DNA of 64,000 bases from Chitinophagaceae bacterium (GCA_028288585.1 JAQBNL010000001.1:1-64000), one strand, 5' to 3'. Positions 1 through 64,000 are shown, counted from the stretch's first letter. The notes: generated from the sequence alone by a model not told the origin. Program-made: numbers and translations.

Positions 1-618
1 ACTCCACAGCAAACTATTAATGAGTTGCTTGTTGATTATGCACTGCAGGGAAAGTTAGTGGTGCGTTTAAAAGGTGGTGATGTTTCAATTTTTTCCAATA
101 TTATGGATGAGCTGAAAACGCTCGTTGCTAATAATATTCCTTATGAGATTGTTCCTGGTGTTACTGCTGCTTTAGGTGCTGCTGCTTATGCAGGCATTCC
201 GCTCACTGCCAGAGGTTATGCAACTGCTGTACGTTTTCTCACCTATTATAAATCAGATGTTGTAACGGATGAATACTGGAAAGAGCTGGCCAATACTAAT
301 GATACATTGATTTTTTATATGTCATCTGAAACCCTGCATAAAGTTGTTGATAGACTAAGAGCAAATAATATTTCAGCAGATAAATTACTTGCAGTAATCG
401 AACAGGCAACAACGCCATTTCAAAAAGTACACGTAAGTAATTTGTATGAATATGAAGCGAATTTAAAAGGCCAGTCTTTCATCTCTCCTTCGCTTGTTAT
501 AATTGGAAAGGTAGTGTCGTTGCATGAACAGTTTGGATGGCTTGCCAATAGCAACAGCAGCGAGTATTATTTTAAACCCGTAGAACAGTTCATCGAAAAA
601 ATAAAATTAAGTGCATAG
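1..618 (+). CDS. cobA: Uroporphyrinogen-III C-methyltransferase, 5'-truncated by the window edge
   Basis: Frame is open from base 1 (TPQQTINELLVDYALQGKLVVRLKGGDVSIF...); VVRLKGGD and VPGVTAALGAAAYAGIPLTAR are SUMT-type tetrapyrrole methylase motifs. Confidence 0.9.
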   Translation, partial: TPQQTINELLVDYALQGKLVVRLKGGDVSIFSNIMDELKTLVANNIPYEIVPGVTAALGAAAYAGIPLTARGYATAVRFLTYYKSDVVTDEYWKELANTNDTLIFYMSSETLHKVVDRLRANNISADKLLAVIEQATTPFQKVHVSNLYEYEANLKGQSFISPSLVIIGKVVSLHEQFGWLANSNSSEYYFKPVEQFIEKIKLSA

Positions 619-1774
619 TAATCCGCAACCATATTATTCATTAAAACAATTGGTGCTGTATTTTTTAAAACTCGGTACTACGGGTTTTGGCGGGCCTGTT
701 GCTTTAGTAGGATATATGCACCGTGATTTGGTAGAACAAAAAAAATGGATCACCGAAGATGATTATAAAGAAGGATTGGCATTAGCGCAATTGGCGCCGG
801 GTCCCCTGGCAGCACAACTGGCTATCTATTTAGGATATGTAAAATATAGAATTACCGGTGCAACCCTTGCGGGGCTTGCATTTGTGTTACCCTCTTTTGT
901 AATGGTAGTATTATTAGGAATGGCTTACTTGCATTATGGGGGGTTACCATGGATGCAGGCAGTGTTTTATGGTATCAGCGCAAGCGTGATAGGTATTATT
1001 GCATTTAGTTCTTATAAACTAACAAATAAATCTATTGGCAGAAATGTATGGTTATGGATAATTTTTGCAGCCGCCGCAGCCCTTACAATTATTACAAAAA
1101 CAGAAAACATCTGGTTTTTTATTGGAGCAGGAATTTTTTACTGGCTGATAAAAGCTCCGCCAAAATTTAAATCAACATTAAACACTGCTATTCTTTTACC
1201 AATGGTTTTTTTACAGGTGTTAACTCTTGATATAGCAAATGAAAAATTGTGGAAGATATTTTTATTTTTTGTCAAGGCTGGTGCATTTGTATTCGGCAGC
1301 GGGCTCGCTATCGTTCCGTTTTTATATGGCGGTGTTGTAAAAGAATTTGCCTGGCTGAATGAACAACAGTTTCTTGATGCAGTGGCTGTAGCAATGATCA
1401 CACCCGGGCCTGTTGTTATCACAGTTGGGTTTATCGGTTACCTGGTAGCAGGATTTCCCGGCGCTGCGGTGGCTGCATTAGCTACATTTCTTCCCTGTTA
1501 CCTGTTCACTATTTTGCCTGCGCCATATTTTAAAAAGTATGGTAAGAATCCGGCAATAAAAGCATTTGTAGAAGGTGTTACTGCAGCTGCTATTGGCGCT
1601 ATAGCAGGCGCTGTGATAATACTGGGGCAGCGCTCTCTTATTGATATACCAACAATAATCATTGCAGCAATTACTGTTTTGGCTTTGTGGAAGATAAAAA
1701 AATTGAAAGAGCCATATATCATTTTGATTGCGGCTGTAACCGGATTACTGATAAAAAATAATTTGTTTAACTGA
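611..1774 (+). CDS. chrA: Chromate transporter (CHR/ChrA family), two-domain long form
   Basis: GTTGFGGPVALVGYMHRDLVEQKKW and LAQLAPGPLAAQLAIYLGY, with second-half repeat FVFGSGLAIVPFL...AVAMITPGPVVITVGFIGYLVAG. Confidence 0.9.
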   Translation: MHSNPQPYYSLKQLVLYFLKLGTTGFGGPVALVGYMHRDLVEQKKWITEDDYKEGLALAQLAPGPLAAQLAIYLGYVKYRITGATLAGLAFVLPSFVMVVLLGMAYLHYGGLPWMQAVFYGISASVIGIIAFSSYKLTNKSIGRNVWLWIIFAAAAALTIITKTENIWFFIGAGIFYWLIKAPPKFKSTLNTAILLPMVFLQVLTLDIANEKLWKIFLFFVKAGAFVFGSGLAIVPFLYGGVVKEFAWLNEQQFLDAVAVAMITPGPVVITVGFIGYLVAGFPGAAVAALATFLPCYLFTILPAPYFKKYGKNPAIKAFVEGVTAAAIGAIAGAVIILGQRSLIDIPTIIIAAITVLALWKIKKLKEPYIILIAAVTGLLIKNNLFN

Positions 1775-3462
1775 TGCTGGAAGAAAATAAATTAAAAACA
1801 TTACTAAATCTTATAGGCAACTCTACTGGCGAAGAGCTTGTATGGATGAATGAATACCTGAATGATATTGTATCAAAGCAATCATCAAAAGATGAACAGC
1901 CGGTTGCAAAGAACGGAGTAAATAAAATTACGATCGCCTACGGAACGGAAACAGGTAATTCAAAAAAGCTGGCTACTGAGTTTGCGGCAAAAGCAAAGAA
2001 GCAGGGCATCCATGCTAAGGTGCAAAGCCTTGAGCAATACCGTTTGAATGACCTTCCCAAAGAAGAATATTTTTTAGCGGTGATAAGTACACATGGTGAT
2101 GGGGAACCACCTGCTGCTGCAAAAAAGTTTTATGACCATGTACACCAGAATGGATTTAAACTGGAGAAATTAAAATACAGTGTGCTTGCATTAGGAGATA
2201 CATCCTATCCATTATTTTGCAAAGCCGGGGAAGATGTGGATGAGCAACTGAATAAGCTTGGAGGAAAGCGTATAGCCCCTTTACAAAAATGTGATATTGA
2301 TTTTGATACAGAAGCTGAAGAATGGTTCTCAAATATTTTCAGATCATTAAATGGTGATAGTCCCGTAACAGCTCCGTCACATTCAATTCCCAAAAGATCA
2401 ACAGGCAAAAAAAATTACACCGGCACATTACTTACACATGTTAACCTTAATGACAGGGGTTCTGCAAAGGAAACGTATCATATAGAAATTACCGCAGAAG
2501 AGGTGACCTACCTGCCTGGCGATTCTATTGGTATCATTCCAGAAAATGATAAAATAATTGTTGAAAAAATAATTGCAGTAACCCGAATTGATGCAACAAC
2601 AAATATTGATTATAAAGATGAGTTGATTTCTGTGTATGATCTGTTGCATAAAAAATTAAATATAGTTTACCTGCCCGAACGTGTGGTGAAACATTATGCA
2701 TCTGTTGTTAAAAAAAATATTCCAGTAAAAAGAATTGACCTGTTAGAATTGGTGAAAGCTTATCCTGTAAAAGATTCAGATCAATTTTTAGAGGTTGTCA
2801 AAATCTTAGAGCCTATAGCGCCCCGCTTATATTCTATTGCATCTTCACCAGAGGCTCATTCAGGTGAAGTGCACATAACTGTTGCCAAAAATTCTTTTAA
2901 AGTAGAAAATGAAACAAAATATGGGCTGGCTTCTGAGTTCCTTTCACATTTTAATGTAGATGATCAACTGAAATTTTATATACATCCCAACAACCAGTTC
3001 CGTTTGCCTGAAGAGGATAAAAATATAGTCATGATCGGACCGGGAACTGGCATTGCACCTTTCCGTTCTTTCATTGCAGAAAGAGATGCGACAGGCGCAA
3101 CAGGAAAGAGCTGGCTCTTTTTTGGGGAACAACATTTTACAACCGACTTCCTTTACCAGACAGAAATACAAAACTGGTTTGAGACGGGTGTACTTACAAA
3201 AGTAAACACAGCTTTTTCAAGAGATCAGCCTGAAAAAATTTATGTGCAGCATAAAATGCTTCAGCATGGCGCTGAATTTTTTGAATGGCTGCAGGCAGGA
3301 AGTTATGTATATGTATGCGGCACTAAAGAGCCGATGAGTGTTGATGTAGAACAAACATTATTACAGATAATAGAACAGTTTGGCGACAGGTCGAAGGAAG
3401 AAGCAGTAAAGTATCTTGATGATATGAAGGAAGATGGAAGATATATTAAGGATGTGTATTAA
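1774..3462 (+). CDS. cysJ: Sulfite reductase flavoprotein (diflavin reductase, CysJ-like)
   Basis: N-terminal flavodoxin domain (TIAYGTETGNSKKLA, STHGDGEPP) and FNR domain (RLYSIASSP, GPGTGIAPFRSF); followed by cysI. Confidence 0.9.
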   Translation: MLEENKLKTLLNLIGNSTGEELVWMNEYLNDIVSKQSSKDEQPVAKNGVNKITIAYGTETGNSKKLATEFAAKAKKQGIHAKVQSLEQYRLNDLPKEEYFLAVISTHGDGEPPAAAKKFYDHVHQNGFKLEKLKYSVLALGDTSYPLFCKAGEDVDEQLNKLGGKRIAPLQKCDIDFDTEAEEWFSNIFRSLNGDSPVTAPSHSIPKRSTGKKNYTGTLLTHVNLNDRGSAKETYHIEITAEEVTYLPGDSIGIIPENDKIIVEKIIAVTRIDATTNIDYKDELISVYDLLHKKLNIVYLPERVVKHYASVVKKNIPVKRIDLLELVKAYPVKDSDQFLEVVKILEPIAPRLYSIASSPEAHSGEVHITVAKNSFKVENETKYGLASEFLSHFNVDDQLKFYIHPNNQFRLPEEDKNIVMIGPGTGIAPFRSFIAERDATGATGKSWLFFGEQHFTTDFLYQTEIQNWFETGVLTKVNTAFSRDQPEKIYVQHKMLQHGAEFFEWLQAGSYVYVCGTKEPMSVDVEQTLLQIIEQFGDRSKEEAVKYLDDMKEDGRYIKDVY

Positions 3463-3545
3463 ATATGAACTGGGATTTTTAGGATTTGTGGGATGTTGAT
3501 GAAGTAAAATAAATAATAGAAGATAATAAATAAAGTTTAGGAAAC

Positions 3546-5210
3546 ATGACGGATAAAAATTTATCACCCATCGAAAAGATCAAAACTGAAAGCGATGGGC
3601 TCCGGGGCACTATTGCAGAAAGTTTGCAGGATGAAATTACAGGAGCCATTCGGGAAGACGACCAGTCCCTGATAAAATTTCATGGCATGTACCAGCAGGA
3701 TGATCGTGACCGCCGTGAAGAAAGAGCAGAAAAAAAATTGGACCGCCTGTACAGTTTTATGATACGGCTTCGTTTGCCCGGGGGTTTTTTAACGGCTGAG
3801 CAATGGATAGCCATGCATGAAATTGCAGGTGAAAATTCAACCGGCGTAATTAAAATAACAACACGCCAAACTGTTCAACTGCACGGAATTTTAAAATCAA
3901 AAATAAAGCCTACCATACAAGCTTTTAATGCTGCAAAGCTTGATTCAATTGCTACCTGTGGCGACATTAACCGCAATGTATTGTGCAGCGCTCATCCAAA
4001 GCAGTCAAATATTCATTCCGAAATATTTGCTTATGCTGATAAGATAAGTACGCTGCTTATGCCCAAAACAAGGGCATGGTACGAGATATGGCTTGATGAA
4101 GAAAAAGTGCTGGATAAAAAAGAGGAAGAAGATCCATTGTACCAGGAAAGGTATATGCCACGCAAATTCAAGATTGGAATTGCTATCCCTCCAAATAATG
4201 ATGTGGATGTTTTTGGAAATGATATTGGCCTGATCGCCATCATTGAAAATGATAAACTGAAAGGATTCAACATAGCCATTGGTGGTGGCTTATCAACTAC
4301 ACATGGCAATCCTGAAACGTATGCAAGGCTGGGAACAGTAATTGGTTTTGCTGACAGTGAAGAAAAAACATTGAAAGCTATTTACGAGATACTTACTGTG
4401 CAAAGAGATTATGGAAACCGGAGCGACAGGAAGCTGGCAAGATTAAAATACACGGTTGACCGGTTAGGTGCTGACTGGTTTAAAGAAGAAGTGGAAAAGC
4501 GTGCAGGTTTTAAACTGGAAGAAGCAAGACCTTACACATTCACCAGCCGGCGTGATTATTATGGCTGGGAACAAAATCATGAAGGCTTGTGGTATTACAC
4601 AGTTTTTGTTGAGAACGGCAGGATACTGGATGACGAAAATGTTGCATTAAAATCTGCATTACTTGCCGTAGCTAAAACAGGTAAAGTAAATTTTCGTTTT
4701 ACTGCCAATCAAAAAGTAATTATCAGTGATATAAATGAGAATGATAAAGAAACGATAGACAAAATATTAAGGCAATATAAAATTATTGAGCATACGGATA
4801 ATGCCTCTCCTGTTCGTAAAAATGCAATGGCCTGTGTTGCTTTACCTACCTGCCCTCTGGCATTGGCAGAGGCACAGCGTTATATGCCTTCGCTGATCAC
4901 TAAAATTGAATCATTACTTGCAAAACATGAATTGAGTGATGAAGAAATTATTATCAGGATGACAGGCTGCCCTAATGGTTGTGCAAGGTCATACATTGCA
5001 GAGATAGGCTTTGTGGGAACAGCTTTGGGCAAATACAATTTGCATTTGGGAGGAGACCATGAAGGAACACGTTTGAATAAAATATATAAAGAGAGTTTAG
5101 AGGAGCCGGAAATTCTAACAGAGCTTGACGGGCTGTTTGCATCTTTTAAAAATGAAAGGAATTCAAATGAATCCTTCGGAGATTTCACCATGCGCAAACA
5201 GCTTATTTAA
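3546..5210 (+). CDS. cysI: Sulfite reductase hemoprotein beta subunit (CysI-like)
   Basis: TRQTVQLHGI, CGDINRNVLC, CVALPTCPLALAEAQRYMP and MTGCPNGCARSYIAEIGFVG: siroheme/4Fe-4S cysteine motifs. Confidence 0.93.
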   Translation: MTDKNLSPIEKIKTESDGLRGTIAESLQDEITGAIREDDQSLIKFHGMYQQDDRDRREERAEKKLDRLYSFMIRLRLPGGFLTAEQWIAMHEIAGENSTGVIKITTRQTVQLHGILKSKIKPTIQAFNAAKLDSIATCGDINRNVLCSAHPKQSNIHSEIFAYADKISTLLMPKTRAWYEIWLDEEKVLDKKEEEDPLYQERYMPRKFKIGIAIPPNNDVDVFGNDIGLIAIIENDKLKGFNIAIGGGLSTTHGNPETYARLGTVIGFADSEEKTLKAIYEILTVQRDYGNRSDRKLARLKYTVDRLGADWFKEEVEKRAGFKLEEARPYTFTSRRDYYGWEQNHEGLWYYTVFVENGRILDDENVALKSALLAVAKTGKVNFRFTANQKVIISDINENDKETIDKILRQYKIIEHTDNASPVRKNAMACVALPTCPLALAEAQRYMPSLITKIESLLAKHELSDEEIIIRMTGCPNGCARSYIAEIGFVGTALGKYNLHLGGDHEGTRLNKIYKESLEEPEILTELDGLFASFKNERNSNESFGDFTMRKQLI

Positions 5211-5267
5211 TCCATTAAAAACTTTTGTTGAAAATTATTTTAAAAAAAATGGAAAGAAAAATTTAAA

Positions 5268-5288
5268 TAGTCTACAAAATTAGTAGGG
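5268..5288. promoter_or_regulatory. Putative operator TAGTCTACAAAATTAGTAGGG just upstream of a promoter-like element
   Basis: CTAC-N7-GTAG dyad; the TAGTCTACAA half recurs at 5365. TATGTTTG at 5296-5303 fits the Bacteroidetes -7 consensus TAnnTTTG. Confidence 0.45.
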
Positions 5289-5364
5289 AATGTATTATGT
5301 TTGCACAGAATTAAACAATAACTGATATTTCTCTCTGTAATTGAGGGAAATTTTTTTAAATAAA

Positions 5365-5387
5365 TAGTCTACAATTTTTATAGACTA
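5365..5387. promoter_or_regulatory. Inverted repeat TAGTCTA-N9-TAGACTA upstream of the TonB receptor
   Basis: Perfect 7-bp arms (5365-5371 / 5381-5387), sharing TAGTCTACAA with the element at 5268. Confidence 0.45.
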
Positions 5388-5518
5388 AAAATAAAAATGA
5401 TAGTAAACTCCAAATACCGATGTTGTTTTTTAATGCTTTCTTTTTAAGAAACCAAAGCAGTATGTAATTAATCAATCAGAAAAATAGAAAATAAATCATA
5501 ACAATAGAAACAACAATC

Positions 5519-8446
5519 ATGAAACAATTATTATTATCCTTATTCTTTTTTATTCCCTTATTCGCATTTGCGCAATTAAATGGCGCTCTCATTTTGAGCG
5601 GCCGGGTGGTGGGTGAAAGCCATGAAGGCATTGCCTCAGCAAGCATAACCGTTAAAGGTTTATCCATCGGTACTACAACAGACTCTACCGGAAAATTTTC
5701 GCTTGTAATAAATCAGAAATTTCCTTTCACGCTGGTTATTAGTTCCGTAGGGTTTTCACCACAGGAGCTTGAAATTAAAAATGCCACTTCAAAGCTTTCG
5801 ATACAATTAACCAGCCAGGCATTTCTTGCAAATGAAGTGGTGGTGACTGCCAGCCGCACATCAGAAAAAATAATGAGGTCACCGGTAAGTATTGAAAAAC
5901 TAAATATCCGTGCGTTAAAAGAAACACCGGCTGCATCTTTTTATGATGCATTAGGTAATGTGAAAGGCGTGCAATTAACTACTTCTTCCATCACCTTTAA
6001 AGTTCCTAATACACGGGGCTTCAATATCCCTAACAACTTTCGCTTTATGCAATTGGTTGATGGGATAGATATGCAGGCTGCAACATTAGGTGTACCGCTT
6101 GGCAATGCGATAGGTCCTACAGAACTGGATATACAAAGTATAGAAATAACACCCGGCGCTGCATCAGCTTTATATGGAATGAATGCAATCAATGGGATGT
6201 CAAATCTCCTAACCAAAGATCCTTTTACAACACAGGGACTAAGTTTTTTTCAACGCACAGGAGTAAACCATGTAGATGGCATTGATCATACTCCGGGCCT
6301 TCTTACTGAAACAGCGATACGGTATGCAAAAGCATTCAATAATAAATTCGCTTTTAAAATAAATGCAGGTTACCTGCAGGCAGTAGATTGGATATCCAAT
6401 ACAAGGTTAGATCAAAATCCAAATAATAAGATCACTGCTAATCCTTCCTATCCTGTATTGAATGGAGATAATAATATAGTTTTTGATGGATGGAATAAAT
6501 ATGGAGATGATGCTTTGGCTGGAAGCAATACAGTTTCTGTTGGTGGTTTAACTATTGATGGCGTTAGCAACAGAACCTTAACTGTTGCCCGAACAGGTTA
6601 TTGGGAGAAGGACCTTGTTGACCCAAAAGTTGATAATTTAAAATTTGATGCCGCCTTAGTATATAAGATCAGTCCAACTACACAATTAACGTATACATAC
6701 CGCATAGGAAAAATGGATGGTGTTTTCCAGAGAGGAAATAAAATAAAACTTGACAATGTTATAGTGCAAAATCACCAGCTGGAATTAAAAGGTTCCAACT
6801 TCACCATTAAAGCATATACATCAAAAGAGAATTCCGGTGATTCTTATAACGTAAAACCTTTGGCTGATAATTTAGATCTTTATTCAGGTGGCAGTGCAAG
6901 TGTGTGGGGAGCAAAATACAAAGCAGCCTTAAATACTTATGCTGCTAACAATGGCGGCGCATTAACTTCAGCCAACCTTGCAGCAGCAACACAATTTGCA
7001 CGGCAGCAAGCTGACTTTAGCAGGGTTGAACCCGGCACAGAGCGTTTTAATATTGTAAAAGATTCTATCATAAAAATTAATAACTGGGATATTAAATCCA
7101 GCGCAATTCCTAACGCACCAATAACAGGTGGTGCAGCCTTAATACAAAAAAGCAATTTATATCATATCGAGGGACAATTGGATCTTACTAAACAGGTAAA
7201 ATATTTCAACCTGCTGGTTGGCGGTGATGCCCGAGTGTATGAATTAATTCCTGATGGAAATAATTTTGTTGATTTTAAACGCCCTATTGCCGAAAGAAAT
7301 TTGCCTTTGGCAGATGGAAGTTTTGGAAGCAATACTTACTATAAAAAATTCGGCGCTTTTGTACAATTGACAAAAACATTTTTTGATGAGAAATTAAAAT
7401 TATGGGGCTCATTGCGTGCAGATTATAATCCTGAATTTACTGCAAAGCTAACACCCCGCCTTGCAGCCGTGTACACTGCAAATGAAAAACATAATTTCCG
7501 TTTTACTTTTCAACAGGGCTATCGTTTTCCCGCCTTGTTCGAGGCTTTATCGTATGTAAATAATGGAAGGGTAAAACGTGTTGGCATTTTACCAATTATT
7601 AATGAAGGATTAGGTTACCGCGATAATAGCTATACCCAGTCATCAGTGGCGCAATTTAATGCAGCCGTAAAACTGGCGGGCAATACAGATGCAGCAGCGT
7701 TGGCCAACAGGAATTTATTAGTACCCGGCGCTTTACCTGATGGCAGGCCTGAAGGAATTAATTCATTTGAAGTAGGTTATAAAAGCGTTTTATTCAATAA
7801 TAAATTATTTATTGATATAGATGCATACACAAATGTTTATGATGGTTTCCTGGGGCAGGTGCAGGTATTCGTTCCGATAGGAGAAACCATAGGTTCAGAT
7901 GCATCCGTGATCGCAATGATAGACAGGAACCGTGATGCAACAACAGCAAGCGGCGGCAATGCAGCGAGCAAAGGGCAGGAACGCTATAGGGTTTACACCA
8001 ATGCAAAAAATAAGTACACTACTTACGGTTCATCATTAGGACTAACATATAATTTTTATAAAACATTTACTATATCAGGTAATCTGAATTATAATAAGAT
8101 CAAAAATGTTTCAAATCCTGATCTGTTTATTACAGGATTCAATACACCAGACTGGACCTCGAACTTATCAATTGGTAACAGGGCGCTCACAAAAAATGTT
8201 GGGTTTAATATCGTATGGAAATGGCAGAACAGTTTCCTCTGGGAAAGTCCTTTGGTAACAGGTGAAATAGACGCTATTAACAATATTGATGCACAGGTTA
8301 CTTATAGGTTGCCCGTTGTAAAAGCTACTATCAAACTGGGGGGTACTAATGTTTTAAATAACAGGCATATTCAGTATGCAGGTGGCCCAACAATCGGCGC
8401 ATTATATTATGCCGCTATTACGCTTGATGGTTTATTTAGTAAATAG
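5519..8446 (+). CDS. TonB-dependent receptor with N-terminal carboxypeptidase-regulatory-like domain
   Basis: Signal peptide MKQLLLSLFFFIPLFAFAQ, GRVVGESHEGIASASITVKG, plug domain (NEVVVTASRTSEKIMRSPVSIE), long beta-barrel. Confidence 0.92.
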   Translation: MKQLLLSLFFFIPLFAFAQLNGALILSGRVVGESHEGIASASITVKGLSIGTTTDSTGKFSLVINQKFPFTLVISSVGFSPQELEIKNATSKLSIQLTSQAFLANEVVVTASRTSEKIMRSPVSIEKLNIRALKETPAASFYDALGNVKGVQLTTSSITFKVPNTRGFNIPNNFRFMQLVDGIDMQAATLGVPLGNAIGPTELDIQSIEITPGAASALYGMNAINGMSNLLTKDPFTTQGLSFFQRTGVNHVDGIDHTPGLLTETAIRYAKAFNNKFAFKINAGYLQAVDWISNTRLDQNPNNKITANPSYPVLNGDNNIVFDGWNKYGDDALAGSNTVSVGGLTIDGVSNRTLTVARTGYWEKDLVDPKVDNLKFDAALVYKISPTTQLTYTYRIGKMDGVFQRGNKIKLDNVIVQNHQLELKGSNFTIKAYTSKENSGDSYNVKPLADNLDLYSGGSASVWGAKYKAALNTYAANNGGALTSANLAAATQFARQQADFSRVEPGTERFNIVKDSIIKINNWDIKSSAIPNAPITGGAALIQKSNLYHIEGQLDLTKQVKYFNLLVGGDARVYELIPDGNNFVDFKRPIAERNLPLADGSFGSNTYYKKFGAFVQLTKTFFDEKLKLWGSLRADYNPEFTAKLTPRLAAVYTANEKHNFRFTFQQGYRFPALFEALSYVNNGRVKRVGILPIINEGLGYRDNSYTQSSVAQFNAAVKLAGNTDAAALANRNLLVPGALPDGRPEGINSFEVGYKSVLFNNKLFIDIDAYTNVYDGFLGQVQVFVPIGETIGSDASVIAMIDRNRDATTASGGNAASKGQERYRVYTNAKNKYTTYGSSLGLTYNFYKTFTISGNLNYNKIKNVSNPDLFITGFNTPDWTSNLSIGNRALTKNVGFNIVWKWQNSFLWESPLVTGEIDAINNIDAQVTYRLPVVKATIKLGGTNVLNNRHIQYAGGPTIGALYYAAITLDGLFSK

Positions 8447-8452
8447 TTTATA

Positions 8453-9205
8453 ATGAGGAAGCGTATTTTTTGTTTTGTAATAATGATGAGCAGCGTTGCA
8501 TTTGCCTTTTGCCAAAGTGTAAAAAGCAAAGAGCATTTACAACAATTATGGTTTGGATATTTTAATCAAACAAGGTTTAGTAATAAGTGGGGACTGTGGG
8601 TTGATTTGCATTTGAGAACCAAGGAAGATTTTACAAATGATCTTTCACAAAGTATTATCAGGCTGGGAGTAACGTATTACATCAATGATGTAACAAAGCT
8701 TACTGCAGGCTATGCTTATGTAAATCATTTTCCCCAGGATAATCACAAAGAAATATCACAGCCGGAACATCGTGGCTGGCAGCAAATACAGTGGCATACT
8801 AAGTATGGTAAAAAAAGAATGATGCAATGGATACGGCTGGAAGAAAAATACAGGCATAAGATCCTGAATGATTCAACCTTAGCAGATGGATATAGTTTTA
8901 ATTATAAGCTGCGGTATAATTTGTGGTACGAAATTCCATTAAGCAAAAAAGGAATTGTACAGGGTTCTTTATCTTTTATTGCCAATGATGAGGTGCATAT
9001 TAACTTCGGAAAACAAATAGTAAATAATTATTTTGATCAGAATCGTTTCTTCATTGGATTTAAATACCAAACCAACGCTCATGATAATTTACAGGCAGGG
9101 TATATGAATTTATTTCAACAATTGCCTGCAGGTAACAGGTATAAAAATATAAATGCGATCCGGTTCTTCTATTTTCATAATCTTGATCTGCGCAGGAAGA
9201 AGTAA
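8453..9205 (+). CDS. DUF2490-family outer membrane protein
   Basis: Signal peptide then QLWFGYFNQTRFSNKWGLWVDLHLRTKEDF... and a predicted beta-barrel; 6 nt after the TonB receptor. Confidence 0.8.
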   Translation: MRKRIFCFVIMMSSVAFAFCQSVKSKEHLQQLWFGYFNQTRFSNKWGLWVDLHLRTKEDFTNDLSQSIIRLGVTYYINDVTKLTAGYAYVNHFPQDNHKEISQPEHRGWQQIQWHTKYGKKRMMQWIRLEEKYRHKILNDSTLADGYSFNYKLRYNLWYEIPLSKKGIVQGSLSFIANDEVHINFGKQIVNNYFDQNRFFIGFKYQTNAHDNLQAGYMNLFQQLPAGNRYKNINAIRFFYFHNLDLRRKK

Positions 9206-9267
9206 TTTAGATGAGATGTGGAAATATTTATTGAAGAATTATTATTGAATGCTTTGATCTTAAATAT

Positions 9268-10803
9268 ATGAGTGAAAATAAAAATGCCGAAGTAGAGCTA
9301 AAGCAAATCGAAGACTCCGAAACTGAGAATAATTTATTCCCGGTTTTTTTAAAGCTGGAAAAACTTCGGCTGCTTATCATTGGGGGTGGAAAAGTTGCTT
9401 TGGAAAAACTGCATACAGTATTACACAATTCACCGGCAACAAAAGTTACAATGGTTGCTATTGAATTCGCAGAGCCTACCCGTAATGCAGCAACTCATCA
9501 TGAAAATGTGGAATTGATCGAAAGAGCTTATAAAACCTCAGACCTTGACAATGCTGATGTAATAATAATTGCTGTTGATGACTCCTTAACCAGCGAACAG
9601 ATACGCAACGATGCCCATGAAAAAAGTAAACTGGTAAATGTTGCCGATAAACCTGAGCTGTGTGATTTTTATCTCGGCTCAATTGTAAAGAAAGGCAATC
9701 TGAAAATTGCTATTTCAACAAACGGTAAATCTCCCACCATAGCCAAGCGCTTAAAAGAAACATTCAACGACCTGCTGCCGGAAGAACTTGATGAAGTGCT
9801 GAATAACATGGAAGGAATAAGAAATAAAATGAAAGGCGATTTTGCGACCAAAGTGAATAAGCTTAATAAAATCACCAAAGCGCTTAGTACAACAAACGGT
9901 ACTGAAACTTCTACAGGTGAAAAGCGCTGGCGCAGGATCGCCACGTATTCAGTACTTGCATTCTTATTTATGTTGTTAGGGCATATTGTATTGTCATACA
10001 TTCCTTTTCATGATCTGCAAAACAGTTTTGTAAATATGACAAAAGATCTTGACAAGCATTTTTACATTATGATAATTGCAGGCTTTGTTGCGCAGATGAT
10101 AGATGGTGCATTGGGTATGGGTTACGGCGTTACCTGTACTACGTTTCTTTTATCAATTGGCATAAACCTGCCTGCCATAAGCGGAAGCATTCATACAGCA
10201 GAAATGTTTTCCAGCGCCGCTTCCGGATACAGCCATTATAAATTCGGTAATGTAAATAAAAAATTATTTAAGGCATTGCTTATCCCCGGCATATTAGGCG
10301 CCGTTATTGGTGCATGGCTATTATCAAAATATGGCGATGAGTACTCTCAATATATCCGCCCCATATTAGCATCTTATACATTACTGTTAGGTTTAAGAAT
10401 ATTATTGAATGCTTTTAAAAAGAACAGGATCCCCAAAAAAGTAAAACGGGTTGGATGGCTGGCCGGTGCCGGCGGATTTTTAGATTCGTTTGGCGGTGGC
10501 GGCTGGGGGCCATTAGTTACCAGTACACTCATCTCAAAAGGGCGCACACCTAAATATGTGATAGGAACAGTAAGCATCACAGAATTTTTTGTTACGCTGG
10601 CAAGTGCAATAACATTCTTCTCATTAATTGGCCTTAGCCACTGGCAGGTTATAATTGGTTTAATAATAGGAGGCGTTACTGCAGCGCCATTAGCGGCACG
10701 GCTTGCGGGTAAGCTGCCCCTTAAAACCATGTTCATCTCCGTTGGAGCATTGGTTATAATATGGAGTGTAAGGATATTATTGAAGTCATTAGGCGTATTT
10801 TAA
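9268..10803 (+). CDS. Fusion: precorrin-2 dehydrogenase/ferrochelatase-like domain + TauE/SafE (TSUP) permease
   Basis: N-terminal LLIIGGGKVALEKLHTVL...VADKPELCDFYLGSIVKKGNLKIAISTNGKSPTIAKRLKE (Met8/CysG-N type), then multi-TM segment with IDGALGMGYGVT and GGWGPLVTS. Confidence 0.88.
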   Translation: MSENKNAEVELKQIEDSETENNLFPVFLKLEKLRLLIIGGGKVALEKLHTVLHNSPATKVTMVAIEFAEPTRNAATHHENVELIERAYKTSDLDNADVIIIAVDDSLTSEQIRNDAHEKSKLVNVADKPELCDFYLGSIVKKGNLKIAISTNGKSPTIAKRLKETFNDLLPEELDEVLNNMEGIRNKMKGDFATKVNKLNKITKALSTTNGTETSTGEKRWRRIATYSVLAFLFMLLGHIVLSYIPFHDLQNSFVNMTKDLDKHFYIMIIAGFVAQMIDGALGMGYGVTCTTFLLSIGINLPAISGSIHTAEMFSSAASGYSHYKFGNVNKKLFKALLIPGILGAVIGAWLLSKYGDEYSQYIRPILASYTLLLGLRILLNAFKKNRIPKKVKRVGWLAGAGGFLDSFGGGGWGPLVTSTLISKGRTPKYVIGTVSITEFFVTLASAITFFSLIGLSHWQVIIGLIIGGVTAAPLAARLAGKLPLKTMFISVGALVIIWSVRILLKSLGVF

Positions 10804-10863
10804 ATTACGATGATTGGAAAAAGTGGCCTCCGATGAATTATCTTTGCTTCCAAATTATTCTCA

Positions 10864-11289
10864 ATGGTCACAATAGAAGTCAATAGAAAGAGCGGAGATT
10901 TTGGCTTTGAAGCTAAAGATGCCAATGGACATGTTGTTCGCTTAGATACCAGCGATGAAACTGGAGGAATTAATTTCGGTGTTCGCCCTATGCAGTCATT
11001 GCTAATGGGTTTAGGCGGATGCAGCGGCATTGATATCGTTTCTATCTTAAAAAAACAGCGGCTCACTATTGAGGAATTTTCCATGAAAATACAGGGAGAA
11101 AGGGAAAAAGGAAAAGAACCATCCTTATGGGAATCTGTTCATATTGATTTTGAATTGAAAGGAAATATGGATAAGGATAAAGCAGAAAGAGCCTGTGCAT
11201 TATCCATCAATAAATATTGTTCTGTTGCTGAAACATTGCGACGCTCAGGAACAAAGATAACCTGGAGTGTAATTGTGAATAAAGACTAA
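10864..11289 (+). CDS. OsmC family protein
   Basis: GGINFGVRPMQSLLMGLGGCSGIDIVSILKKQR and C-terminal YCSVAETLRRSGTKITW, typical OsmC/YhfA-like. Confidence 0.88.
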   Translation: MVTIEVNRKSGDFGFEAKDANGHVVRLDTSDETGGINFGVRPMQSLLMGLGGCSGIDIVSILKKQRLTIEEFSMKIQGEREKGKEPSLWESVHIDFELKGNMDKDKAERACALSINKYCSVAETLRRSGTKITWSVIVNKD

Positions 11290-11373
11290 AGTATTCTCTA
11301 ATCATGGCTTTAGCCCAAAGCAAGTGAGAAAGAAGTGAGAAAAAAAATAGTAATCGAAATAAAAAAATAATTA

Positions 11374-12543
11374 ATGAAGCTTCACCCTATAACAAAAGCA
11401 ATAAGAACACAAACAGAACGGACCAATGAAGGCGAGCATTCTACACCCTTATTTGTAACAAGCAGTTTTTGTTTTGATAACGCGGAAGAAATGAGAGCAG
11501 CGTTTGCAGATGAAACGGATGATAATATTTACAGCCGCTTCAGTAATCCTAACGTAACCGAGTTTATAAATAAAATGGTTGAACTGGAAGGCGCCGAAGC
11601 CGGTGTTGCCACTGCAACAGGGATGAGCGCTGTGTTTGCAACTTTTATGGCGCTATTAAAAAAGGGCGATCATCTTTTATCATGTAATGCAGTTTTTGGA
11701 AGTACCCATAATATCATAAAAAAATATTTACCTAATTATGGTATTGAATGCAGTTACGTTAGCGCAGATAAACCCGAAGAATGGGAAGCCGCTATCCGGC
11801 CAAATACAAAAATGATCTACCTCGAAACGCCTACCAATCCGGGCCTTGATATTGTTGATCTTGAATTTGTTTCGGCTCTTGCCAAAAAACATAATCTTAT
11901 TTTAAATGTTGATAATTGTTTTGCTACACCATTAAACCAGCGTCCAATTGATTATGGTGCACACATTGTTTTGCATTCGGCAACTAAATGGATCGATGGA
12001 CAGGGAAGAGTGCTGGGAGGTGTAATAGTGGGTGATAAAAAACTGATACAGGATATTTATTTGTTTGTACGAAATACAGGGCCCTCCTTATCACCGTTTA
12101 ATGCATGGATACTAAGTAAGAGTTTGGAAACACTTGATGTACGCCTGGAACGCCATGCAAAAAATGCATTGCAAATTGCTTCGGCTTTAGAGAGTCATCC
12201 AAAAATATCGTGGCTGAAATATCCTTATTTACCAGGTCATCCGCAGTATGATATTGCAGTTAAGCAAATGAAAAACGGCGGCGGTGTAGTTTGCTTTGAA
12301 TTAAAAGGCGGACTGGAAAGTGGTAGGAATTTTTTGAACAGTCTTGAGATGTTATCGGTTACTGCAAACCTGGGTGATACAAGAAGTATTGCTTCTCACC
12401 CGGCAAGCACAACACATGGCAAGCTTACTGAAGAAGAAAGACTGGAAGTAAATATTACACCCGGCCTCATTCGTATTTCTGTAGGACTGGAATATGCGGA
12501 TGATATTCTGAATGATATTTTACAGGCATTGGAAAAATCTTGA
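11374..12543 (+). CDS. metZ: Trans-sulfuration PLP enzyme (O-succinylhomoserine sulfhydrylase / cystathionine gamma-synthase type)
   Basis: [42 protein letters not shown] (PLP lysine), SHPASTTH. Confidence 0.85.
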
Positions 12544-12619
12544 CTTAACCATAAACGAACTTTTTGAAGTATTTTCATGTGCAACGATTGCTGCTTTTTT
12601 TGATTCTTAATTTTTCATC

Positions 12620-15199
12620 ATGGATAACCAGGCTTTACGGGGATTGCAGCATTTTAAAAATTATGTTGGCATAAAATTTCAGCTGTATAATAGTTTATTT
12701 ACTTCATTGCCATTTCACCGCATCGAAAAAACAGGCATTCTTTTATCACTGTTTTTAAATAATTGCGAAGAAGGATATAAAAAGAAGCTTAGCCCCACAG
12801 AAATAGTTGAAGAATTTTTTATCAAGCATACAACCTATACCAATCAAAACGAAAGGCTGGACATTCTTTTCCGGTTTATCCAGTTTGTAGAAAGGCAGGT
12901 GGTTTTATTTGATGCGCTCGAAGATGCTGCATTTACACAGGTGCACGATACAAGCGGGGTTGGTACACTTAAACAACTGGAACTGGAAGTGCTTCAACAC
13001 AATAAAGAAGAAGCGCTGTCAAAAAAGCTGGAAGACTTTTGCATAAGAATGGTTCTCACAGCTCATCCTACGCAATTTTATCCTGGTTCGGTTTTAGGCA
13101 TCATCAACGATCTTTCAAAATCACTTGCAGAGAATAATACAGCACAAATAAATATGTACCTGCAGCAGCTGGGTAAAACAGCATTCTTTAAAAAAGAAAA
13201 ACCTTCGCCGTATGATGAAGCGATAAGCCTGGTCTGGTACCTGGAAAATGTTTTTTATGCAGCAGCAGGAAGAATAATTTCATTTATCAAAAACCAGTTC
13301 CCTGATGCCATTCATGAAAACAACCCGGTAATTAATATGGGCTTCTGGCCCGGGGGGGATAGAGATGGCAACCCTTTTGTAACAGCAGATACTACCTTAA
13401 AAGTAGCAGATGCTTTACGAGGCGGAATTATAAAATGTTATTATCTTGATATCAGGAGACTGAGGCGCAGGCTTACTTTCAAAGGTGTAGACGTTATCCT
13501 GTCAGAACTGGAAACACAGTTATATGATAATATCTTTATCCCCGGTCATCGTACAACATTAACCAAACTGGATATTCTTACTTCATTAAATAAGATAAAA
13601 GAAATTCTTATTTACCAGCACAACGGTTTATTTCTTCACCTTGTAAATAATTTAATAAACAAAGTGCATGTTTTCGGATTGCATTTTGCTTCGCTTGATA
13701 TAAGGCAGGAAAGTTCTGTTCACAATAAAGTGTTAGAAGAAATTGCTGTGGAAAATAAAATTCTTCCTGCTGATTATTCAACATTGCCTGTAGAAAAAAA
13801 GATAGAGGTTCTTACCAAAAATGAAACCGCTCTTCCTGAACATACTTATAAAACTCCAATTGTAAATGATACTATCAATACTATAAAAGCAATTAAATCA
13901 ATCCAGTCATACAATGGAGAATCAGGATGTAACCGGTATATTATAAGCCAGTGTAATTGTGCGCTGAATGTGATTGAAGTGTATGGCCTGTTTATTTTAT
14001 GCGGCTGGCAAAAAAAGGAATTGAATATTGATATTGTTCCATTATTTGAAACAATAGATGACCTTCAAAATGCAGCAACCATAATTAAAACTTTGTATGA
14101 GAATAAAGAATATAAACAACATTTAAAAAGAAGAAGTAACCGCCAGACAATTATGCTGGGTTTTTCCGACGGAACAAAAGACGGAGGCTATTTAATGGCC
14201 AACTGGAGTATTTATAAGGCAAAAGAAAAACTCACAGCAATTTCAAAAGAATATGATATTGATGTGATCTTCTTTGATGGCCGTGGCGGACCACCGGCAA
14301 GAGGAGGCGGAAAAACACACAAGTTTTATGCGTCCATGGGAAAAAATATTTCCAACAAAGAAATTGAATTAACCATACAGGGGCAAACCGTAAGTTCTAA
14401 TTTTGGAACCATTGATTCTGCCCAGTATAATATTGAGCAATTAATTCATGCGGGCATTTCCAACGAGCTTTTCTCCAATCGTGATATTACTTTGCAGGAA
14501 GAAGAAGAAGCTTTACTGCAGGCGTTATCAAACGAAAGTTTTAATTCTTACAACAGCCTCAAAAATCATCCTGATTTTGGAGATTACCTCTCACATATCA
14601 GCCCTTTAAATTTTTACAGTGAAACAAATATTGGCAGCCGCCCGGCAAAACGTGGCGGTACAAGTAAATTAGATCTAAAAGATCTGCGGGCTATACCATT
14701 TGTTGGAGCATGGAGCCAGCTTAAGCAAAATGTGACAGGCTTTTATGGTGTGGGCACAGCTATACAAAAGCTGGAAAGAGAAGGGCAATTCAATAAGATA
14801 AAGTTGTTGTATCAAAACTCATTATTTTTTAAAACCCTTATGGATAATTGTGAAATGGCTATGAAGAAATGTTTCTTTCCATTAACAGAATATTTATCAA
14901 AGGATGAAAAATATGGGGAGATATGGAATATGATCTATCGGGAATATACACTCACTGAAAAATATATTTTTCAACTTAGCGGAAAAAATGAATTGATGGC
15001 TGATTACCCGGTTGAACAATTATCAATAAGTATGAGAGAAAAAATTGTTTTACCCCTGGTTACCATTCAGCAGTTTGCTATTTCACAAATTCGTAAAATA
15101 GAAAATGAGATGGTAAAAAATCCTTTAAAAGATACTTATCAAAAGCTGGTGATACGCTGTTCCTTTGGCATAATCAATGCAGGCAGAAATTCAGCATAA
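12620..15199 (+). CDS. ppc: Phosphoenolpyruvate carboxylase
   Basis: VLTAHPTQFYPGSVLG, GFWPGGDRDGNPFV, FFDGRGGPPARGGG, FGLHFASLDIRQES. Confidence 0.93.
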   Translation: MDNQALRGLQHFKNYVGIKFQLYNSLFTSLPFHRIEKTGILLSLFLNNCEEGYKKKLSPTEIVEEFFIKHTTYTNQNERLDILFRFIQFVERQVVLFDALEDAAFTQVHDTSGVGTLKQLELEVLQHNKEEALSKKLEDFCIRMVLTAHPTQFYPGSVLGIINDLSKSLAENNTAQINMYLQQLGKTAFFKKEKPSPYDEAISLVWYLENVFYAAAGRIISFIKNQFPDAIHENNPVINMGFWPGGDRDGNPFVTADTTLKVADALRGGIIKCYYLDIRRLRRRLTFKGVDVILSELETQLYDNIFIPGHRTTLTKLDILTSLNKIKEILIYQHNGLFLHLVNNLINKVHVFGLHFASLDIRQESSVHNKVLEEIAVENKILPADYSTLPVEKKIEVLTKNETALPEHTYKTPIVNDTINTIKAIKSIQSYNGESGCNRYIISQCNCALNVIEVYGLFILCGWQKKELNIDIVPLFETIDDLQNAATIIKTLYENKEYKQHLKRRSNRQTIMLGFSDGTKDGGYLMANWSIYKAKEKLTAISKEYDIDVIFFDGRGGPPARGGGKTHKFYASMGKNISNKEIELTIQGQTVSSNFGTIDSAQYNIEQLIHAGISNELFSNRDITLQEEEEALLQALSNESFNSYNSLKNHPDFGDYLSHISPLNFYSETNIGSRPAKRGGTSKLDLKDLRAIPFVGAWSQLKQNVTGFYGVGTAIQKLEREGQFNKIKLLYQNSLFFKTLMDNCEMAMKKCFFPLTEYLSKDEKYGEIWNMIYREYTLTEKYIFQLSGKNELMADYPVEQLSISMREKIVLPLVTIQQFAISQIRKIENEMVKNPLKDTYQKLVIRCSFGIINAGRNSA

Positions 15200-15223
15200 C
15201 AAATAAATTTTCTTTCCATTCAT

Positions 15224-15254
15224 AAAAAAAGGTCCCCCATAGAAATGGACGACC
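15224..15254 (-). terminator. Rho-independent terminator for the minus-strand amt gene
   Basis: On the minus strand GGTCGTCCAT-TTCT-ATGGGGGACC hairpin (10-bp arms, two mismatched positions) followed by TTTTTTT. Confidence 0.6.
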
Positions 15255-15295
15255 CTCAACAATGCTACCATATGAAAATTTAAAAAATTTTGGTC

Positions 15296-16615
15296 TTATA
15301 ATTTTTCATCATGCTGTGTAACATCCAGCCCTAACTCTTCTGCCTCAACTGATACACGCATAGGATGAATTAGATCTACCAGTTTAAATAAAATAAATCC
15401 AACTACTGTTGCATATACTACTACTACTAAGCAACCCAACAGTTGGTGGCCAAAAAATTCTGTGCCACCATAAAAAAGTCCGTCATTACCGGCAGGATTT
15501 ATTTTTTTGCTTGCAAATATGCCCGTCATGATCATACCGACAATACCGCCTATACCATGACATGGAAAAACATCAAGCGTATCATCAATAGTGGTTTTAC
15601 CTTTCCAGTAAACAGCGAGATTAGAACATATTGCTGCTATAAAGCCAATAAAAATACTTTGGGGTAACCCAACAAACCCCGCAGCTGGTGTAATAGCTAC
15701 CAATCCTACAACTGCACCAATACAAAAGCCGAGAGCAGAAGGTTTTCTTCCACGCAATGCATCAAAAAATATCCAGGCAAGACCGGCAGCAGCCGAAGCT
15801 GTATTGGTGGTAGCAAAAGCTGACACGGCAAGACTGTTTGCTGCCAATGCTGAGCCTGCATTAAATCCAAACCAGCCAAACCATAGAAGACCTGTTCCTA
15901 ATAATACATACGGAATTCTTGCAGGCTTCACTTCTTCGTGTGCAATATGAACTTTTCTACGTTTTAATAAAATTGCACCCGCTAATGCAGCACAGCCGGC
16001 AGATATATGTACTACTGTTCCTCCTGCAAAATCAAGTACGCCCATCTTAAATAAAAACCCATCGGGGTGCCATGTCCAGTGTGCAATAGGTGCATAAATA
16101 AACAAACTAAAAAGTACCATGAACAACACATAGGATGTAAACCTTATTCTTTCTGCCGTTGCTCCCACTACGAGTGCAGGAGTGATTATGGCAAACTTCA
16201 TCTGGAATAATGCAAATAATAAAATAGGAATAGTAGGAGCAAGACTCCATGGCTCATGTGAATTGATCCCCTTCATAATAAAAAAGGTTCTTGGGTCACC
16301 AATAAATCCATGAATGGATTTGCCGAAGGCCAGGCTAAATCCAACTACTACCCATAAAACACTAATTAATCCCGTTGCAACAAAACTTTGCATCATGGTG
16401 GAAATAACATTTTTCTTTGCAACCATTCCTCCATAAAAGAAAGAAAGCCCGGGCGTCATTAATAATACCAATGCCGATGCAATTAACATCCAGGATATAT
16501 CCGCAAAATTGTAAACTTTAGATCCATCGAAGTCTACAAACAGCGGTATAAAAATGCTGAATACTGCGATTGCCGCAAATAAAAAAAAGGGAATAGAACT
16601 TGTATTATTTTTCAT
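15296..16615 (-). CDS. amtB: Ammonium transporter
   Basis: MTPGLSFFYGGMVAKKN, FAGGTVVHISAGCAALAGAILL, GFNAGSALAANSLA, DVFPCHGIGGIVGMIMTGIFA. Confidence 0.95.
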   Translation of the reverse strand: MKNNTSSIPFFLFAAIAVFSIFIPLFVDFDGSKVYNFADISWMLIASALVLLMTPGLSFFYGGMVAKKNVISTMMQSFVATGLISVLWVVVGFSLAFGKSIHGFIGDPRTFFIMKGINSHEPWSLAPTIPILLFALFQMKFAIITPALVVGATAERIRFTSYVLFMVLFSLFIYAPIAHWTWHPDGFLFKMGVLDFAGGTVVHISAGCAALAGAILLKRRKVHIAHEEVKPARIPYVLLGTGLLWFGWFGFNAGSALAANSLAVSAFATTNTASAAAGLAWIFFDALRGRKPSALGFCIGAVVGLVAITPAAGFVGLPQSIFIGFIAAICSNLAVYWKGKTTIDDTLDVFPCHGIGGIVGMIMTGIFASKKINPAGNDGLFYGGTEFFGHQLLGCLVVVVYATVVGFILFKLVDLIHPMRVSVEAEELGLDVTQHDEKL

Positions 16616-16657
16616 AAACTTTTTTTTAGATTAATATCAACATTGTTGATTGATATC

Positions 16658-17722
16658 TTAAAAATGATATGTAGCAGCAAGTATTGCAGTAGCAGTACTC
16701 TTGGTTGCTGTTCCGTCATTCTTTGTAAAAATTGTATTCTTTGCTGCATCTAAACGCAGTTCAGGAATTATAGTAAGGTTCCCTATTTTAAAATTGGGAG
16801 AAAGCGTTACATCAAATATGCTTGTTGCCGGTGCCAAGACCACTGCTTTCTTATTATCAAAATATTCGCCTCTTAATGTAATACCAAAAGTGCTGACAGG
16901 ATCATAATTTAAATATAGAGCAGAGCCCCACCAACTGGCACTTGAACCTCCTTTTGGTTTTGCTGATTGTACCGTGCCATTGTAACCAATGCTAAACATA
17001 CTGCTAACCGTTCCGATTAATACCAGGTCAAACTGGGTTGTGCTAAAAGACCCGCCATAAGATCCCTGGTAATTGAGATACGCTTTTATCTTATCATTAG
17101 TTGACGCTGTACTGAATTGGGCAATTGCATATTTTCTTGATGTGGCGGGAGAAACTATATCAGATGGATTAGCAATACCAAACATTAGGTTGCTCTTTTT
17201 TCCTAAGCCTATATCAGCCTTTAAACCGGTATGAGAAAACGGTCCGTAGGAGAACATATAATCCATACTATAATTCCGGTTTAGATATGCATCAACTAAT
17301 TCATAACCGATATGGGTTGCCCATTTACCCATCGTTAATTTAAATTTATCACTGATGGCATAACTTAAATAAGCCTGTTTAACTGCGAATAAAGTAGAGT
17401 GTGTAGGATCACCATAAGAAAACTCTTCTGCCCTGGGGCCAAAGCCCAAATCTATGGTGGCACTGGCTTTACCAAAACTGTGGTCTGCTTTAATGCTTGC
17501 CATACCTAAAGCAAATGTGTTTTGCGAATTTGTAAAACTGGTATAATTATTAAAGGTGGTTTTAGAATTTGAAAAATTAAACCGGTAATAAGCATCAACC
17601 GAACCGGTTATTACCGGACCGCCTGGCTTGGTTTCCGTGACAGAAGAACTATCTGATTGTGCATAACCTGAAAAATAAATTACTGTAATTCCTACGAAAG
17701 AGAATAAAAATTTTCTTAACAT
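16658..17722 (-). CDS. Outer membrane beta-barrel porin-like protein
   Basis: Signal peptide ending YAQ; GSVDAYYRFNFSNSKTTFNNYTSFTNSQNTFALGMASIKADHSFGKASATIDLGFG; repeated amphipathic strands to C-terminal ATYHF. Confidence 0.8.
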   Translation of the reverse strand: MLRKFLFSFVGITVIYFSGYAQSDSSSVTETKPGGPVITGSVDAYYRFNFSNSKTTFNNYTSFTNSQNTFALGMASIKADHSFGKASATIDLGFGPRAEEFSYGDPTHSTLFAVKQAYLSYAISDKFKLTMGKWATHIGYELVDAYLNRNYSMDYMFSYGPFSHTGLKADIGLGKKSNLMFGIANPSDIVSPATSRKYAIAQFSTASTNDKIKAYLNYQGSYGGSFSTTQFDLVLIGTVSSMFSIGYNGTVQSAKPKGGSSASWWGSALYLNYDPVSTFGITLRGEYFDNKKAVVLAPATSIFDVTLSPNFKIGNLTIIPELRLDAAKNTIFTKNDGTATKSTATAILAATYHF

Positions 17723-17772
17723 TGTTTTAGATTTAAAGATTAAAAAAGAAGGGTATTGCTGATTAACTTTTC

Positions 17773-19176
17773 TCAGAAGTTAATAAACTCAGCGGTACCC
17801 TTTTCTTCTGCGGTTAATGAACCATTATGTTTTACCAGTAAAGTGCCCTGTAAATATTTCTCATTGTGTTGTGATGCGTCTAATCCAAGCTCTTCATCAG
17901 CAGTACTAACTCTTATTGGCAGGATAAAATTGATAAGTTTAAAAATACCATAAGAAACTACAAAGCTGTATGTAACCACTATCCCTAACGCTTTCAATTG
18001 TGTAATAAAAAATGTTGGATTTCCATAAAATAATCCATCATTACCGCCGCTATTTACATTCTTACTGGCAAAAATTCCTGTCATAATCATTCCTACCATA
18101 CCGCCAATACCATGACATGGAAAAACATCCAGGGTATCATCCAATATAGATTTGCTTCTGTAATAAACTGCAACGTTTGATATAAGCGCAGCAACGGCTC
18201 CGATAAAAATACTTTGTGGTATTGCAACAAAACCTGCGGCAGGAGTTATTGCAACCAGACCAACTACAGCGCCGATGCAAAATCCAAGAACAGAAGGTTT
18301 TTTACCTTTTAAAACATCAAAGAACATCCAGGCTAAACCGGCAGCTGCAGCTGCAGTATTAGTTGTTGCAAATGCAGAAACAGATAATGCATTGGCGCCT
18401 CCGGCAGAGCCAGCATTAAATCCAAACCAGCCAAACCACAGCAATCCTGTTCCGATAAGAACATAAGGAATATTGGCAGGAGGAATTTCTTTATTTTCCA
18501 GATGTACCTTTCTGCGTTTTAAAACTAATGCTCCGGCTAAAGCTGCACAACCTGCAGAAATATGCACTACTGTTCCGCCAGCAAAATCCAGTACCCCCAT
18601 TTTAAATAAAAACCCTTCAGGATGCCAGGTCCAATGTGCAATTGGTGCATAAACCAGTAAACTGAATAAAACAATAAATAATATATAAGAGGAGAAACGT
18701 ATTCTTTCCGCTACTGCACCTACAACAAGGCTCGGAGTTATGATAGCAAACATTAACTGGAAAAGAGCAAACAATGTAAGGGGAATTGTTGGCGCCAAAC
18801 TCCAGGGAGCGCCCGAAGCAACTCCTTTGAAAAAGAAGTGTGTGAAGGGATTACCGATAAAGCCACCTATTGAATCTCCGAAGCAAAGGCTGTACCCAAC
18901 GGTAACCCATAAGATACTTACAACCCCTGTTGCAACAAAACTTTTAATCATGGTAGAAAGAACATTTTTCCTGTGAACCATTCCTCCATAAAAAAAAGCT
19001 AACCCGGGCGTCATTAAAAACACAAGGGCAGTGGCTACAATTATCCAGGCCACATCTGCAGAGTTGTACTTTCCTACATCAATAAAATTTTGGATAGAAG
19101 GAACAAACAGTGCGGCAATAGCAACAACCATCAAAACTAAAAATGGTGCGGCATCCTTAAATTTAATTTTTATCAT
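17773..19176 (-). CDS. amtB: Ammonium transporter (paralog of 15296-16615)
   Basis: Long near-identical segments to the other Amt (FAGGTVVHISAGCAALAGA, GFCIGAVVGLVAITPAAGFV, DTLDVFPCHGIGG). Confidence 0.95.
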   Translation of the reverse strand: MIKIKFKDAAPFLVLMVVAIAALFVPSIQNFIDVGKYNSADVAWIIVATALVFLMTPGLAFFYGGMVHRKNVLSTMIKSFVATGVVSILWVTVGYSLCFGDSIGGFIGNPFTHFFFKGVASGAPWSLAPTIPLTLFALFQLMFAIITPSLVVGAVAERIRFSSYILFIVLFSLLVYAPIAHWTWHPEGFLFKMGVLDFAGGTVVHISAGCAALAGALVLKRRKVHLENKEIPPANIPYVLIGTGLLWFGWFGFNAGSAGGANALSVSAFATTNTAAAAAGLAWMFFDVLKGKKPSVLGFCIGAVVGLVAITPAAGFVAIPQSIFIGAVAALISNVAVYYRSKSILDDTLDVFPCHGIGGMVGMIMTGIFASKNVNSGGNDGLFYGNPTFFITQLKALGIVVTYSFVVSYGIFKLINFILPIRVSTADEELGLDASQHNEKYLQGTLLVKHNGSLTAEEKGTAEFINF

Positions 19177-19410
19177 AATTTTTTAGTTATTTATTCGAAT
19201 TTATACAAAAAACATTTAAATGTAACCGCATAACTTATATATAATAAATTATAATGTAATGAGTATTATACCTAACATACTGTTTTTCAATAGAATCATT
19301 AAAATAAAATAGTTTTCCACATAAAAATATGGATAAATAGATTAATATATTTATTTTACTAATATATTTGATAGCGCACATTTATCTCACCAGAAAGAAT
19401 ATGGAGGATT

Positions 19411-20922
19411 CTAAAACTGCTGTAAAATATTGGTATCCCGGGATTCTAATAATGAAGCACCCATCAGGTATTCATCAACTTTAAGGGCGCATTCCCGTCC
19501 TTCACTAATTGCCCAAACAACAAGTGATTGACCACGGCGCATATCGCCTGCAGTAAATATTTTAGGAATATTGGTATGATATGAGTTTTCTTTTGCTTTT
19601 ACATTTCCCTTTTCGTCTAATTCAATTTCTAACTGCATTAATAAACCTTCGTGCTGGGGATGCACAAATCCCATTGCCAGCAAAGCCAGTTCGCAGGGAA
19701 TCTCTGTTTCACTGCCTGCAATTTCTACAAATTGTGCAGGTTTATTTTCTTCTGTAAATTTCCATTCAAGATCAACAATTTTTAAAGCTTTGAGGTTTCC
19801 GTTTTCATCACCTATAAATTCTTTTGTTGCAATAGCCCAATGCCGTTGCACCCCTTCTTCATGAGAACTGGTAGTTTTTAAAATCATAGGATATGTTGGC
19901 CATGGCATAAAAGGTGTTCTATCCTCCGATGGCTTAGGTAATAATTCAAACTGTGTAACAGATACCGCTTTATGGCGATTGGCTGTTCCTACACAATCAC
20001 TCCCTGTATCACCCCCACCAATTACTACAACATTTTTAGTTGTTGCAAAAATATCAGTTTCGTTTATTTTTTTGTTTGATACTCTTTTGTTCTGTTGCGT
20101 TAGATAATCCATAGCAAAATGGATCCCCTTCAATTCTCTTCCCGGAATTTTTAAATCCCTGGGAATAGTTGAACCGCCTGTTAATACTATTGCATGATAT
20201 TCTCTGAGCAAATCATTTATGTTTATATCTACTCCAACTTCGGCATTGCAATTAAAAATTATACCTTCTTCTTCCATTAATTTTATTCTCCTGTCTACTA
20301 CCCATTTTTCTAATTTAAAATCAGGAATACCATATCTCAAAAGTCCTCCGGGTGCATCATCTCTTTCAAATACAACTACTGTATGACCTGCATAATTCAA
20401 TTGTGATGCTGCGGCGAGCCCCGCCGGACCGGAGCCTACAATCGCTATTTTTTTACCGGTTCTGATATGAGGGATTATAGGTTGTACATATCCTTTATCA
20501 AAAGCAATTTCTATAATATGCTTTTCTATTTCTTCAATGGTAACAGCAGGAGCATTTATACCTAACACGCAGGATGACTCACAAGGCGCCGGGCAAATCC
20601 TGCCTGTAAATTCAGGAAAATTATTAGTAGAGGAAAGTATATCATATGCCTCCTTCCAGCTTTTGCGATAAACGGCATCATTAAATTCTGGAATCACATT
20701 TCCCAAAGGACAACCACTGTGGCAAAAAGGAACACCGCAATCCATACAGCGTGCAGATTGCTGGTTGAGTTTTTCATCAGAATACCTTTCAATGAATTCA
20801 TTATAATCATTTACTCTTTCCTGCGGCGGCCGCTTTGCAGGAAGTTCTCTTTCAAATTTTAAAAAGCCTATTAATTTATTTATATCCACAGATTCCCTGA
20901 ATTTATGTTTTTGTAAAATCAA
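19411..20922 (-). CDS. gltD: Glutamate synthase small subunit
   Basis: CMDCGVPFCHSGCPLGNVIPEFND, GRICPAPCESSCVLGI, VGSGPAGLAAASQL, TAGDMRRGQSLVVWAI. Confidence 0.95.
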   Translation of the reverse strand: MILQKHKFRESVDINKLIGFLKFERELPAKRPPQERVNDYNEFIERYSDEKLNQQSARCMDCGVPFCHSGCPLGNVIPEFNDAVYRKSWKEAYDILSSTNNFPEFTGRICPAPCESSCVLGINAPAVTIEEIEKHIIEIAFDKGYVQPIIPHIRTGKKIAIVGSGPAGLAAASQLNYAGHTVVVFERDDAPGGLLRYGIPDFKLEKWVVDRRIKLMEEEGIIFNCNAEVGVDININDLLREYHAIVLTGGSTIPRDLKIPGRELKGIHFAMDYLTQQNKRVSNKKINETDIFATTKNVVVIGGGDTGSDCVGTANRHKAVSVTQFELLPKPSEDRTPFMPWPTYPMILKTTSSHEEGVQRHWAIATKEFIGDENGNLKALKIVDLEWKFTEENKPAQFVEIAGSETEIPCELALLAMGFVHPQHEGLLMQLEIELDEKGNVKAKENSYHTNIPKIFTAGDMRRGQSLVVWAISEGRECALKVDEYLMGASLLESRDTNILQQF

Positions 20923-20929
20923 ATTTTAA

Positions 20930-23900
20930 TTATTGCCTGAGTTCCTTTACGATGGGAACCATAACTTTCTCTTTAAGAACTTTCTTATAATCTTTAGGAA
21001 ACACCTTTACAAAATTTTTCAGCTGGTTATCAAAGTCATTCAGAACAAATTTTGCAACAGTGCTGTTTGTACATTGATAATGTTTGCTAATCACTTCATG
21101 TAATAATTTTTCATCCCCATCCTCAATAGTATCAAGATCAACCATTGCTTTATTACACATTGAATCAAGCCTGCGCTGTACATCATAAACATAAGCGATT
21201 CCACCACTCATTCCTGCGGCAAAATTTCTACCTGTTTCACCAAGAATGATAACATTTCCCCCAGTCATATACTCACAGCCATGGTCGCCAACGCCTTCCA
21301 CCACTACGTTTGCGCCTGAATTGCGAACTGCAAACCGTTCACCCGCTTTACCCCTGATAAAAACTTCGCCGGCTGTAGCGCCATATAATGCAACATTCCC
21401 AACGATAATATTTTCTTCAGGAATAAAAGCTGCATTTTTTGATGGATATATAATAAGTTTTGCGCCACTCAAGCCCTTACCAAAATAATCATTTGCATCT
21501 CCTTCCAGTTCAAGCGTTACACCTCTTGTATTAAAAGCTGCAAAACTTTGCCCGGCTGTTCCTGTAAATTTAAAATGAATGGTATCATCAGGTAAGCCAG
21601 CTGCTTTATACCGTTTTGTAATTTCATTCGATAAAATTGTTCCTGTTGTTCTATCGGTATTCTTTAAAGGAAATTCCGCAAATATTTTTTGCTGATTCTC
21701 CAGTGCCGGCTGTGCAGTTTTTAATAAATCCCAATCAAGTACTTCATTTAACCCATGATCCTGTTCTTCCTTTTTATATAGACCTGTATATTCCGAAGCA
21801 GGCTGTTTGTATAAAACAGGAGCCAGGTCAACATTACTATATTTCCAGTGGGTAATATTTTCTTTCTTCTCTAAAAAATCAACCTGGCCTACCATTTCAT
21901 TTATAGTTCTAAAACCCAGTTCAGCCATAATTTCTCTTAACTCCTGTGTTAAAAATTTAAAGAGATTTACAACATGATCTGCTTCACCGGTAAATAATTT
22001 ACGCAATTCTTTATCCTGTGTTGCCACGCCTACAGGGCATGTGTTGAGATGACACTTACGCATCATTATACAACCCTCAACAATTAATGCAGCAGTTGCA
22101 ACGCCCCACTCCTCGGCACCAAGTAAAGTGGCGATTGCAATATCGCGACCGGTTTTTAATTGACCATCAGTTTGAACAACTACCCTGCTTCTTAATTTAT
22201 TTTTTACAAGCGTTTGATGTGTTTCTGCAAGACCTAACTCCCATGGTAAACCTGCATGCCTTATAGAACTTATAGGGGAGGCGCCTGTACCACCATCATG
22301 ACCGGAAATTAATATTACATCAGCTTTTGCCTTTGCGACACCGGCTGCAATAGTTCCTACACCTGCCTTGGAAACAAGCTTTACATTTATCCTTGCTTTC
22401 CTGTTTGCATTTTTAAGATCAAAAATTAATTGCGCAAGATCTTCTATTGAATAAATATCATGATGTGGCGGCGGAGAAATTAATCCAACACCCGGTGTAG
22501 CATGCCGGACTTTACCGATCCACTCATCCACCTTATCGCCGGGTAACTGTCCGCCTTCTCCGGGCTTGGCACCCTGTGCCATTTTAATTTGCAATTCATC
22601 CGCTTCGGTTAGATACAAACTTGTTACCCCAAATCTTGCAGAAGCAACCTGTTTGATGGCGCTTCTCATTGAATCGCCATTAGGCAATTTTTCATAACGG
22701 CTTTCATCTTCACCGCCTTCACCTGTATTACTTTTTCCGCCAAGCCTGTTCATTGCAACAGCCAGCGTGGTATGGGCCTCCCATGAAATGGAACCAAAAG
22801 ACATTGCACCCGTTGCAAAACGTTTGTAAATATTTTCTGCCGGTTCCACCTCATCTATTGAGATGGAAGGACGATTGTGTTTGAATTGAAATAAACTTCT
22901 TAGTGTTACCGCTTTTTCACTTTGCTCATTTACAAGCTTTGAATATTTTTTAAAAGTATTATAATCATTTAATCTTGTAGAGTATTGTAATAAATGAATG
23001 GTTTGCGGATTAAATAAATGAAACTCTCCCTTTCTTCTCCATTCATAAATGCCCCCGGCCTGTAAGCCATTTACCGGCATACTTGATTTGCTGAAAGAGA
23101 AAAAATGTTTTGATAATGTTTCTTTTGCAATCTCATCAAGTCCCATTCCCTCAATCCTTGAAATTGCCCCGGTAAAATATTTATTAACGACAGATTTATT
23201 TAACCCAATGATTTCAAAAATTTGCGCACCCTGGTAAGACTGTAATGTTGAGATCCCCATTTTTGAAAATACTTTCAGCAGCCCATCGCAAATTGCTTTT
23301 ATATAATTCTTTCTTAACTCTTCCCATGATAAATCTGTTTGCAGAGAACCATTGGCTTTCATATTGCGGATGGTTGCCAATGCCAGGTAAGGATTAATAG
23401 CAGTTGCGCCAAAGGCAATTAAACAGGCAAAGTGATGCACTTCCCAAACATCCCCGGCTTCGATAACCAAACCAACCTGCCCACGATAGCCTTTTCTTAT
23501 AAGATGATGATGAACCGCTGCTGTTGCCAGTAACGAAGGAATGGGAGCATGCTCAGAATCTATCGCCCTGTCAGATAAAACTAAAACTTCAAACCCGTCC
23601 TCAACAGCATCAACGGCATACCTGCATAAGCGATCCAAACCTTTTTGTAATGACCCCGGCTTACCATCTGCAATAAAATATGTTTGTAATGTTTTTGACT
23701 GGAAGATGCCGGTATCAATACTCCGCAGTTTTTCCAGTTCCCCGCTTTTGAGAATTGGTTGCTTTAAAGCCACGCTATGGCAATGCTTCGGATCCTCATC
23801 TAATAAATTGCCATTATTACCTACAAACGTTGCAAGGCTCATCACCAATTGCTCACGAATGGGATCGATTGGAGGATTAGTAACCTGCGCAAATAATTGT

Positions 23901-25453
23901 TTGAAGTAACTGCTTAAATGCTGGGGCTGATCGCTCAGAATTGCTAATGGCACATCAGTTCCCATTGAACCAACAGGCTCCTTTGCCTGTAAAGCCATTG
24001 GTGAGAGAATAGAATCTATATCTTCCCGGCTATAACCAAATGCCTTTTGGTATTTTAATACTGAGTCATCTGAAAGATGCGTAAAGGTTACTCTCGGCTC
24101 ATCTAATTCATCAAGCTGTATCTTATATTTATTAAGCCACTCTTCATACGGCTTTTGCGAGCAAATCTGTTGTTTTAATTCTTCATCACTTATAATTCTT
24201 CCGTTCTCAAGATCTACAACAAACATTTTACCCGGCTGAAGTCTTCCTTTTTCTTTAATAAGCTCCGGCGCTATCGGCAACACACCTGTCTCTGACGCCA
24301 TTATAACCCTGTCATCTGTTGTTAGACAGTATCGTGAAGGACGCAAACCATTTCTATCTAAAGTGGCGCCGATTATTTTTCCATCTGTAAAAGTTATTGA
24401 AGCAGGCCCGTCCCATGGCTCCATAAAGGATGCATGAAATTCATAAAATGCTTTTTTTACAGGATCCATTTGCTCATTACCATCCCATGCTTCCGGTATC
24501 AGCATCATCATAACATGCGGTAATGAACGCCCACATAAAAGGAGCAGCTCTATCATATTATCCAGGCTTGCAGAATCAGACTGGCCCTGCTCTACAACCG
24601 GCAACAGCAGTTCCATTTCTTCCTTAGTAAAATAAGGAGAAGTAAAATTTCTTTCACTTGTTTTAAGCCAGTTTAAATTTCCCTGTAAAGTATTTATCTC
24701 TCCATTATGTGCTATGTAACGAAACGGTTGCGCCAGCTTCCACGAAGGAAAAGTGTTGGTAGCAAACCGTGAATGAATTAGACCGAATGCAGAAACAATT
24801 CTTTTATTACTTAGGTCAGGAAAATAGTTACGTAGCTGAAGACTTGTAAGTTGTCCTTTATAAATAACTGTTTTGTAAGATAAGGAGGCAACATAAAAAC
24901 CAACCAGGTCTTTTCTAACCGTATTGTTTATTGTTTGCGTTGAATAATTTCTTAATACAAATAATTTGCGTTCAAAATCATCAGGGTTATTAATATGATC
25001 AGGGCATGCAATAAATACCTGTTCAATTTCCGGTTCAGCTGATAGTGCCGTAAGCCCTATATCTTCTGCATTTACAGGCACCTTTCGATACCCTAAAATT
25101 TCCAGCCCTACTTTTTCCGCAGAGCGGTTAAAGATGTCACGGCATTCTTCTTTTAAACGGATATCTTTTGGAAAAAATAAAACACCCACTCCGTATTTTC
25201 CATAAGATGGTAAATGAATGCCGAGCCTTATACATTCATCAAAAAAGAATTCATGCGGGGTTTGGATAAGAATGCCTGCACCATCTCCTGTATTATTTTC
25301 GCAGCCGCATGCACCACGATGCTCCATATTTTCTAAAATAGTTAAAGCATCAGAAACTATCTGGTGGCTCTTATTACTTTTTATATTGGCAACGAAGCCG
25401 ATACCACATGAGTCATGTTCAAATTGAGAAGAGTATAAACCTTTACCTGCCAT
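20930..25453 (-). CDS. gltB: Glutamate synthase large subunit
   Basis: 1507 aa; CGIGFVANI class II amidotransferase N-terminus after a short propeptide, GRNFAAGMSGGIAYVYD C-terminal domain, FMN/3Fe-4S region CHLNTCPVGVATQD. Confidence 0.96.
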   Translation of the reverse strand: MAGKGLYSSQFEHDSCGIGFVANIKSNKSHQIVSDALTILENMEHRGACGCENNTGDGAGILIQTPHEFFFDECIRLGIHLPSYGKYGVGVLFFPKDIRLKEECRDIFNRSAEKVGLEILGYRKVPVNAEDIGLTALSAEPEIEQVFIACPDHINNPDDFERKLFVLRNYSTQTINNTVRKDLVGFYVASLSYKTVIYKGQLTSLQLRNYFPDLSNKRIVSAFGLIHSRFATNTFPSWKLAQPFRYIAHNGEINTLQGNLNWLKTSERNFTSPYFTKEEMELLLPVVEQGQSDSASLDNMIELLLLCGRSLPHVMMMLIPEAWDGNEQMDPVKKAFYEFHASFMEPWDGPASITFTDGKIIGATLDRNGLRPSRYCLTTDDRVIMASETGVLPIAPELIKEKGRLQPGKMFVVDLENGRIISDEELKQQICSQKPYEEWLNKYKIQLDELDEPRVTFTHLSDDSVLKYQKAFGYSREDIDSILSPMALQAKEPVGSMGTDVPLAILSDQPQHLSSYFKQLFAQVTNPPIDPIREQLVMSLATFVGNNGNLLDEDPKHCHSVALKQPILKSGELEKLRSIDTGIFQSKTLQTYFIADGKPGSLQKGLDRLCRYAVDAVEDGFEVLVLSDRAIDSEHAPIPSLLATAAVHHHLIRKGYRGQVGLVIEAGDVWEVHHFACLIAFGATAINPYLALATIRNMKANGSLQTDLSWEELRKNYIKAICDGLLKVFSKMGISTLQSYQGAQIFEIIGLNKSVVNKYFTGAISRIEGMGLDEIAKETLSKHFFSFSKSSMPVNGLQAGGIYEWRRKGEFHLFNPQTIHLLQYSTRLNDYNTFKKYSKLVNEQSEKAVTLRSLFQFKHNRPSISIDEVEPAENIYKRFATGAMSFGSISWEAHTTLAVAMNRLGGKSNTGEGGEDESRYEKLPNGDSMRSAIKQVASARFGVTSLYLTEADELQIKMAQGAKPGEGGQLPGDKVDEWIGKVRHATPGVGLISPPPHHDIYSIEDLAQLIFDLKNANRKARINVKLVSKAGVGTIAAGVAKAKADVILISGHDGGTGASPISSIRHAGLPWELGLAETHQTLVKNKLRSRVVVQTDGQLKTGRDIAIATLLGAEEWGVATAALIVEGCIMMRKCHLNTCPVGVATQDKELRKLFTGEADHVVNLFKFLTQELREIMAELGFRTINEMVGQVDFLEKKENITHWKYSNVDLAPVLYKQPASEYTGLYKKEEQDHGLNEVLDWDLLKTAQPALENQQKIFAEFPLKNTDRTTGTILSNEITKRYKAAGLPDDTIHFKFTGTAGQSFAAFNTRGVTLELEGDANDYFGKGLSGAKLIIYPSKNAAFIPEENIIVGNVALYGATAGEVFIRGKAGERFAVRNSGANVVVEGVGDHGCEYMTGGNVIILGETGRNFAAGMSGGIAYVYDVQRRLDSMCNKAMVDLDTIEDGDEKLLHEVISKHYQCTNSTVAKFVLNDFDNQLKNFVKVFPKDYKKVLKEKVMVPIVKELRQ

Positions 25454-25900
25454 ATATAAATTAAATAATTAAAATGCCTGATAAATTTAGATGTAACAGT
25501 AAGCAATTGTTTTAAAACGAAATTGAATTTACTTCCTCCTGTTCACCCATTTTTTGTAATAAATGATTACAATCGTATCCTTCCGAAGTTATCCTTAATT
25601 GGCAGAATCAGAAATTTAAATATTTAATCATTTTACAGTAATCAACCGCTGATATTCCTGCTAAAAGATAGTCTGGTAAATAGTTTTAGCAGTTATCAAT
25701 TACAATGTCCAAACTTCAATAAACAAGGCTGATCTTTAAATTTGAGCATACGCAGGTTAATTTGCAGGTTGTTTCAACAGATTGTGAAAATCTTTTTCTG
25801 CTTAAATATAGCGGATTGAAATTTATTCGCTTTCTTCATACAGCTTTTACTTACTCCCCAACGATTGCCTGCCATTTTTAAAATTCAAGCTCAACACATT

Positions 25901-26203
25901 ATGCATTTAACACCCAGGGAAACTGAAAAATTGCTTTTATTTCTTGCCGGGGAATTGGCAGAAAAGCGTAAAGCAAGAGGATTAAAATTAAATTATCCTG
26001 AGGCAATAGCACTTATCAGCAGCCGTTTGCAGGAGGCTGCCCGTGATGGCAGATCAGTTGCAGACCTAATGCAATTCGGCACCACGATATTATCGCGTAA
26101 GGATGTTATGGAAGGCATAGCAGAAATGATAGACGAAATACAGGTAGAGGCAACTTTTGCGGACGGAACTAAATTGGTAACGGTACATGACCCCATCCGT
26201 TAA
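25901..26203 (+). CDS. ureA: Urease gamma subunit (start moved from 25865 to [11 protein letters not shown])
   Basis: [40 protein letters not shown] is a canonical UreA N-terminus. Confidence 0.95.
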
Positions 26204-26227
26204 TGCAAAAATTTAAAATTAAAAAAA

Positions 26228-26602
26228 ATGATACCCGGCGAATACATTTTAGGTGAAGGAAATATTAAATGCAATGTTGGCCGCACCACTATACAAATAA
26301 CTGTTGTTAACACAGGCGATCGTCCTGTGCAGGTAGGCTCTCATTTTCATTTTTTTGAAGTAAATAAGCAAATGGAGTTTGATCGTGAAAAAGCATTTGG
26401 CATGCGGCTGAATATTGCTGCAGGCACGGCCGTTCGCTTTGAGCCGGGAGAAGAAAAAGAAGTAGTACTTGTTACATTTGGAGGTAAGCGCATGGTGCAT
26501 GGTTTCAACAACCTTGCTAATGGTGATACTACAGGCGAGGCAAATAAACAAAAGGCAACTCAAAAATTATCTGCTCAAAATTTTAAAAACAAAATTGCAT
26601 GA
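26228..26602 (+). CDS. ureB: Urease beta subunit
   Basis: [56 protein letters not shown]. Confidence 0.96.
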
Positions 26603-28320
26603 GCCTGGAAATAACCCGGATAAAATATGCCAATATGTATGGCCCCACGGTGGGTGATAAAGTTCGTCTTGGCGATACTGACCTGGTAATTGAAATTGAA
26701 AAAGATCATACAGTATACGGTGATGAAGCAAAATTTGGCGGAGGGAAAACAATTCGTGATGGCATGGCGCAATCTGCTACTGCAACAAGAAAAGATGGTG
26801 TACTTGATTTTGTAATTACCAGTGTAATGATAATTGATCATTGGGGAATTGTAAAAGCTGATATTGGAATAAAAGATGGAAAAATTGTTGGCATTGGTAA
26901 AGCTGGTAACCCTGATACTATGGATGGTATTAACGCAAACATGATCATAGGCGCTTCAACAGAAGTGCATGGCGGGGCAGGACTGATTGCAACAGCAGGC
27001 GGCATTGATACCCATATTCATTTTATTTGTCCGCAATTAATTGATCATGCTTTGTTCAGTGGCATTACAACAATGATTGGCGGCGGCACCGGGCCTGCAG
27101 ATGGAACCAATGCCACAACAGTTACTCCGGGAGCATGGAACATTCAAAAAATGCTGGAAGCTGCTGATGCATTCCCTATGAACCTGGGTTTTTTAGGTAA
27201 AGGAAATTGTGCAACGCTGCCTCCTCTTGAAGAACAAATTGAGGCAGGTGCCCTGGGGTTAAAAATTCATGAAGACTGGGGATCAACACCTGCTGTTATT
27301 GATGCTGCGCTACAGGTAGCAGACAAGCATGATGTACAGGTTGCCATACATACTGATACTTTAAATGAATCAGGTTTTTTAGAAGACACGATTAATGCGA
27401 TCAACGGAAGAGTGATACATACTTATCACACAGAAGGCGCAGGAGGAGGGCATGCACCTGATATTATCAAGGCAGCCATGTATACTAACATTTTACCATC
27501 TTCCACAAACCCTACCCGTCCATTTACAGTAAACACTATTGATGAACATCTTGATATGCTGATGGTTTGTCATCATCTTGATAAGTCTGTTCCCGAGGAT
27601 GTTGCCTTCGCTGATTCACGCATTCGTCCTGAAACAATTGCTGCAGAAGATATTTTGCACGACATGGGTGTGTTCAGCATGATGAGTTCTGATAGCCAGG
27701 CAATGGGAAGAGTTGCGGAGGTAATAACACGTACATGGCAAACAGCCGATAAGATGAAAAAGCAAAGAAGCTTTTTACCGGAAGATGAAAAAAATAATAA
27801 CGATAATTTTCGTGTAAAAAGATATGTTTCCAAATACACGATTAATCCTGCAATTACACATGGCATTTCAGAATATGTAGGCTCACTGGAAGCAGGAAAG
27901 TTTGCTGATATAGTTTTATGGAAGCCAGCATTGTTTGGAGCAAAACCTGAAATGATAATAAAGGGCGGGATGATAATAGCCAGTAAAATGGGCGACCCCA
28001 ATGCTTCTATTCCTACACCACAGCCGGTTATTTATCGTCACATGTTTGGGGCCTTTGGAAAAGCGATTTATAAAACCTGTATAACTTTTGTTTCAAAATT
28101 ATCACTGGAGAAAAATGTGATACAGCAATATGGTTTGCAAAAAATGATATTGCCGGTAAAAAATTGCCGCAATATTTCAAAGAAAGATCTGATACATAAT
28201 GATGCTACGCCGCAGATAGATGTGAACCCGGAGAATTATGAAGTAAAGGTAGATGGAGTACATATCACCTGCCAACCGGTTGATGTTCTTCCATTGGCGC
28301 AACGGTATTTTTTATTTTAA
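26599..28320 (+). CDS. ureC: Urease alpha (catalytic) subunit
   Basis: [45 protein letters not shown] (carbamylated Lys), MVCHHLD, C-terminal [10 protein letters not shown]. Confidence 0.97.
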
Positions 28321-28329
28321 AGATTAGCC

Positions 28330-28836
28330 ATGCTTATTCAACAAAAAAAAGGGAATATAAATTCATTGAAATTAAATAACCAAAGCATTGATCTTCTGAA
28401 ATTGGAATGGTATGAAACCAGTAAACGCATTTTACATAAACGGTCGGAGGCAGGTAAAGAAATAACGCTTAAATTTTTAAAAGAGAACCAGGAGCTTACT
28501 GAAGGCGATATTATTTACCAGGACAGCGAAAGTATTATCGTTATTGACGTTCTGCCTTGTGCTGCAATTATTATTCATCCTAAAACAATGCAGGAAATGG
28601 CTTCCGTTTGTTATGAGATAGGCAACAAGCATCTGCCACTTTTTTTACAGGAAGATGAATTACTAGTACCCTTTGAAGCCCCGCTTTTTCGTTTACTGCT
28701 TTCAGCCGGTTATGATGTGAAAGAAGGAAAAAGAAAATTGATCAGCCCTCTTAGATCTACTGTTACACCACATGGGCACAACGGCCAAAGTTTATTTTCA
28801 AAGATTTTAAAACTTACAACTTCTCCGGATGAATAA
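28330..28836 (+). CDS. ureE: Urease accessory protein UreE
   Basis: LEWYETSKRILHKRSEAGKEITLKF, CYEIGNKHLPLF; position in ure operon. Confidence 0.88.
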   Translation: MLIQQKKGNINSLKLNNQSIDLLKLEWYETSKRILHKRSEAGKEITLKFLKENQELTEGDIIYQDSESIIVIDVLPCAAIIIHPKTMQEMASVCYEIGNKHLPLFLQEDELLVPFEAPLFRLLLSAGYDVKEGKRKLISPLRSTVTPHGHNGQSLFSKILKLTTSPDE

Positions 28837-29515
28837 TGCATTGCTAAGTTTATTACAACTCTCAGACCCCACGTTACCCATTGGAGGTTATGCACATTCA
28901 TCCGGTTTGGAAACTTATGTGCAGGCAGGTATTGTGCATGATGTAAAAAGCGCTAAAAGTTTTATTACAGAAATGCTTACGCAAAATCTGCAATATACAG
29001 ATGCAGCATTTGTATCCCTTGCCTATAATGCAACAGTACAAAACGATTGGAAAAAAATTTTACAACTTGATGAAGAATGCAATGCGGTAAAATTGCCTAA
29101 AGAAATAAGAGAAGCAAGCAACAAGTTAGGAATACGGTTAATGAAAATATTTGAACCGGTTTGCGATAACAAGCTTGCCAGTCAATACAAAGCAGCAACA
29201 CATGCACAGCTGGCATCCGGGCATTACTGTATTGCTTTTGGAGTGTATGCTTATGCTTTAAAAATTTCTAAAGAAGAAGCGTTGACCGGATTTTATTACA
29301 ACGCTGCCGCAGGCATGGTTACAAACTGTGTAAAGCTTGTACCGCTTGGACAACAGGATGGACAACAGATATTATTTTCTCTGCAAACATTAATTACACA
29401 GTTAGTTGAAAATACAATGGAGCCTGATGAAGAATTGACAGGGCTTTGCTGTACTGGTTTCGATATCAGGAGTATGCAGCATGAGCAATTATATTCGAGG
29501 CTTTATATGAGTTAA
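28829..29515 (+). CDS. ureF: Urease accessory protein UreF
   Basis: LLQLSDPTLPIGGYAHSSGLETYVQAG; overlaps ureE by 8 nt. Confidence 0.93.
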   Translation: MNNALLSLLQLSDPTLPIGGYAHSSGLETYVQAGIVHDVKSAKSFITEMLTQNLQYTDAAFVSLAYNATVQNDWKKILQLDEECNAVKLPKEIREASNKLGIRLMKIFEPVCDNKLASQYKAATHAQLASGHYCIAFGVYAYALKISKEEALTGFYYNAAAGMVTNCVKLVPLGQQDGQQILFSLQTLITQLVENTMEPDEELTGLCCTGFDIRSMQHEQLYSRLYMS

Positions 29516-29568
29516 AACAGTATTATCCCCGACCTGAAGGTTGTGGCAATTAAAGAATCAAATTTAAA

Positions 29569-30207
29569 ATGACAGAAAGAAATTATATAAAGATTGGCGT
29601 TGCCGGTCCTGTAGGCTCCGGTAAAACTGCATTGATTGAAAGGCTTTGCAGGCAGATGTTTGGTGAGTACAGCATTGCTGTTATCACCAATGATATTTAC
29701 ACAAAAGAAGATGCGGAATTTTTAACGCAAAATAGTTTGCTGCCTGCAGAAAGAATAATTGGTGTGGAAACCGGCGGCTGCCCTCACACCGCAATCCGTG
29801 AGGATGCAAGCATGAACCTGGAAGCGGTGGAAGAGATGGCAATTCGTATTCCTGGTGTGGAAATTATTTTTATTGAAAGTGGCGGTGATAATTTGTCGGC
29901 AACATTCAGCCCCGACCTTGCGGACCTTACTATTTTTGTAATTGATGTGGCGGAAGGCGATAAGATACCACGCAAAGGCGGACCGGGAATAACCCGGAGT
30001 GATTTGCTCGTGATAAATAAAATTGACCTGGCGCCTTATGTAAATGCAGATCTTACAATAATGGAACGTGATGCAAGGCTGATGCGTAAAGGAAATCCTT
30101 TTGTATTCACCAATTTAATGAGCCTGCAGGGTTTGGACAGTGTAGTAAACTGGATAAGAAAATATGCTTTGATGGAAGCCATAGATGAACCGATACTAGT
30201 AAGATGA
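29569..30207 (+). CDS. ureG: Urease accessory GTPase UreG
   Basis: [62 protein letters not shown]. Confidence 0.97.
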
Positions 30208-31007
30208 GATCCCAACTACATATACAAGCTGCATTGCGTGGAGATATAACTTATCTGGAAAAAGCTTATTGCACACAGCCTTTTAAAATAGCCGATATTA
30301 CTGAAGATAAAAATGATGAAACGCTGCGCCTGATGCTTATGAGCTCATCACCTGGTATTTTGGATGGTGATGAGTACGATTGGAAAATTAATATAGGAGA
30401 AGATTGCACACTGCAACTTCAAACGCAATCTTTTCAGCGCCTGTTTAGTATGAAGAAAACTGCTTCACAAACAATCGAAGTCCGTCAAGGTAACGGATCA
30501 TCGTTTTGTTTTTTACCGCATCCTGTTGTGCCGCACGAGGCATCTTCTTTTTCTTCAAAAAGTAAAATATTTCTTTCTGATGGTTGCAGTCTTGTTTGGG
30601 GTGAAGTGCTTACCTGCGGAAGAAAATTAAATGGTGAAGTATTTAAATTTTCAAAGTATCATACTACAACAGAAATTTTCATCAACAATAAACTGGCGAT
30701 CAAAGAAAATTTATTGATCAATCCCTCCATTATCAATGTAAAGGCCATTGGTCAATTAGAAGGATACACACACCAGGCAACATTTATCTTTCTTAAAGAG
30801 AAAGTTCCTGTAAATGATTTGATAAAAGATATCAGCAATTATTTATCAACTGAAAATGAAATTATTTTTGGCATAAGCGCCGCACCTGTAAATGGTTTTA
30901 TTGTAAGATTACTCGGATGTAAAGCAGAGCAGTTATATGCCTGCCTTAAATTAATTGCCGAAAAAATTCCTGTCTCCGCCAATAAAAAAATTGAGTATGC
31001 AGGGTGA
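30204..31007 (+). CDS. ureD: Urease accessory protein UreD (UreH in some nomenclatures)
   Basis: [53 protein letters not shown]; last of the ure genes. Confidence 0.9.
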
Positions 31008-31698
31008 AATGGAAATATTAATAGTAGCTGCTGTATCAATTGCATGCCTGCATACTGTTACCGGGCCTGACCATTACCTTCCATTTATTGCATTATCAAG
31101 ATCACGTGGTTGGTCTTTTTCAAAAACAATTTTCTGGACCATCTTCTGCGGGTGCGGACATGTATGGAGTTCTGTATTACTTGGCCTTGGCGGTGCAGCT
31201 ATAGGCTGGTCCTTATCAAAAGTTTCATTATTTGAAAACATACGCGGCGGTATTGCCGGCTGGTGCATGCTGCTCTTTGGCTTGTGTTACGGCCTTTGGG
31301 GTTTATATCGTGCAAAACAAAATAAAGCGCACAAACATTTTGATATGTATGAAGATGGCGCTATGTATGTTTACGAACATAAGCATGGGCAACCCGTACC
31401 CATGAAAGAACGGCATAAGGTTACGCCCTGGGTAATGTTTATTATTTTTCTCCTGGGGCCTTGTGAGCCTATGATACCGCTGCTTTATTTTCCCGCTGCT
31501 AAAAACTCCTGGTGGGGAATGATGATGCTGGTAATAGTTTATACAGTTTGCACATTGCTAACAATGACAATTATGGTAGTGCTTGGTTATTTTGGAATTG
31601 CATTTATTAAAACTGAAAAACTGGAACGTTACATGCATGCTATCGGCGGGCTGACAGTTTTTATTTGCGGAACAGGAATGATTTTTATGAGCTGGTAG
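30997..31698 (+). CDS. UreH-like/TauE-like integral membrane protein, probable urease-linked nickel transporter
   Basis: Multi-TM protein with HTVTGPDHYLPFIALSRSRGWS; start overlaps the ureD stop by 11 nt (ATG at 30997). Confidence 0.7.
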   Translation: MQGEMEILIVAAVSIACLHTVTGPDHYLPFIALSRSRGWSFSKTIFWTIFCGCGHVWSSVLLGLGGAAIGWSLSKVSLFENIRGGIAGWCMLLFGLCYGLWGLYRAKQNKAHKHFDMYEDGAMYVYEHKHGQPVPMKERHKVTPWVMFIIFLLGPCEPMIPLLYFPAAKNSWWGMMMLVIVYTVCTLLTMTIMVVLGYFGIAFIKTEKLERYMHAIGGLTVFICGTGMIFMSW

Positions 31699-31761
31699 GC
31701 TTTCATTCTTAACCAGGCAGCCTTTCCCATTACTTTCTATAAAAATTTGATATGATTATAG

Positions 31762-31787
31762 GCAACCATCTGCTATACTTATCCGTA
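31762..31787 (+). promoter_or_regulatory. Putative ECF-type promoter P1: GCAACC-N16-CGTA
   Basis: GCAACC(31762-31767)-ATCTGCTATACTTATC-CGTA(31784-31787), 23 nt before the sugar transferase ATG. Confidence 0.7.
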
Positions 31788-31810
31788 TTGAATTGCAAGA
31801 ATGATATTGC

Positions 31811-32578
31811 ATGGATAAAATTTCTTTACCGGGTAATTTTTCTCAATCTTTTCCGGATATATCTTCAAAAGAAGAAAATTTTACAGCTATTAATCCTGTA
31901 AGGATTACCTGTGAGAATATTTATTTAAACAGAGAAAATTTAAATACCCAACTGCCAGGTAGTACAATACCGCTGGAAAACATTTGGAATTTTAGTATAA
32001 AGCGTTGCTTTGATGTTTTACTCTCTCTTATCTTAATTGTATTTATACTTTCATGGCTTATTCCGCTTTTAGCCATATTAATAAAACTGGATTCGCGGGG
32101 GCCCGTTTTCTTTTTGCAAAAAAGAAATAAAAATGGCGGCCGTTTGTTTACCTGTATAAAATTTCGCAGCATGTTTGTAAATAAAGATGCGGATACATTA
32201 GTTGCCTGTGAAAATGATAAAAGAATAACACGGTTTGGAAAATTTCTGCGCAACTACCATGTAGATGAGCTCCCCCAGCTTTTTAATGTGTTAACCGGCG
32301 ATATGTCAATTATTGGCCCCCGCCCACACATGATAAGTGAAAATCTACTATACGGCAACCTGCTTCCGGAGTATACTTACAGGCATACTGTAAAGCCCGG
32401 CATTACCGGGCTCGCTCAATCCCTCGGTAACTTTGGTTCCACTAACAGCCTGGAAAAAGTAAAGGAAAGAGTGCGCCTTGATATCCTGTATATAAATAAA
32501 TGGTCTTTGGGTATGGATATAAAAATTCTATTCCGCACCTCATTAATAATGTTAGGCTTTGCGGAGATTAATAAATAA
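31811..32578 (+). CDS. Undecaprenyl-phosphate sugar phosphotransferase (bacterial sugar transferase family)
   Basis: KRCFDVLLSLILIVFIL, GPVFFLQKRNKNGGRLFTCIKFRSM, RFGKFLRNYHVDELPQLFNVLTGDMSIIGPRPH, KPGITGLAQ. Confidence 0.93.
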   Translation: MDKISLPGNFSQSFPDISSKEENFTAINPVRITCENIYLNRENLNTQLPGSTIPLENIWNFSIKRCFDVLLSLILIVFILSWLIPLLAILIKLDSRGPVFFLQKRNKNGGRLFTCIKFRSMFVNKDADTLVACENDKRITRFGKFLRNYHVDELPQLFNVLTGDMSIIGPRPHMISENLLYGNLLPEYTYRHTVKPGITGLAQSLGNFGSTNSLEKVKERVRLDILYINKWSLGMDIKILFRTSLIMLGFAEINK

Positions 32579-32619
32579 CAATTTTTTACCCGGATTTATA
32601 TCATATTCAATGAAAATAA

Positions 32620-34281
32620 TTGAAGCAGACTATAAAAAATATTCTTACAATTCTCACACAAAAAGAAAAAAAGAAATTTTTTAAGCTTGTTATATTTGAT
32701 GTTATTATCAGTGCATCGGATATATTATTTTTAATTGCGCTGCTGTTTGTTATAAACTTCTATACCCAGTCACATCATTCACTAAAATTTTCAAAATTTC
32801 CTTATAACACTTTTGAGAGATACCCGCTCCTGTTGATAACAGCCTTCTTTATTTTATTCAGCATAAAAAACCTGTGTGGGTTTTTTATTTTCAGTATGCA
32901 GTATAAGTTTGTATATGGAGTGGCATCCAGGCTGTCAAAAAATAAATTATTACATTACCTGGAAGGAAGTTACAGCGATTATATTAATGTTGATTCCGCA
33001 GTTTACACACGCAAAATAAGTCAGCAACCAATTGAATTCAGCCACTATGTATTAAGAGGGCTGCAACAAATTATCAGCCAGGCAGTATTAATTTTCTTTA
33101 CCGTTATTGCTGTAATTATTTTTAATATAATATTATTTCCCCTGCTTTTTCTTATACTGGTACCGCCAATATTTTTGCTTGCCCTAATAATGAAAAAGAA
33201 ACTCAGTGCTTCCCGTATTTTAGGTAAAAGCACCAGTGAGAAAGCAATTCAACATTTAAAGGAAGCTTTGGCAGGCTTTATCGAAAGCAATATTTATGGC
33301 AAAAGAGATTTCTTTACAGGGAGGTATCATAAGTTCCAGTCAAAACTAAACAGCTATCTTTCTGAACAGCAGGTTATACAAAATTTACCACCACGCTTAA
33401 TTGAAGTTTTTGCAATTTTTGGATTATTACTGCTGGTACTACTAAATTCTTACCTCACAAACTCACAAACAATTACAGTAATAACTATTGGAGCTTTTAT
33501 GGCAGCGGCTTATAAAATAATTCCCGGCATTGTAAAAATTTTAAACAGCATGAGCCAGATAAAAACGTATTCATATACCACTGCTGATTTGTTGAAGGAT
33601 ACAGATTGTAAAATACAACAACGCCCCAATACGGGAGCCATACATTCAATAGAATTTGCTAAAGTATGCTTTGGATATGAAAAGAAAGCAGTAGTAAATA
33701 ATTTTTGTTTAACAGTGAATAAAGGAGATTTTATTGGCATCGCTGGCAGGTCAGGAAAAGGAAAAACAACATTAATAAATCTATTGCTTGGCTTTTTAAC
33801 CCCTTCCAAAGGGAATATTCTTATTAATAATATTTCAACAAAAGATACAGACAGGAAAAAATACTGGGGGCGTATTTCGTATGTAAAGCAATCCGCATTC
33901 CTTGTTCACGATTCTATTTTAAAAAACATTACGCTTGAAGAAAATGAATATGACAGTAAAAAATTTGCCCAGGTAATATCAGTTACCGGCGTTGATGAGT
34001 TGATAAATACTCCAGGCAATGTTTTGAATATAAATATAACAGAAGATGGAAAAAATATCAGCGGCGGCCAGCGCCAGAGAATTATTCTTGCCAGGGCCTT
34101 GTATAAAGATTTCGACCTTCTTATTTTGGATGAACCTTTTAACGAGCTTGACGGGGAAGCTGAAGAGCAGCTATTAAGACATCTTCAACAAATATCGGGA
34201 GAAGGCAAAACGGTTGTGCTTATCACGCATAATAAAACAGCACTTTCTTTTTGCAATAAGAAAATTAACCTAGATGAATAG
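32620..34281 (+). CDS. ABC transporter, fused permease/ATPase (TTG start as given by the track)
   Basis: Multi-TM N-terminus; Walker A GRSGKGKTTL, signature ISGGQRQRIILARAL, Walker B LLILDEPFNELDG. Confidence 0.9.
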   Translation: MKQTIKNILTILTQKEKKKFFKLVIFDVIISASDILFLIALLFVINFYTQSHHSLKFSKFPYNTFERYPLLLITAFFILFSIKNLCGFFIFSMQYKFVYGVASRLSKNKLLHYLEGSYSDYINVDSAVYTRKISQQPIEFSHYVLRGLQQIISQAVLIFFTVIAVIIFNIILFPLLFLILVPPIFLLALIMKKKLSASRILGKSTSEKAIQHLKEALAGFIESNIYGKRDFFTGRYHKFQSKLNSYLSEQQVIQNLPPRLIEVFAIFGLLLLVLLNSYLTNSQTITVITIGAFMAAAYKIIPGIVKILNSMSQIKTYSYTTADLLKDTDCKIQQRPNTGAIHSIEFAKVCFGYEKKAVVNNFCLTVNKGDFIGIAGRSGKGKTTLINLLLGFLTPSKGNILINNISTKDTDRKKYWGRISYVKQSAFLVHDSILKNITLEENEYDSKKFAQVISVTGVDELINTPGNVLNINITEDGKNISGGQRQRIILARALYKDFDLLILDEPFNELDGEAEEQLLRHLQQISGEGKTVVLITHNKTALSFCNKKINLDE

Positions 34282-35329
34282 TGCCTCCAACACATTGATA
34301 ATTCTTACTCCCGGGTTTCCTGCAAATGAAGCAGACACAACCTGTCTTCCACCACAGCAAATACTTGTAAAAGCTTTAAACAAAATTTATCCCCACCTGG
34401 ATATTATTATTTTAACGTTCGAATATCCTTTTTTTAAAGGCACCTATAAATGGAATAACAATACCATTATTAGTTTCAACGGATGGAAAAAAGGAAAGGT
34501 TTCTAAATTACTGGTATGGTATTCTGCCTGGAGAACATTGAAAAAAATAAAAAAGGAAAATAATATTGTTGGGATAATTAGTTTTTGGTCAGGTGAATGT
34601 GCATTGATAGGAAAATACTTTGCGAAGCTTCACAGGATAAAACAATACACCTGGATACTGGGACAGGATGCAAAAAAAGGCAATAAATATTTTTCATTAA
34701 TCAAACCTTCTGCTGATAGCCTGGTTGCGGTGTCTGATGGTATTGCTGAAGAAGTTTTTAAAAATTATACTGTTAAACCGGCGCATGTTATTCCAATCGG
34801 GATTGATGTTTCAATGTTTACACAGCGCCAATATAAACGGGATATTGATGTATTGGGCGCAGGCTCATTTATCAAATTAAAAAGGTATGATTTGTTTATA
34901 CAGGTTATAAGTGAACTTATTTTCGATTTCCCTGGAATAAATGCACTCGCCTGCGGAAAGGGGGATGAAAAGGATAAACTGCAGAACCTTATCCATGATT
35001 TAAATCTACAAAACAATGTAAAATTAACCGGTGAAGTAGGTCATCTGGAAGTAATCCACCTGATGCAGCGGGCAAAAATTTTTCTCCATACATCATCTTA
35101 TGAAGGTTTTGGCTCAGTGTGTTCCGAAGCTTTGTATGCAGGCTGTCATGTAATTAGTTTTTGCAAACCAATGAAGAAGAATATTGAACACTGGCATATA
35201 GTTAATTCCAAAGAGGAGATGATAAAAAAGGTATGTGACATTTTAAAGGATTCTCATATAGAACATAACCCGGTATTATTTTGCCCGGTAGAAAATACGG
35301 CAAAATCATTTATGGAGCTATGTAGATAA
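34274..35329 (+). CDS. Glycosyltransferase family 4-like
   Basis: VSDGIAEEVFKNYTVKPAHVIPIGIDVSMF and HLMQRAKIFLHTSSYEGFGSVCSEALYAGCHVIS. Confidence 0.87.
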   Translation: MNSASNTLIILTPGFPANEADTTCLPPQQILVKALNKIYPHLDIIILTFEYPFFKGTYKWNNNTIISFNGWKKGKVSKLLVWYSAWRTLKKIKKENNIVGIISFWSGECALIGKYFAKLHRIKQYTWILGQDAKKGNKYFSLIKPSADSLVAVSDGIAEEVFKNYTVKPAHVIPIGIDVSMFTQRQYKRDIDVLGAGSFIKLKRYDLFIQVISELIFDFPGINALACGKGDEKDKLQNLIHDLNLQNNVKLTGEVGHLEVIHLMQRAKIFLHTSSYEGFGSVCSEALYAGCHVISFCKPMKKNIEHWHIVNSKEEMIKKVCDILKDSHIEHNPVLFCPVENTAKSFMELCR

Positions 35330-36412
35330 AAGTGAAGTAAAACGTTTTGCAATTGCACCGGGAGAAAGATTTTCTTTAAAATATATTTCTACATCGGCAG
35401 ACAATTTATTTTTATCAATCGTGGCAGTCGTTAATAATTTTTCAAAAAAATTATCTGTATTACCAGCCTCATAATACAATCCATATTTCCCTTTCTCAAT
35501 TACTTTTAACGCTGCAGGAATTGTAGTAACTATAGGTATACAGCCGCACGACATGGCTTCTAACAATGCAATACTGCCACCTTCTTTATGGCTTCCTGAA
35601 ATGTAAAAATCTGCTGCACTATACCATGTAGCCAGTTCATGATGCGGAATGTGACCATGAAGAAAAACTGATTGGCTGAGCAATGGATTTCCCCTAATTA
35701 TTTTTTCCATTTCCGGTAACAGTTCTTCGGTTTGATAAATCATGTGTAACCGGGCTGAAGGATTGCCAGGTAAATATTTTTCAAATCCATTCAAAACGGT
35801 TAATGGGTCTTTATTTTTTTCCAGCCTTCCAACCCATAAAAAATTTGTAAACCCGCTCATCAAAAGTTGCCGCTTACTTTGTTCTTTATCAAGCCGTGAA
35901 AAATAGCTGGAGTTTGCAGGTATCTCGTAGCATTTATTTTTATTGCTTATAATTTTTGCGTCCAGCCATTCAGCTGCGTTTCCCATGGAAGTAAAATGAT
36001 ACGCATCAACATATTTACCTGCTATCTTTTGCAAAACTTTTTTGAAACCTGTGGATGGCTTGTCAGCATGATGTTCCAAAATAATCTTTACTTTTTCCCC
36101 TAAGCGCCATCTTAACTGTATTACCTGTAATGGAAAATGAAACCCGGGAACCACTACTACGTCTGGATTTAGTTGTTTAATAAAGGAATGGAACCGCCGG
36201 GGAAAATGGAATTTTTTGTTTGGCTCCAAAAAGTAATATTGCACACCATTGCAAACATAATTTCCGGTATATCCAATTTGCCCAACATAGCTAACTGTAT
36301 TATTATGGCTGAGAGCCTCCATGATAACTGCAGATGGTTTGATTCTATTAACCCATTGCCGGGGGGAAGTATATCCTGGTAAATAATTATAGCTGATAAA
36401 AACTATTTTCAT
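35318..36412 (-). CDS. Glycosyltransferase family 4-like
   Basis: FLWVGRLEKNKDPLTVLNGFEKYLPG, WYSAADFYISGSHKEGGSIALLEAMSCGCIPIVT; likely start MKIVFISYNYLPGYTSPRQW. Confidence 0.87.
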   Translation of the reverse strand: MKIVFISYNYLPGYTSPRQWVNRIKPSAVIMEALSHNNTVSYVGQIGYTGNYVCNGVQYYFLEPNKKFHFPRRFHSFIKQLNPDVVVVPGFHFPLQVIQLRWRLGEKVKIILEHHADKPSTGFKKVLQKIAGKYVDAYHFTSMGNAAEWLDAKIISNKNKCYEIPANSSYFSRLDKEQSKRQLLMSGFTNFLWVGRLEKNKDPLTVLNGFEKYLPGNPSARLHMIYQTEELLPEMEKIIRGNPLLSQSVFLHGHIPHHELATWYSAADFYISGSHKEGGSIALLEAMSCGCIPIVTTIPAALKVIEKGKYGLYYEAGNTDNFFEKLLTTATIDKNKLSADVEIYFKENLSPGAIAKRFTSLLST

Positions 36413-36486
36413 AAAGAGAAATATCAACAATCAACGACTGTTACGAAAATACGATATAAACAATCGCTAATTTTACGGGATACATT

Positions 36487-37206
36487 ATGCCTCACAATTC
36501 TGCTGATAATTATTCTTTGACCTCCGAAAAAAATATTTTTTATTATGATATGATTGCTGCTGAGTATAACCAGTTATTGGATAAGGAAGATTTTAATAAA
36601 GAAGTTAGAAAAGAGATGTCAGAAAAATTTAGAAGCATTGTAACACCCGGCTTAGTGCTCGATTTTGGCGGAGGAACAGGGAAAGACCTGGATTGGTTAA
36701 CAGGCAATAATTACCAGGTTATTTTTTGTGAGCCCTCAAAAGGAATGAGAGAACATGCTATCAGTTACGAACAAAATATTTTACATAGCAGCCGGATAAC
36801 TTTTTTGGATGATACTAAAACCAATTTTTTGGAATGGAATACGCAATCTCCATTTTTGCAGGTAGATGCAGTGCTCGCCAACTTCGCAGTTATTAATTGT
36901 ATCCCAAATATTGATTTGTTATTCAAAAAAATTTCTTCGGTCATTAAGCCCGGCGGGCATGTTGTAGCGCTGGTTCTTAAAAATGATTTTAAAAAATTGC
37001 TGCGCTCAAATTTTAGAAATGTTTTAAAAGCCTTTCTTTATAAGAAACCGGTTACCGTGCAGGTTCAATATAAACAGCATGTGCAAACAGTTTATCTTTA
37101 TACGATGAAAGAAATTAAAAAAGCATCTAACAAATATTTTGATTTTCGCAGCGCTGAAACAATGGGTACATCAGGGTTTTGTTTGATTCACTTAACTGGA
37201 AAATGA
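36487..37206 (+). CDS. Class I SAM-dependent methyltransferase
   Basis: LVLDFGGGTGKDLDWL, VDAVLANFAVINCIPNIDLLFKKISSVIKPGGHVVAL. Confidence 0.83.
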   Translation: MPHNSADNYSLTSEKNIFYYDMIAAEYNQLLDKEDFNKEVRKEMSEKFRSIVTPGLVLDFGGGTGKDLDWLTGNNYQVIFCEPSKGMREHAISYEQNILHSSRITFLDDTKTNFLEWNTQSPFLQVDAVLANFAVINCIPNIDLLFKKISSVIKPGGHVVALVLKNDFKKLLRSNFRNVLKAFLYKKPVTVQVQYKQHVQTVYLYTMKEIKKASNKYFDFRSAETMGTSGFCLIHLTGK

Positions 37207-38138
37207 AGTCTCTGCTAAAGAAAATATTATTTGGAGATACGGCAGTAACCGAATATTCAACAATAACAATTGCAGGAGATATAAAGGAAAAAGCATACCT
37301 GCAAACTGCCTGCCAGGCTATTGATATTTCTACTGTTCACTGGCTGCTCTGCCTTGAACCCATAGTGATTGGTATATGGTTACAAAATCCGGAAGAAATA
37401 AAAGCGCTAAACACAAGTACAAGGCTTAAAATAATTTTTACTGATTCGGCAGGTGTAAATAAAAATACTACTGCCGTATTGGAGCTTCATCTGTTTAACA
37501 GCATTGAAGAAAATAATGGAACGCTTTTTTTGCTTAAGCTCACAAAATGCAAATTGCATCACCTCAATTTTATAAAAACACGTTTATTATTTTCCCGCTA
37601 TTATAAAAAGCCCGGTTTATCATTTAAGAAATTTAAATCATTAGTAGCCGGGTATAGCTATCCAAGAAAAGTAAGAATAGTGTCTTTTAAAGAAGAGAGT
37701 TATTATAATATTTTTCCAATGGACCTGGTGGGAGATATAAGCCACGTGAATCGATTTGTATTTGGACTAAGGCATACCAATATTGCACTTTCAAAGATTA
37801 TTGCCGCCGGCAAGCTTGTAATATCAGAGATATCTTATGAACATAAAAATATTATTTATCAATTGGGTAAGCATCATGGCGCCAGTCCGCCTTTAATTGG
37901 TGACCTGCCTTTTAAAGTGAGACAAACCAAAACCTATGGTTTTTATATTCCTGAATTTCCAGACAGCTATAAGGAGATTAAAATTCTTAAAACGCTCAAT
38001 TTAGGAAGTCATATGCTTATGTGGGGAGAAGTTATTAATGAAGAAGTATTAAAACCTCTTTTACCCGGTTTGTATCATATTCACTTTTTGCAATACCTGC
38101 ACCAGCAGGCAAAAGGATTTAACTATCCTTTGGTGTAA
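37203..38138 (+). CDS. Flavin-reductase-like (FMN split-barrel) protein, tentative
   Basis: YPRKVRIVSFKEESYYNIFPMDLVGDISHVNRFVFGLRHTNIALSKIIAAGKLVISE resembles flavin reductase-like domains; no close family recognised. ATG at 37203 overlaps the upstream stop. Confidence 0.45.
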   Translation: MKSLLKKILFGDTAVTEYSTITIAGDIKEKAYLQTACQAIDISTVHWLLCLEPIVIGIWLQNPEEIKALNTSTRLKIIFTDSAGVNKNTTAVLELHLFNSIEENNGTLFLLKLTKCKLHHLNFIKTRLLFSRYYKKPGLSFKKFKSLVAGYSYPRKVRIVSFKEESYYNIFPMDLVGDISHVNRFVFGLRHTNIALSKIIAAGKLVISEISYEHKNIIYQLGKHHGASPPLIGDLPFKVRQTKTYGFYIPEFPDSYKEIKILKTLNLGSHMLMWGEVINEEVLKPLLPGLYHIHFLQYLHQQAKGFNYPLV

Positions 38139-39298
38139 CTGGAAAATAAAGCAGGGGTATTGATGGGAAATATGGCTCTTGAATTAAAACTTTTAATATC
38201 CTTTATGAGCTTAGGTAAATTTCCCTGCACGTATTTATAAGCACCGTTAATTTCTATTTTAAAAAAATCTCTGAAAGCAAAATTTATTTCTTTTAACTGT
38301 GGGTACAGGCTTTCATCAAAAAGACGAATATTTCCTCTCTGTATCACCATAAGAATACTTTCAGGATTTACAGAGTAAAAGGAATTAAAGGAATTGTTTG
38401 CAAGCGTAACCACTATATCGGCATCCATTTTATTTTCAATAATCCCGGAATCGAGATTCCATATGGACGCAGGGATTGAAGTAACCATTTCAAAAAGTTC
38501 CGTATCATTTACAAGTCCCAATTCTCTTGCCTTTCGTAAATGGTCCCATATATTCCAGTTACTGGTTAATGTAGAATCAGTTCCAAAACACACCTGGGTT
38601 CGTTGTTTTAACCCGGCTACCCGTGCTGTTTTTTTTAATAAAAAATCATTTGACTGGGGACACCAAACCAATGCTTCAAATTTTGCCGCCTGTTCTTCGC
38701 TCATTGCAACACCGTGTATGGCTATTAATTTCCTGTTTAAAAAATTATATTTTATAAGTTCATCAATCTCATTATTTGCGTTAACCGTTGTTCCCTCTCC
38801 TGCATGAATAACACAAGGTTTATTTTTTTTAAGAGGATTATTAAGTTTTAGCTTCCAGTATTTTTCAAATTCTACTGAATGTAAGTTTTGCGTTTTTTGT
38901 AAAACATTAATCAGCGGCTTATTTATCTGCAAATATTTACCATGATTTACAACTGTTGTAACACCTGCTAAAAGATTTTTGTAAATCCCCCATTCAATTC
39001 TCAGTGGTTCCGGAATCTTTAAGACTTCAATAATTTCAGTTTTATACGTTTGCAGAATTGTATTTCCCCATTCAATATAACTCTCATATACCCGGTTACC
39101 CATTTGTGGAAAGCAATTAAAATCTAAATGGTCATGCGAATTAATAAGCCCGGGAAAAGCCAGCGCTTTATCAAAGTGCAATTGAAACGCATCGTCACTA
39201 CTATTTAAAACATTTGCTACAGCAACAATCTTTTCGCCGGTAATATTTATGCTGACTGCTTCATCACTGTTAAGAAGGCATACATTATTTAATACCAT
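38123..39298 (-). CDS. Amidohydrolase-superfamily metal-dependent hydrolase
   Basis: FPGLINSHDHLDFN, VIHAGEGT, LIAIHGVAMSEEQ, CFGTDSTLTSNWNIWDHLRKAREL. Confidence 0.82.
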   Translation of the reverse strand: MVLNNVCLLNSDEAVSINITGEKIVAVANVLNSSDDAFQLHFDKALAFPGLINSHDHLDFNCFPQMGNRVYESYIEWGNTILQTYKTEIIEVLKIPEPLRIEWGIYKNLLAGVTTVVNHGKYLQINKPLINVLQKTQNLHSVEFEKYWKLKLNNPLKKNKPCVIHAGEGTTVNANNEIDELIKYNFLNRKLIAIHGVAMSEEQAAKFEALVWCPQSNDFLLKKTARVAGLKQRTQVCFGTDSTLTSNWNIWDHLRKARELGLVNDTELFEMVTSIPASIWNLDSGIIENKMDADIVVTLANNSFNSFYSVNPESILMVIQRGNIRLFDESLYPQLKEINFAFRDFFKIEINGAYKYVQGNLPKLIKDIKSFNSRAIFPINTPALFSSYTKG

Positions 39299-40037
39299 TG
39301 ATTCGTTTTAAATGCATTCCATAAATAACGGGCATGCCTTTAAACTTTTCAAAAACATGCAGGGCTTTTTGTTTTGTATAATATTCTTTCACTGAATCAT
39401 CCACATATCTTTCCTCCTCCCTTTGAACAGTAAGCCCGTTTTTATAAAAAATTTTTTTTATTGTATCCGGCGGGTGAATATAATTGGTAACATAAAAATG
39501 CTTTTGTTCATGGGTAAAACTTCTCCTCCCCCCTTTTGCCAAGATACCAGGATGAAAATCCGTAATGATTATTTCGCCATCATTTTTTAATATTCTGCAC
39601 CAGGCATTTAGCGCTTCCTCAATATTTTTAATATGGGCAATCGTCAGCGTGCAAATAATAATATCATAGGAAGCGCCAGGTATATCTTTAAAAAGATTAT
39701 CGGTAATGCAGGTGGTTACAGATTGCGGAAATTTTTGTTTCAATACAGCAAGCATTCCGGCAGAAATATCAAACCCGGTTAATTGTGCAGGACCACCAGC
39801 ATAAATTTTTTTCCAGTGCCTGCCTGTGCCGCAACCGATATCAGCAACTGATTTATTTTTTACAGCCAGGTTATTAACCAGTTTAGAAAATATTATCTCA
39901 TCCAAATCCAACATCAGGTTTCCGGGCTGGTTATCATAAGTATCTGACCATAAATTATAGGCCTCCCCCGGGTTTTTTTCTACAGCAAAACCATTATTGC
40001 CGGTAATTAGTTTTTTAAGGCTGGTAAGTGCCTGCAT
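39285..40037 (-). CDS. Class I SAM-dependent methyltransferase
   Basis: SVADIGCGTGRHWKKI, YDIIICTLTIAHIKNIEEALNAWCRILKNDGEIIITDFHP; overlaps the amidohydrolase start. Confidence 0.88.
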   Translation of the reverse strand: MQALTSLKKLITGNNGFAVEKNPGEAYNLWSDTYDNQPGNLMLDLDEIIFSKLVNNLAVKNKSVADIGCGTGRHWKKIYAGGPAQLTGFDISAGMLAVLKQKFPQSVTTCITDNLFKDIPGASYDIIICTLTIAHIKNIEEALNAWCRILKNDGEIIITDFHPGILAKGGRRSFTHEQKHFYVTNYIHPPDTIKKIFYKNGLTVQREEERYVDDSVKEYYTKQKALHVFEKFKGMPVIYGMHLKRINGIK

Positions 40038-40064
40038 AAATTCAATAAGATTTATTCATATACA

Positions 40065-40089
40065 TACGGGCTGCATGTAAAATGGTTGT
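40065..40089 (-). promoter_or_regulatory. Near-match ECF-type promoter P5: ACAACC-N15-CGTA on the minus strand
   Basis: Minus strand ACAACC-ATTTTACATGCAGCC-CGTA, 27 nt before the methyltransferase ATG. Confidence 0.45.
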
Positions 40090-40102
40090 GCGTTAAACGC
40101 AC
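40088..40102. repeat. Perfect interrupted palindrome GTGCGTT-A-AACGCAC between divergent promoters
   Basis: 7-bp arms around one central base; lies between P5 (minus) and P2 (plus). Confidence 0.6.
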
Positions 40103-40110
40103 TTTTAAAG

Positions 40111-40136
40111 GCAACCTATAGTCATTAAAAGTCGTA
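40111..40136 (+). promoter_or_regulatory. Putative ECF-type promoter P2: GCAACC-N16-CGTA
   Basis: GCAACC(40111-40116)-TATAGTCATTAAAAGT-CGTA(40133-40136), 39 nt before the radical SAM ATG. Confidence 0.7.
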
Positions 40137-40175
40137 TTTACAGATAACAGAACTTATAACCCTGGCTTAAAGAAC

Positions 40176-41675
40176 ATGCATACTATTTTATTATTCAATC
40201 CCCGCAGCGCTGTAGCCAAACACAGGATACCTAACTCTATTTTAAATATTGCTGCCTCTGTAGAAGGAAAATATGAATGGGTAATTGTTGATGGCAACCG
40301 TGAACAATATCCTCTTGAAAAAATAAAGGAACACCTGCACAGCGGAACTATTAAATATGTAGGCTTTACTGTAATGCCGGGACCGCAATTAAAGCAGGCA
40401 ATTCCTTATTCAAAATTTATTAAAGAACATTTTCCAGGAATTACTATTATTTGGGGAGGCTATTTTCCCACCAATCAATACAGGTCAGTACTCACATCAG
40501 GCTATGTTGATTTTGTTATTAACGGGCCCGGCGATAATTGCTTTCCGAAATTGATTGATGCTCTTGAAAATAACAAACCCTATGAACTGATTAAAAATTT
40601 AATTTATAAATCGGGAGACAATATTATAAAAACAGTGAAGGAAGACCTGATAGAACAGGATATATTAAACCCCCTGCCATATAATAAACTTAACAGCATT
40701 TATCCCATAGAAAAATATCTTGGCAAAACTTATTTAGGTGAAAAAACTTTGGCTTATCATTCCAGTATCGGTTGCCCGTTCACCTGTTCCTTTTGTGCAG
40801 TGGTTCCCACTTATGAAGCAAGATGGAAAGCTAAGTCTGCCCAATTGGTTTATAAAGATGTGAAATATATAAAGGACCACTGGGGTGCTGATGCTATAGA
40901 ATTTCATGATAACAATTTCTTTGTGTCAGAAAAACGCACCGTTGAGTTTTGTGAATTAATAAAGAAAGAAAAGATGCAGTGGTGGGGAATGGCAAGGATA
41001 GATACCATGTCAAAATTTAAAGATTCATCACTGGCACTCATGCGTGAGGCAGGATGCAAAATTATTTTTTTTGGAGCCGAGAGTGGCAACAATGCCATAC
41101 TAAAACAAATGGATAAAGGCGGTACACAAACTGGGGAACAAATAGCAGAGTTTGCTGCAAGAATGAGAAAGTTTGATATTATTCCTGAATATTCATTTGT
41201 GCTGGGGACACCCGCCGCCACTGCTGAAGAAGTAGATAAACAAATTGATTTTGAAATTGATTTTATCAGGAAGATAAAGTATATTAATCCTGACACAGAA
41301 ATTGTATTATATACATACAGCCCTGTACCTACAGAAGGTTCTGAATTATATAACCAGGCAATAAGTAAAGGATTTTCGTTTCCCCAAAAGCTGGAAGACT
41401 GGATAAGTCCGCAGTGGGAAAATTTTGATATGCGTAAGAACCCGCTTACACCATGGCTCACTGCTGAAATGATTGATAAAATAAGAAATTTCGAAATTGT
41501 TTTAAATGGTTATTATCCAACGGTAACAGATATCAGGCTGAACAATTTTAAAAGAAAAATAATACAGGCGGTTTCAGGAATGCGGTATAAGATTAATCTA
41601 TACAAACATCCTTACGAAATAAAATTACTGCAAAAGCTTTGGAAGTATCGCCAGCCGGAAATACAGGGGTTTTAA
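40176..41675 (+). CDS. B12-binding-domain radical SAM protein
   Basis: Radical SAM motif SSIGCPFTCSFCAV (CX3CX2C); N-terminal region with IIWGGYFPT typical of B12-binding/BchE-like radical SAM proteins. Confidence 0.9.
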   Translation: MHTILLFNPRSAVAKHRIPNSILNIAASVEGKYEWVIVDGNREQYPLEKIKEHLHSGTIKYVGFTVMPGPQLKQAIPYSKFIKEHFPGITIIWGGYFPTNQYRSVLTSGYVDFVINGPGDNCFPKLIDALENNKPYELIKNLIYKSGDNIIKTVKEDLIEQDILNPLPYNKLNSIYPIEKYLGKTYLGEKTLAYHSSIGCPFTCSFCAVVPTYEARWKAKSAQLVYKDVKYIKDHWGADAIEFHDNNFFVSEKRTVEFCELIKKEKMQWWGMARIDTMSKFKDSSLALMREAGCKIIFFGAESGNNAILKQMDKGGTQTGEQIAEFAARMRKFDIIPEYSFVLGTPAATAEEVDKQIDFEIDFIRKIKYINPDTEIVLYTYSPVPTEGSELYNQAISKGFSFPQKLEDWISPQWENFDMRKNPLTPWLTAEMIDKIRNFEIVLNGYYPTVTDIRLNNFKRKIIQAVSGMRYKINLYKHPYEIKLLQKLWKYRQPEIQGF

Positions 41676-41685
41676 TAATAACCGA

Positions 41686-42447
41686 ATGATTGATGTATCG
41701 TCATATAATATTGATAAAACAATTGGCCTGTTAGCTGTTGATAGCAACGCTTTTGAGGAACAATATATAAGGGTACGCAAAAATGAACAAAGGATTTATA
41801 CAAATGAAGAGGTTGCTTTGCTTCCTGATATTTCTCCTAATCATATTCATTATGCTGAATGGAAAATTAGAAAGCGTTCGTGCAATAGACTTATTAATTA
41901 TCTCCGCAAAAAAAACAGGCCTTTAAACATTTTAGAAGCCGGCTGTGGTAATGGATGGCTTTCTTCAAAGATGGCTGAGATTGATAATACTTTAGTTACC
42001 GGTCTCGATATAAATATTACAGAATTAAAACAGGCATGTGAAATATTCAATCATAAGGCTAACCTGGTGTTTATTTATGGAGATGTTCATGATAAGTTAA
42101 CCTCCGGTTCATTCGATACAATTGTATTCGCAGCATCCATTCAATATTTCCCGTCAATAAAAGAAATATTAGATACTGCATTCTCATTATTAAACACCGG
42201 CGGTGAAATTCATATTTTGGATACATTTTTTTATAAGAAGAATGAAGTGAAGAATGCTATTGAAAGAACAAAAAATTATTATACAGCACTAGGTCATAAC
42301 GATATGGCAGATTATTATTTTCACCATACTGTTGACGAGCTTAAAGCTTTTGACTACCAAATCTTATCTCCGAAAAATTCAATAATAAATAAGTTATCAG
42401 GAAAAACTACTCCCTTTCCATGGATACGAATAACCGGGAATAAATGA
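41686..42447 (+). CDS. Class I SAM-dependent methyltransferase
   Basis: LNILEAGCGNGWLSSKMAE, FDTIVFAASIQYFPSIKEILDTAFSLLNTGGEIHILD. Confidence 0.87.
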   Translation: MIDVSSYNIDKTIGLLAVDSNAFEEQYIRVRKNEQRIYTNEEVALLPDISPNHIHYAEWKIRKRSCNRLINYLRKKNRPLNILEAGCGNGWLSSKMAEIDNTLVTGLDINITELKQACEIFNHKANLVFIYGDVHDKLTSGSFDTIVFAASIQYFPSIKEILDTAFSLLNTGGEIHILDTFFYKKNEVKNAIERTKNYYTALGHNDMADYYFHHTVDELKAFDYQILSPKNSIINKLSGKTTPFPWIRITGNK

Positions 42448-43490
42448 GTACGCAATCATTATATCACACCTATAAACGGTACCGCACTTTACAAACGGAT
42501 ACCATAACTGCATTACCAATTGTTATACTAATGCCGCATAGTGCCTGCAATTGCCGCTGCGTTATGTGTGATATATGGAAAGGCAATAAGAACCTGAAAC
42601 AACTAACTGAGCCGGATATAACCGGGCTGCTTTCATCGCTTAAAAAATTTGGAACCAAACAGGTTGTCATGTCGGGGGGAGAAGCTTTGCTCAATCCGAA
42701 TTTCTTTCGCTTTTGCCGGATACTGCAACAGGAAAATATAAAAGTCACTTTATTATCAACAGGCCTTACGCTTAAAAATAATGCGGAACAATTGGTAACC
42801 CTTGTGAATGATATTATTGTTTCGTTAGATGGAAATGAGGTTTTGCATGATACAATAAGAAACATCCCCGGCGCCTATTCAAAAATGAAAGAAGGGATTG
42901 CAGCCATACGGGCAATTGATAAGGATTATAAGATAACCGGCAGAACGGTTATCCATAAACTTAATTATCAATGGTGGCCGGGTATAATTGATAGTGCAAA
43001 GGAATCAGGTTTGGACCAAATTAGTTTTTTGCCCGCAGATGTAAGCAGTGAGGCATTTAATCGTGAGGTTAAATGGGATGCACCACGACAGCAGGAAATC
43101 ATAATTCCAAAAGATGAACTGCCTGTTTTGGAAACAGTAATTGAACATCTTATAACAACATACAAAGAAGATTTTGACAATGATTTTATTGCAGAATCGC
43201 CGGAAAAAATTCAGAAGATATACACGTATTACAGTGCCTTGCACGGAATAAATTCTTTCCCCTATAAAAAATGTAATGCACCCTGGGTATCAACGGTTAT
43301 TGAAGCGGATGGCTCGGTGCGGCCATGTTTTTTTCACCCAACAATTGGCAACATACGGGCCGGGGCATTAAGTGATATTCTTAATAGCCATGAGGCAAAA
43401 CAATTTAGAAAAACGTTGGATATGGATACTAACAGTACCTGCGTTAAATGTGTTTGCTACTTAAATCTTTCACCCAATACCAGCCTGTAA
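42444..43490 (+). CDS. Radical SAM protein with SPASM-like C-terminus
   Basis: SACNCRCVMCDIW (CX3CX2C), VVMSGGEALLNP, C-terminal CNAPW...GSVRPCFFHPTIGNI...CVKCVC. ATGA overlap with upstream methyltransferase. Confidence 0.9.
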   Translation: MSTQSLYHTYKRYRTLQTDTITALPIVILMPHSACNCRCVMCDIWKGNKNLKQLTEPDITGLLSSLKKFGTKQVVMSGGEALLNPNFFRFCRILQQENIKVTLLSTGLTLKNNAEQLVTLVNDIIVSLDGNEVLHDTIRNIPGAYSKMKEGIAAIRAIDKDYKITGRTVIHKLNYQWWPGIIDSAKESGLDQISFLPADVSSEAFNREVKWDAPRQQEIIIPKDELPVLETVIEHLITTYKEDFDNDFIAESPEKIQKIYTYYSALHGINSFPYKKCNAPWVSTVIEADGSVRPCFFHPTIGNIRAGALSDILNSHEAKQFRKTLDMDTNSTCVKCVCYLNLSPNTSL

Positions 43491-43495
43491 AACAA

Positions 43496-44959
43496 ATGAA
43501 GAAGATACTTTTTTCTCATTCCTATTTTTTACGCTTCGATCCCAAGCAGTGGTCAACAGGCCAGCCCTATGCACCATTAGGAACTTTGTATGCTGCGGCT
43601 TTAATGAGAGAAAATGGTTATGATGTTTCTTTATTTGATGTGATGTTTTCCCACCAGCCTGAAGAAGTGATTGCAGCTTTGGATGAACAGCAGCCGGATT
43701 TTTTTGTGATGTATGATGATGGCTTTAACTACCTCACAAAAATGTGCCTTACCAATATGCGTGAAGCTGCCTTTAAAATGATAAAACTTGCAAAACAAAA
43801 AGGTTGTACCGTAATTGTTTCCAGCTCTGACTCCACAGACCACTATGAACAGTATTTAAATGAAGGAGCAGATTTTATTTTGATAGGTGAAGCAGAATTT
43901 ACATTGCTTGAATTGGTGCAGTCTATTACAGGAGGGAAAAATAATTTTACAGCAATACAAGGGCTTGCTTTTAAAGATAGTGATGCACTGATAAAAACTT
44001 CCAGGCGAACAGTTATAAAAGAGTTAGATACTTTGCCGTTACCCGCCTGGGACCTTATTAATATAGAGCCCTATAAGCAGTCGTGGCTAAAACATGCAGG
44101 CTATTTTTCTATGAATATGGCCACTACACGGGGATGTCCTTTTAAATGTAACTGGTGTGCAAAGCCGATATATGGTAATCGCTACAATTCAAGATCTCCA
44201 GAAAATGTAATTAAAGAACTAAAATTATTAAAAGAGAAATACCAGTTTGATCATATCTGGTTTTGCGATGACATTTTTGGGTTGAAACCCGGATGGGTAA
44301 ATGAAATGGCAGCGCTTGCAGAAATGGAAAGATTACAATTCAGATTTAAAATTCAATCCAGGGCAGACCTGTTAGTACAGGAAAATTATGTTACAGCATT
44401 AGCCCGTGCCGGCTGCGAAAATGTTTGGATAGGTGCTGAAAGCGGCTCACAAAAAATACTGGATGCAATGGATAAAGGAATTACTGTTGCCCAAATATAT
44501 AAGGCCGTAAAGCTTTTAAAAGAGTATGGTATTAATCCTTCCTTCTTCATACAGTTTGGATATCCCGGCGAAACCAAAGAGGATATAAAACTCACTATGA
44601 AGATGATAAATGAATTACTGCCCTATGAAATCGGCATCTCTGTTTCTTATCCTTTACCCGGAACGGTATTTTATGAAAAAGTAAAACTGCAATTAAAAGA
44701 AAAAGCAAACTGGACCGATTCAAACGAGATGGCATTGATGTTTAAAAATACTTACCAGCCTCAATTTTATAAGCAACTTCACAGGTACGTTCACAAAAGT
44801 TATCGAAAACATTTAGCATTCGAAAACCTGCTTAAACTGTTTATGTACCCGCTAAAGGCAAATTTATTTACGCTAAAAAAAGCGCTTTCAGGTTTATATT
44901 ATCTGCCTGCAGCATTTATTGAAAAAATTAAATTAAACCATTTAGAAAAGGCATTATGA
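43496..44959 (+). CDS. B12-binding-domain radical SAM protein
   Basis: Start moved to MKKILFSHSYFLRFDP; TTRGCPFKCNWCAKPIYGNRYNSRSPENVIKE, GAESGSQKILDAMDKGI. Confidence 0.9.
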   Translation: MKKILFSHSYFLRFDPKQWSTGQPYAPLGTLYAAALMRENGYDVSLFDVMFSHQPEEVIAALDEQQPDFFVMYDDGFNYLTKMCLTNMREAAFKMIKLAKQKGCTVIVSSSDSTDHYEQYLNEGADFILIGEAEFTLLELVQSITGGKNNFTAIQGLAFKDSDALIKTSRRTVIKELDTLPLPAWDLINIEPYKQSWLKHAGYFSMNMATTRGCPFKCNWCAKPIYGNRYNSRSPENVIKELKLLKEKYQFDHIWFCDDIFGLKPGWVNEMAALAEMERLQFRFKIQSRADLLVQENYVTALARAGCENVWIGAESGSQKILDAMDKGITVAQIYKAVKLLKEYGINPSFFIQFGYPGETKEDIKLTMKMINELLPYEIGISVSYPLPGTVFYEKVKLQLKEKANWTDSNEMALMFKNTYQPQFYKQLHRYVHKSYRKHLAFENLLKLFMYPLKANLFTLKKALSGLYYLPAAFIEKIKLNHLEKAL

Positions 44960-45777
44960 TTAAACCATTTTCTCATAATGAACAACAGGCCGAAGCTGCC
45001 TTTACATTACAGGCGCTAAATTTTGATGAATTATACAATGCCGATACAATTATACAATACAAAAGAAAACGTGTAAGAGATCATTTGATGCAATATCTGC
45101 AACCGGGCAGTTCCATCCTGGAGTTGAATGCCGGAACCGGTGAAGATGCAATATTTTTTGCACGGCAGGGGCATCATATTCATGCAACCGATATATCGGC
45201 AGGAATGCAGCAGGTATTAAAAGAAAAAGCAGGAGCCTGTAATTTACAAACCAATATAAGTAACGAGTTGTGTTCTTTTACCCAACTTGATCAGCTACAA
45301 AATAAAGGTCCTTTTGACGCAATCTTCTCAAACTTTGCAGGGTTAAACTGCACAAGCGACCTGGATAAGGTATTAGCCTCTTTTGATGCTTTATTAAAAC
45401 CAGGAGGCACAGTAACCCTGGTTATTTTACCCAAATTTTGTTTGTGGGAAACGCTGCTTGTTTTTAAAGGGAAATTTAAGACTGCAACACGAAGATTTTT
45501 CAGTAACTACGGCAGAAAAGCAAATATAAACGGCAAGCACTTCAGATGCTGGTATTACGATCCTTCCTTCATCATATCGCAGCTAAAAAGCGCTTTCGGT
45601 TTATTAAGTATTGAAGGGCTATGCACTGTTGTACCACCATCTTATATAAATAAATTTGCAGAAAACCGCCCTAAGCTTTTTACATTTTTAAAAAGAAAAG
45701 AAAATGTATTAAAAACAAAATGGCCGTGGAAATATATTGGCGATTATTACATTATCTCCCTGGAAAAGAAGCAATAA
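44956..45777 (+). CDS. Class I SAM-dependent methyltransferase
   Basis: SILELNAGTGEDAIFFARQGHHIHATDISAGM, FDAIFSNFAGLNCTSDLDKVLASFDALLKPGG; ATGA overlap with upstream gene. Confidence 0.88.
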   Translation: MIKPFSHNEQQAEAAFTLQALNFDELYNADTIIQYKRKRVRDHLMQYLQPGSSILELNAGTGEDAIFFARQGHHIHATDISAGMQQVLKEKAGACNLQTNISNELCSFTQLDQLQNKGPFDAIFSNFAGLNCTSDLDKVLASFDALLKPGGTVTLVILPKFCLWETLLVFKGKFKTATRRFFSNYGRKANINGKHFRCWYYDPSFIISQLKSAFGLLSIEGLCTVVPPSYINKFAENRPKLFTFLKRKENVLKTKWPWKYIGDYYIISLEKKQ

Positions 45778-45785
45778 ACAAGCTG

Positions 45786-46739
45786 TTAATCGGCAGGCTT
45801 CATTACTATTATTTTTTTATGTAACAATTCAAATACTTTTCTCTCGTACTGGTCAATAAATTTATTTTGAAAATTTTTAGGATCCGGCTTTGCGCAAAAT
45901 TTAGTTGCGCACATCCCCATAATCAGCCCGCGGGAATTTAGTTTTCTCTCCTGTGTTTTTTTAAGCCATCTTTTTGAAGTTATATTCATCAGTATATTAT
46001 CCAGCATATTACCAATAGGATTACTTAACATTTTTTCTACCAGCCATTTTATCGCGGGATTATTAATTTTTTTTGCTGAAGAAATCCGCATGTACTTATT
46101 CGGCAGAAAAGTTTTGATCCATGCATTATCAGAATAAAATTTTTCAAAAGACGCACTGCCCTGCAAAGGCAGCAATGTAGCAATTTCAGTGGCTGTGTAA
46201 ATATTTTTTTCAGCAATTTCAACATGGTCTTCTTCGATAAAATAATTCATGCAATAAAAATGTTGCTTATTAACCAGGAAGGTTAATTTTTTAAAACAGT
46301 GCATAAATGTCCTGGCAAGCCATAAACGATTTTTAGCTGTTATAATAAACAGGTCAATATCAGATGTATCATCTGCAAAATTTTTAGAAAGCGATCCGGA
46401 AACAGCAACTCCTCTTACAAATGGAAACTTTGCCAATCGTGAGGCCACTGTTTTTGCTGTTATCAAAAGCTGCTGCGCTTTGTTATTCCCATTATTTCTT
46501 CTTTGAGCAATTGAATAGTTATTTTGTAAGCTATAAAATTCGGCCAGCTTAAAAATTAAAGAGCCATCAACCAATGCCTGCAAAGTCATTTCAAATTCCG
46601 CATGTTCATAAAAATTAGGAAGAAACAACCATATCTCTCTTTTTTGTAACGGGTATGTAAAAATATCAAAATACGCAAGGGTTGATAATATATCATTTTT
46701 TATCAGCAAATAACGATTGTAGCTTTTAGAAGGATTCAA
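45786..46739 (-). CDS. Nucleotidyltransferase-fold protein (Pol-beta-like)
   Basis: FPFVRGVAVSGSLSKNFADDTSDIDLFIITAKNRLWLAR: GS...DxD nucleotidyltransferase motif. Confidence 0.75.
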   Translation of the reverse strand: MNPSKSYNRYLLIKNDILSTLAYFDIFTYPLQKREIWLFLPNFYEHAEFEMTLQALVDGSLIFKLAEFYSLQNNYSIAQRRNNGNNKAQQLLITAKTVASRLAKFPFVRGVAVSGSLSKNFADDTSDIDLFIITAKNRLWLARTFMHCFKKLTFLVNKQHFYCMNYFIEEDHVEIAEKNIYTATEIATLLPLQGSASFEKFYSDNAWIKTFLPNKYMRISSAKKINNPAIKWLVEKMLSNPIGNMLDNILMNITSKRWLKKTQERKLNSRGLIMGMCATKFCAKPDPKNFQNKFIDQYERKVFELLHKKIIVMKPAD

Positions 46740-46778
46740 AACCGGAGTATTTTTAAGTGATAGCTTCTTATAATTAAG

Positions 46779-46803
46779 AACGGGTAATCAGTTTAAAGGT
46801 TGC
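46779..46803 (-). promoter_or_regulatory. Near-match ECF-type promoter P6: GCAACC-N15-CGTT on the minus strand
   Basis: Minus strand GCAACC-TTTAAACTGATTACC-CGTT, 39 nt before the nucleotidyltransferase ATG. Confidence 0.4.
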
Positions 46804-46819
46804 CTTAGCAAGGCTTACC

Positions 46820-47965
46820 TCATTCAGTAACGTATGTTTGATTAAAAATAATTTCCTTAGTGTTTTTTACTGCATAGCATTCATAAAAAAACTGCTCATA
46901 ACAATTAATGATCATTGGCCAGTTAAATTCGCTGCCTATCTTTTTATAATTATTGCTGATCATCATTTCCTCCTGTTGGTTCCTGGCTGAATGCTGTATG
47001 ATCTTATTAATATCTGAAGCATCAGTAAAAAAAATTGCATCATTATTAAGAACAGATTTATTAAAAGAATTATTATGAGCAGCAATGAAAGCCTTGCCTG
47101 CCATAGCTTCCAATAAAGAAGGATTGGTTCCGCCAACGCTGTGCCCATGAAAATAAATGTAAGAGTAAGCAATCAGCTTTCTTACCGTTCTATTATTAAA
47201 TATTGAGCCGGCAAATTTAATACGCTCATCATTTTTATATTTATTTATAAGATATTTCCCAAACCCGTTTTTTGTATTACCGATAACAACAAAAGTTTTA
47301 TCGCAATCTGTTTGATGAAACCCATCGAGAATCATTTCTATATTATTCTCAGGCTCCATACGGGCTACTAACAGGAAATATTTGTGTTTTGCTATTTTAT
47401 ACCAGGAAAATACATCTTCATTTGTGTCATTAATGATTTCTGCTCCATAAGGAATGTATTTGGTATTAATTTTATATTTCTCATCCAGGTAGTTCTTTAT
47501 CATTAAGGAATCAGCTATAAAAAAGCCCCGTGATTTTATGGCAAGCTTTTCTGTATATAACAAAAATCTTCTCACAAGTGCTGAATATTTGGACCTTTTC
47601 CATTCAAGGCCATCCATGTTGGTAATTACTACAGCATTTGCAGGATACAAATTTTTCCAGATAGAACTGCTGGTATATCCAAGCATAAGAATAATATCAA
47701 AATTCTTTTTACGGGTATCAAGAATGCAATTAAGGTCATAAATAAATTGCCCGGCAGTTCCAATTAAAAATTCAGGATCAAAGCACCGGACAATCTGTAC
47801 GCCATTCCAGTTATTCTCTTTATACGGATGCTTATGAGAATTATAAACCGTTACAGCATGTCCTTTTTCAACCAGCCCTTTAGAAAGGTAGCCGGCAATT
47901 TGTTCAAAGCCTCCATAATTATTGGGTATACCTCTTGTTCCCAGTATGGCTATTTTTAGTGGCAT
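46820..47965 (-). CDS. Glycosyltransferase (DUF1972/rhamnosyltransferase-like)
   Basis: MPLKIAILGTRGIPNNYGGFEQIAGYLSKGLVEKGHAVTVYNS, GGTNPSLLEAMAGKAFIAAHNNSFN. Confidence 0.9.
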   Translation of the reverse strand: MPLKIAILGTRGIPNNYGGFEQIAGYLSKGLVEKGHAVTVYNSHKHPYKENNWNGVQIVRCFDPEFLIGTAGQFIYDLNCILDTRKKNFDIILMLGYTSSSIWKNLYPANAVVITNMDGLEWKRSKYSALVRRFLLYTEKLAIKSRGFFIADSLMIKNYLDEKYKINTKYIPYGAEIINDTNEDVFSWYKIAKHKYFLLVARMEPENNIEMILDGFHQTDCDKTFVVIGNTKNGFGKYLINKYKNDERIKFAGSIFNNRTVRKLIAYSYIYFHGHSVGGTNPSLLEAMAGKAFIAAHNNSFNKSVLNNDAIFFTDASDINKIIQHSARNQQEEMMISNNYKKIGSEFNWPMIINCYEQFFYECYAVKNTKEIIFNQTYVTE

Positions 47966-49049
47966 GATGTGTTTTCACATCTTTATACGCAATTTTGGTT
48001 TGAAGGGCTGCCTGTTGCCATGTATAATCAGTAAATATTTTTTTCCGCAGGGCCTCATTGTATTCCTGCAAAGAAGCCTTTTCTACGGCTGCGTAAATAC
48101 TTTCGGGCAATCCGGGGTCGCAATAAAACCCTGTTTCTTCAAAATATTCTTTAGCATCTCCTTTATTTGTAATAACCACATTACAACCCATCACAGCGGC
48201 TTCCAGGGAACTGAGACCTGTAGTTTCAAACCAACTCGGCAATACATGTACTTTTGCCTGTTGATAATATTTCAGCAATTCGTGTTGAGATACATGTTCA
48301 ATAAAATTGATATTATTGGCTGCAATTTTTTTACATTTTTGATAATACCCAAGCTGGTTAGGTGCAGGTGCGCCGATGAGCAATAAATTGAACTTTGTTT
48401 TATTGAGCGCTTTAATGAGGTTTATTTGATTTTTTATCCCTTCTATTCTTGCAACGCAGATAACCAGGCCACTATCTTTTTTTATAGTTTCATCAAAGTG
48501 AAATAATACAGGGTCAACTCCATTTGGAACAATAACATAATTATCGGCGTATTTATATTGATTGCTTATGCGTTCATATTCCAGTTTAGAATTAGGAAGT
48601 AACATGGAGGTTTTTTTCAATATTTTTTTTACAGCCCTGCGGTGACCTTTCAGAATATATGAAAAACTCATCAGCGCATCATTACCACGTAACCACCGGG
48701 CTAAAGTTTTAAGGTATTCGATACTATCAGCAGGTAACCATCTGAACAATACGCCTGCAATCCCTTTCCTGTAATGTTTATCATATTCACTATAATCAAT
48801 CAATATTGGTGAAACAACAAATGGTTTTTTAGATTTTTTTAAATGATAAAGAATATCTGCCGGGCGGGTAATATTAAAAAAATGAATCAGATCGTACCGG
48901 TTATAATCAATTGCTTCATCAGTTAATTTTATATCTGCTGTTACCCCAATAGCAGCAAGATGTTTGGCCGTTTCCAATACCTGCACCGTATCACCGCCTT
49001 TTGCAGTAAATAACGTTGCTCTTGTTATCATTGCCACTCTTATCATCAC
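47919..49049 (-). CDS. Glycosyltransferase family 4-like
   Basis: VIVPNGVDPVLFHF, VCVARIEGIKNQINLIKALN, HVLPSWFETTGLSSLEAAVMGCNVVITNKGDAKEYF. Confidence 0.9.
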   Translation of the reverse strand: MMIRVAMITRATLFTAKGGDTVQVLETAKHLAAIGVTADIKLTDEAIDYNRYDLIHFFNITRPADILYHLKKSKKPFVVSPILIDYSEYDKHYRKGIAGVLFRWLPADSIEYLKTLARWLRGNDALMSFSYILKGHRRAVKKILKKTSMLLPNSKLEYERISNQYKYADNYVIVPNGVDPVLFHFDETIKKDSGLVICVARIEGIKNQINLIKALNKTKFNLLLIGAPAPNQLGYYQKCKKIAANNINFIEHVSQHELLKYYQQAKVHVLPSWFETTGLSSLEAAVMGCNVVITNKGDAKEYFEETGFYCDPGLPESIYAAVEKASLQEYNEALRKKIFTDYTWQQAALQTKIAYKDVKTHHATKNSHTGNKRYTQ

Positions 49050-49055
49050 TTTTAA

Positions 49056-50282
49056 TTAACCCTTATAATATAATTTTCGGGAAGAAGCTTTTACATCAAA
49101 CTGCGGAAAAGCATTTGTAAAAGCCAATATCCATATTACATACTCAGCTATATTGGTTATAAAGCTTCCCGTAAACTGGTATAGAAAAATAAAAAGAAAT
49201 AACAGCAACCGGAAATAGTTTATCCAAACTCTTGTATAAAAAAACAGGAACAATTCAATCAATATCCTTATGCAAAAGCCTATCCATCCAAAGATAGCAA
49301 GCGTTTCAGCAGCTGCATTAGGTATGGCGATAGTGTTATAATCCAAGTCATACAAATAATAACTCCTGATAATATCACCTCCTAATATTTTAATCTGTCC
49401 CGGCCCAACCCCCCAGGCAGCGCTTTTCTTTTCAAGAATTTGATTAGCCAATATAAATGCATCTGATGTTCGCCCCTTACCCGATGTATCATGCCCTGTG
49501 ATAATATTTTCTAATCTTAAAAAGAAATTATTCCCCGGGAAAAATACAAGCACAATAAACAATACTGATAAAAAAATAACAAGGGTGAGTATGAAAATAT
49601 TTAATGCCCTTCTTTTTTGGGTAAGGGTTTTAAAATAAATAATATAAGTAAGAATAATTGCTACCATAACAGAAGCTATTACACCGATGGAAAAAGAAAG
49701 TATATAAGGCAGGAACAACATCATCAGCAATAGCCAGCTGTTTAATTTATTTTGCCTTAAAACGATCTGTAGAAAATAAAAGAAAAATAAAGGCGTAAAT
49801 AGAGTTGCATAATAAGATGCTTCGTATGTAAATAGCTTTAGCCTCTTAACATCACTTACCCCCTCTGTTAACGAACTTTTCATCCATAAGAGATCATCAT
49901 ACGAAGTAAAATAAATGGGGATCGCAATAAGGCATAGAATAAAATTGATCACTAATAATTTCCTGAATATTTTTTCAGGATCGGAACAGCTCTTTAAAAA
50001 TGTATAAAACGCCTGGCAAAAAATATAGACTGCAGTAAAATTTAAAACTGAGATCACATAACTTTTTATCTCGATCCCAAATATCAAATGCATAATAAAA
50101 AAAGGAGCCAGGCATATAAAGAAAGGCAGCAGGATCTCTCTTTTGCGTGAGGTAAGTATCCACCAATAAAATAAAGGACTTAAGATGGCTGTATAGGTTA
50201 AACCAAAAGGCAATGCCAATGCGTTTACAAAGAAGTAAATAAAAGCGAACGGGAGATACTTATTTATGCTCATGCCTGTCAT
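49056..50282 (-). CDS. O-antigen polymerase/ligase-like multi-TM protein
   Basis: About 10 hydrophobic segments; GVGPGQIKILGGD...NAAAETLAIFGWIGF, Wzy/WaaL-like C-terminal pattern. Confidence 0.7.
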   Translation of the reverse strand: MTGMSINKYLPFAFIYFFVNALALPFGLTYTAILSPLFYWWILTSRKREILLPFFICLAPFFIMHLIFGIEIKSYVISVLNFTAVYIFCQAFYTFLKSCSDPEKIFRKLLVINFILCLIAIPIYFTSYDDLLWMKSSLTEGVSDVKRLKLFTYEASYYATLFTPLFFFYFLQIVLRQNKLNSWLLLMMLFLPYILSFSIGVIASVMVAIILTYIIYFKTLTQKRRALNIFILTLVIFLSVLFIVLVFFPGNNFFLRLENIITGHDTSGKGRTSDAFILANQILEKKSAAWGVGPGQIKILGGDIIRSYYLYDLDYNTIAIPNAAAETLAIFGWIGFCIRILIELFLFFYTRVWINYFRLLLFLFIFLYQFTGSFITNIAEYVIWILAFTNAFPQFDVKASSRKLYYKG

Positions 50283-51243
50283 TTTTTAAGAACGCCAGCA
50301 TTCCTTTGTAAACGCCCCATGCTCTTTTCCACTGCCCCGTAACTATCCTTTTAATAAATCGTAATGTGACAAAAAAAAGCGCCATAGCCACTTTTGTCTT
50401 TTTGTATTTTGATAAAAAAAGCAAACCGTTACGTGTATAGTAATAATCAGCTAAAAAACTTTTTCCAATTGTAGTGCTGACCTTATCATAACAAACAGCA
50501 GTTTCGCAAACCTGTAATTGATACCCTGCCTGTTTAGCCCGGTAGCACCAATCCGTTTCTTCCCAATACAAAAAATAATTTTCAGGAAATAATCCCACCT
50601 CGTTAAAACTACGGACACTGGTAAACAATGATCCCCCGGAGATATAATCCAGTTCCGGGATGTCGCTTTTTTTTTCTATAAATTCAACCGTGGCAGAATT
50701 AAAATTTATTTTACCACCTGCATATAAATGTACTTTTTGCGGAGCATCATAATATTTTATAACTGAACCTATGATGGACCTGGGAGAAATTTTTTCAGCA
50801 AAAACAACAAGCCCGGATAAAGTTGTTTCCTCTACAACCATATCGGGGTTTAACAACCAAATGTATGCATCCTCATTTAAAAGTTTTTTCAATACAACAT
50901 TAATACCGCCTGCAAAACCTTTATTAGTATCATTCTGAACAAAATTCAACCTGGCAAACATTGAGGCTTCCATCCCCCTGCTTAATTCATCACTGTGAAA
51001 ATATTTGTATGGTACCGGTTTAATATTTTGTCTGGATGACGATAAAGAGTTATTAGGATTACTGCTATCATCAGCCCATCGCATCAAATACTCTAATGAT
51101 CTGTTTTGAGAAAAATTATCAATCACAATAACAGAATAATTATCGTATGCAGAACGAAATACTGACTCCAGGCATTCCACAACCTCTTCCCATTTTTTGT
51201 AGTTAAGGATTATGATGTATACGCCGGGCATATTATTTTCCAT
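50260..51243 (-). CDS. Glycosyltransferase family 2 (rhamnosyltransferase-like)
   Basis: VYIIILNYKKWEEVVECLESVFRSAYDNYSVIVIDNFS, NKGFAGGINVVLKKL, WLLNPDMVVE, FLYWEETDWCYRAKQAGY. Confidence 0.92.
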   Translation of the reverse strand: MENNMPGVYIIILNYKKWEEVVECLESVFRSAYDNYSVIVIDNFSQNRSLEYLMRWADDSSNPNNSLSSSRQNIKPVPYKYFHSDELSRGMEASMFARLNFVQNDTNKGFAGGINVVLKKLLNEDAYIWLLNPDMVVEETTLSGLVVFAEKISPRSIIGSVIKYYDAPQKVHLYAGGKINFNSATVEFIEKKSDIPELDYISGGSLFTSVRSFNEVGLFPENYFLYWEETDWCYRAKQAGYQLQVCETAVCYDKVSTTIGKSFLADYYYTRNGLLFLSKYKKTKVAMALFFVTLRFIKRIVTGQWKRAWGVYKGMLAFLKNDRHEHK

Positions 51244-51297
51244 TCACCAATATTTTTATTCTCAACATCAACAATCCTTTTGTATAAAAATTTTGAT

Positions 51298-52563
51298 TTA
51301 CAATGGCTGTGGTATTATATAACCTGTTAAATTATTATTACTAAGTTTCCAATTAAGACCGACCGTTATAAACAATTCAGTTATTATAATACTTATGGCT
51401 GTGCCTGTAGCTCCCCAAATATTTACGAACAAAATATTACATGCAATGTTTATGATCGTTCCCGCTCCAAGGATACTTAAATAACTTTTCTTACGGTTAA
51501 AAGCAATTAATAACTGGTAGGCCGGGATATTAAGGCAAACAATTACCGGTACAAAGCTTAACAACCGGAGTAATGAAACAGGTAATGTTGAAGTATCTTT
51601 AAGAAATACGTGTATAATCTCCGGCGATAAAGTAAAGAGCAGGCTGCAACCTGCAATCACCATTAAAAGAAAGGGCAGGTAAATTTGTTTTAAAAAAATA
51701 TTTACTTCGTCTTTGTTTTTGTGGCTAAGCTGGCAAATATGCGGATATACAACCTGTGAAAATAATGACAGTACCTGCCGTACCGTAAAAAAAATCTTTT
51801 CAGCAATACTATAATATCCAACAGTGAGATCGTTAGTAAATATCCTCAGTATAAAAACATTACTGTATAAATAAGTATTGATACAAAGATTAGAAATGGT
51901 GATCTGCCAGCCGTCTTTTATTTCATGAATGATATCTGCCCAATGAGGACGAAAAAATTTCAATTTAAAAATATGTACAGCAATACAAATGCTGAAAATA
52001 CCGGCCACCATATTTCCGATTCCATAAAAGAAAAGAAAAAGATAGCCATCTTCTTTATGGCGGATAAAAAATAAAACAAGGATAACAAAGATCAATCTTG
52101 CAATAAATGTACTGATGGTTATGAAATGCATTTTCTCAACTCCCTGGAAAAACCAGTTAACAAATAAAGACTGACCGATAACATAGGTAAAGCCAAGAAT
52201 ATATAATTGTGCGTTATGCCCAAAAACAGGAGTTAACAACGCAAGTACCATCAGCAATAGAAATAATAATGCTGTTATTAATAATTTGGAAGCCAGTACC
52301 GTAAAAAAAAACTTTGAAACTCTTTGGTTATCCTGCTTATACAATGCAATATCTCTTGTAGCAGTAAGATTAAACCCATAATCCGAAACAGAAGATAAAT
52401 ATATCATCAGTACCTGTCCAATAACCACTACTCCAAATCCGTCTGCGCCTATCGTAGTTATCACCAATGGCATAACAAGCAGGGGAAGTAACAGGTTTAT
52501 CCCCTGCACCATACCAATGGAAATAAAATTTGAAAACAGTTTCCTGTTATTAGTTCTTTGCAT
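51298..52563 (-). CDS. Polysaccharide flippase (Wzx/MATE-like, polysaccharide biosynthesis protein)
   Basis: Multi-TM protein; LPLLVMPLVITTIGADGFGVVVIGQVLMIYLSSVSDYGFNLTATRDIA. Confidence 0.88.
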   Translation of the reverse strand: MQRTNNRKLFSNFISIGMVQGINLLLPLLVMPLVITTIGADGFGVVVIGQVLMIYLSSVSDYGFNLTATRDIALYKQDNQRVSKFFFTVLASKLLITALLFLLLMVLALLTPVFGHNAQLYILGFTYVIGQSLFVNWFFQGVEKMHFITISTFIARLIFVILVLFFIRHKEDGYLFLFFYGIGNMVAGIFSICIAVHIFKLKFFRPHWADIIHEIKDGWQITISNLCINTYLYSNVFILRIFTNDLTVGYYSIAEKIFFTVRQVLSLFSQVVYPHICQLSHKNKDEVNIFLKQIYLPFLLMVIAGCSLLFTLSPEIIHVFLKDTSTLPVSLLRLLSFVPVIVCLNIPAYQLLIAFNRKKSYLSILGAGTIINIACNILFVNIWGATGTAISIIITELFITVGLNWKLSNNNLTGYIIPQPL

Positions 52564-52574
52564 TATGATATAAA

Positions 52575-52600
52575 TACGAAGATCAAATGTTGCAGGTTGC
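52575..52600 (-). promoter_or_regulatory. Putative ECF-type promoter P4: GCAACC-N16-CGTA on the minus strand
   Basis: Minus strand GCAACC-TGCAACATTTGATCTT-CGTA; CGTA ends 11 nt before the flippase ATG. Confidence 0.65.
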
Positions 52601-52617
52601 TTATGCCCGTTTTTAAA

Positions 52618-52643
52618 GCAACCTATTTACTTTAAATATCGTA
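52618..52643 (+). promoter_or_regulatory. Putative ECF-type promoter P3: GCAACC-N16-CGTA
   Basis: GCAACC(52618-52623)-TATTTACTTTAAATAT-CGTA(52640-52643), 56 nt before the Wzz-like ATG. Confidence 0.7.
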
Positions 52644-52699
52644 TAAACTTATTTATTGCAGTCATTCTAATAAAACATCAGTAAATACCAGCAGCGTCT

Positions 52700-53551
52700 A
52701 TGGATCCTGAAAATAAAAAAGATGATCTTGACTTAATAATCCTGGCTGAAAGAATTTTCGCTTTTTTCAGGAATTATGGCAGGCTGATAGTTATATTTTC
52801 AATTGCAGGTATACTCACCGGTTTATTATTGTTCTTTGTTTTGCCAAAGAGATACTCATCTACATTGTTGCTGCACTCTTTTACACTTACCAATACAGAA
52901 CACATTAATATCATTGAAAACTGGAATGAACTTTTAAAAAAAGGTGAATATGATGCATTAAGTAAAGATTTTAATTGCGATCCTGAAATGCTAAAAAAGG
53001 TAAATTCTATCGCTGCAACAGAAATACAAAAATTATACATCCCGAATAATCCCAATGGTTTTATGGTGGAAGTTATTGTAATGGACACCGCTGTGCTGGA
53101 TCCATTGCAAAAAGGAATTACTGCAGGGCTTGAAAACGGGGAATATTTGAAAGCAAAATTAGAAAGTAAAAAATCCAACCTTACTCAACTTATTGAAAAA
53201 GTAAAGATCGAGATAGTAAAGCTCGACTCTACAAAAAAGGATATAGAAAACAGCATCAGTAATAATAATAAAAGCCCGTCATCCTATATTATTGACGTAT
53301 CCGGTATTACAAGCCAAATGATAAGCTTAAATGAAAAGCTGTTAGGCTACCAGGACGACCTGAAATTTACACATGCAGTACAGGTTTTACACAACTTCGC
53401 AAAGTTCAAAAAACCTGAATCGCCAAAACTGTTTAAATTATTGGTTTTAGGTTTTATTGCCGGGTTTAGCATAGGGTATATATCGGCCATATATAAATAT
53501 GTGCGAAAAAGAATGGCGAATCGTATCCAAACCCAACCAAATTATTTTTAA
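52700..53551 (+). CDS. Chain-length determinant (Wzz-like) protein
   Basis: N-terminal TM (LIVIFSIAGILTGLLLFFVLPKRYSSTLLL), coiled middle, C-terminal TM (LFKLLVLGFIAGFSIGYISAI). Confidence 0.75.
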   Translation: MDPENKKDDLDLIILAERIFAFFRNYGRLIVIFSIAGILTGLLLFFVLPKRYSSTLLLHSFTLTNTEHINIIENWNELLKKGEYDALSKDFNCDPEMLKKVNSIAATEIQKLYIPNNPNGFMVEVIVMDTAVLDPLQKGITAGLENGEYLKAKLESKKSNLTQLIEKVKIEIVKLDSTKKDIENSISNNNKSPSSYIIDVSGITSQMISLNEKLLGYQDDLKFTHAVQVLHNFAKFKKPESPKLFKLLVLGFIAGFSIGYISAIYKYVRKRMANRIQTQPNYF

Positions 53552-54859
53552 ATGATAAATGGAGGGACCACTTCAAAATATTCAGATTATCTCCTTCAAA
53601 TATTCTACATCATTTTTTTCGCCAGTATCATTTGTTCTTTCAGGGCTGTAAGCAGTATTGTTATTGCCCTTATTTTAATAACAAGCCTGGTTAAAAATAA
53701 AACTGAGACAGGTTTATTTTTAAATAAGAATTTAAAAAACAGTTTCCTGGCTGGTTGCTGTATATTTTATTTACTGCAGGCCGCTTCACTTTTGTATACG
53801 CACGATTTGCCGGAAAGCATACAGCATTTAAGAATAAAAAGCGGGCTTGTTTTAATTCCCCTTGCTGTTTGCTGCAGCAATTACCTGGATCCTTTACGTG
53901 TTAAAAAACTTATGCAGCAATATCTATGGATTCTTTCTGCAGCTATGTTGTATTGCTTTGTTATTGCCTTACATAGATATTATTTTCTGCACACAGGAGA
54001 TGAAGTTTTTTTTTATCATGCATTGGTAAGCCCGTTCAGGCAGAATGCCGTACAGGTATCTATTCTTTTATTTATCGGGCTTATACATTTATTGGGAATA
54101 GCCCGGGGAGATGTATATCTCCATAATAAGTTTGTTCATTACCTGCTGGTTTTTTATTTAATGTTCTGCATACTGCTGCTTTCTTCCAAACTGGTTATAA
54201 TTTTTTCAGCAGCCTGCTTTGTTTATTCTTTTATTATTTCTTTAAAAAAGAATCAAAAAACATTGCTTACGTTTTCATCAATATTTATTTGCGTTGCTAT
54301 CGCATTGGTTTTGTTAATGAACAATCCTGTAAACAAAAGATTCAATGAAATAATTTCAGGCAACATCTGCCTGGTTCACCAGCAAAAATTTTCTCCTGCA
54401 ATTTATTTTAATGGTTTACAGTTCCGGCTGCTTCAATGGCGTTTTGTTTCAGAAATATTAAGAGAAAACAATGCTTGGCTAACAGGTGTAAGCCCCGGCG
54501 ATGCACAAACATTTCTTGATAACAAATATATTTCAACAAATATGTATGTAGGCGAAACAAAGAACGGGGGCTTTTTAGGATATAATACGCACAACCAGTT
54601 TCTGCAATCAGTTTTACAATCAGGCATTTTTGGTTTGCTGATTTTTATAGCCATATGCTGCAGCATGATACAATTGGCTCTTCAAAAAAAAAGTATGGTA
54701 CTTTCTTCCATCGTAATATTATTAATTGCCTTCGGTTTAAATGATTCTTATTTAGAATCACAATATGGTGTGATATTATTTACTTTTTTCCCGCTCTTTT
54801 TTTATTATGGTACTGAGAGCAAATTTAAGGGCAGGCAGAGAATGGAGGAAGGGAAATGA
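53552..54859 (+). CDS. O-antigen ligase/polymerase-like multi-TM protein
   Basis: Multiple TM helices; LTGVSPGDAQTFLDNKY...GYNTHNQFLQSVLQSGIFGLLIFI, O-antigen ligase-type H-N-x-x-L region. Confidence 0.8.
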   Translation: MINGGTTSKYSDYLLQIFYIIFFASIICSFRAVSSIVIALILITSLVKNKTETGLFLNKNLKNSFLAGCCIFYLLQAASLLYTHDLPESIQHLRIKSGLVLIPLAVCCSNYLDPLRVKKLMQQYLWILSAAMLYCFVIALHRYYFLHTGDEVFFYHALVSPFRQNAVQVSILLFIGLIHLLGIARGDVYLHNKFVHYLLVFYLMFCILLLSSKLVIIFSAACFVYSFIISLKKNQKTLLTFSSIFICVAIALVLLMNNPVNKRFNEIISGNICLVHQQKFSPAIYFNGLQFRLLQWRFVSEILRENNAWLTGVSPGDAQTFLDNKYISTNMYVGETKNGGFLGYNTHNQFLQSVLQSGIFGLLIFIAICCSMIQLALQKKSMVLSSIVILLIAFGLNDSYLESQYGVILFTFFPLFFYYGTESKFKGRQRMEEGK

Positions 54860-54925
54860 CAGATTAGAAAATTACTTTTGTAACATCTGAAAAAGCAACT
54901 AAATAATATTTTATTTTCTTAATTT

Positions 54926-55384
54926 TTATAAAGTAGTTGAAGCAATTTTATGTAAAGCTTTAATAACAATTTCAAGATCACTAATACTTCTAAAACCACT
55001 AAAGCCTACAGCCAGTTTAGTTCCATCCTGCAAAATAATTGGTTGGCCTCCCTCCCATCCTATATAATCAGGTCTTTTAATTCCAAATTGTTTTTCATCT
55101 ATCTCATTATTAAATGCAAGCCGTTCATATGCACCAGTTTTTATTCCTGTAATCCATACCTGGCTTGCCTTCAGCCATGCAACTCTATAAGTTTCCCTTC
55201 CTCTGATTTTATCAGTAAGTCCAAACATCCTTCCATAAATACATCCTTCATTATCAATAATACAAACAGATACATTTCCATCAGCCTTTATCCTGTCTTC
55301 TTCTATTTCCATATACATTGGAATCAAATTTTCTATTTCATCAATAATAGCTGTAATAGTAGCCGTCAATATTTTCCGTTCCAT
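54926..55384 (-). CDS. GlcG/HbpS (heme-degrading, DUF336) family protein
   Basis: VSVCIIDNEGCIYGRMFGL...RVAWLKASQVWITGIKTGAYERL...GGQPIILQDGTKLAVGFSGFRSISDLEIVIKAL; start set at MERKILTA. Confidence 0.75.
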   Translation of the reverse strand: MERKILTATITAIIDEIENLIPMYMEIEEDRIKADGNVSVCIIDNEGCIYGRMFGLTDKIRGRETYRVAWLKASQVWITGIKTGAYERLAFNNEIDEKQFGIKRPDYIGWEGGQPIILQDGTKLAVGFSGFRSISDLEIVIKALHKIASTTL

Positions 55385-55397
55385 AAAATTTATTTTT

Positions 55398-56387
55398 TTA
55401 AACTTTCTTCCAGGAATTATCCTGTGAGCTTTTAAAAATCGCTTCAATAACTTTCATATTATTTACTGCATCTTCCAGATCAAATGGTACAGGAGCACCA
55501 TCAAGTATAGCTTTTGAAAAAGCATCTCCCTGCAGGGTATATTGATCTACAGCCTCAAAAACAATTTTTTCAGTGCCGCTTTTCAGGTGAAGCCAAATTC
55601 GGCTGGATTTATCAGGTGGTGCATTTACAGGAATTTCTATTTCTATTCGTCCCTCTGTACCTAAAATATTTACACGCTGATAAGGCATTAATTGTGTAGA
55701 GCAGGTAAATGTAGATGTGCCGGATAAAAAATCAAGCATACCTGAAGCGATACGATCTGTTTGAGAACCGGGATCGTATTCCACTAAACCCAATGCACGG
55801 GCAGGCTCTTTATCAAATAAAAAACGGGCAAAGGAAATGCAATAACAGCCAATGTCCATCATTCCGCCCCCGCCTGCATCTTTTTGATTGCGGATATTAT
55901 TTACATCAATGTTATAATAAGAAAAGAATGACTGCACAATTTTCAATTCTCCTATTGTACCATCGCTTACAAGCTTTTTAGCATGCTGCCATTGCGGATG
56001 AAAGCGATACATAAATGCTTCCATTACTTTTAAATGAGGTTTTTGTTTTGCAACTTCCCTTAACGCTTTTGCCTCTGAAACTGAAAGAGCTAAAGGCTTT
56101 TCACACAATACATGTTTGTCAGCTTCAATAGCTTTTTTGGCCCATTCAATATGCATGTGGTTGGGAAGCGGAATATAAATGGCATCTATTGCTGCATCAT
56201 TCAATAACTCTTCGTATGTGCCATATACCTTCTCAATATTTAAAACTTTAGCAACTTTTTTTGCATCTTCTATATTTCTTGAAGCAATTGCAACTACATC
56301 ACAATAGCTTCCTTTTTGTATGGCAGGAATTACTTTTTCTCTTGCAATTTTTGCTGTGCTTATTATTCCCCACCGAACTTTATTCAT
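55398..56387 (-). CDS. Gfo/Idh/MocA family oxidoreductase
   Basis: RWGIISTAKIAREKVIPAIQKG, YIPLPNHMHIEWAKKAIEADKHVLCEKPLALS, GGGGMMDIGCYCI. Confidence 0.94.
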   Translation of the reverse strand: MNKVRWGIISTAKIAREKVIPAIQKGSYCDVVAIASRNIEDAKKVAKVLNIEKVYGTYEELLNDAAIDAIYIPLPNHMHIEWAKKAIEADKHVLCEKPLALSVSEAKALREVAKQKPHLKVMEAFMYRFHPQWQHAKKLVSDGTIGELKIVQSFFSYYNIDVNNIRNQKDAGGGGMMDIGCYCISFARFLFDKEPARALGLVEYDPGSQTDRIASGMLDFLSGTSTFTCSTQLMPYQRVNILGTEGRIEIEIPVNAPPDKSSRIWLHLKSGTEKIVFEAVDQYTLQGDAFSKAILDGAPVPFDLEDAVNNMKVIEAIFKSSQDNSWKKV

Positions 56388-56472
56388 GCAATGGTTTTAT
56401 AAAATGTTTTTGAATTACTCCAGACGATAAAGCCGCTTACTCACAAATTAAATCTTCTTACCATAAATTCTA

Positions 56473-57789
56473 TTAAGAAATAACAGGGTCTGATATACCT
56501 ATAACTGCACTTTTTTCTCTCAATTTATTTTTTGATGTTTTGCCTGATCCTTTGACAGCTATTATTGTTATTATAGCTGAAAGAAAAAGAGAGCCTGACA
56601 TAAATAAATAGGACGCACCAAATGAACCGGTAGTTCCATTTAAATAACCTACTAAATATGAACCTGCAAATGATCCTAAAGCTCCTAAACTATTAATTAA
56701 AGCGATAGCTCCGCCGGCAACATTCCGCGGCAAAATTTCTGTAATAATTGCAAAGAATGGCCCATACGGGGCATACATGGCACCGCCTGCAATAATCAGC
56801 AATACAAATGATAACCAAAAATTAGAAGTACCAATTAAGTAAGAACTATAAAAAGCAATAGCTCCAATTAAGAGAAAAGGCCATACAAAAGATTTCCTCT
56901 TTAAAGTTTTATCAGAGAAATAAGATGCGCTTAACATACTGATTATCGCTAAAACATAAGGAATGGAAGCAAGCCAGCCTGTTTTTACAATGTTCATATT
57001 AGGTGCTGCATTTATTATTGAAGGTAACCACATTACAAAACCGTATACACCAATACTCCATAAGGCATATTGCAGGCATAATAATATTACTGTTTTGGAT
57101 TTAAAAGCTGCTGCATAATTTTTAACAGGCTTAATGCTGTTTTGCTCTTTTTGTAATTCCTCTTCCAGATCATCCTTTTCTGTTTCGGTTAACCATTTGG
57201 CATCTTTAGGTTTATCAGATACCAACCGCCACCAGAAAAATGCCCATACTATTGCGGGCAATCCTTCCCAAATAAACATCCACCGCCAGCCGACAGACTT
57301 TATCAAATAACCCGACAAAATTGACATCCAAAGTATAGTAGCCGGATTTCCAAGAATTAAAAAGGTATTGGCACGTGAACGTTCTGACTTTGTAAACCAC
57401 CTGCTTAAAAACACAAGCATAGACGGCATTACGGCACTCTCTACAACACCGAGCATAAACCGGATAACTATCAAAAGATTTACATTGCTTATCAAACCTG
57501 TTGCCATAGCCAGGCCACCCCAAAGTATCAAAGACCAAAAAATTAATTTTTTAGCGCTTCTATTGGCAGCATATATGGCGCCGGGAATTTGGAAAAAGAA
57601 ATATCCCAGAAAAAATAATGATCCCAGTAAGGAAGAAATTGACGCAGTAATATGTAAGTCTTTTGCCATTCCGCCGGCAGCTGCAAATCCAAAGTTTGCC
57701 CGGTCAAGATATGCAAGACTATATGTGATAAAAGCGATAGGAATTAAGCGGTACCAACGCTTCCTGGCAATTGTTTTTTTCATGATCAA
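56473..57789 (-). CDS. MFS transporter, ACS (anion:cation symporter) type
   Basis: YLDRANFGFAAAGGMAKDLHITASISSLLGSLFFLGYFFFQIPGAIYA, RWFTKSERSRANTFLI, GWRWMFIWEGLPAIVW. Confidence 0.92.
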   Translation of the reverse strand: MIMKKTIARKRWYRLIPIAFITYSLAYLDRANFGFAAAGGMAKDLHITASISSLLGSLFFLGYFFFQIPGAIYAANRSAKKLIFWSLILWGGLAMATGLISNVNLLIVIRFMLGVVESAVMPSMLVFLSRWFTKSERSRANTFLILGNPATILWMSILSGYLIKSVGWRWMFIWEGLPAIVWAFFWWRLVSDKPKDAKWLTETEKDDLEEELQKEQNSIKPVKNYAAAFKSKTVILLCLQYALWSIGVYGFVMWLPSIINAAPNMNIVKTGWLASIPYVLAIISMLSASYFSDKTLKRKSFVWPFLLIGAIAFYSSYLIGTSNFWLSFVLLIIAGGAMYAPYGPFFAIITEILPRNVAGGAIALINSLGALGSFAGSYLVGYLNGTTGSFGASYLFMSGSLFLSAIITIIAVKGSGKTSKNKLREKSAVIGISDPVIS

Positions 57790-57848
57790 TTAATTTTAAT
57801 TTTACTAATACCCTGATGAAATTTTATTCTCCGGATTTACTCTTGTTA

Positions 57849-58778
57849 TTACCATGTTCTTTTGCTCATAACTTTATCCAGCTCGGCCCGGGTCATCTTT
57901 CCCAGCTCGGGATGCTGATCGAGCCATTTGAGAAAATCTGTTTTTATCTCATCTGTCCATTGGCTGTCTATCTGGCCCGTTGTATATTTTTTTGATTTAA
58001 CCATTTCAAATCCAAACACATCTTTGCGGGCAACAAATTCAGCAGTGCTGATAACTTGCTCTGCCATATGGGCCGGTACAAATAGCACGCCTTCCCCCTG
58101 TGCAATAACTAAATCTCCCGGCAATACCATTACATTGCCTATACGGATTGGCGTGTTAAGGCCCATTAATACCATATCTTCCAGAAAGGATGGATGAAAA
58201 TCACGGACAAAAGCATTAAAGCCGTCAATATTCTGTAACTCCTGAAGGTCTCTTGCGGCGCCATTAAAAATTACTCCATTTCCTGATTTACTAAAAATTG
58301 AATTCCCCAAAGTAGATCCCATAAGTGTACCGCCTCCAATTTTTCCAAAACCATCTGCCACATAAACATCACCTTTTGTAAGTGTTTCTATTGGCCATGC
58401 ATTTGTATTTCCTTTTCTGCCCTGTTGAGTTGTTCCCCGGTTTTTAATTGCCTTTTCAACATCGGGACGGCTTGGCATAAACATGGCTGTAACGGCCCTT
58501 CCAATTACAGGAACATTATTTTTTACCATTTTCCAGTTTCCCTCGAATTGATTGGTATAGCCTTCATTTTTTAAAACTGTCCATGCATCATCTATTCCTA
58601 TTTTTTTGGCTCGCTGTAATAGATCATCGGGAATTTTAGGTCGGCCATCGGCAAACCGTTCTCCTTTCCACTCTGATGTTAGAAAGATCAATTCCTCTTT
58701 GGGAATTGTTTGTGCGAAAGAATTTGTACAGCAAAAGCTAAAGAAAATAAAAAATAATATTTTGTTTTTATGTCTCAT
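57849..58778 (-). CDS. RraA-family protein with N-terminal signal peptide
   Basis: MRHKNKILFFIFFSFCCTNSFAQ signal; VYVADGFGKIGGGTLMGSTLGNSIFSKSGNGVIFNGAARDLQEL; PGDLVIAQGEGVLFVPAHMAEQVI. Confidence 0.87.
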   Translation of the reverse strand: MRHKNKILFFIFFSFCCTNSFAQTIPKEELIFLTSEWKGERFADGRPKIPDDLLQRAKKIGIDDAWTVLKNEGYTNQFEGNWKMVKNNVPVIGRAVTAMFMPSRPDVEKAIKNRGTTQQGRKGNTNAWPIETLTKGDVYVADGFGKIGGGTLMGSTLGNSIFSKSGNGVIFNGAARDLQELQNIDGFNAFVRDFHPSFLEDMVLMGLNTPIRIGNVMVLPGDLVIAQGEGVLFVPAHMAEQVISTAEFVARKDVFGFEMVKSKKYTTGQIDSQWTDEIKTDFLKWLDQHPELGKMTRAELDKVMSKRTW

Positions 58779-58826
58779 TGTTTTTAATATTTAATTTGAT
58801 TCAGATTGTAAAAATTAACTATCATT

Positions 58827-60974
58827 TCAAAAGCGGATATTGTATTTCAATTTTAATTTCATTGAACTTTCATTCATCGAGTAATGATCTAATGGCTTTG
58901 TAAAGCCTGAATTCCAAACGAAAAGGATTTCATTGCCAGGTTTTAGTATCCATCTAAAACGCGACTGCCAACCTACTACTTTTGATTGGCTATCGTATTG
59001 AAAAAAATTATATAATGTAAGATCAGGACTGAAGAGAAAATTAGCATTGAACTGGTAAATATTTGCAGTGAATTCGCCTTCCCTAAGCTTTACTTTGTTT
59101 GATGTAAAAGTGCCACCAATAAAAACAAGAACAATTACTTTCCAATTGGCTGTTATCTTAAAAGAGTTTTGCTTACCTGTATAAAAATTGCCAAATCCAT
59201 ATGATACCTGGCCGTACACGTCACGGCTTCCTTCTGTTGTTAAGGAGAATTGATTTTCCCACCAATTATATTCATTAGCAGGAATTACATAATTAGTGTA
59301 AATATGAAAATCATTTTGCAAAAAATCATATTTATTGATAAGACTGTAGTTTAGTAATTCACCCGATGTAAATTTAATTCCAACAGGGCTAAAAGTTAAT
59401 ACCCTGCTTTCCATTTTATTTTTAAAATTTGTTATAAAATCAAAATCGCCTCCGACTTTATATTGTCTTATTTTTCCCTTTTTAGGTCTTGGCCCAATTA
59501 CCAGGCTTCCGTATGTTTCTTTAATATTGGTTCTTGGCACATAGCCTATTCCTGCAATAAAGTTTTCACCAATCTGGAGATGTCCAATCCGAAAATTAAT
59601 AAGATCATTTGGGTAAGCGAATGAAGCGCCCCAGGATGCATCTCTGCCGGAAATATTTTCGGTTTTTGTTTTTGCAACAAAAAGTATTAATGCAATATTT
59701 TTATTACCTCTAAATTTAGATGAAGCAAGTTTCACGTCCACCCCGCCAAGCATGTTGTTTGATGTATTAATTGAATTTCCAAAAGTTGTTATCATTCCTA
59801 CTGATGACTGCAACCCTATATTACGGGTTACTCTTGCAATTGAAAAGTTTGTATTAGCGTAATCACGACGATCGCTAACATTAAGCATTCCAATATTCCA
59901 TTTACCCATCTGGCCGGTAATTTTTGCTCCATAATTTACAGGAATAGGAATACCATTTTCCTCTAACCCTATCCTGCGTGAAAAGAACGGACTTAATTTT
60001 CCTGCAGTTGGTTCATTTCCGCTTCCTTCAAAACCATAATTAAAGTAATTGGAACCATCAAGAAAAAAATTTCGTTTTTCATCCAAGCGAAGACTAAAAC
60101 GGGTAAGATTTATTTGCCGCTGATCTGCCTCTGTTTCGGCAAAGTCAGTGTTAATAGATAATGAAGCTTTTAATCCAGGAGTTACCTGGTAGAAAATATC
60201 AGACCCTCCGTTAATTTTATAACCTGTTTTATTATTTCGTTTTGAATCAAAGCCTGTAATAAAATAAGGTGAAATATCTAATCCAATGCCCTGGGTAATT
60301 CCCATAAACCCTGTAATAATTCCGGCATCTGATACTTGCACTTCTTTTGAATTTAGATTCCCAACAGGCCAGGAACCCTTTTCCTGTTTCTTCGGAATAA
60401 ATCTATTCATTTTAAGCCCCCAACGATTACCCGCTTTATTAAAACCAAGCGTTTTAAAAGGAATCATAACTTCTGCTTCCCACCCTTCATTTGTAATTTT
60501 TGCTTTACCCACAAAAAGTCCATTCCAGCTTTTGTTCATTACATTTCCATTCTGGCTGATAATAGCGTCTTCAATTGCGCCCAATGCATTAATTCCAAAA
60601 AAATAAGCATTCCGATGATCAAGATAGGTATCTAAGATTATGTGTACCCTATCATCGTTCCCCGTGCTTGCATCCCTTTGCATTTCCTTTGCAGAAGTTA
60701 ATTTAGGATTTTGAAAACATTTAATACCAAAATATATATAGTTAGCATCGTAGCATATATATACCTCTGTGCGTTCAGTCATGGGTTCCCCCTCATAAGG
60801 CTCACGTTGATAAAACTCATTAATTGAAGGAGTATCCCAACATTTATCATTCACATAACCATTAATTACAGGTGGCTCGGCTGTTTTTTTAAGTTCTATC
60901 GTTTTTTGCGCAAAAAGCTGGCTGGCGGAAGCAAGTAAAATAATAAAACATAATAATGCAATTTCAAATTTCAT
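58827..60974 (-). CDS. DUF5916-type protein (CBM9-like N-terminal domain plus beta-barrel)
   Basis: Signal peptide; PPVINGYVNDKCWDTPSINEFYQREPYEGEPMTERTEVYICYDANYIYFGIKCF; C-terminal beta-barrel ending in KLKYNIRF. Confidence 0.88.
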   Translation of the reverse strand: MKFEIALLCFIILLASASQLFAQKTIELKKTAEPPVINGYVNDKCWDTPSINEFYQREPYEGEPMTERTEVYICYDANYIYFGIKCFQNPKLTSAKEMQRDASTGNDDRVHIILDTYLDHRNAYFFGINALGAIEDAIISQNGNVMNKSWNGLFVGKAKITNEGWEAEVMIPFKTLGFNKAGNRWGLKMNRFIPKKQEKGSWPVGNLNSKEVQVSDAGIITGFMGITQGIGLDISPYFITGFDSKRNNKTGYKINGGSDIFYQVTPGLKASLSINTDFAETEADQRQINLTRFSLRLDEKRNFFLDGSNYFNYGFEGSGNEPTAGKLSPFFSRRIGLEENGIPIPVNYGAKITGQMGKWNIGMLNVSDRRDYANTNFSIARVTRNIGLQSSVGMITTFGNSINTSNNMLGGVDVKLASSKFRGNKNIALILFVAKTKTENISGRDASWGASFAYPNDLINFRIGHLQIGENFIAGIGYVPRTNIKETYGSLVIGPRPKKGKIRQYKVGGDFDFITNFKNKMESRVLTFSPVGIKFTSGELLNYSLINKYDFLQNDFHIYTNYVIPANEYNWWENQFSLTTEGSRDVYGQVSYGFGNFYTGKQNSFKITANWKVIVLVFIGGTFTSNKVKLREGEFTANIYQFNANFLFSPDLTLYNFFQYDSQSKVVGWQSRFRWILKPGNEILFVWNSGFTKPLDHYSMNESSMKLKLKYNIRF

Positions 60975-61069
60975 GACACTTTTTTAGAAAAGAAATTAAA
61001 CACTAATTCTAAAGACAGTTGAATGAATAGTGCCTGACATCTTAATATTTTTCTTAGAAAATTGCATTA

Positions 61070-61684
61070 CTATGGAACCCTTACTTTGATTACAATTTTT
61101 TTTATTAAATCGTACCCGGCAACTTTAAAAGCCGGACGATGAATTTCCTGCGGAGAAAAAATAAAAAAAGTTCCGGGCTCCGCATCGTAATATTTCCCTT
61201 CAGCAACTGAAAATGTTTCTGTATCAGCTTTGCCTGAATAGGGAACTGATACGGTAGTTCCTGGATGATTGATTGACGCGACACCCATTTGTGTTTTGCC
61301 TTTTATAATATATTGGATATCGTTAAAATCTCTATGTCCTTCCCAACCGACTTTGTCTTTTTCTTTTGGAGATAATTCAGAAACAATAGCATATACATTT
61401 CCCGGCTCAATATCATAATTGCCGGGTTTCAGATTGTTGAGATCGTGTGTTTTTAAGAATTCAAATGCCTTATTCCACCACACATTGTTCTTATGATATT
61501 GTTTTGAAAACTCCTGTTGATTAATAGATTTATGAGGAATAAGTTGTAACCCATTCAGCCAGCTTTTGCTTTTATACCATTTAACAGTCTTCCTATTATC
61601 TGTAGCATCTTCAGACAGTTTTGTTGAAGAGCCGCAGCTTATAAAACATGTTGAAATAATTATTAAGATTAAAAGATTTCTCAT
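61070..61684 (-). CDS. YhcH/YjgK/YiaL (DUF386) family protein with lipoprotein signal
   Basis: MRNLLILIIISTCFISCGSS lipobox-like; GWEGHRDFNDIQYIIKGKTQMGV, YYDAEPGTFFIFSPQEIHRPAFKV. Confidence 0.85.
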   Translation of the reverse strand: MRNLLILIIISTCFISCGSSTKLSEDATDNRKTVKWYKSKSWLNGLQLIPHKSINQQEFSKQYHKNNVWWNKAFEFLKTHDLNNLKPGNYDIEPGNVYAIVSELSPKEKDKVGWEGHRDFNDIQYIIKGKTQMGVASINHPGTTVSVPYSGKADTETFSVAEGKYYDAEPGTFFIFSPQEIHRPAFKVAGYDLIKKIVIKVRVP

Positions 61685-61717
61685 AACAGGTTTAAATATA
61701 TTTTTTGCTTAACTCAA

Positions 61718-62650
61718 TTAGTAGTCATGTGCCTTCAGGTATTCATCCAACTCTTTCCTTGACATAGGTAATTTACCTTGATAATCATTAAGCCAGGTTC
61801 TGAAATCTTTTTTAATTGTATCACTCCATTTACCATGTATTTCCCCTGTCAAATATTTTCCTTCCTGTAGTCGTACTCTTTCAAATTCATCCCGGATTGC
61901 TGTTACCTCAGAACTGATTACCAGTTCCTCTACCAGGTGGGCAGGAATAAAAATGGTTCCGAATTTATTAGCCAATACAACATCGCCAGGTAATACGGTA
62001 GCACGTCCAATGCGAACAGGAGCATTAATACTGGTGATCTCCATCTGGCTTATAGCAGAAGGATCATGTCCTTTTACCCAACCATTAAAACCTTTGGTAG
62101 CACTTAATTCCTGCATATCCCTTACAGAGCCATAAAATATCACGCCCCTCTTGGATCTGCCATAGATGGCATTTCCCAAACTTGAACCAATCAGGGTGCC
62201 ATCTGCAACCTTGCCATAACTATCGGCAACATATACATCTCCGTTACTTAATACATCCACCGGCCATAAATTCCGGCTACCCTTCTGTGAACGGTTTTCA
62301 GCTTTTCCTTGTTCTACCACTACCGAATCGAGGTCTGGCCTTGCCGGCATATACTGTGCCGTTACTACACGGCCGGTCATTACACTATCCGGCTGGATAA
62401 CTATCCAATCGCCCTCATATTGGTTAACGTATCCTTTTCTTCTTAATACACCCCAGGCTTCTTCCAGCGTAACATTTTTTAAACGTTCCAGCAATTGATC
62501 TGATACTTTGGGCCGGCCATCCGCTGAACGTTCTCCTTTCCATAAATAGGTAAGCGTTTTAATATATTCAGGTGATGAACCTAAACGTTGGGCATGAGTA
62601 ATAAATCCACTTATAATTAAAATGATGATTAATAAATTTCTCTTATTCAT
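61718..62650 (-). CDS. RraA-family protein with N-terminal signal peptide (paralog of 57849-58778)
   Basis: MNKRNLLIIILIISGFITHAQ signal; VYVADSYGKVADGTLIGSSLGNAIYGRSKRGVIFYGSVRDMQEL; PGDVVLANKFGTIFIPAHLVEELV. Confidence 0.87.
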   Translation of the reverse strand: MNKRNLLIIILIISGFITHAQRLGSSPEYIKTLTYLWKGERSADGRPKVSDQLLERLKNVTLEEAWGVLRRKGYVNQYEGDWIVIQPDSVMTGRVVTAQYMPARPDLDSVVVEQGKAENRSQKGSRNLWPVDVLSNGDVYVADSYGKVADGTLIGSSLGNAIYGRSKRGVIFYGSVRDMQELSATKGFNGWVKGHDPSAISQMEITSINAPVRIGRATVLPGDVVLANKFGTIFIPAHLVEELVISSEVTAIRDEFERVRLQEGKYLTGEIHGKWSDTIKKDFRTWLNDYQGKLPMSRKELDEYLKAHDY

Positions 62651-62717
62651 AATTGATTTTTGAATTCTTTAAAATAAGTTTGATGCCATAAAAATTAATA
62701 TTGATTATTTTATTCTC

Positions 62718-64000
62718 TTAGGTAAATAATCCATCAAATGAACGGGCTTCATTCCATTGAGGGGTAGGCTCAAACCAACCTGGATCTTCTTTGTGAAGAT
62801 GTTGTTTCATTACCTCTTCATTTAATTCAATTCCTAACCCGGGAGCATCAAGCGGAACATTTGCAAAACCTTTCGTATACAAAGGTTGTTTACTCACTGT
62901 TTTCACCAGTGTAGACCACCACGGGTTATCAACGATCTGGTTGGGCACTTCTAATGCTAATACGTTTTGGGTTGCAGCTGCACAGTGTACATTAGCCATA
63001 AAACATACTGGCGTACCTGCAAAGTGAAGAGCCATAGCATGTCCTTTTTCTTCAGCATAATCACCAATCTTCTTCGTTTCTAAAATCCCACCAGAGCTTC
63101 CCATATCGGGCTGCATAATATCTACCACATGATTGTCACACATTTTTTCAAATTCTTCTTTTAAGTAAATATCTTCTCCTGACATGGTAGGCGTATTGAT
63201 TGCATCTGTAACCATTTTTAATTGCTCCATGTCATTCCAGGGAAGAAAATCTTCCAGTGAAGCCAAACTGTATTTTTCAAGTGCATTTCCAACACGAATA
63301 CAGGTATTCACATCAAAGTGCCCCTGGTGATCAGCGGATAGTGGAACATCATATCCGGTAATATTGCGTAAAGTCTCTACATACTCCGCAATTGCTTCCA
63401 GGCCTTTCTGAGTATATTGAATGGCCGTAAACGGATGCCGCGGACTCATGCCAGGGTTTTGAATAAGCTTATTATTATTTACCAATGCACCGGGTATATC
63501 TTTTACAACTCCAAGACCGGGGTGGCATTTCATCCAGGTAAATCCCTGTTCTATCATCCGGTGTTTCATATCTGCTTTTAGCTTTTCCATATCCATTTTT
63601 GCCACAGGTCCTTCACCGGAACCAGGAACATAAGAATATAGCCTCACGGTATCTCTATATTTACCACCTAACAACTGGTAAACCGGAACATTGTATGCTT
63701 TGCCTGCAAGATCCCAAAGCGCCATATCTACTGCCGAAAATCCACCCCCCATCCGCCCGTGCCCGCCAAATTGCCTGAGCGTTTTTAAGATCATTTCAAC
63801 ATTGCAGGGATTTTTTCCCAGAATTCTGCTTTTTAAAAACAGAGCGTACCTTATATCTCCACCATCTCTCACTTCTCCTAATCCATAAAGGCCCTGGTTT
63901 GTATCAATACGGATAATAGCATTTCTTGCATTGCTGGATCCTGTTCCATTACTTATAACGCAATAACGCAGGTCTGTTATTCTAAGGTCAGAAGGGCTGG
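62718..64000 (-). CDS. Mandelate racemase/muconate lactonizing enzyme family (sugar-acid dehydratase-like), 5' end beyond window
   Basis: Frame stays open past the called GTG to base 64000 (SPSDLRITDLRYCVISNGTGSSNARNAIIRIDTNQGLYGLGEVRDGGD...); AVDMALWDLAGKAYNVPVYQLLGG, SADHQGHFDVN, MQPDMGSSGG. Confidence 0.9.
   Translation of the reverse strand, partial: SPSDLRITDLRYCVISNGTGSSNARNAIIRIDTNQGLYGLGEVRDGGDIRYALFLKSRILGKNPCNVEMILKTLRQFGGHGRMGGGFSAVDMALWDLAGKAYNVPVYQLLGGKYRDTVRLYSYVPGSGEGPVAKMDMEKLKADMKHRMIEQGFTWMKCHPGLGVVKDIPGALVNNNKLIQNPGMSPRHPFTAIQYTQKGLEAIAEYVETLRNITGYDVPLSADHQGHFDVNTCIRVGNALEKYSLASLEDFLPWNDMEQLKMVTDAINTPTMSGEDIYLKEEFEKMCDNHVVDIMQPDMGSSGGILETKKIGDYAEEKGHAMALHFAGTPVCFMANVHCAAATQNVLALEVPNQIVDNPWWSTLVKTVSKQPLYTKGFANVPLDAPGLGIELNEEVMKQHLHKEDPGWFEPTPQWNEARSFDGLFT

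Follow-up and report, generated by a model that had tools for sequence, protein, structure and literature searches.

The bipartite motif GCAACC-N16-CGTA, repeated across a polysaccharide/radical-SAM locus of a Chitinophagaceae bacterium, is very probably the −35/−10 promoter of a single ECF sigma factor. The predicted sigma gene lies unlinked to the locus, on contig C42, and its product is expected to control a regulon and to be released from an anti-sigma protein. The locus was analyzed in a window of DNA 64,000 nucleotides in length (GCA_028288585.1 JAQBNL010000001.1:1-64000).

Predicted promoter sites in the window

An earlier note on this DNA had listed four exact copies of the motif and two near matches with a spacer of 15, and all six were present at their positions. 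Each exact copy is located between ORFs, is aimed into a gene, and is followed by the base that gives CGTAT. Dinucleotide shuffles of the window contained a mean of 0.06 exact copies and never the observed four. Relaxing the spacer to N14–18 produced no additional copies with exact boxes in the window. The sites were also scored with a matrix (PWM) made from sigma self-promoters alone, giving the following predictions.

31762..31787, + strand: predicted ECF promoter of unit 31811–35329; exact motif; PWM 24.0; 23 nt to ATG
40065..40089, − strand: predicted ECF promoter of unit 40037–38123; ACAACC-N15-CGTA; PWM 19.0; 27 nt to ATG
40111..40136, + strand: predicted ECF promoter of radical-SAM/methyltransferase unit 40176–45777; exact motif; PWM 24.4; 39 nt to ATG
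46779..46803, − strand: predicted ECF promoter of 46739–45786; GCAACC-N15-CGTT; PWM 22.3; 39 nt to start
47986..48011, − strand: weaker candidate internal promoter, glycosyltransferase 47965–46820; GCAGCC-N16-CGTA; PWM 18.3; 20 nt to ATG
52575..52600, − strand: predicted ECF promoter of unit 52563–46820; exact motif; PWM 18.7
52618..52643, + strand: predicted ECF promoter of unit 52700–54859; exact motif; PWM 22.1; 56 nt to ATG

These seven sites, namely the four exact copies, the two near matches, and the weaker internal site at 47986, are those with scores of at least 16; shuffles were expected to yield 0.1. All of them fall within 31.7–52.6 kb, and the other 43 kb of the window has none. 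Each points into its gene from 11–56 nt ahead of a start codon. Of the eight transcription units between 31.8 and 54.9 kb, six have at least one such site; the units starting at 36430 (−) and 36487 (+), inside the locus, have none. The internal site falls within the preceding gene, at its 3′ end. For the site at 52575 (−), the −10 box is close to the annotated ATG, just 11 nt away, which counts against its assignment.

The units served by these sites encode the following products, identified by Pfam and, for the radical-SAM unit, also by NCBIfam.

31811..35329, + strand: sugar transferase (PF02397), ABC transporter, GT4 glycosyltransferase
38123..40037, − strand: amidohydrolase and methyltransferase
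40176..45777, + strand: two B12-binding radical-SAM proteins, one radical-SAM/SPASM protein, two methyltransferases
45786..46739, − strand: nucleotidyltransferase-domain protein (PF01909)
46820..52563, − strand: glycosyltransferases, Wzy_C (sub-threshold; ligase/polymerase-like protein), GT2, polysaccharide flippase (PF01943)
52700..54859, + strand: 283-aa protein and Wzy_C O-antigen-ligase-type protein

All three radical-SAM proteins stay below the NCBIfam cut-offs, and the 283-aa protein has apparent membrane segments at both ends and no Pfam match. Directly upstream of the cluster, positions 25865–31007 hold a complete urease operon (gamma, beta, alpha, UreE, UreF, UreG, UreD) without the motif.

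The sigma gene on contig C42

The rest of the genome was searched by patterns and fetched stretches, so that weaker targets were missed. The exact pattern had 13 matches, compared with 9 for a reversed-pattern control. Taken alone this raw count is unremarkable; what is informative is where the matches lie and what surrounds them. In this blind search, one match fell immediately ahead of an ECF sigma gene that is on a different contig, which agrees with the suggestion of the earlier note that the regulator would be encoded elsewhere.

C42:18327–18893 (genome G000), − strand: ECF sigma gene, unlinked to the window cluster

Its 189-aa product matched PF04542 (Sigma70_r2), PF08281 (r4_2), and TIGR02937 (ECF superfamily) above cut-off. 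It has regions sigma2 and sigma4 only in about 190 aa, as ECF factors do, and the nearest solved sigma by sequence profile is Bacillus subtilis SigW (5wuq). The motif begins 55 nt before the ATG, placing an AAC-type −35 and a CGT-type −10 where an autoregulatory promoter would be. Among the ECF-like sigma genes of the genome, which were taken from 21 Sigma70_r4_2 matches that include some response regulators, the C42 gene is alone in having the exact motif upstream. An ECF gene at about 72 kb on contig C78, 8 kb past the window on the same contig, was set aside as the regulator, having no motif upstream.

Outside the window, matches L001, L002, and L009 lie within coding sequence and L007 within the start of a small ORF; their matrix scores were low (7.5–13.5). 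The other matches precede the C42 sigma gene itself and genes for two lipoproteins (one with a CHRD domain, one an S41 protease), a 301-aa exported protein, and a glutathione peroxidase whose start is signal-like. A CGTT variant (G000:C90:30109–30134) precedes a gene for a membrane-anchored OB-fold (tRNA_anti-like) protein. From these positions the regulon is predicted to take in exported envelope proteins as well.

Self-promoters of the sigma homologues

Among 84,980 species genomes scanned, 80 sigma homologues were found, of which nearly all carry the label Chitinophagaceae or Bacteroidota; the one record labelled Beijerinckiaceae is probably misbinned. The closest orthologues, including that of the window genome, all had GCAACC-N15/16-CGTA/T 25–162 nt upstream (13 of 13). 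When k-mers upstream of the 80 genes were counted without any prior motif, GCAACC ranked first, occurring in 69 of 80 (86%) compared with 7% for other genes, and the top pair was AACC-N15-CGTA. With the exact core before the C42 gene and before 66 of the 80 homologues, the earlier reading of the motif as an ECF promoter is well supported.

The 56 non-redundant self-promoters gave the consensus AG-GCAACC-(A/T)TTTT...CGTATT, which can also be written AGGCAACC-TTTT...N15/16...CGTATT; selection of the sites required the core, so the information content of the core is partly by construction, and that of the flanks, the position, and the frequency is not. The spacer was 15 in 36 of the sites and 16 in 20. 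The spacer of exactly 16 described previously therefore holds for the four exact copies in the window, but not as a fixed property of the promoter.

A predicted anti-sigma protein

The gene downstream of the C42 sigma gene, adjacent to and overlapping it, encodes a predicted membrane protein. An AlphaFold model of this protein contained helices at 10–17 and 28–36, a membrane helix at 53–73, a disordered, low-confidence stretch at 78–245, and a barrel at 250–441. Mean pLDDT for the whole model was 71.6 and pTM was 0.52; pLDDT in the barrel was mostly 90–98. The best structural matches found by Foldseek were OmpA/NspA. PF13568 was above cut-off in two orthologues and below it in the genome's own protein. 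The predicted architecture is thus that of a Dma protein, with an N-terminal region, one TM helix, a tether, and a C-terminal barrel. Gene order and architecture suggest that this protein is the cognate anti-sigma that inhibits the C42 sigma. Dma proteins of Bacteroides are said to be encoded beside ECF21 sigmas (PMC13088901), and the C42 sigma is a candidate ECF21 member through its pairing with a Dma-like gene.

A paralogous ECF sigma at L085:1430–1470, which also has a similar Dma-like downstream protein, is preceded by GGCAACTTTTT...CGAT. This suggests that the C42-type sigma and the L085 paralogue have sister promoter specificities differing in the −10 box.

Conservation and linkage in relatives

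Two of the tests proposed in the earlier note ask whether matches are as frequent in coding as in intergenic DNA, and whether the motif is conserved in orthologous intergenic regions. For the first, a subset of the matches in relatives was assigned by reading a hit table; 19 of 31 examined matches were in promoter position in sigma-bearing genomes, compared with 2 of 30 in genomes with no close orthologue. For the second, the motif was kept before orthologous cluster genes. In loci outside the window, sites were found before the first radical-SAM gene in six of eight loci and before the sugar transferase in five of seven. Together these 11 of 15 compare with 20 of 1330 other genes (p = 2e-16), although the locus rows are related to one another and Fisher values overstate their independence. 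The later genes of the radical-SAM and sugar-transferase units in these loci had no sites. This conservation supports, at the level of sequence comparison, the proposal that one regulon covers glycan assembly and the modification cassette.

Individual loci show the same arrangement. The sigma/anti-sigma pair of G012 (L165) and of G024 (L159) is directly upstream of the sugar transferase, ABC transporter, and glycosyltransferase orthologues, with a further motif between the anti-sigma and the sugar transferase; the pair is also linked to cluster orthologues at L160 (G024) and about 10 other loci. Flaviaesturariibacter aridisoli (L193), which is in culture, likewise has the sigma and the cluster together. 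In G012 (L166) the motif is 26 nt upstream of an 82%-identical radical-SAM orthologue. At L190 the orthologue of the nucleotidyltransferase-domain gene (46739–45786) adjoins the sigma/anti-sigma pair and has its own site. At L235 a site at 3060 (+) lies in the divergent gap equivalent to that of the 40065 site; the called ORF start is upstream of it, hence it was unscored for that gene. In G015 (L162:12320–12712) and G009 (L163:11969–12352) a second motif behind the anti-sigma precedes a gene for a cupredoxin-like lipoprotein, not the sugar transferase.

The first radical-SAM gene was found in 40 of 249 family genomes and occurred together with the sigma gene in 17 of the 249, where 7.9 were expected (p = 3e-4). 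A strong CGTA site preceded it in 8 of 16 genomes with the sigma and in 1 of 17 without; these rows, too, are related to one another. Two counts go against reading the sites as promoters of this sigma: of the 17 co-occurrence genomes, 10 have no demonstrated strong CGTA site before the radical-SAM gene (2 of these 10 were unexamined), and 23 of the 40 radical-SAM genomes lack the sigma at the chosen cut-off. Some of the latter have CGTT-type sites, which are possibly read by a diverged paralogue. A CGTT −10 box was seen ahead of radical-SAM orthologues, chiefly in genomes that have no close sigma orthologue (L167:15543–15568; L254:9926 and 15963; L294, L300, L301, L304, and L309), and in L254 it was also present before a diverged cluster-linked sigma (43% identical). 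Co-evolution of sigma clade and −10 box is possible.

One supported group of 25 in the sigma tree holds 10 of the 12 cluster-linked sequences and also the sigma of the window genome; the nearest relatives of the latter are unlinked to the cluster. The simplest reading of the tree is that the regulator gene left the cluster and the promoters stayed, and the reverse is also possible. In this genome and in G012 (C254) the OB-fold gene is unlinked to the sigma operon but still has the promoter, which points to an operon that dispersed while its regulon was retained. In L173 (G035; 12346–14650) the sigma operon is followed by OB-fold (tRNA_anti-like), cytochrome-c-like lipoprotein, YceI, and DUF5777 genes.

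Paralogous ECF factors have similar −35 elements and could cross-recognize one another's promoters. The promoters might be real but be read mainly by a paralogue, or by several redundantly. ECF-like sigma genes number well over a dozen in this genome, and several of them belong to one broad group; the GCAAC −35 is shared by promoters of paralogues such as L085, and in G287, G240, and G079 a more diverged sigma (44–47%) lies 5–17 kb from the radical-SAM gene. We nevertheless consider this improbable, because the C42 gene alone in this genome has the exact motif upstream and it is the close orthologues of the C42 sigma that are linked to the cluster. The element could also be a bipartite transcription-factor binding site, since two short blocks at fixed spacing could suit a dimer and initiation here is inferred from sequence. 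The blocks are neither repeats nor palindromes, and fit an ECF −35 (AAC) and −10 (CGT) with N15/16; moreover, the sites precede starts by 11–56 nt in gene direction and most of the homologous sigma genes (66 of 80) carry the motif, so that a factor site is very unlikely. Chance similarity of short motifs, to which the near-equal genome-wide counts of 13 and 9 might point, is scarcely credible given the clustering in the window (4 vs. 0.06), the independent matrix (7 vs. 0.1), the promoter positions (19/31 vs. 2/30), and the conservation before orthologues; the sequence statistics had already refuted it.

Proposed mechanism

The preferred reading is therefore that of a promoter for the C42 sigma. 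The sequence comparisons support the promoter, the identity of the sigma, and membership in the regulon. We infer that the sigma recognizes and uses these promoters, and that binding, signal, release, and transcription take the following course. The Dma-like anti-sigma would hold the sigma at the inner membrane until a cue from the outer membrane or the envelope, sensed by the barrel, frees it. The sigma, with RNA polymerase, would then transcribe its own gene, the glycan-assembly and radical-SAM units together, and the genes for exported proteins. A bolder and rather doubtful extension is that a protein spanning both membranes senses the outer surface and one sigma sets glycan assembly and radical-SAM output as a unit, forming a surface-to-promoter feedback that was kept after the regulator gene moved away.

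The proposal connects, across a bacterial family, a surface-polysaccharide/B12-radical-SAM cluster with a promoter sequence, with the sigma factor that would read it, and with a Dma-like anti-sigma, and gives a handle with which to turn on an otherwise uncharacterized cluster.

Comparison with known systems

The SigW consensus of B. subtilis is TGAAAC-N16-CGTA, with CGTA at −10. The motif described here has the same −10 and N16 spacer, but differs from SigW in its −35 box, GCAACC, in the type of anti-sigma, and in the phylum. The Bacteroidetes housekeeping promoter, TTTG / TAnnTTTG, read by sigma-ABfr (PMC7366714), is also bipartite and belongs to the same phylum, but its boxes are entirely different. 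No pertinent account of GCAACC promoters in Bacteroidetes came up in a literature search.

The closest parallel is the Das/Dma system of Bacteroides thetaiotaomicron, in which an ECF21 sigma is paired with a dual membrane-spanning anti-sigma (PMC13088901). As in that system, the sigma gene here is followed by one predicted to encode an N-terminal sigma-binding region, a single TM helix, a long disordered tether, and a C-terminal beta-barrel; the likeness to Das1/Dma1 (Dma1/Dma2) is one of predicted architecture. Both systems are confined to Bacteroidota, apart from the one record here that is labelled otherwise and probably misbinned. What has been described for Dma systems is an influence on outer-membrane vesicle output, on NigD1, and on polysaccharide-utilisation genes (PMC13088901). 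The targets predicted here differ: a cluster for surface-glycan assembly that includes a B12 radical-SAM cassette, together with other envelope proteins; a promoter consensus is defined as well. Dma-type regulators, which had been connected with vesicle production in Bacteroides, would thereby extend to the likely control of glycan assembly.
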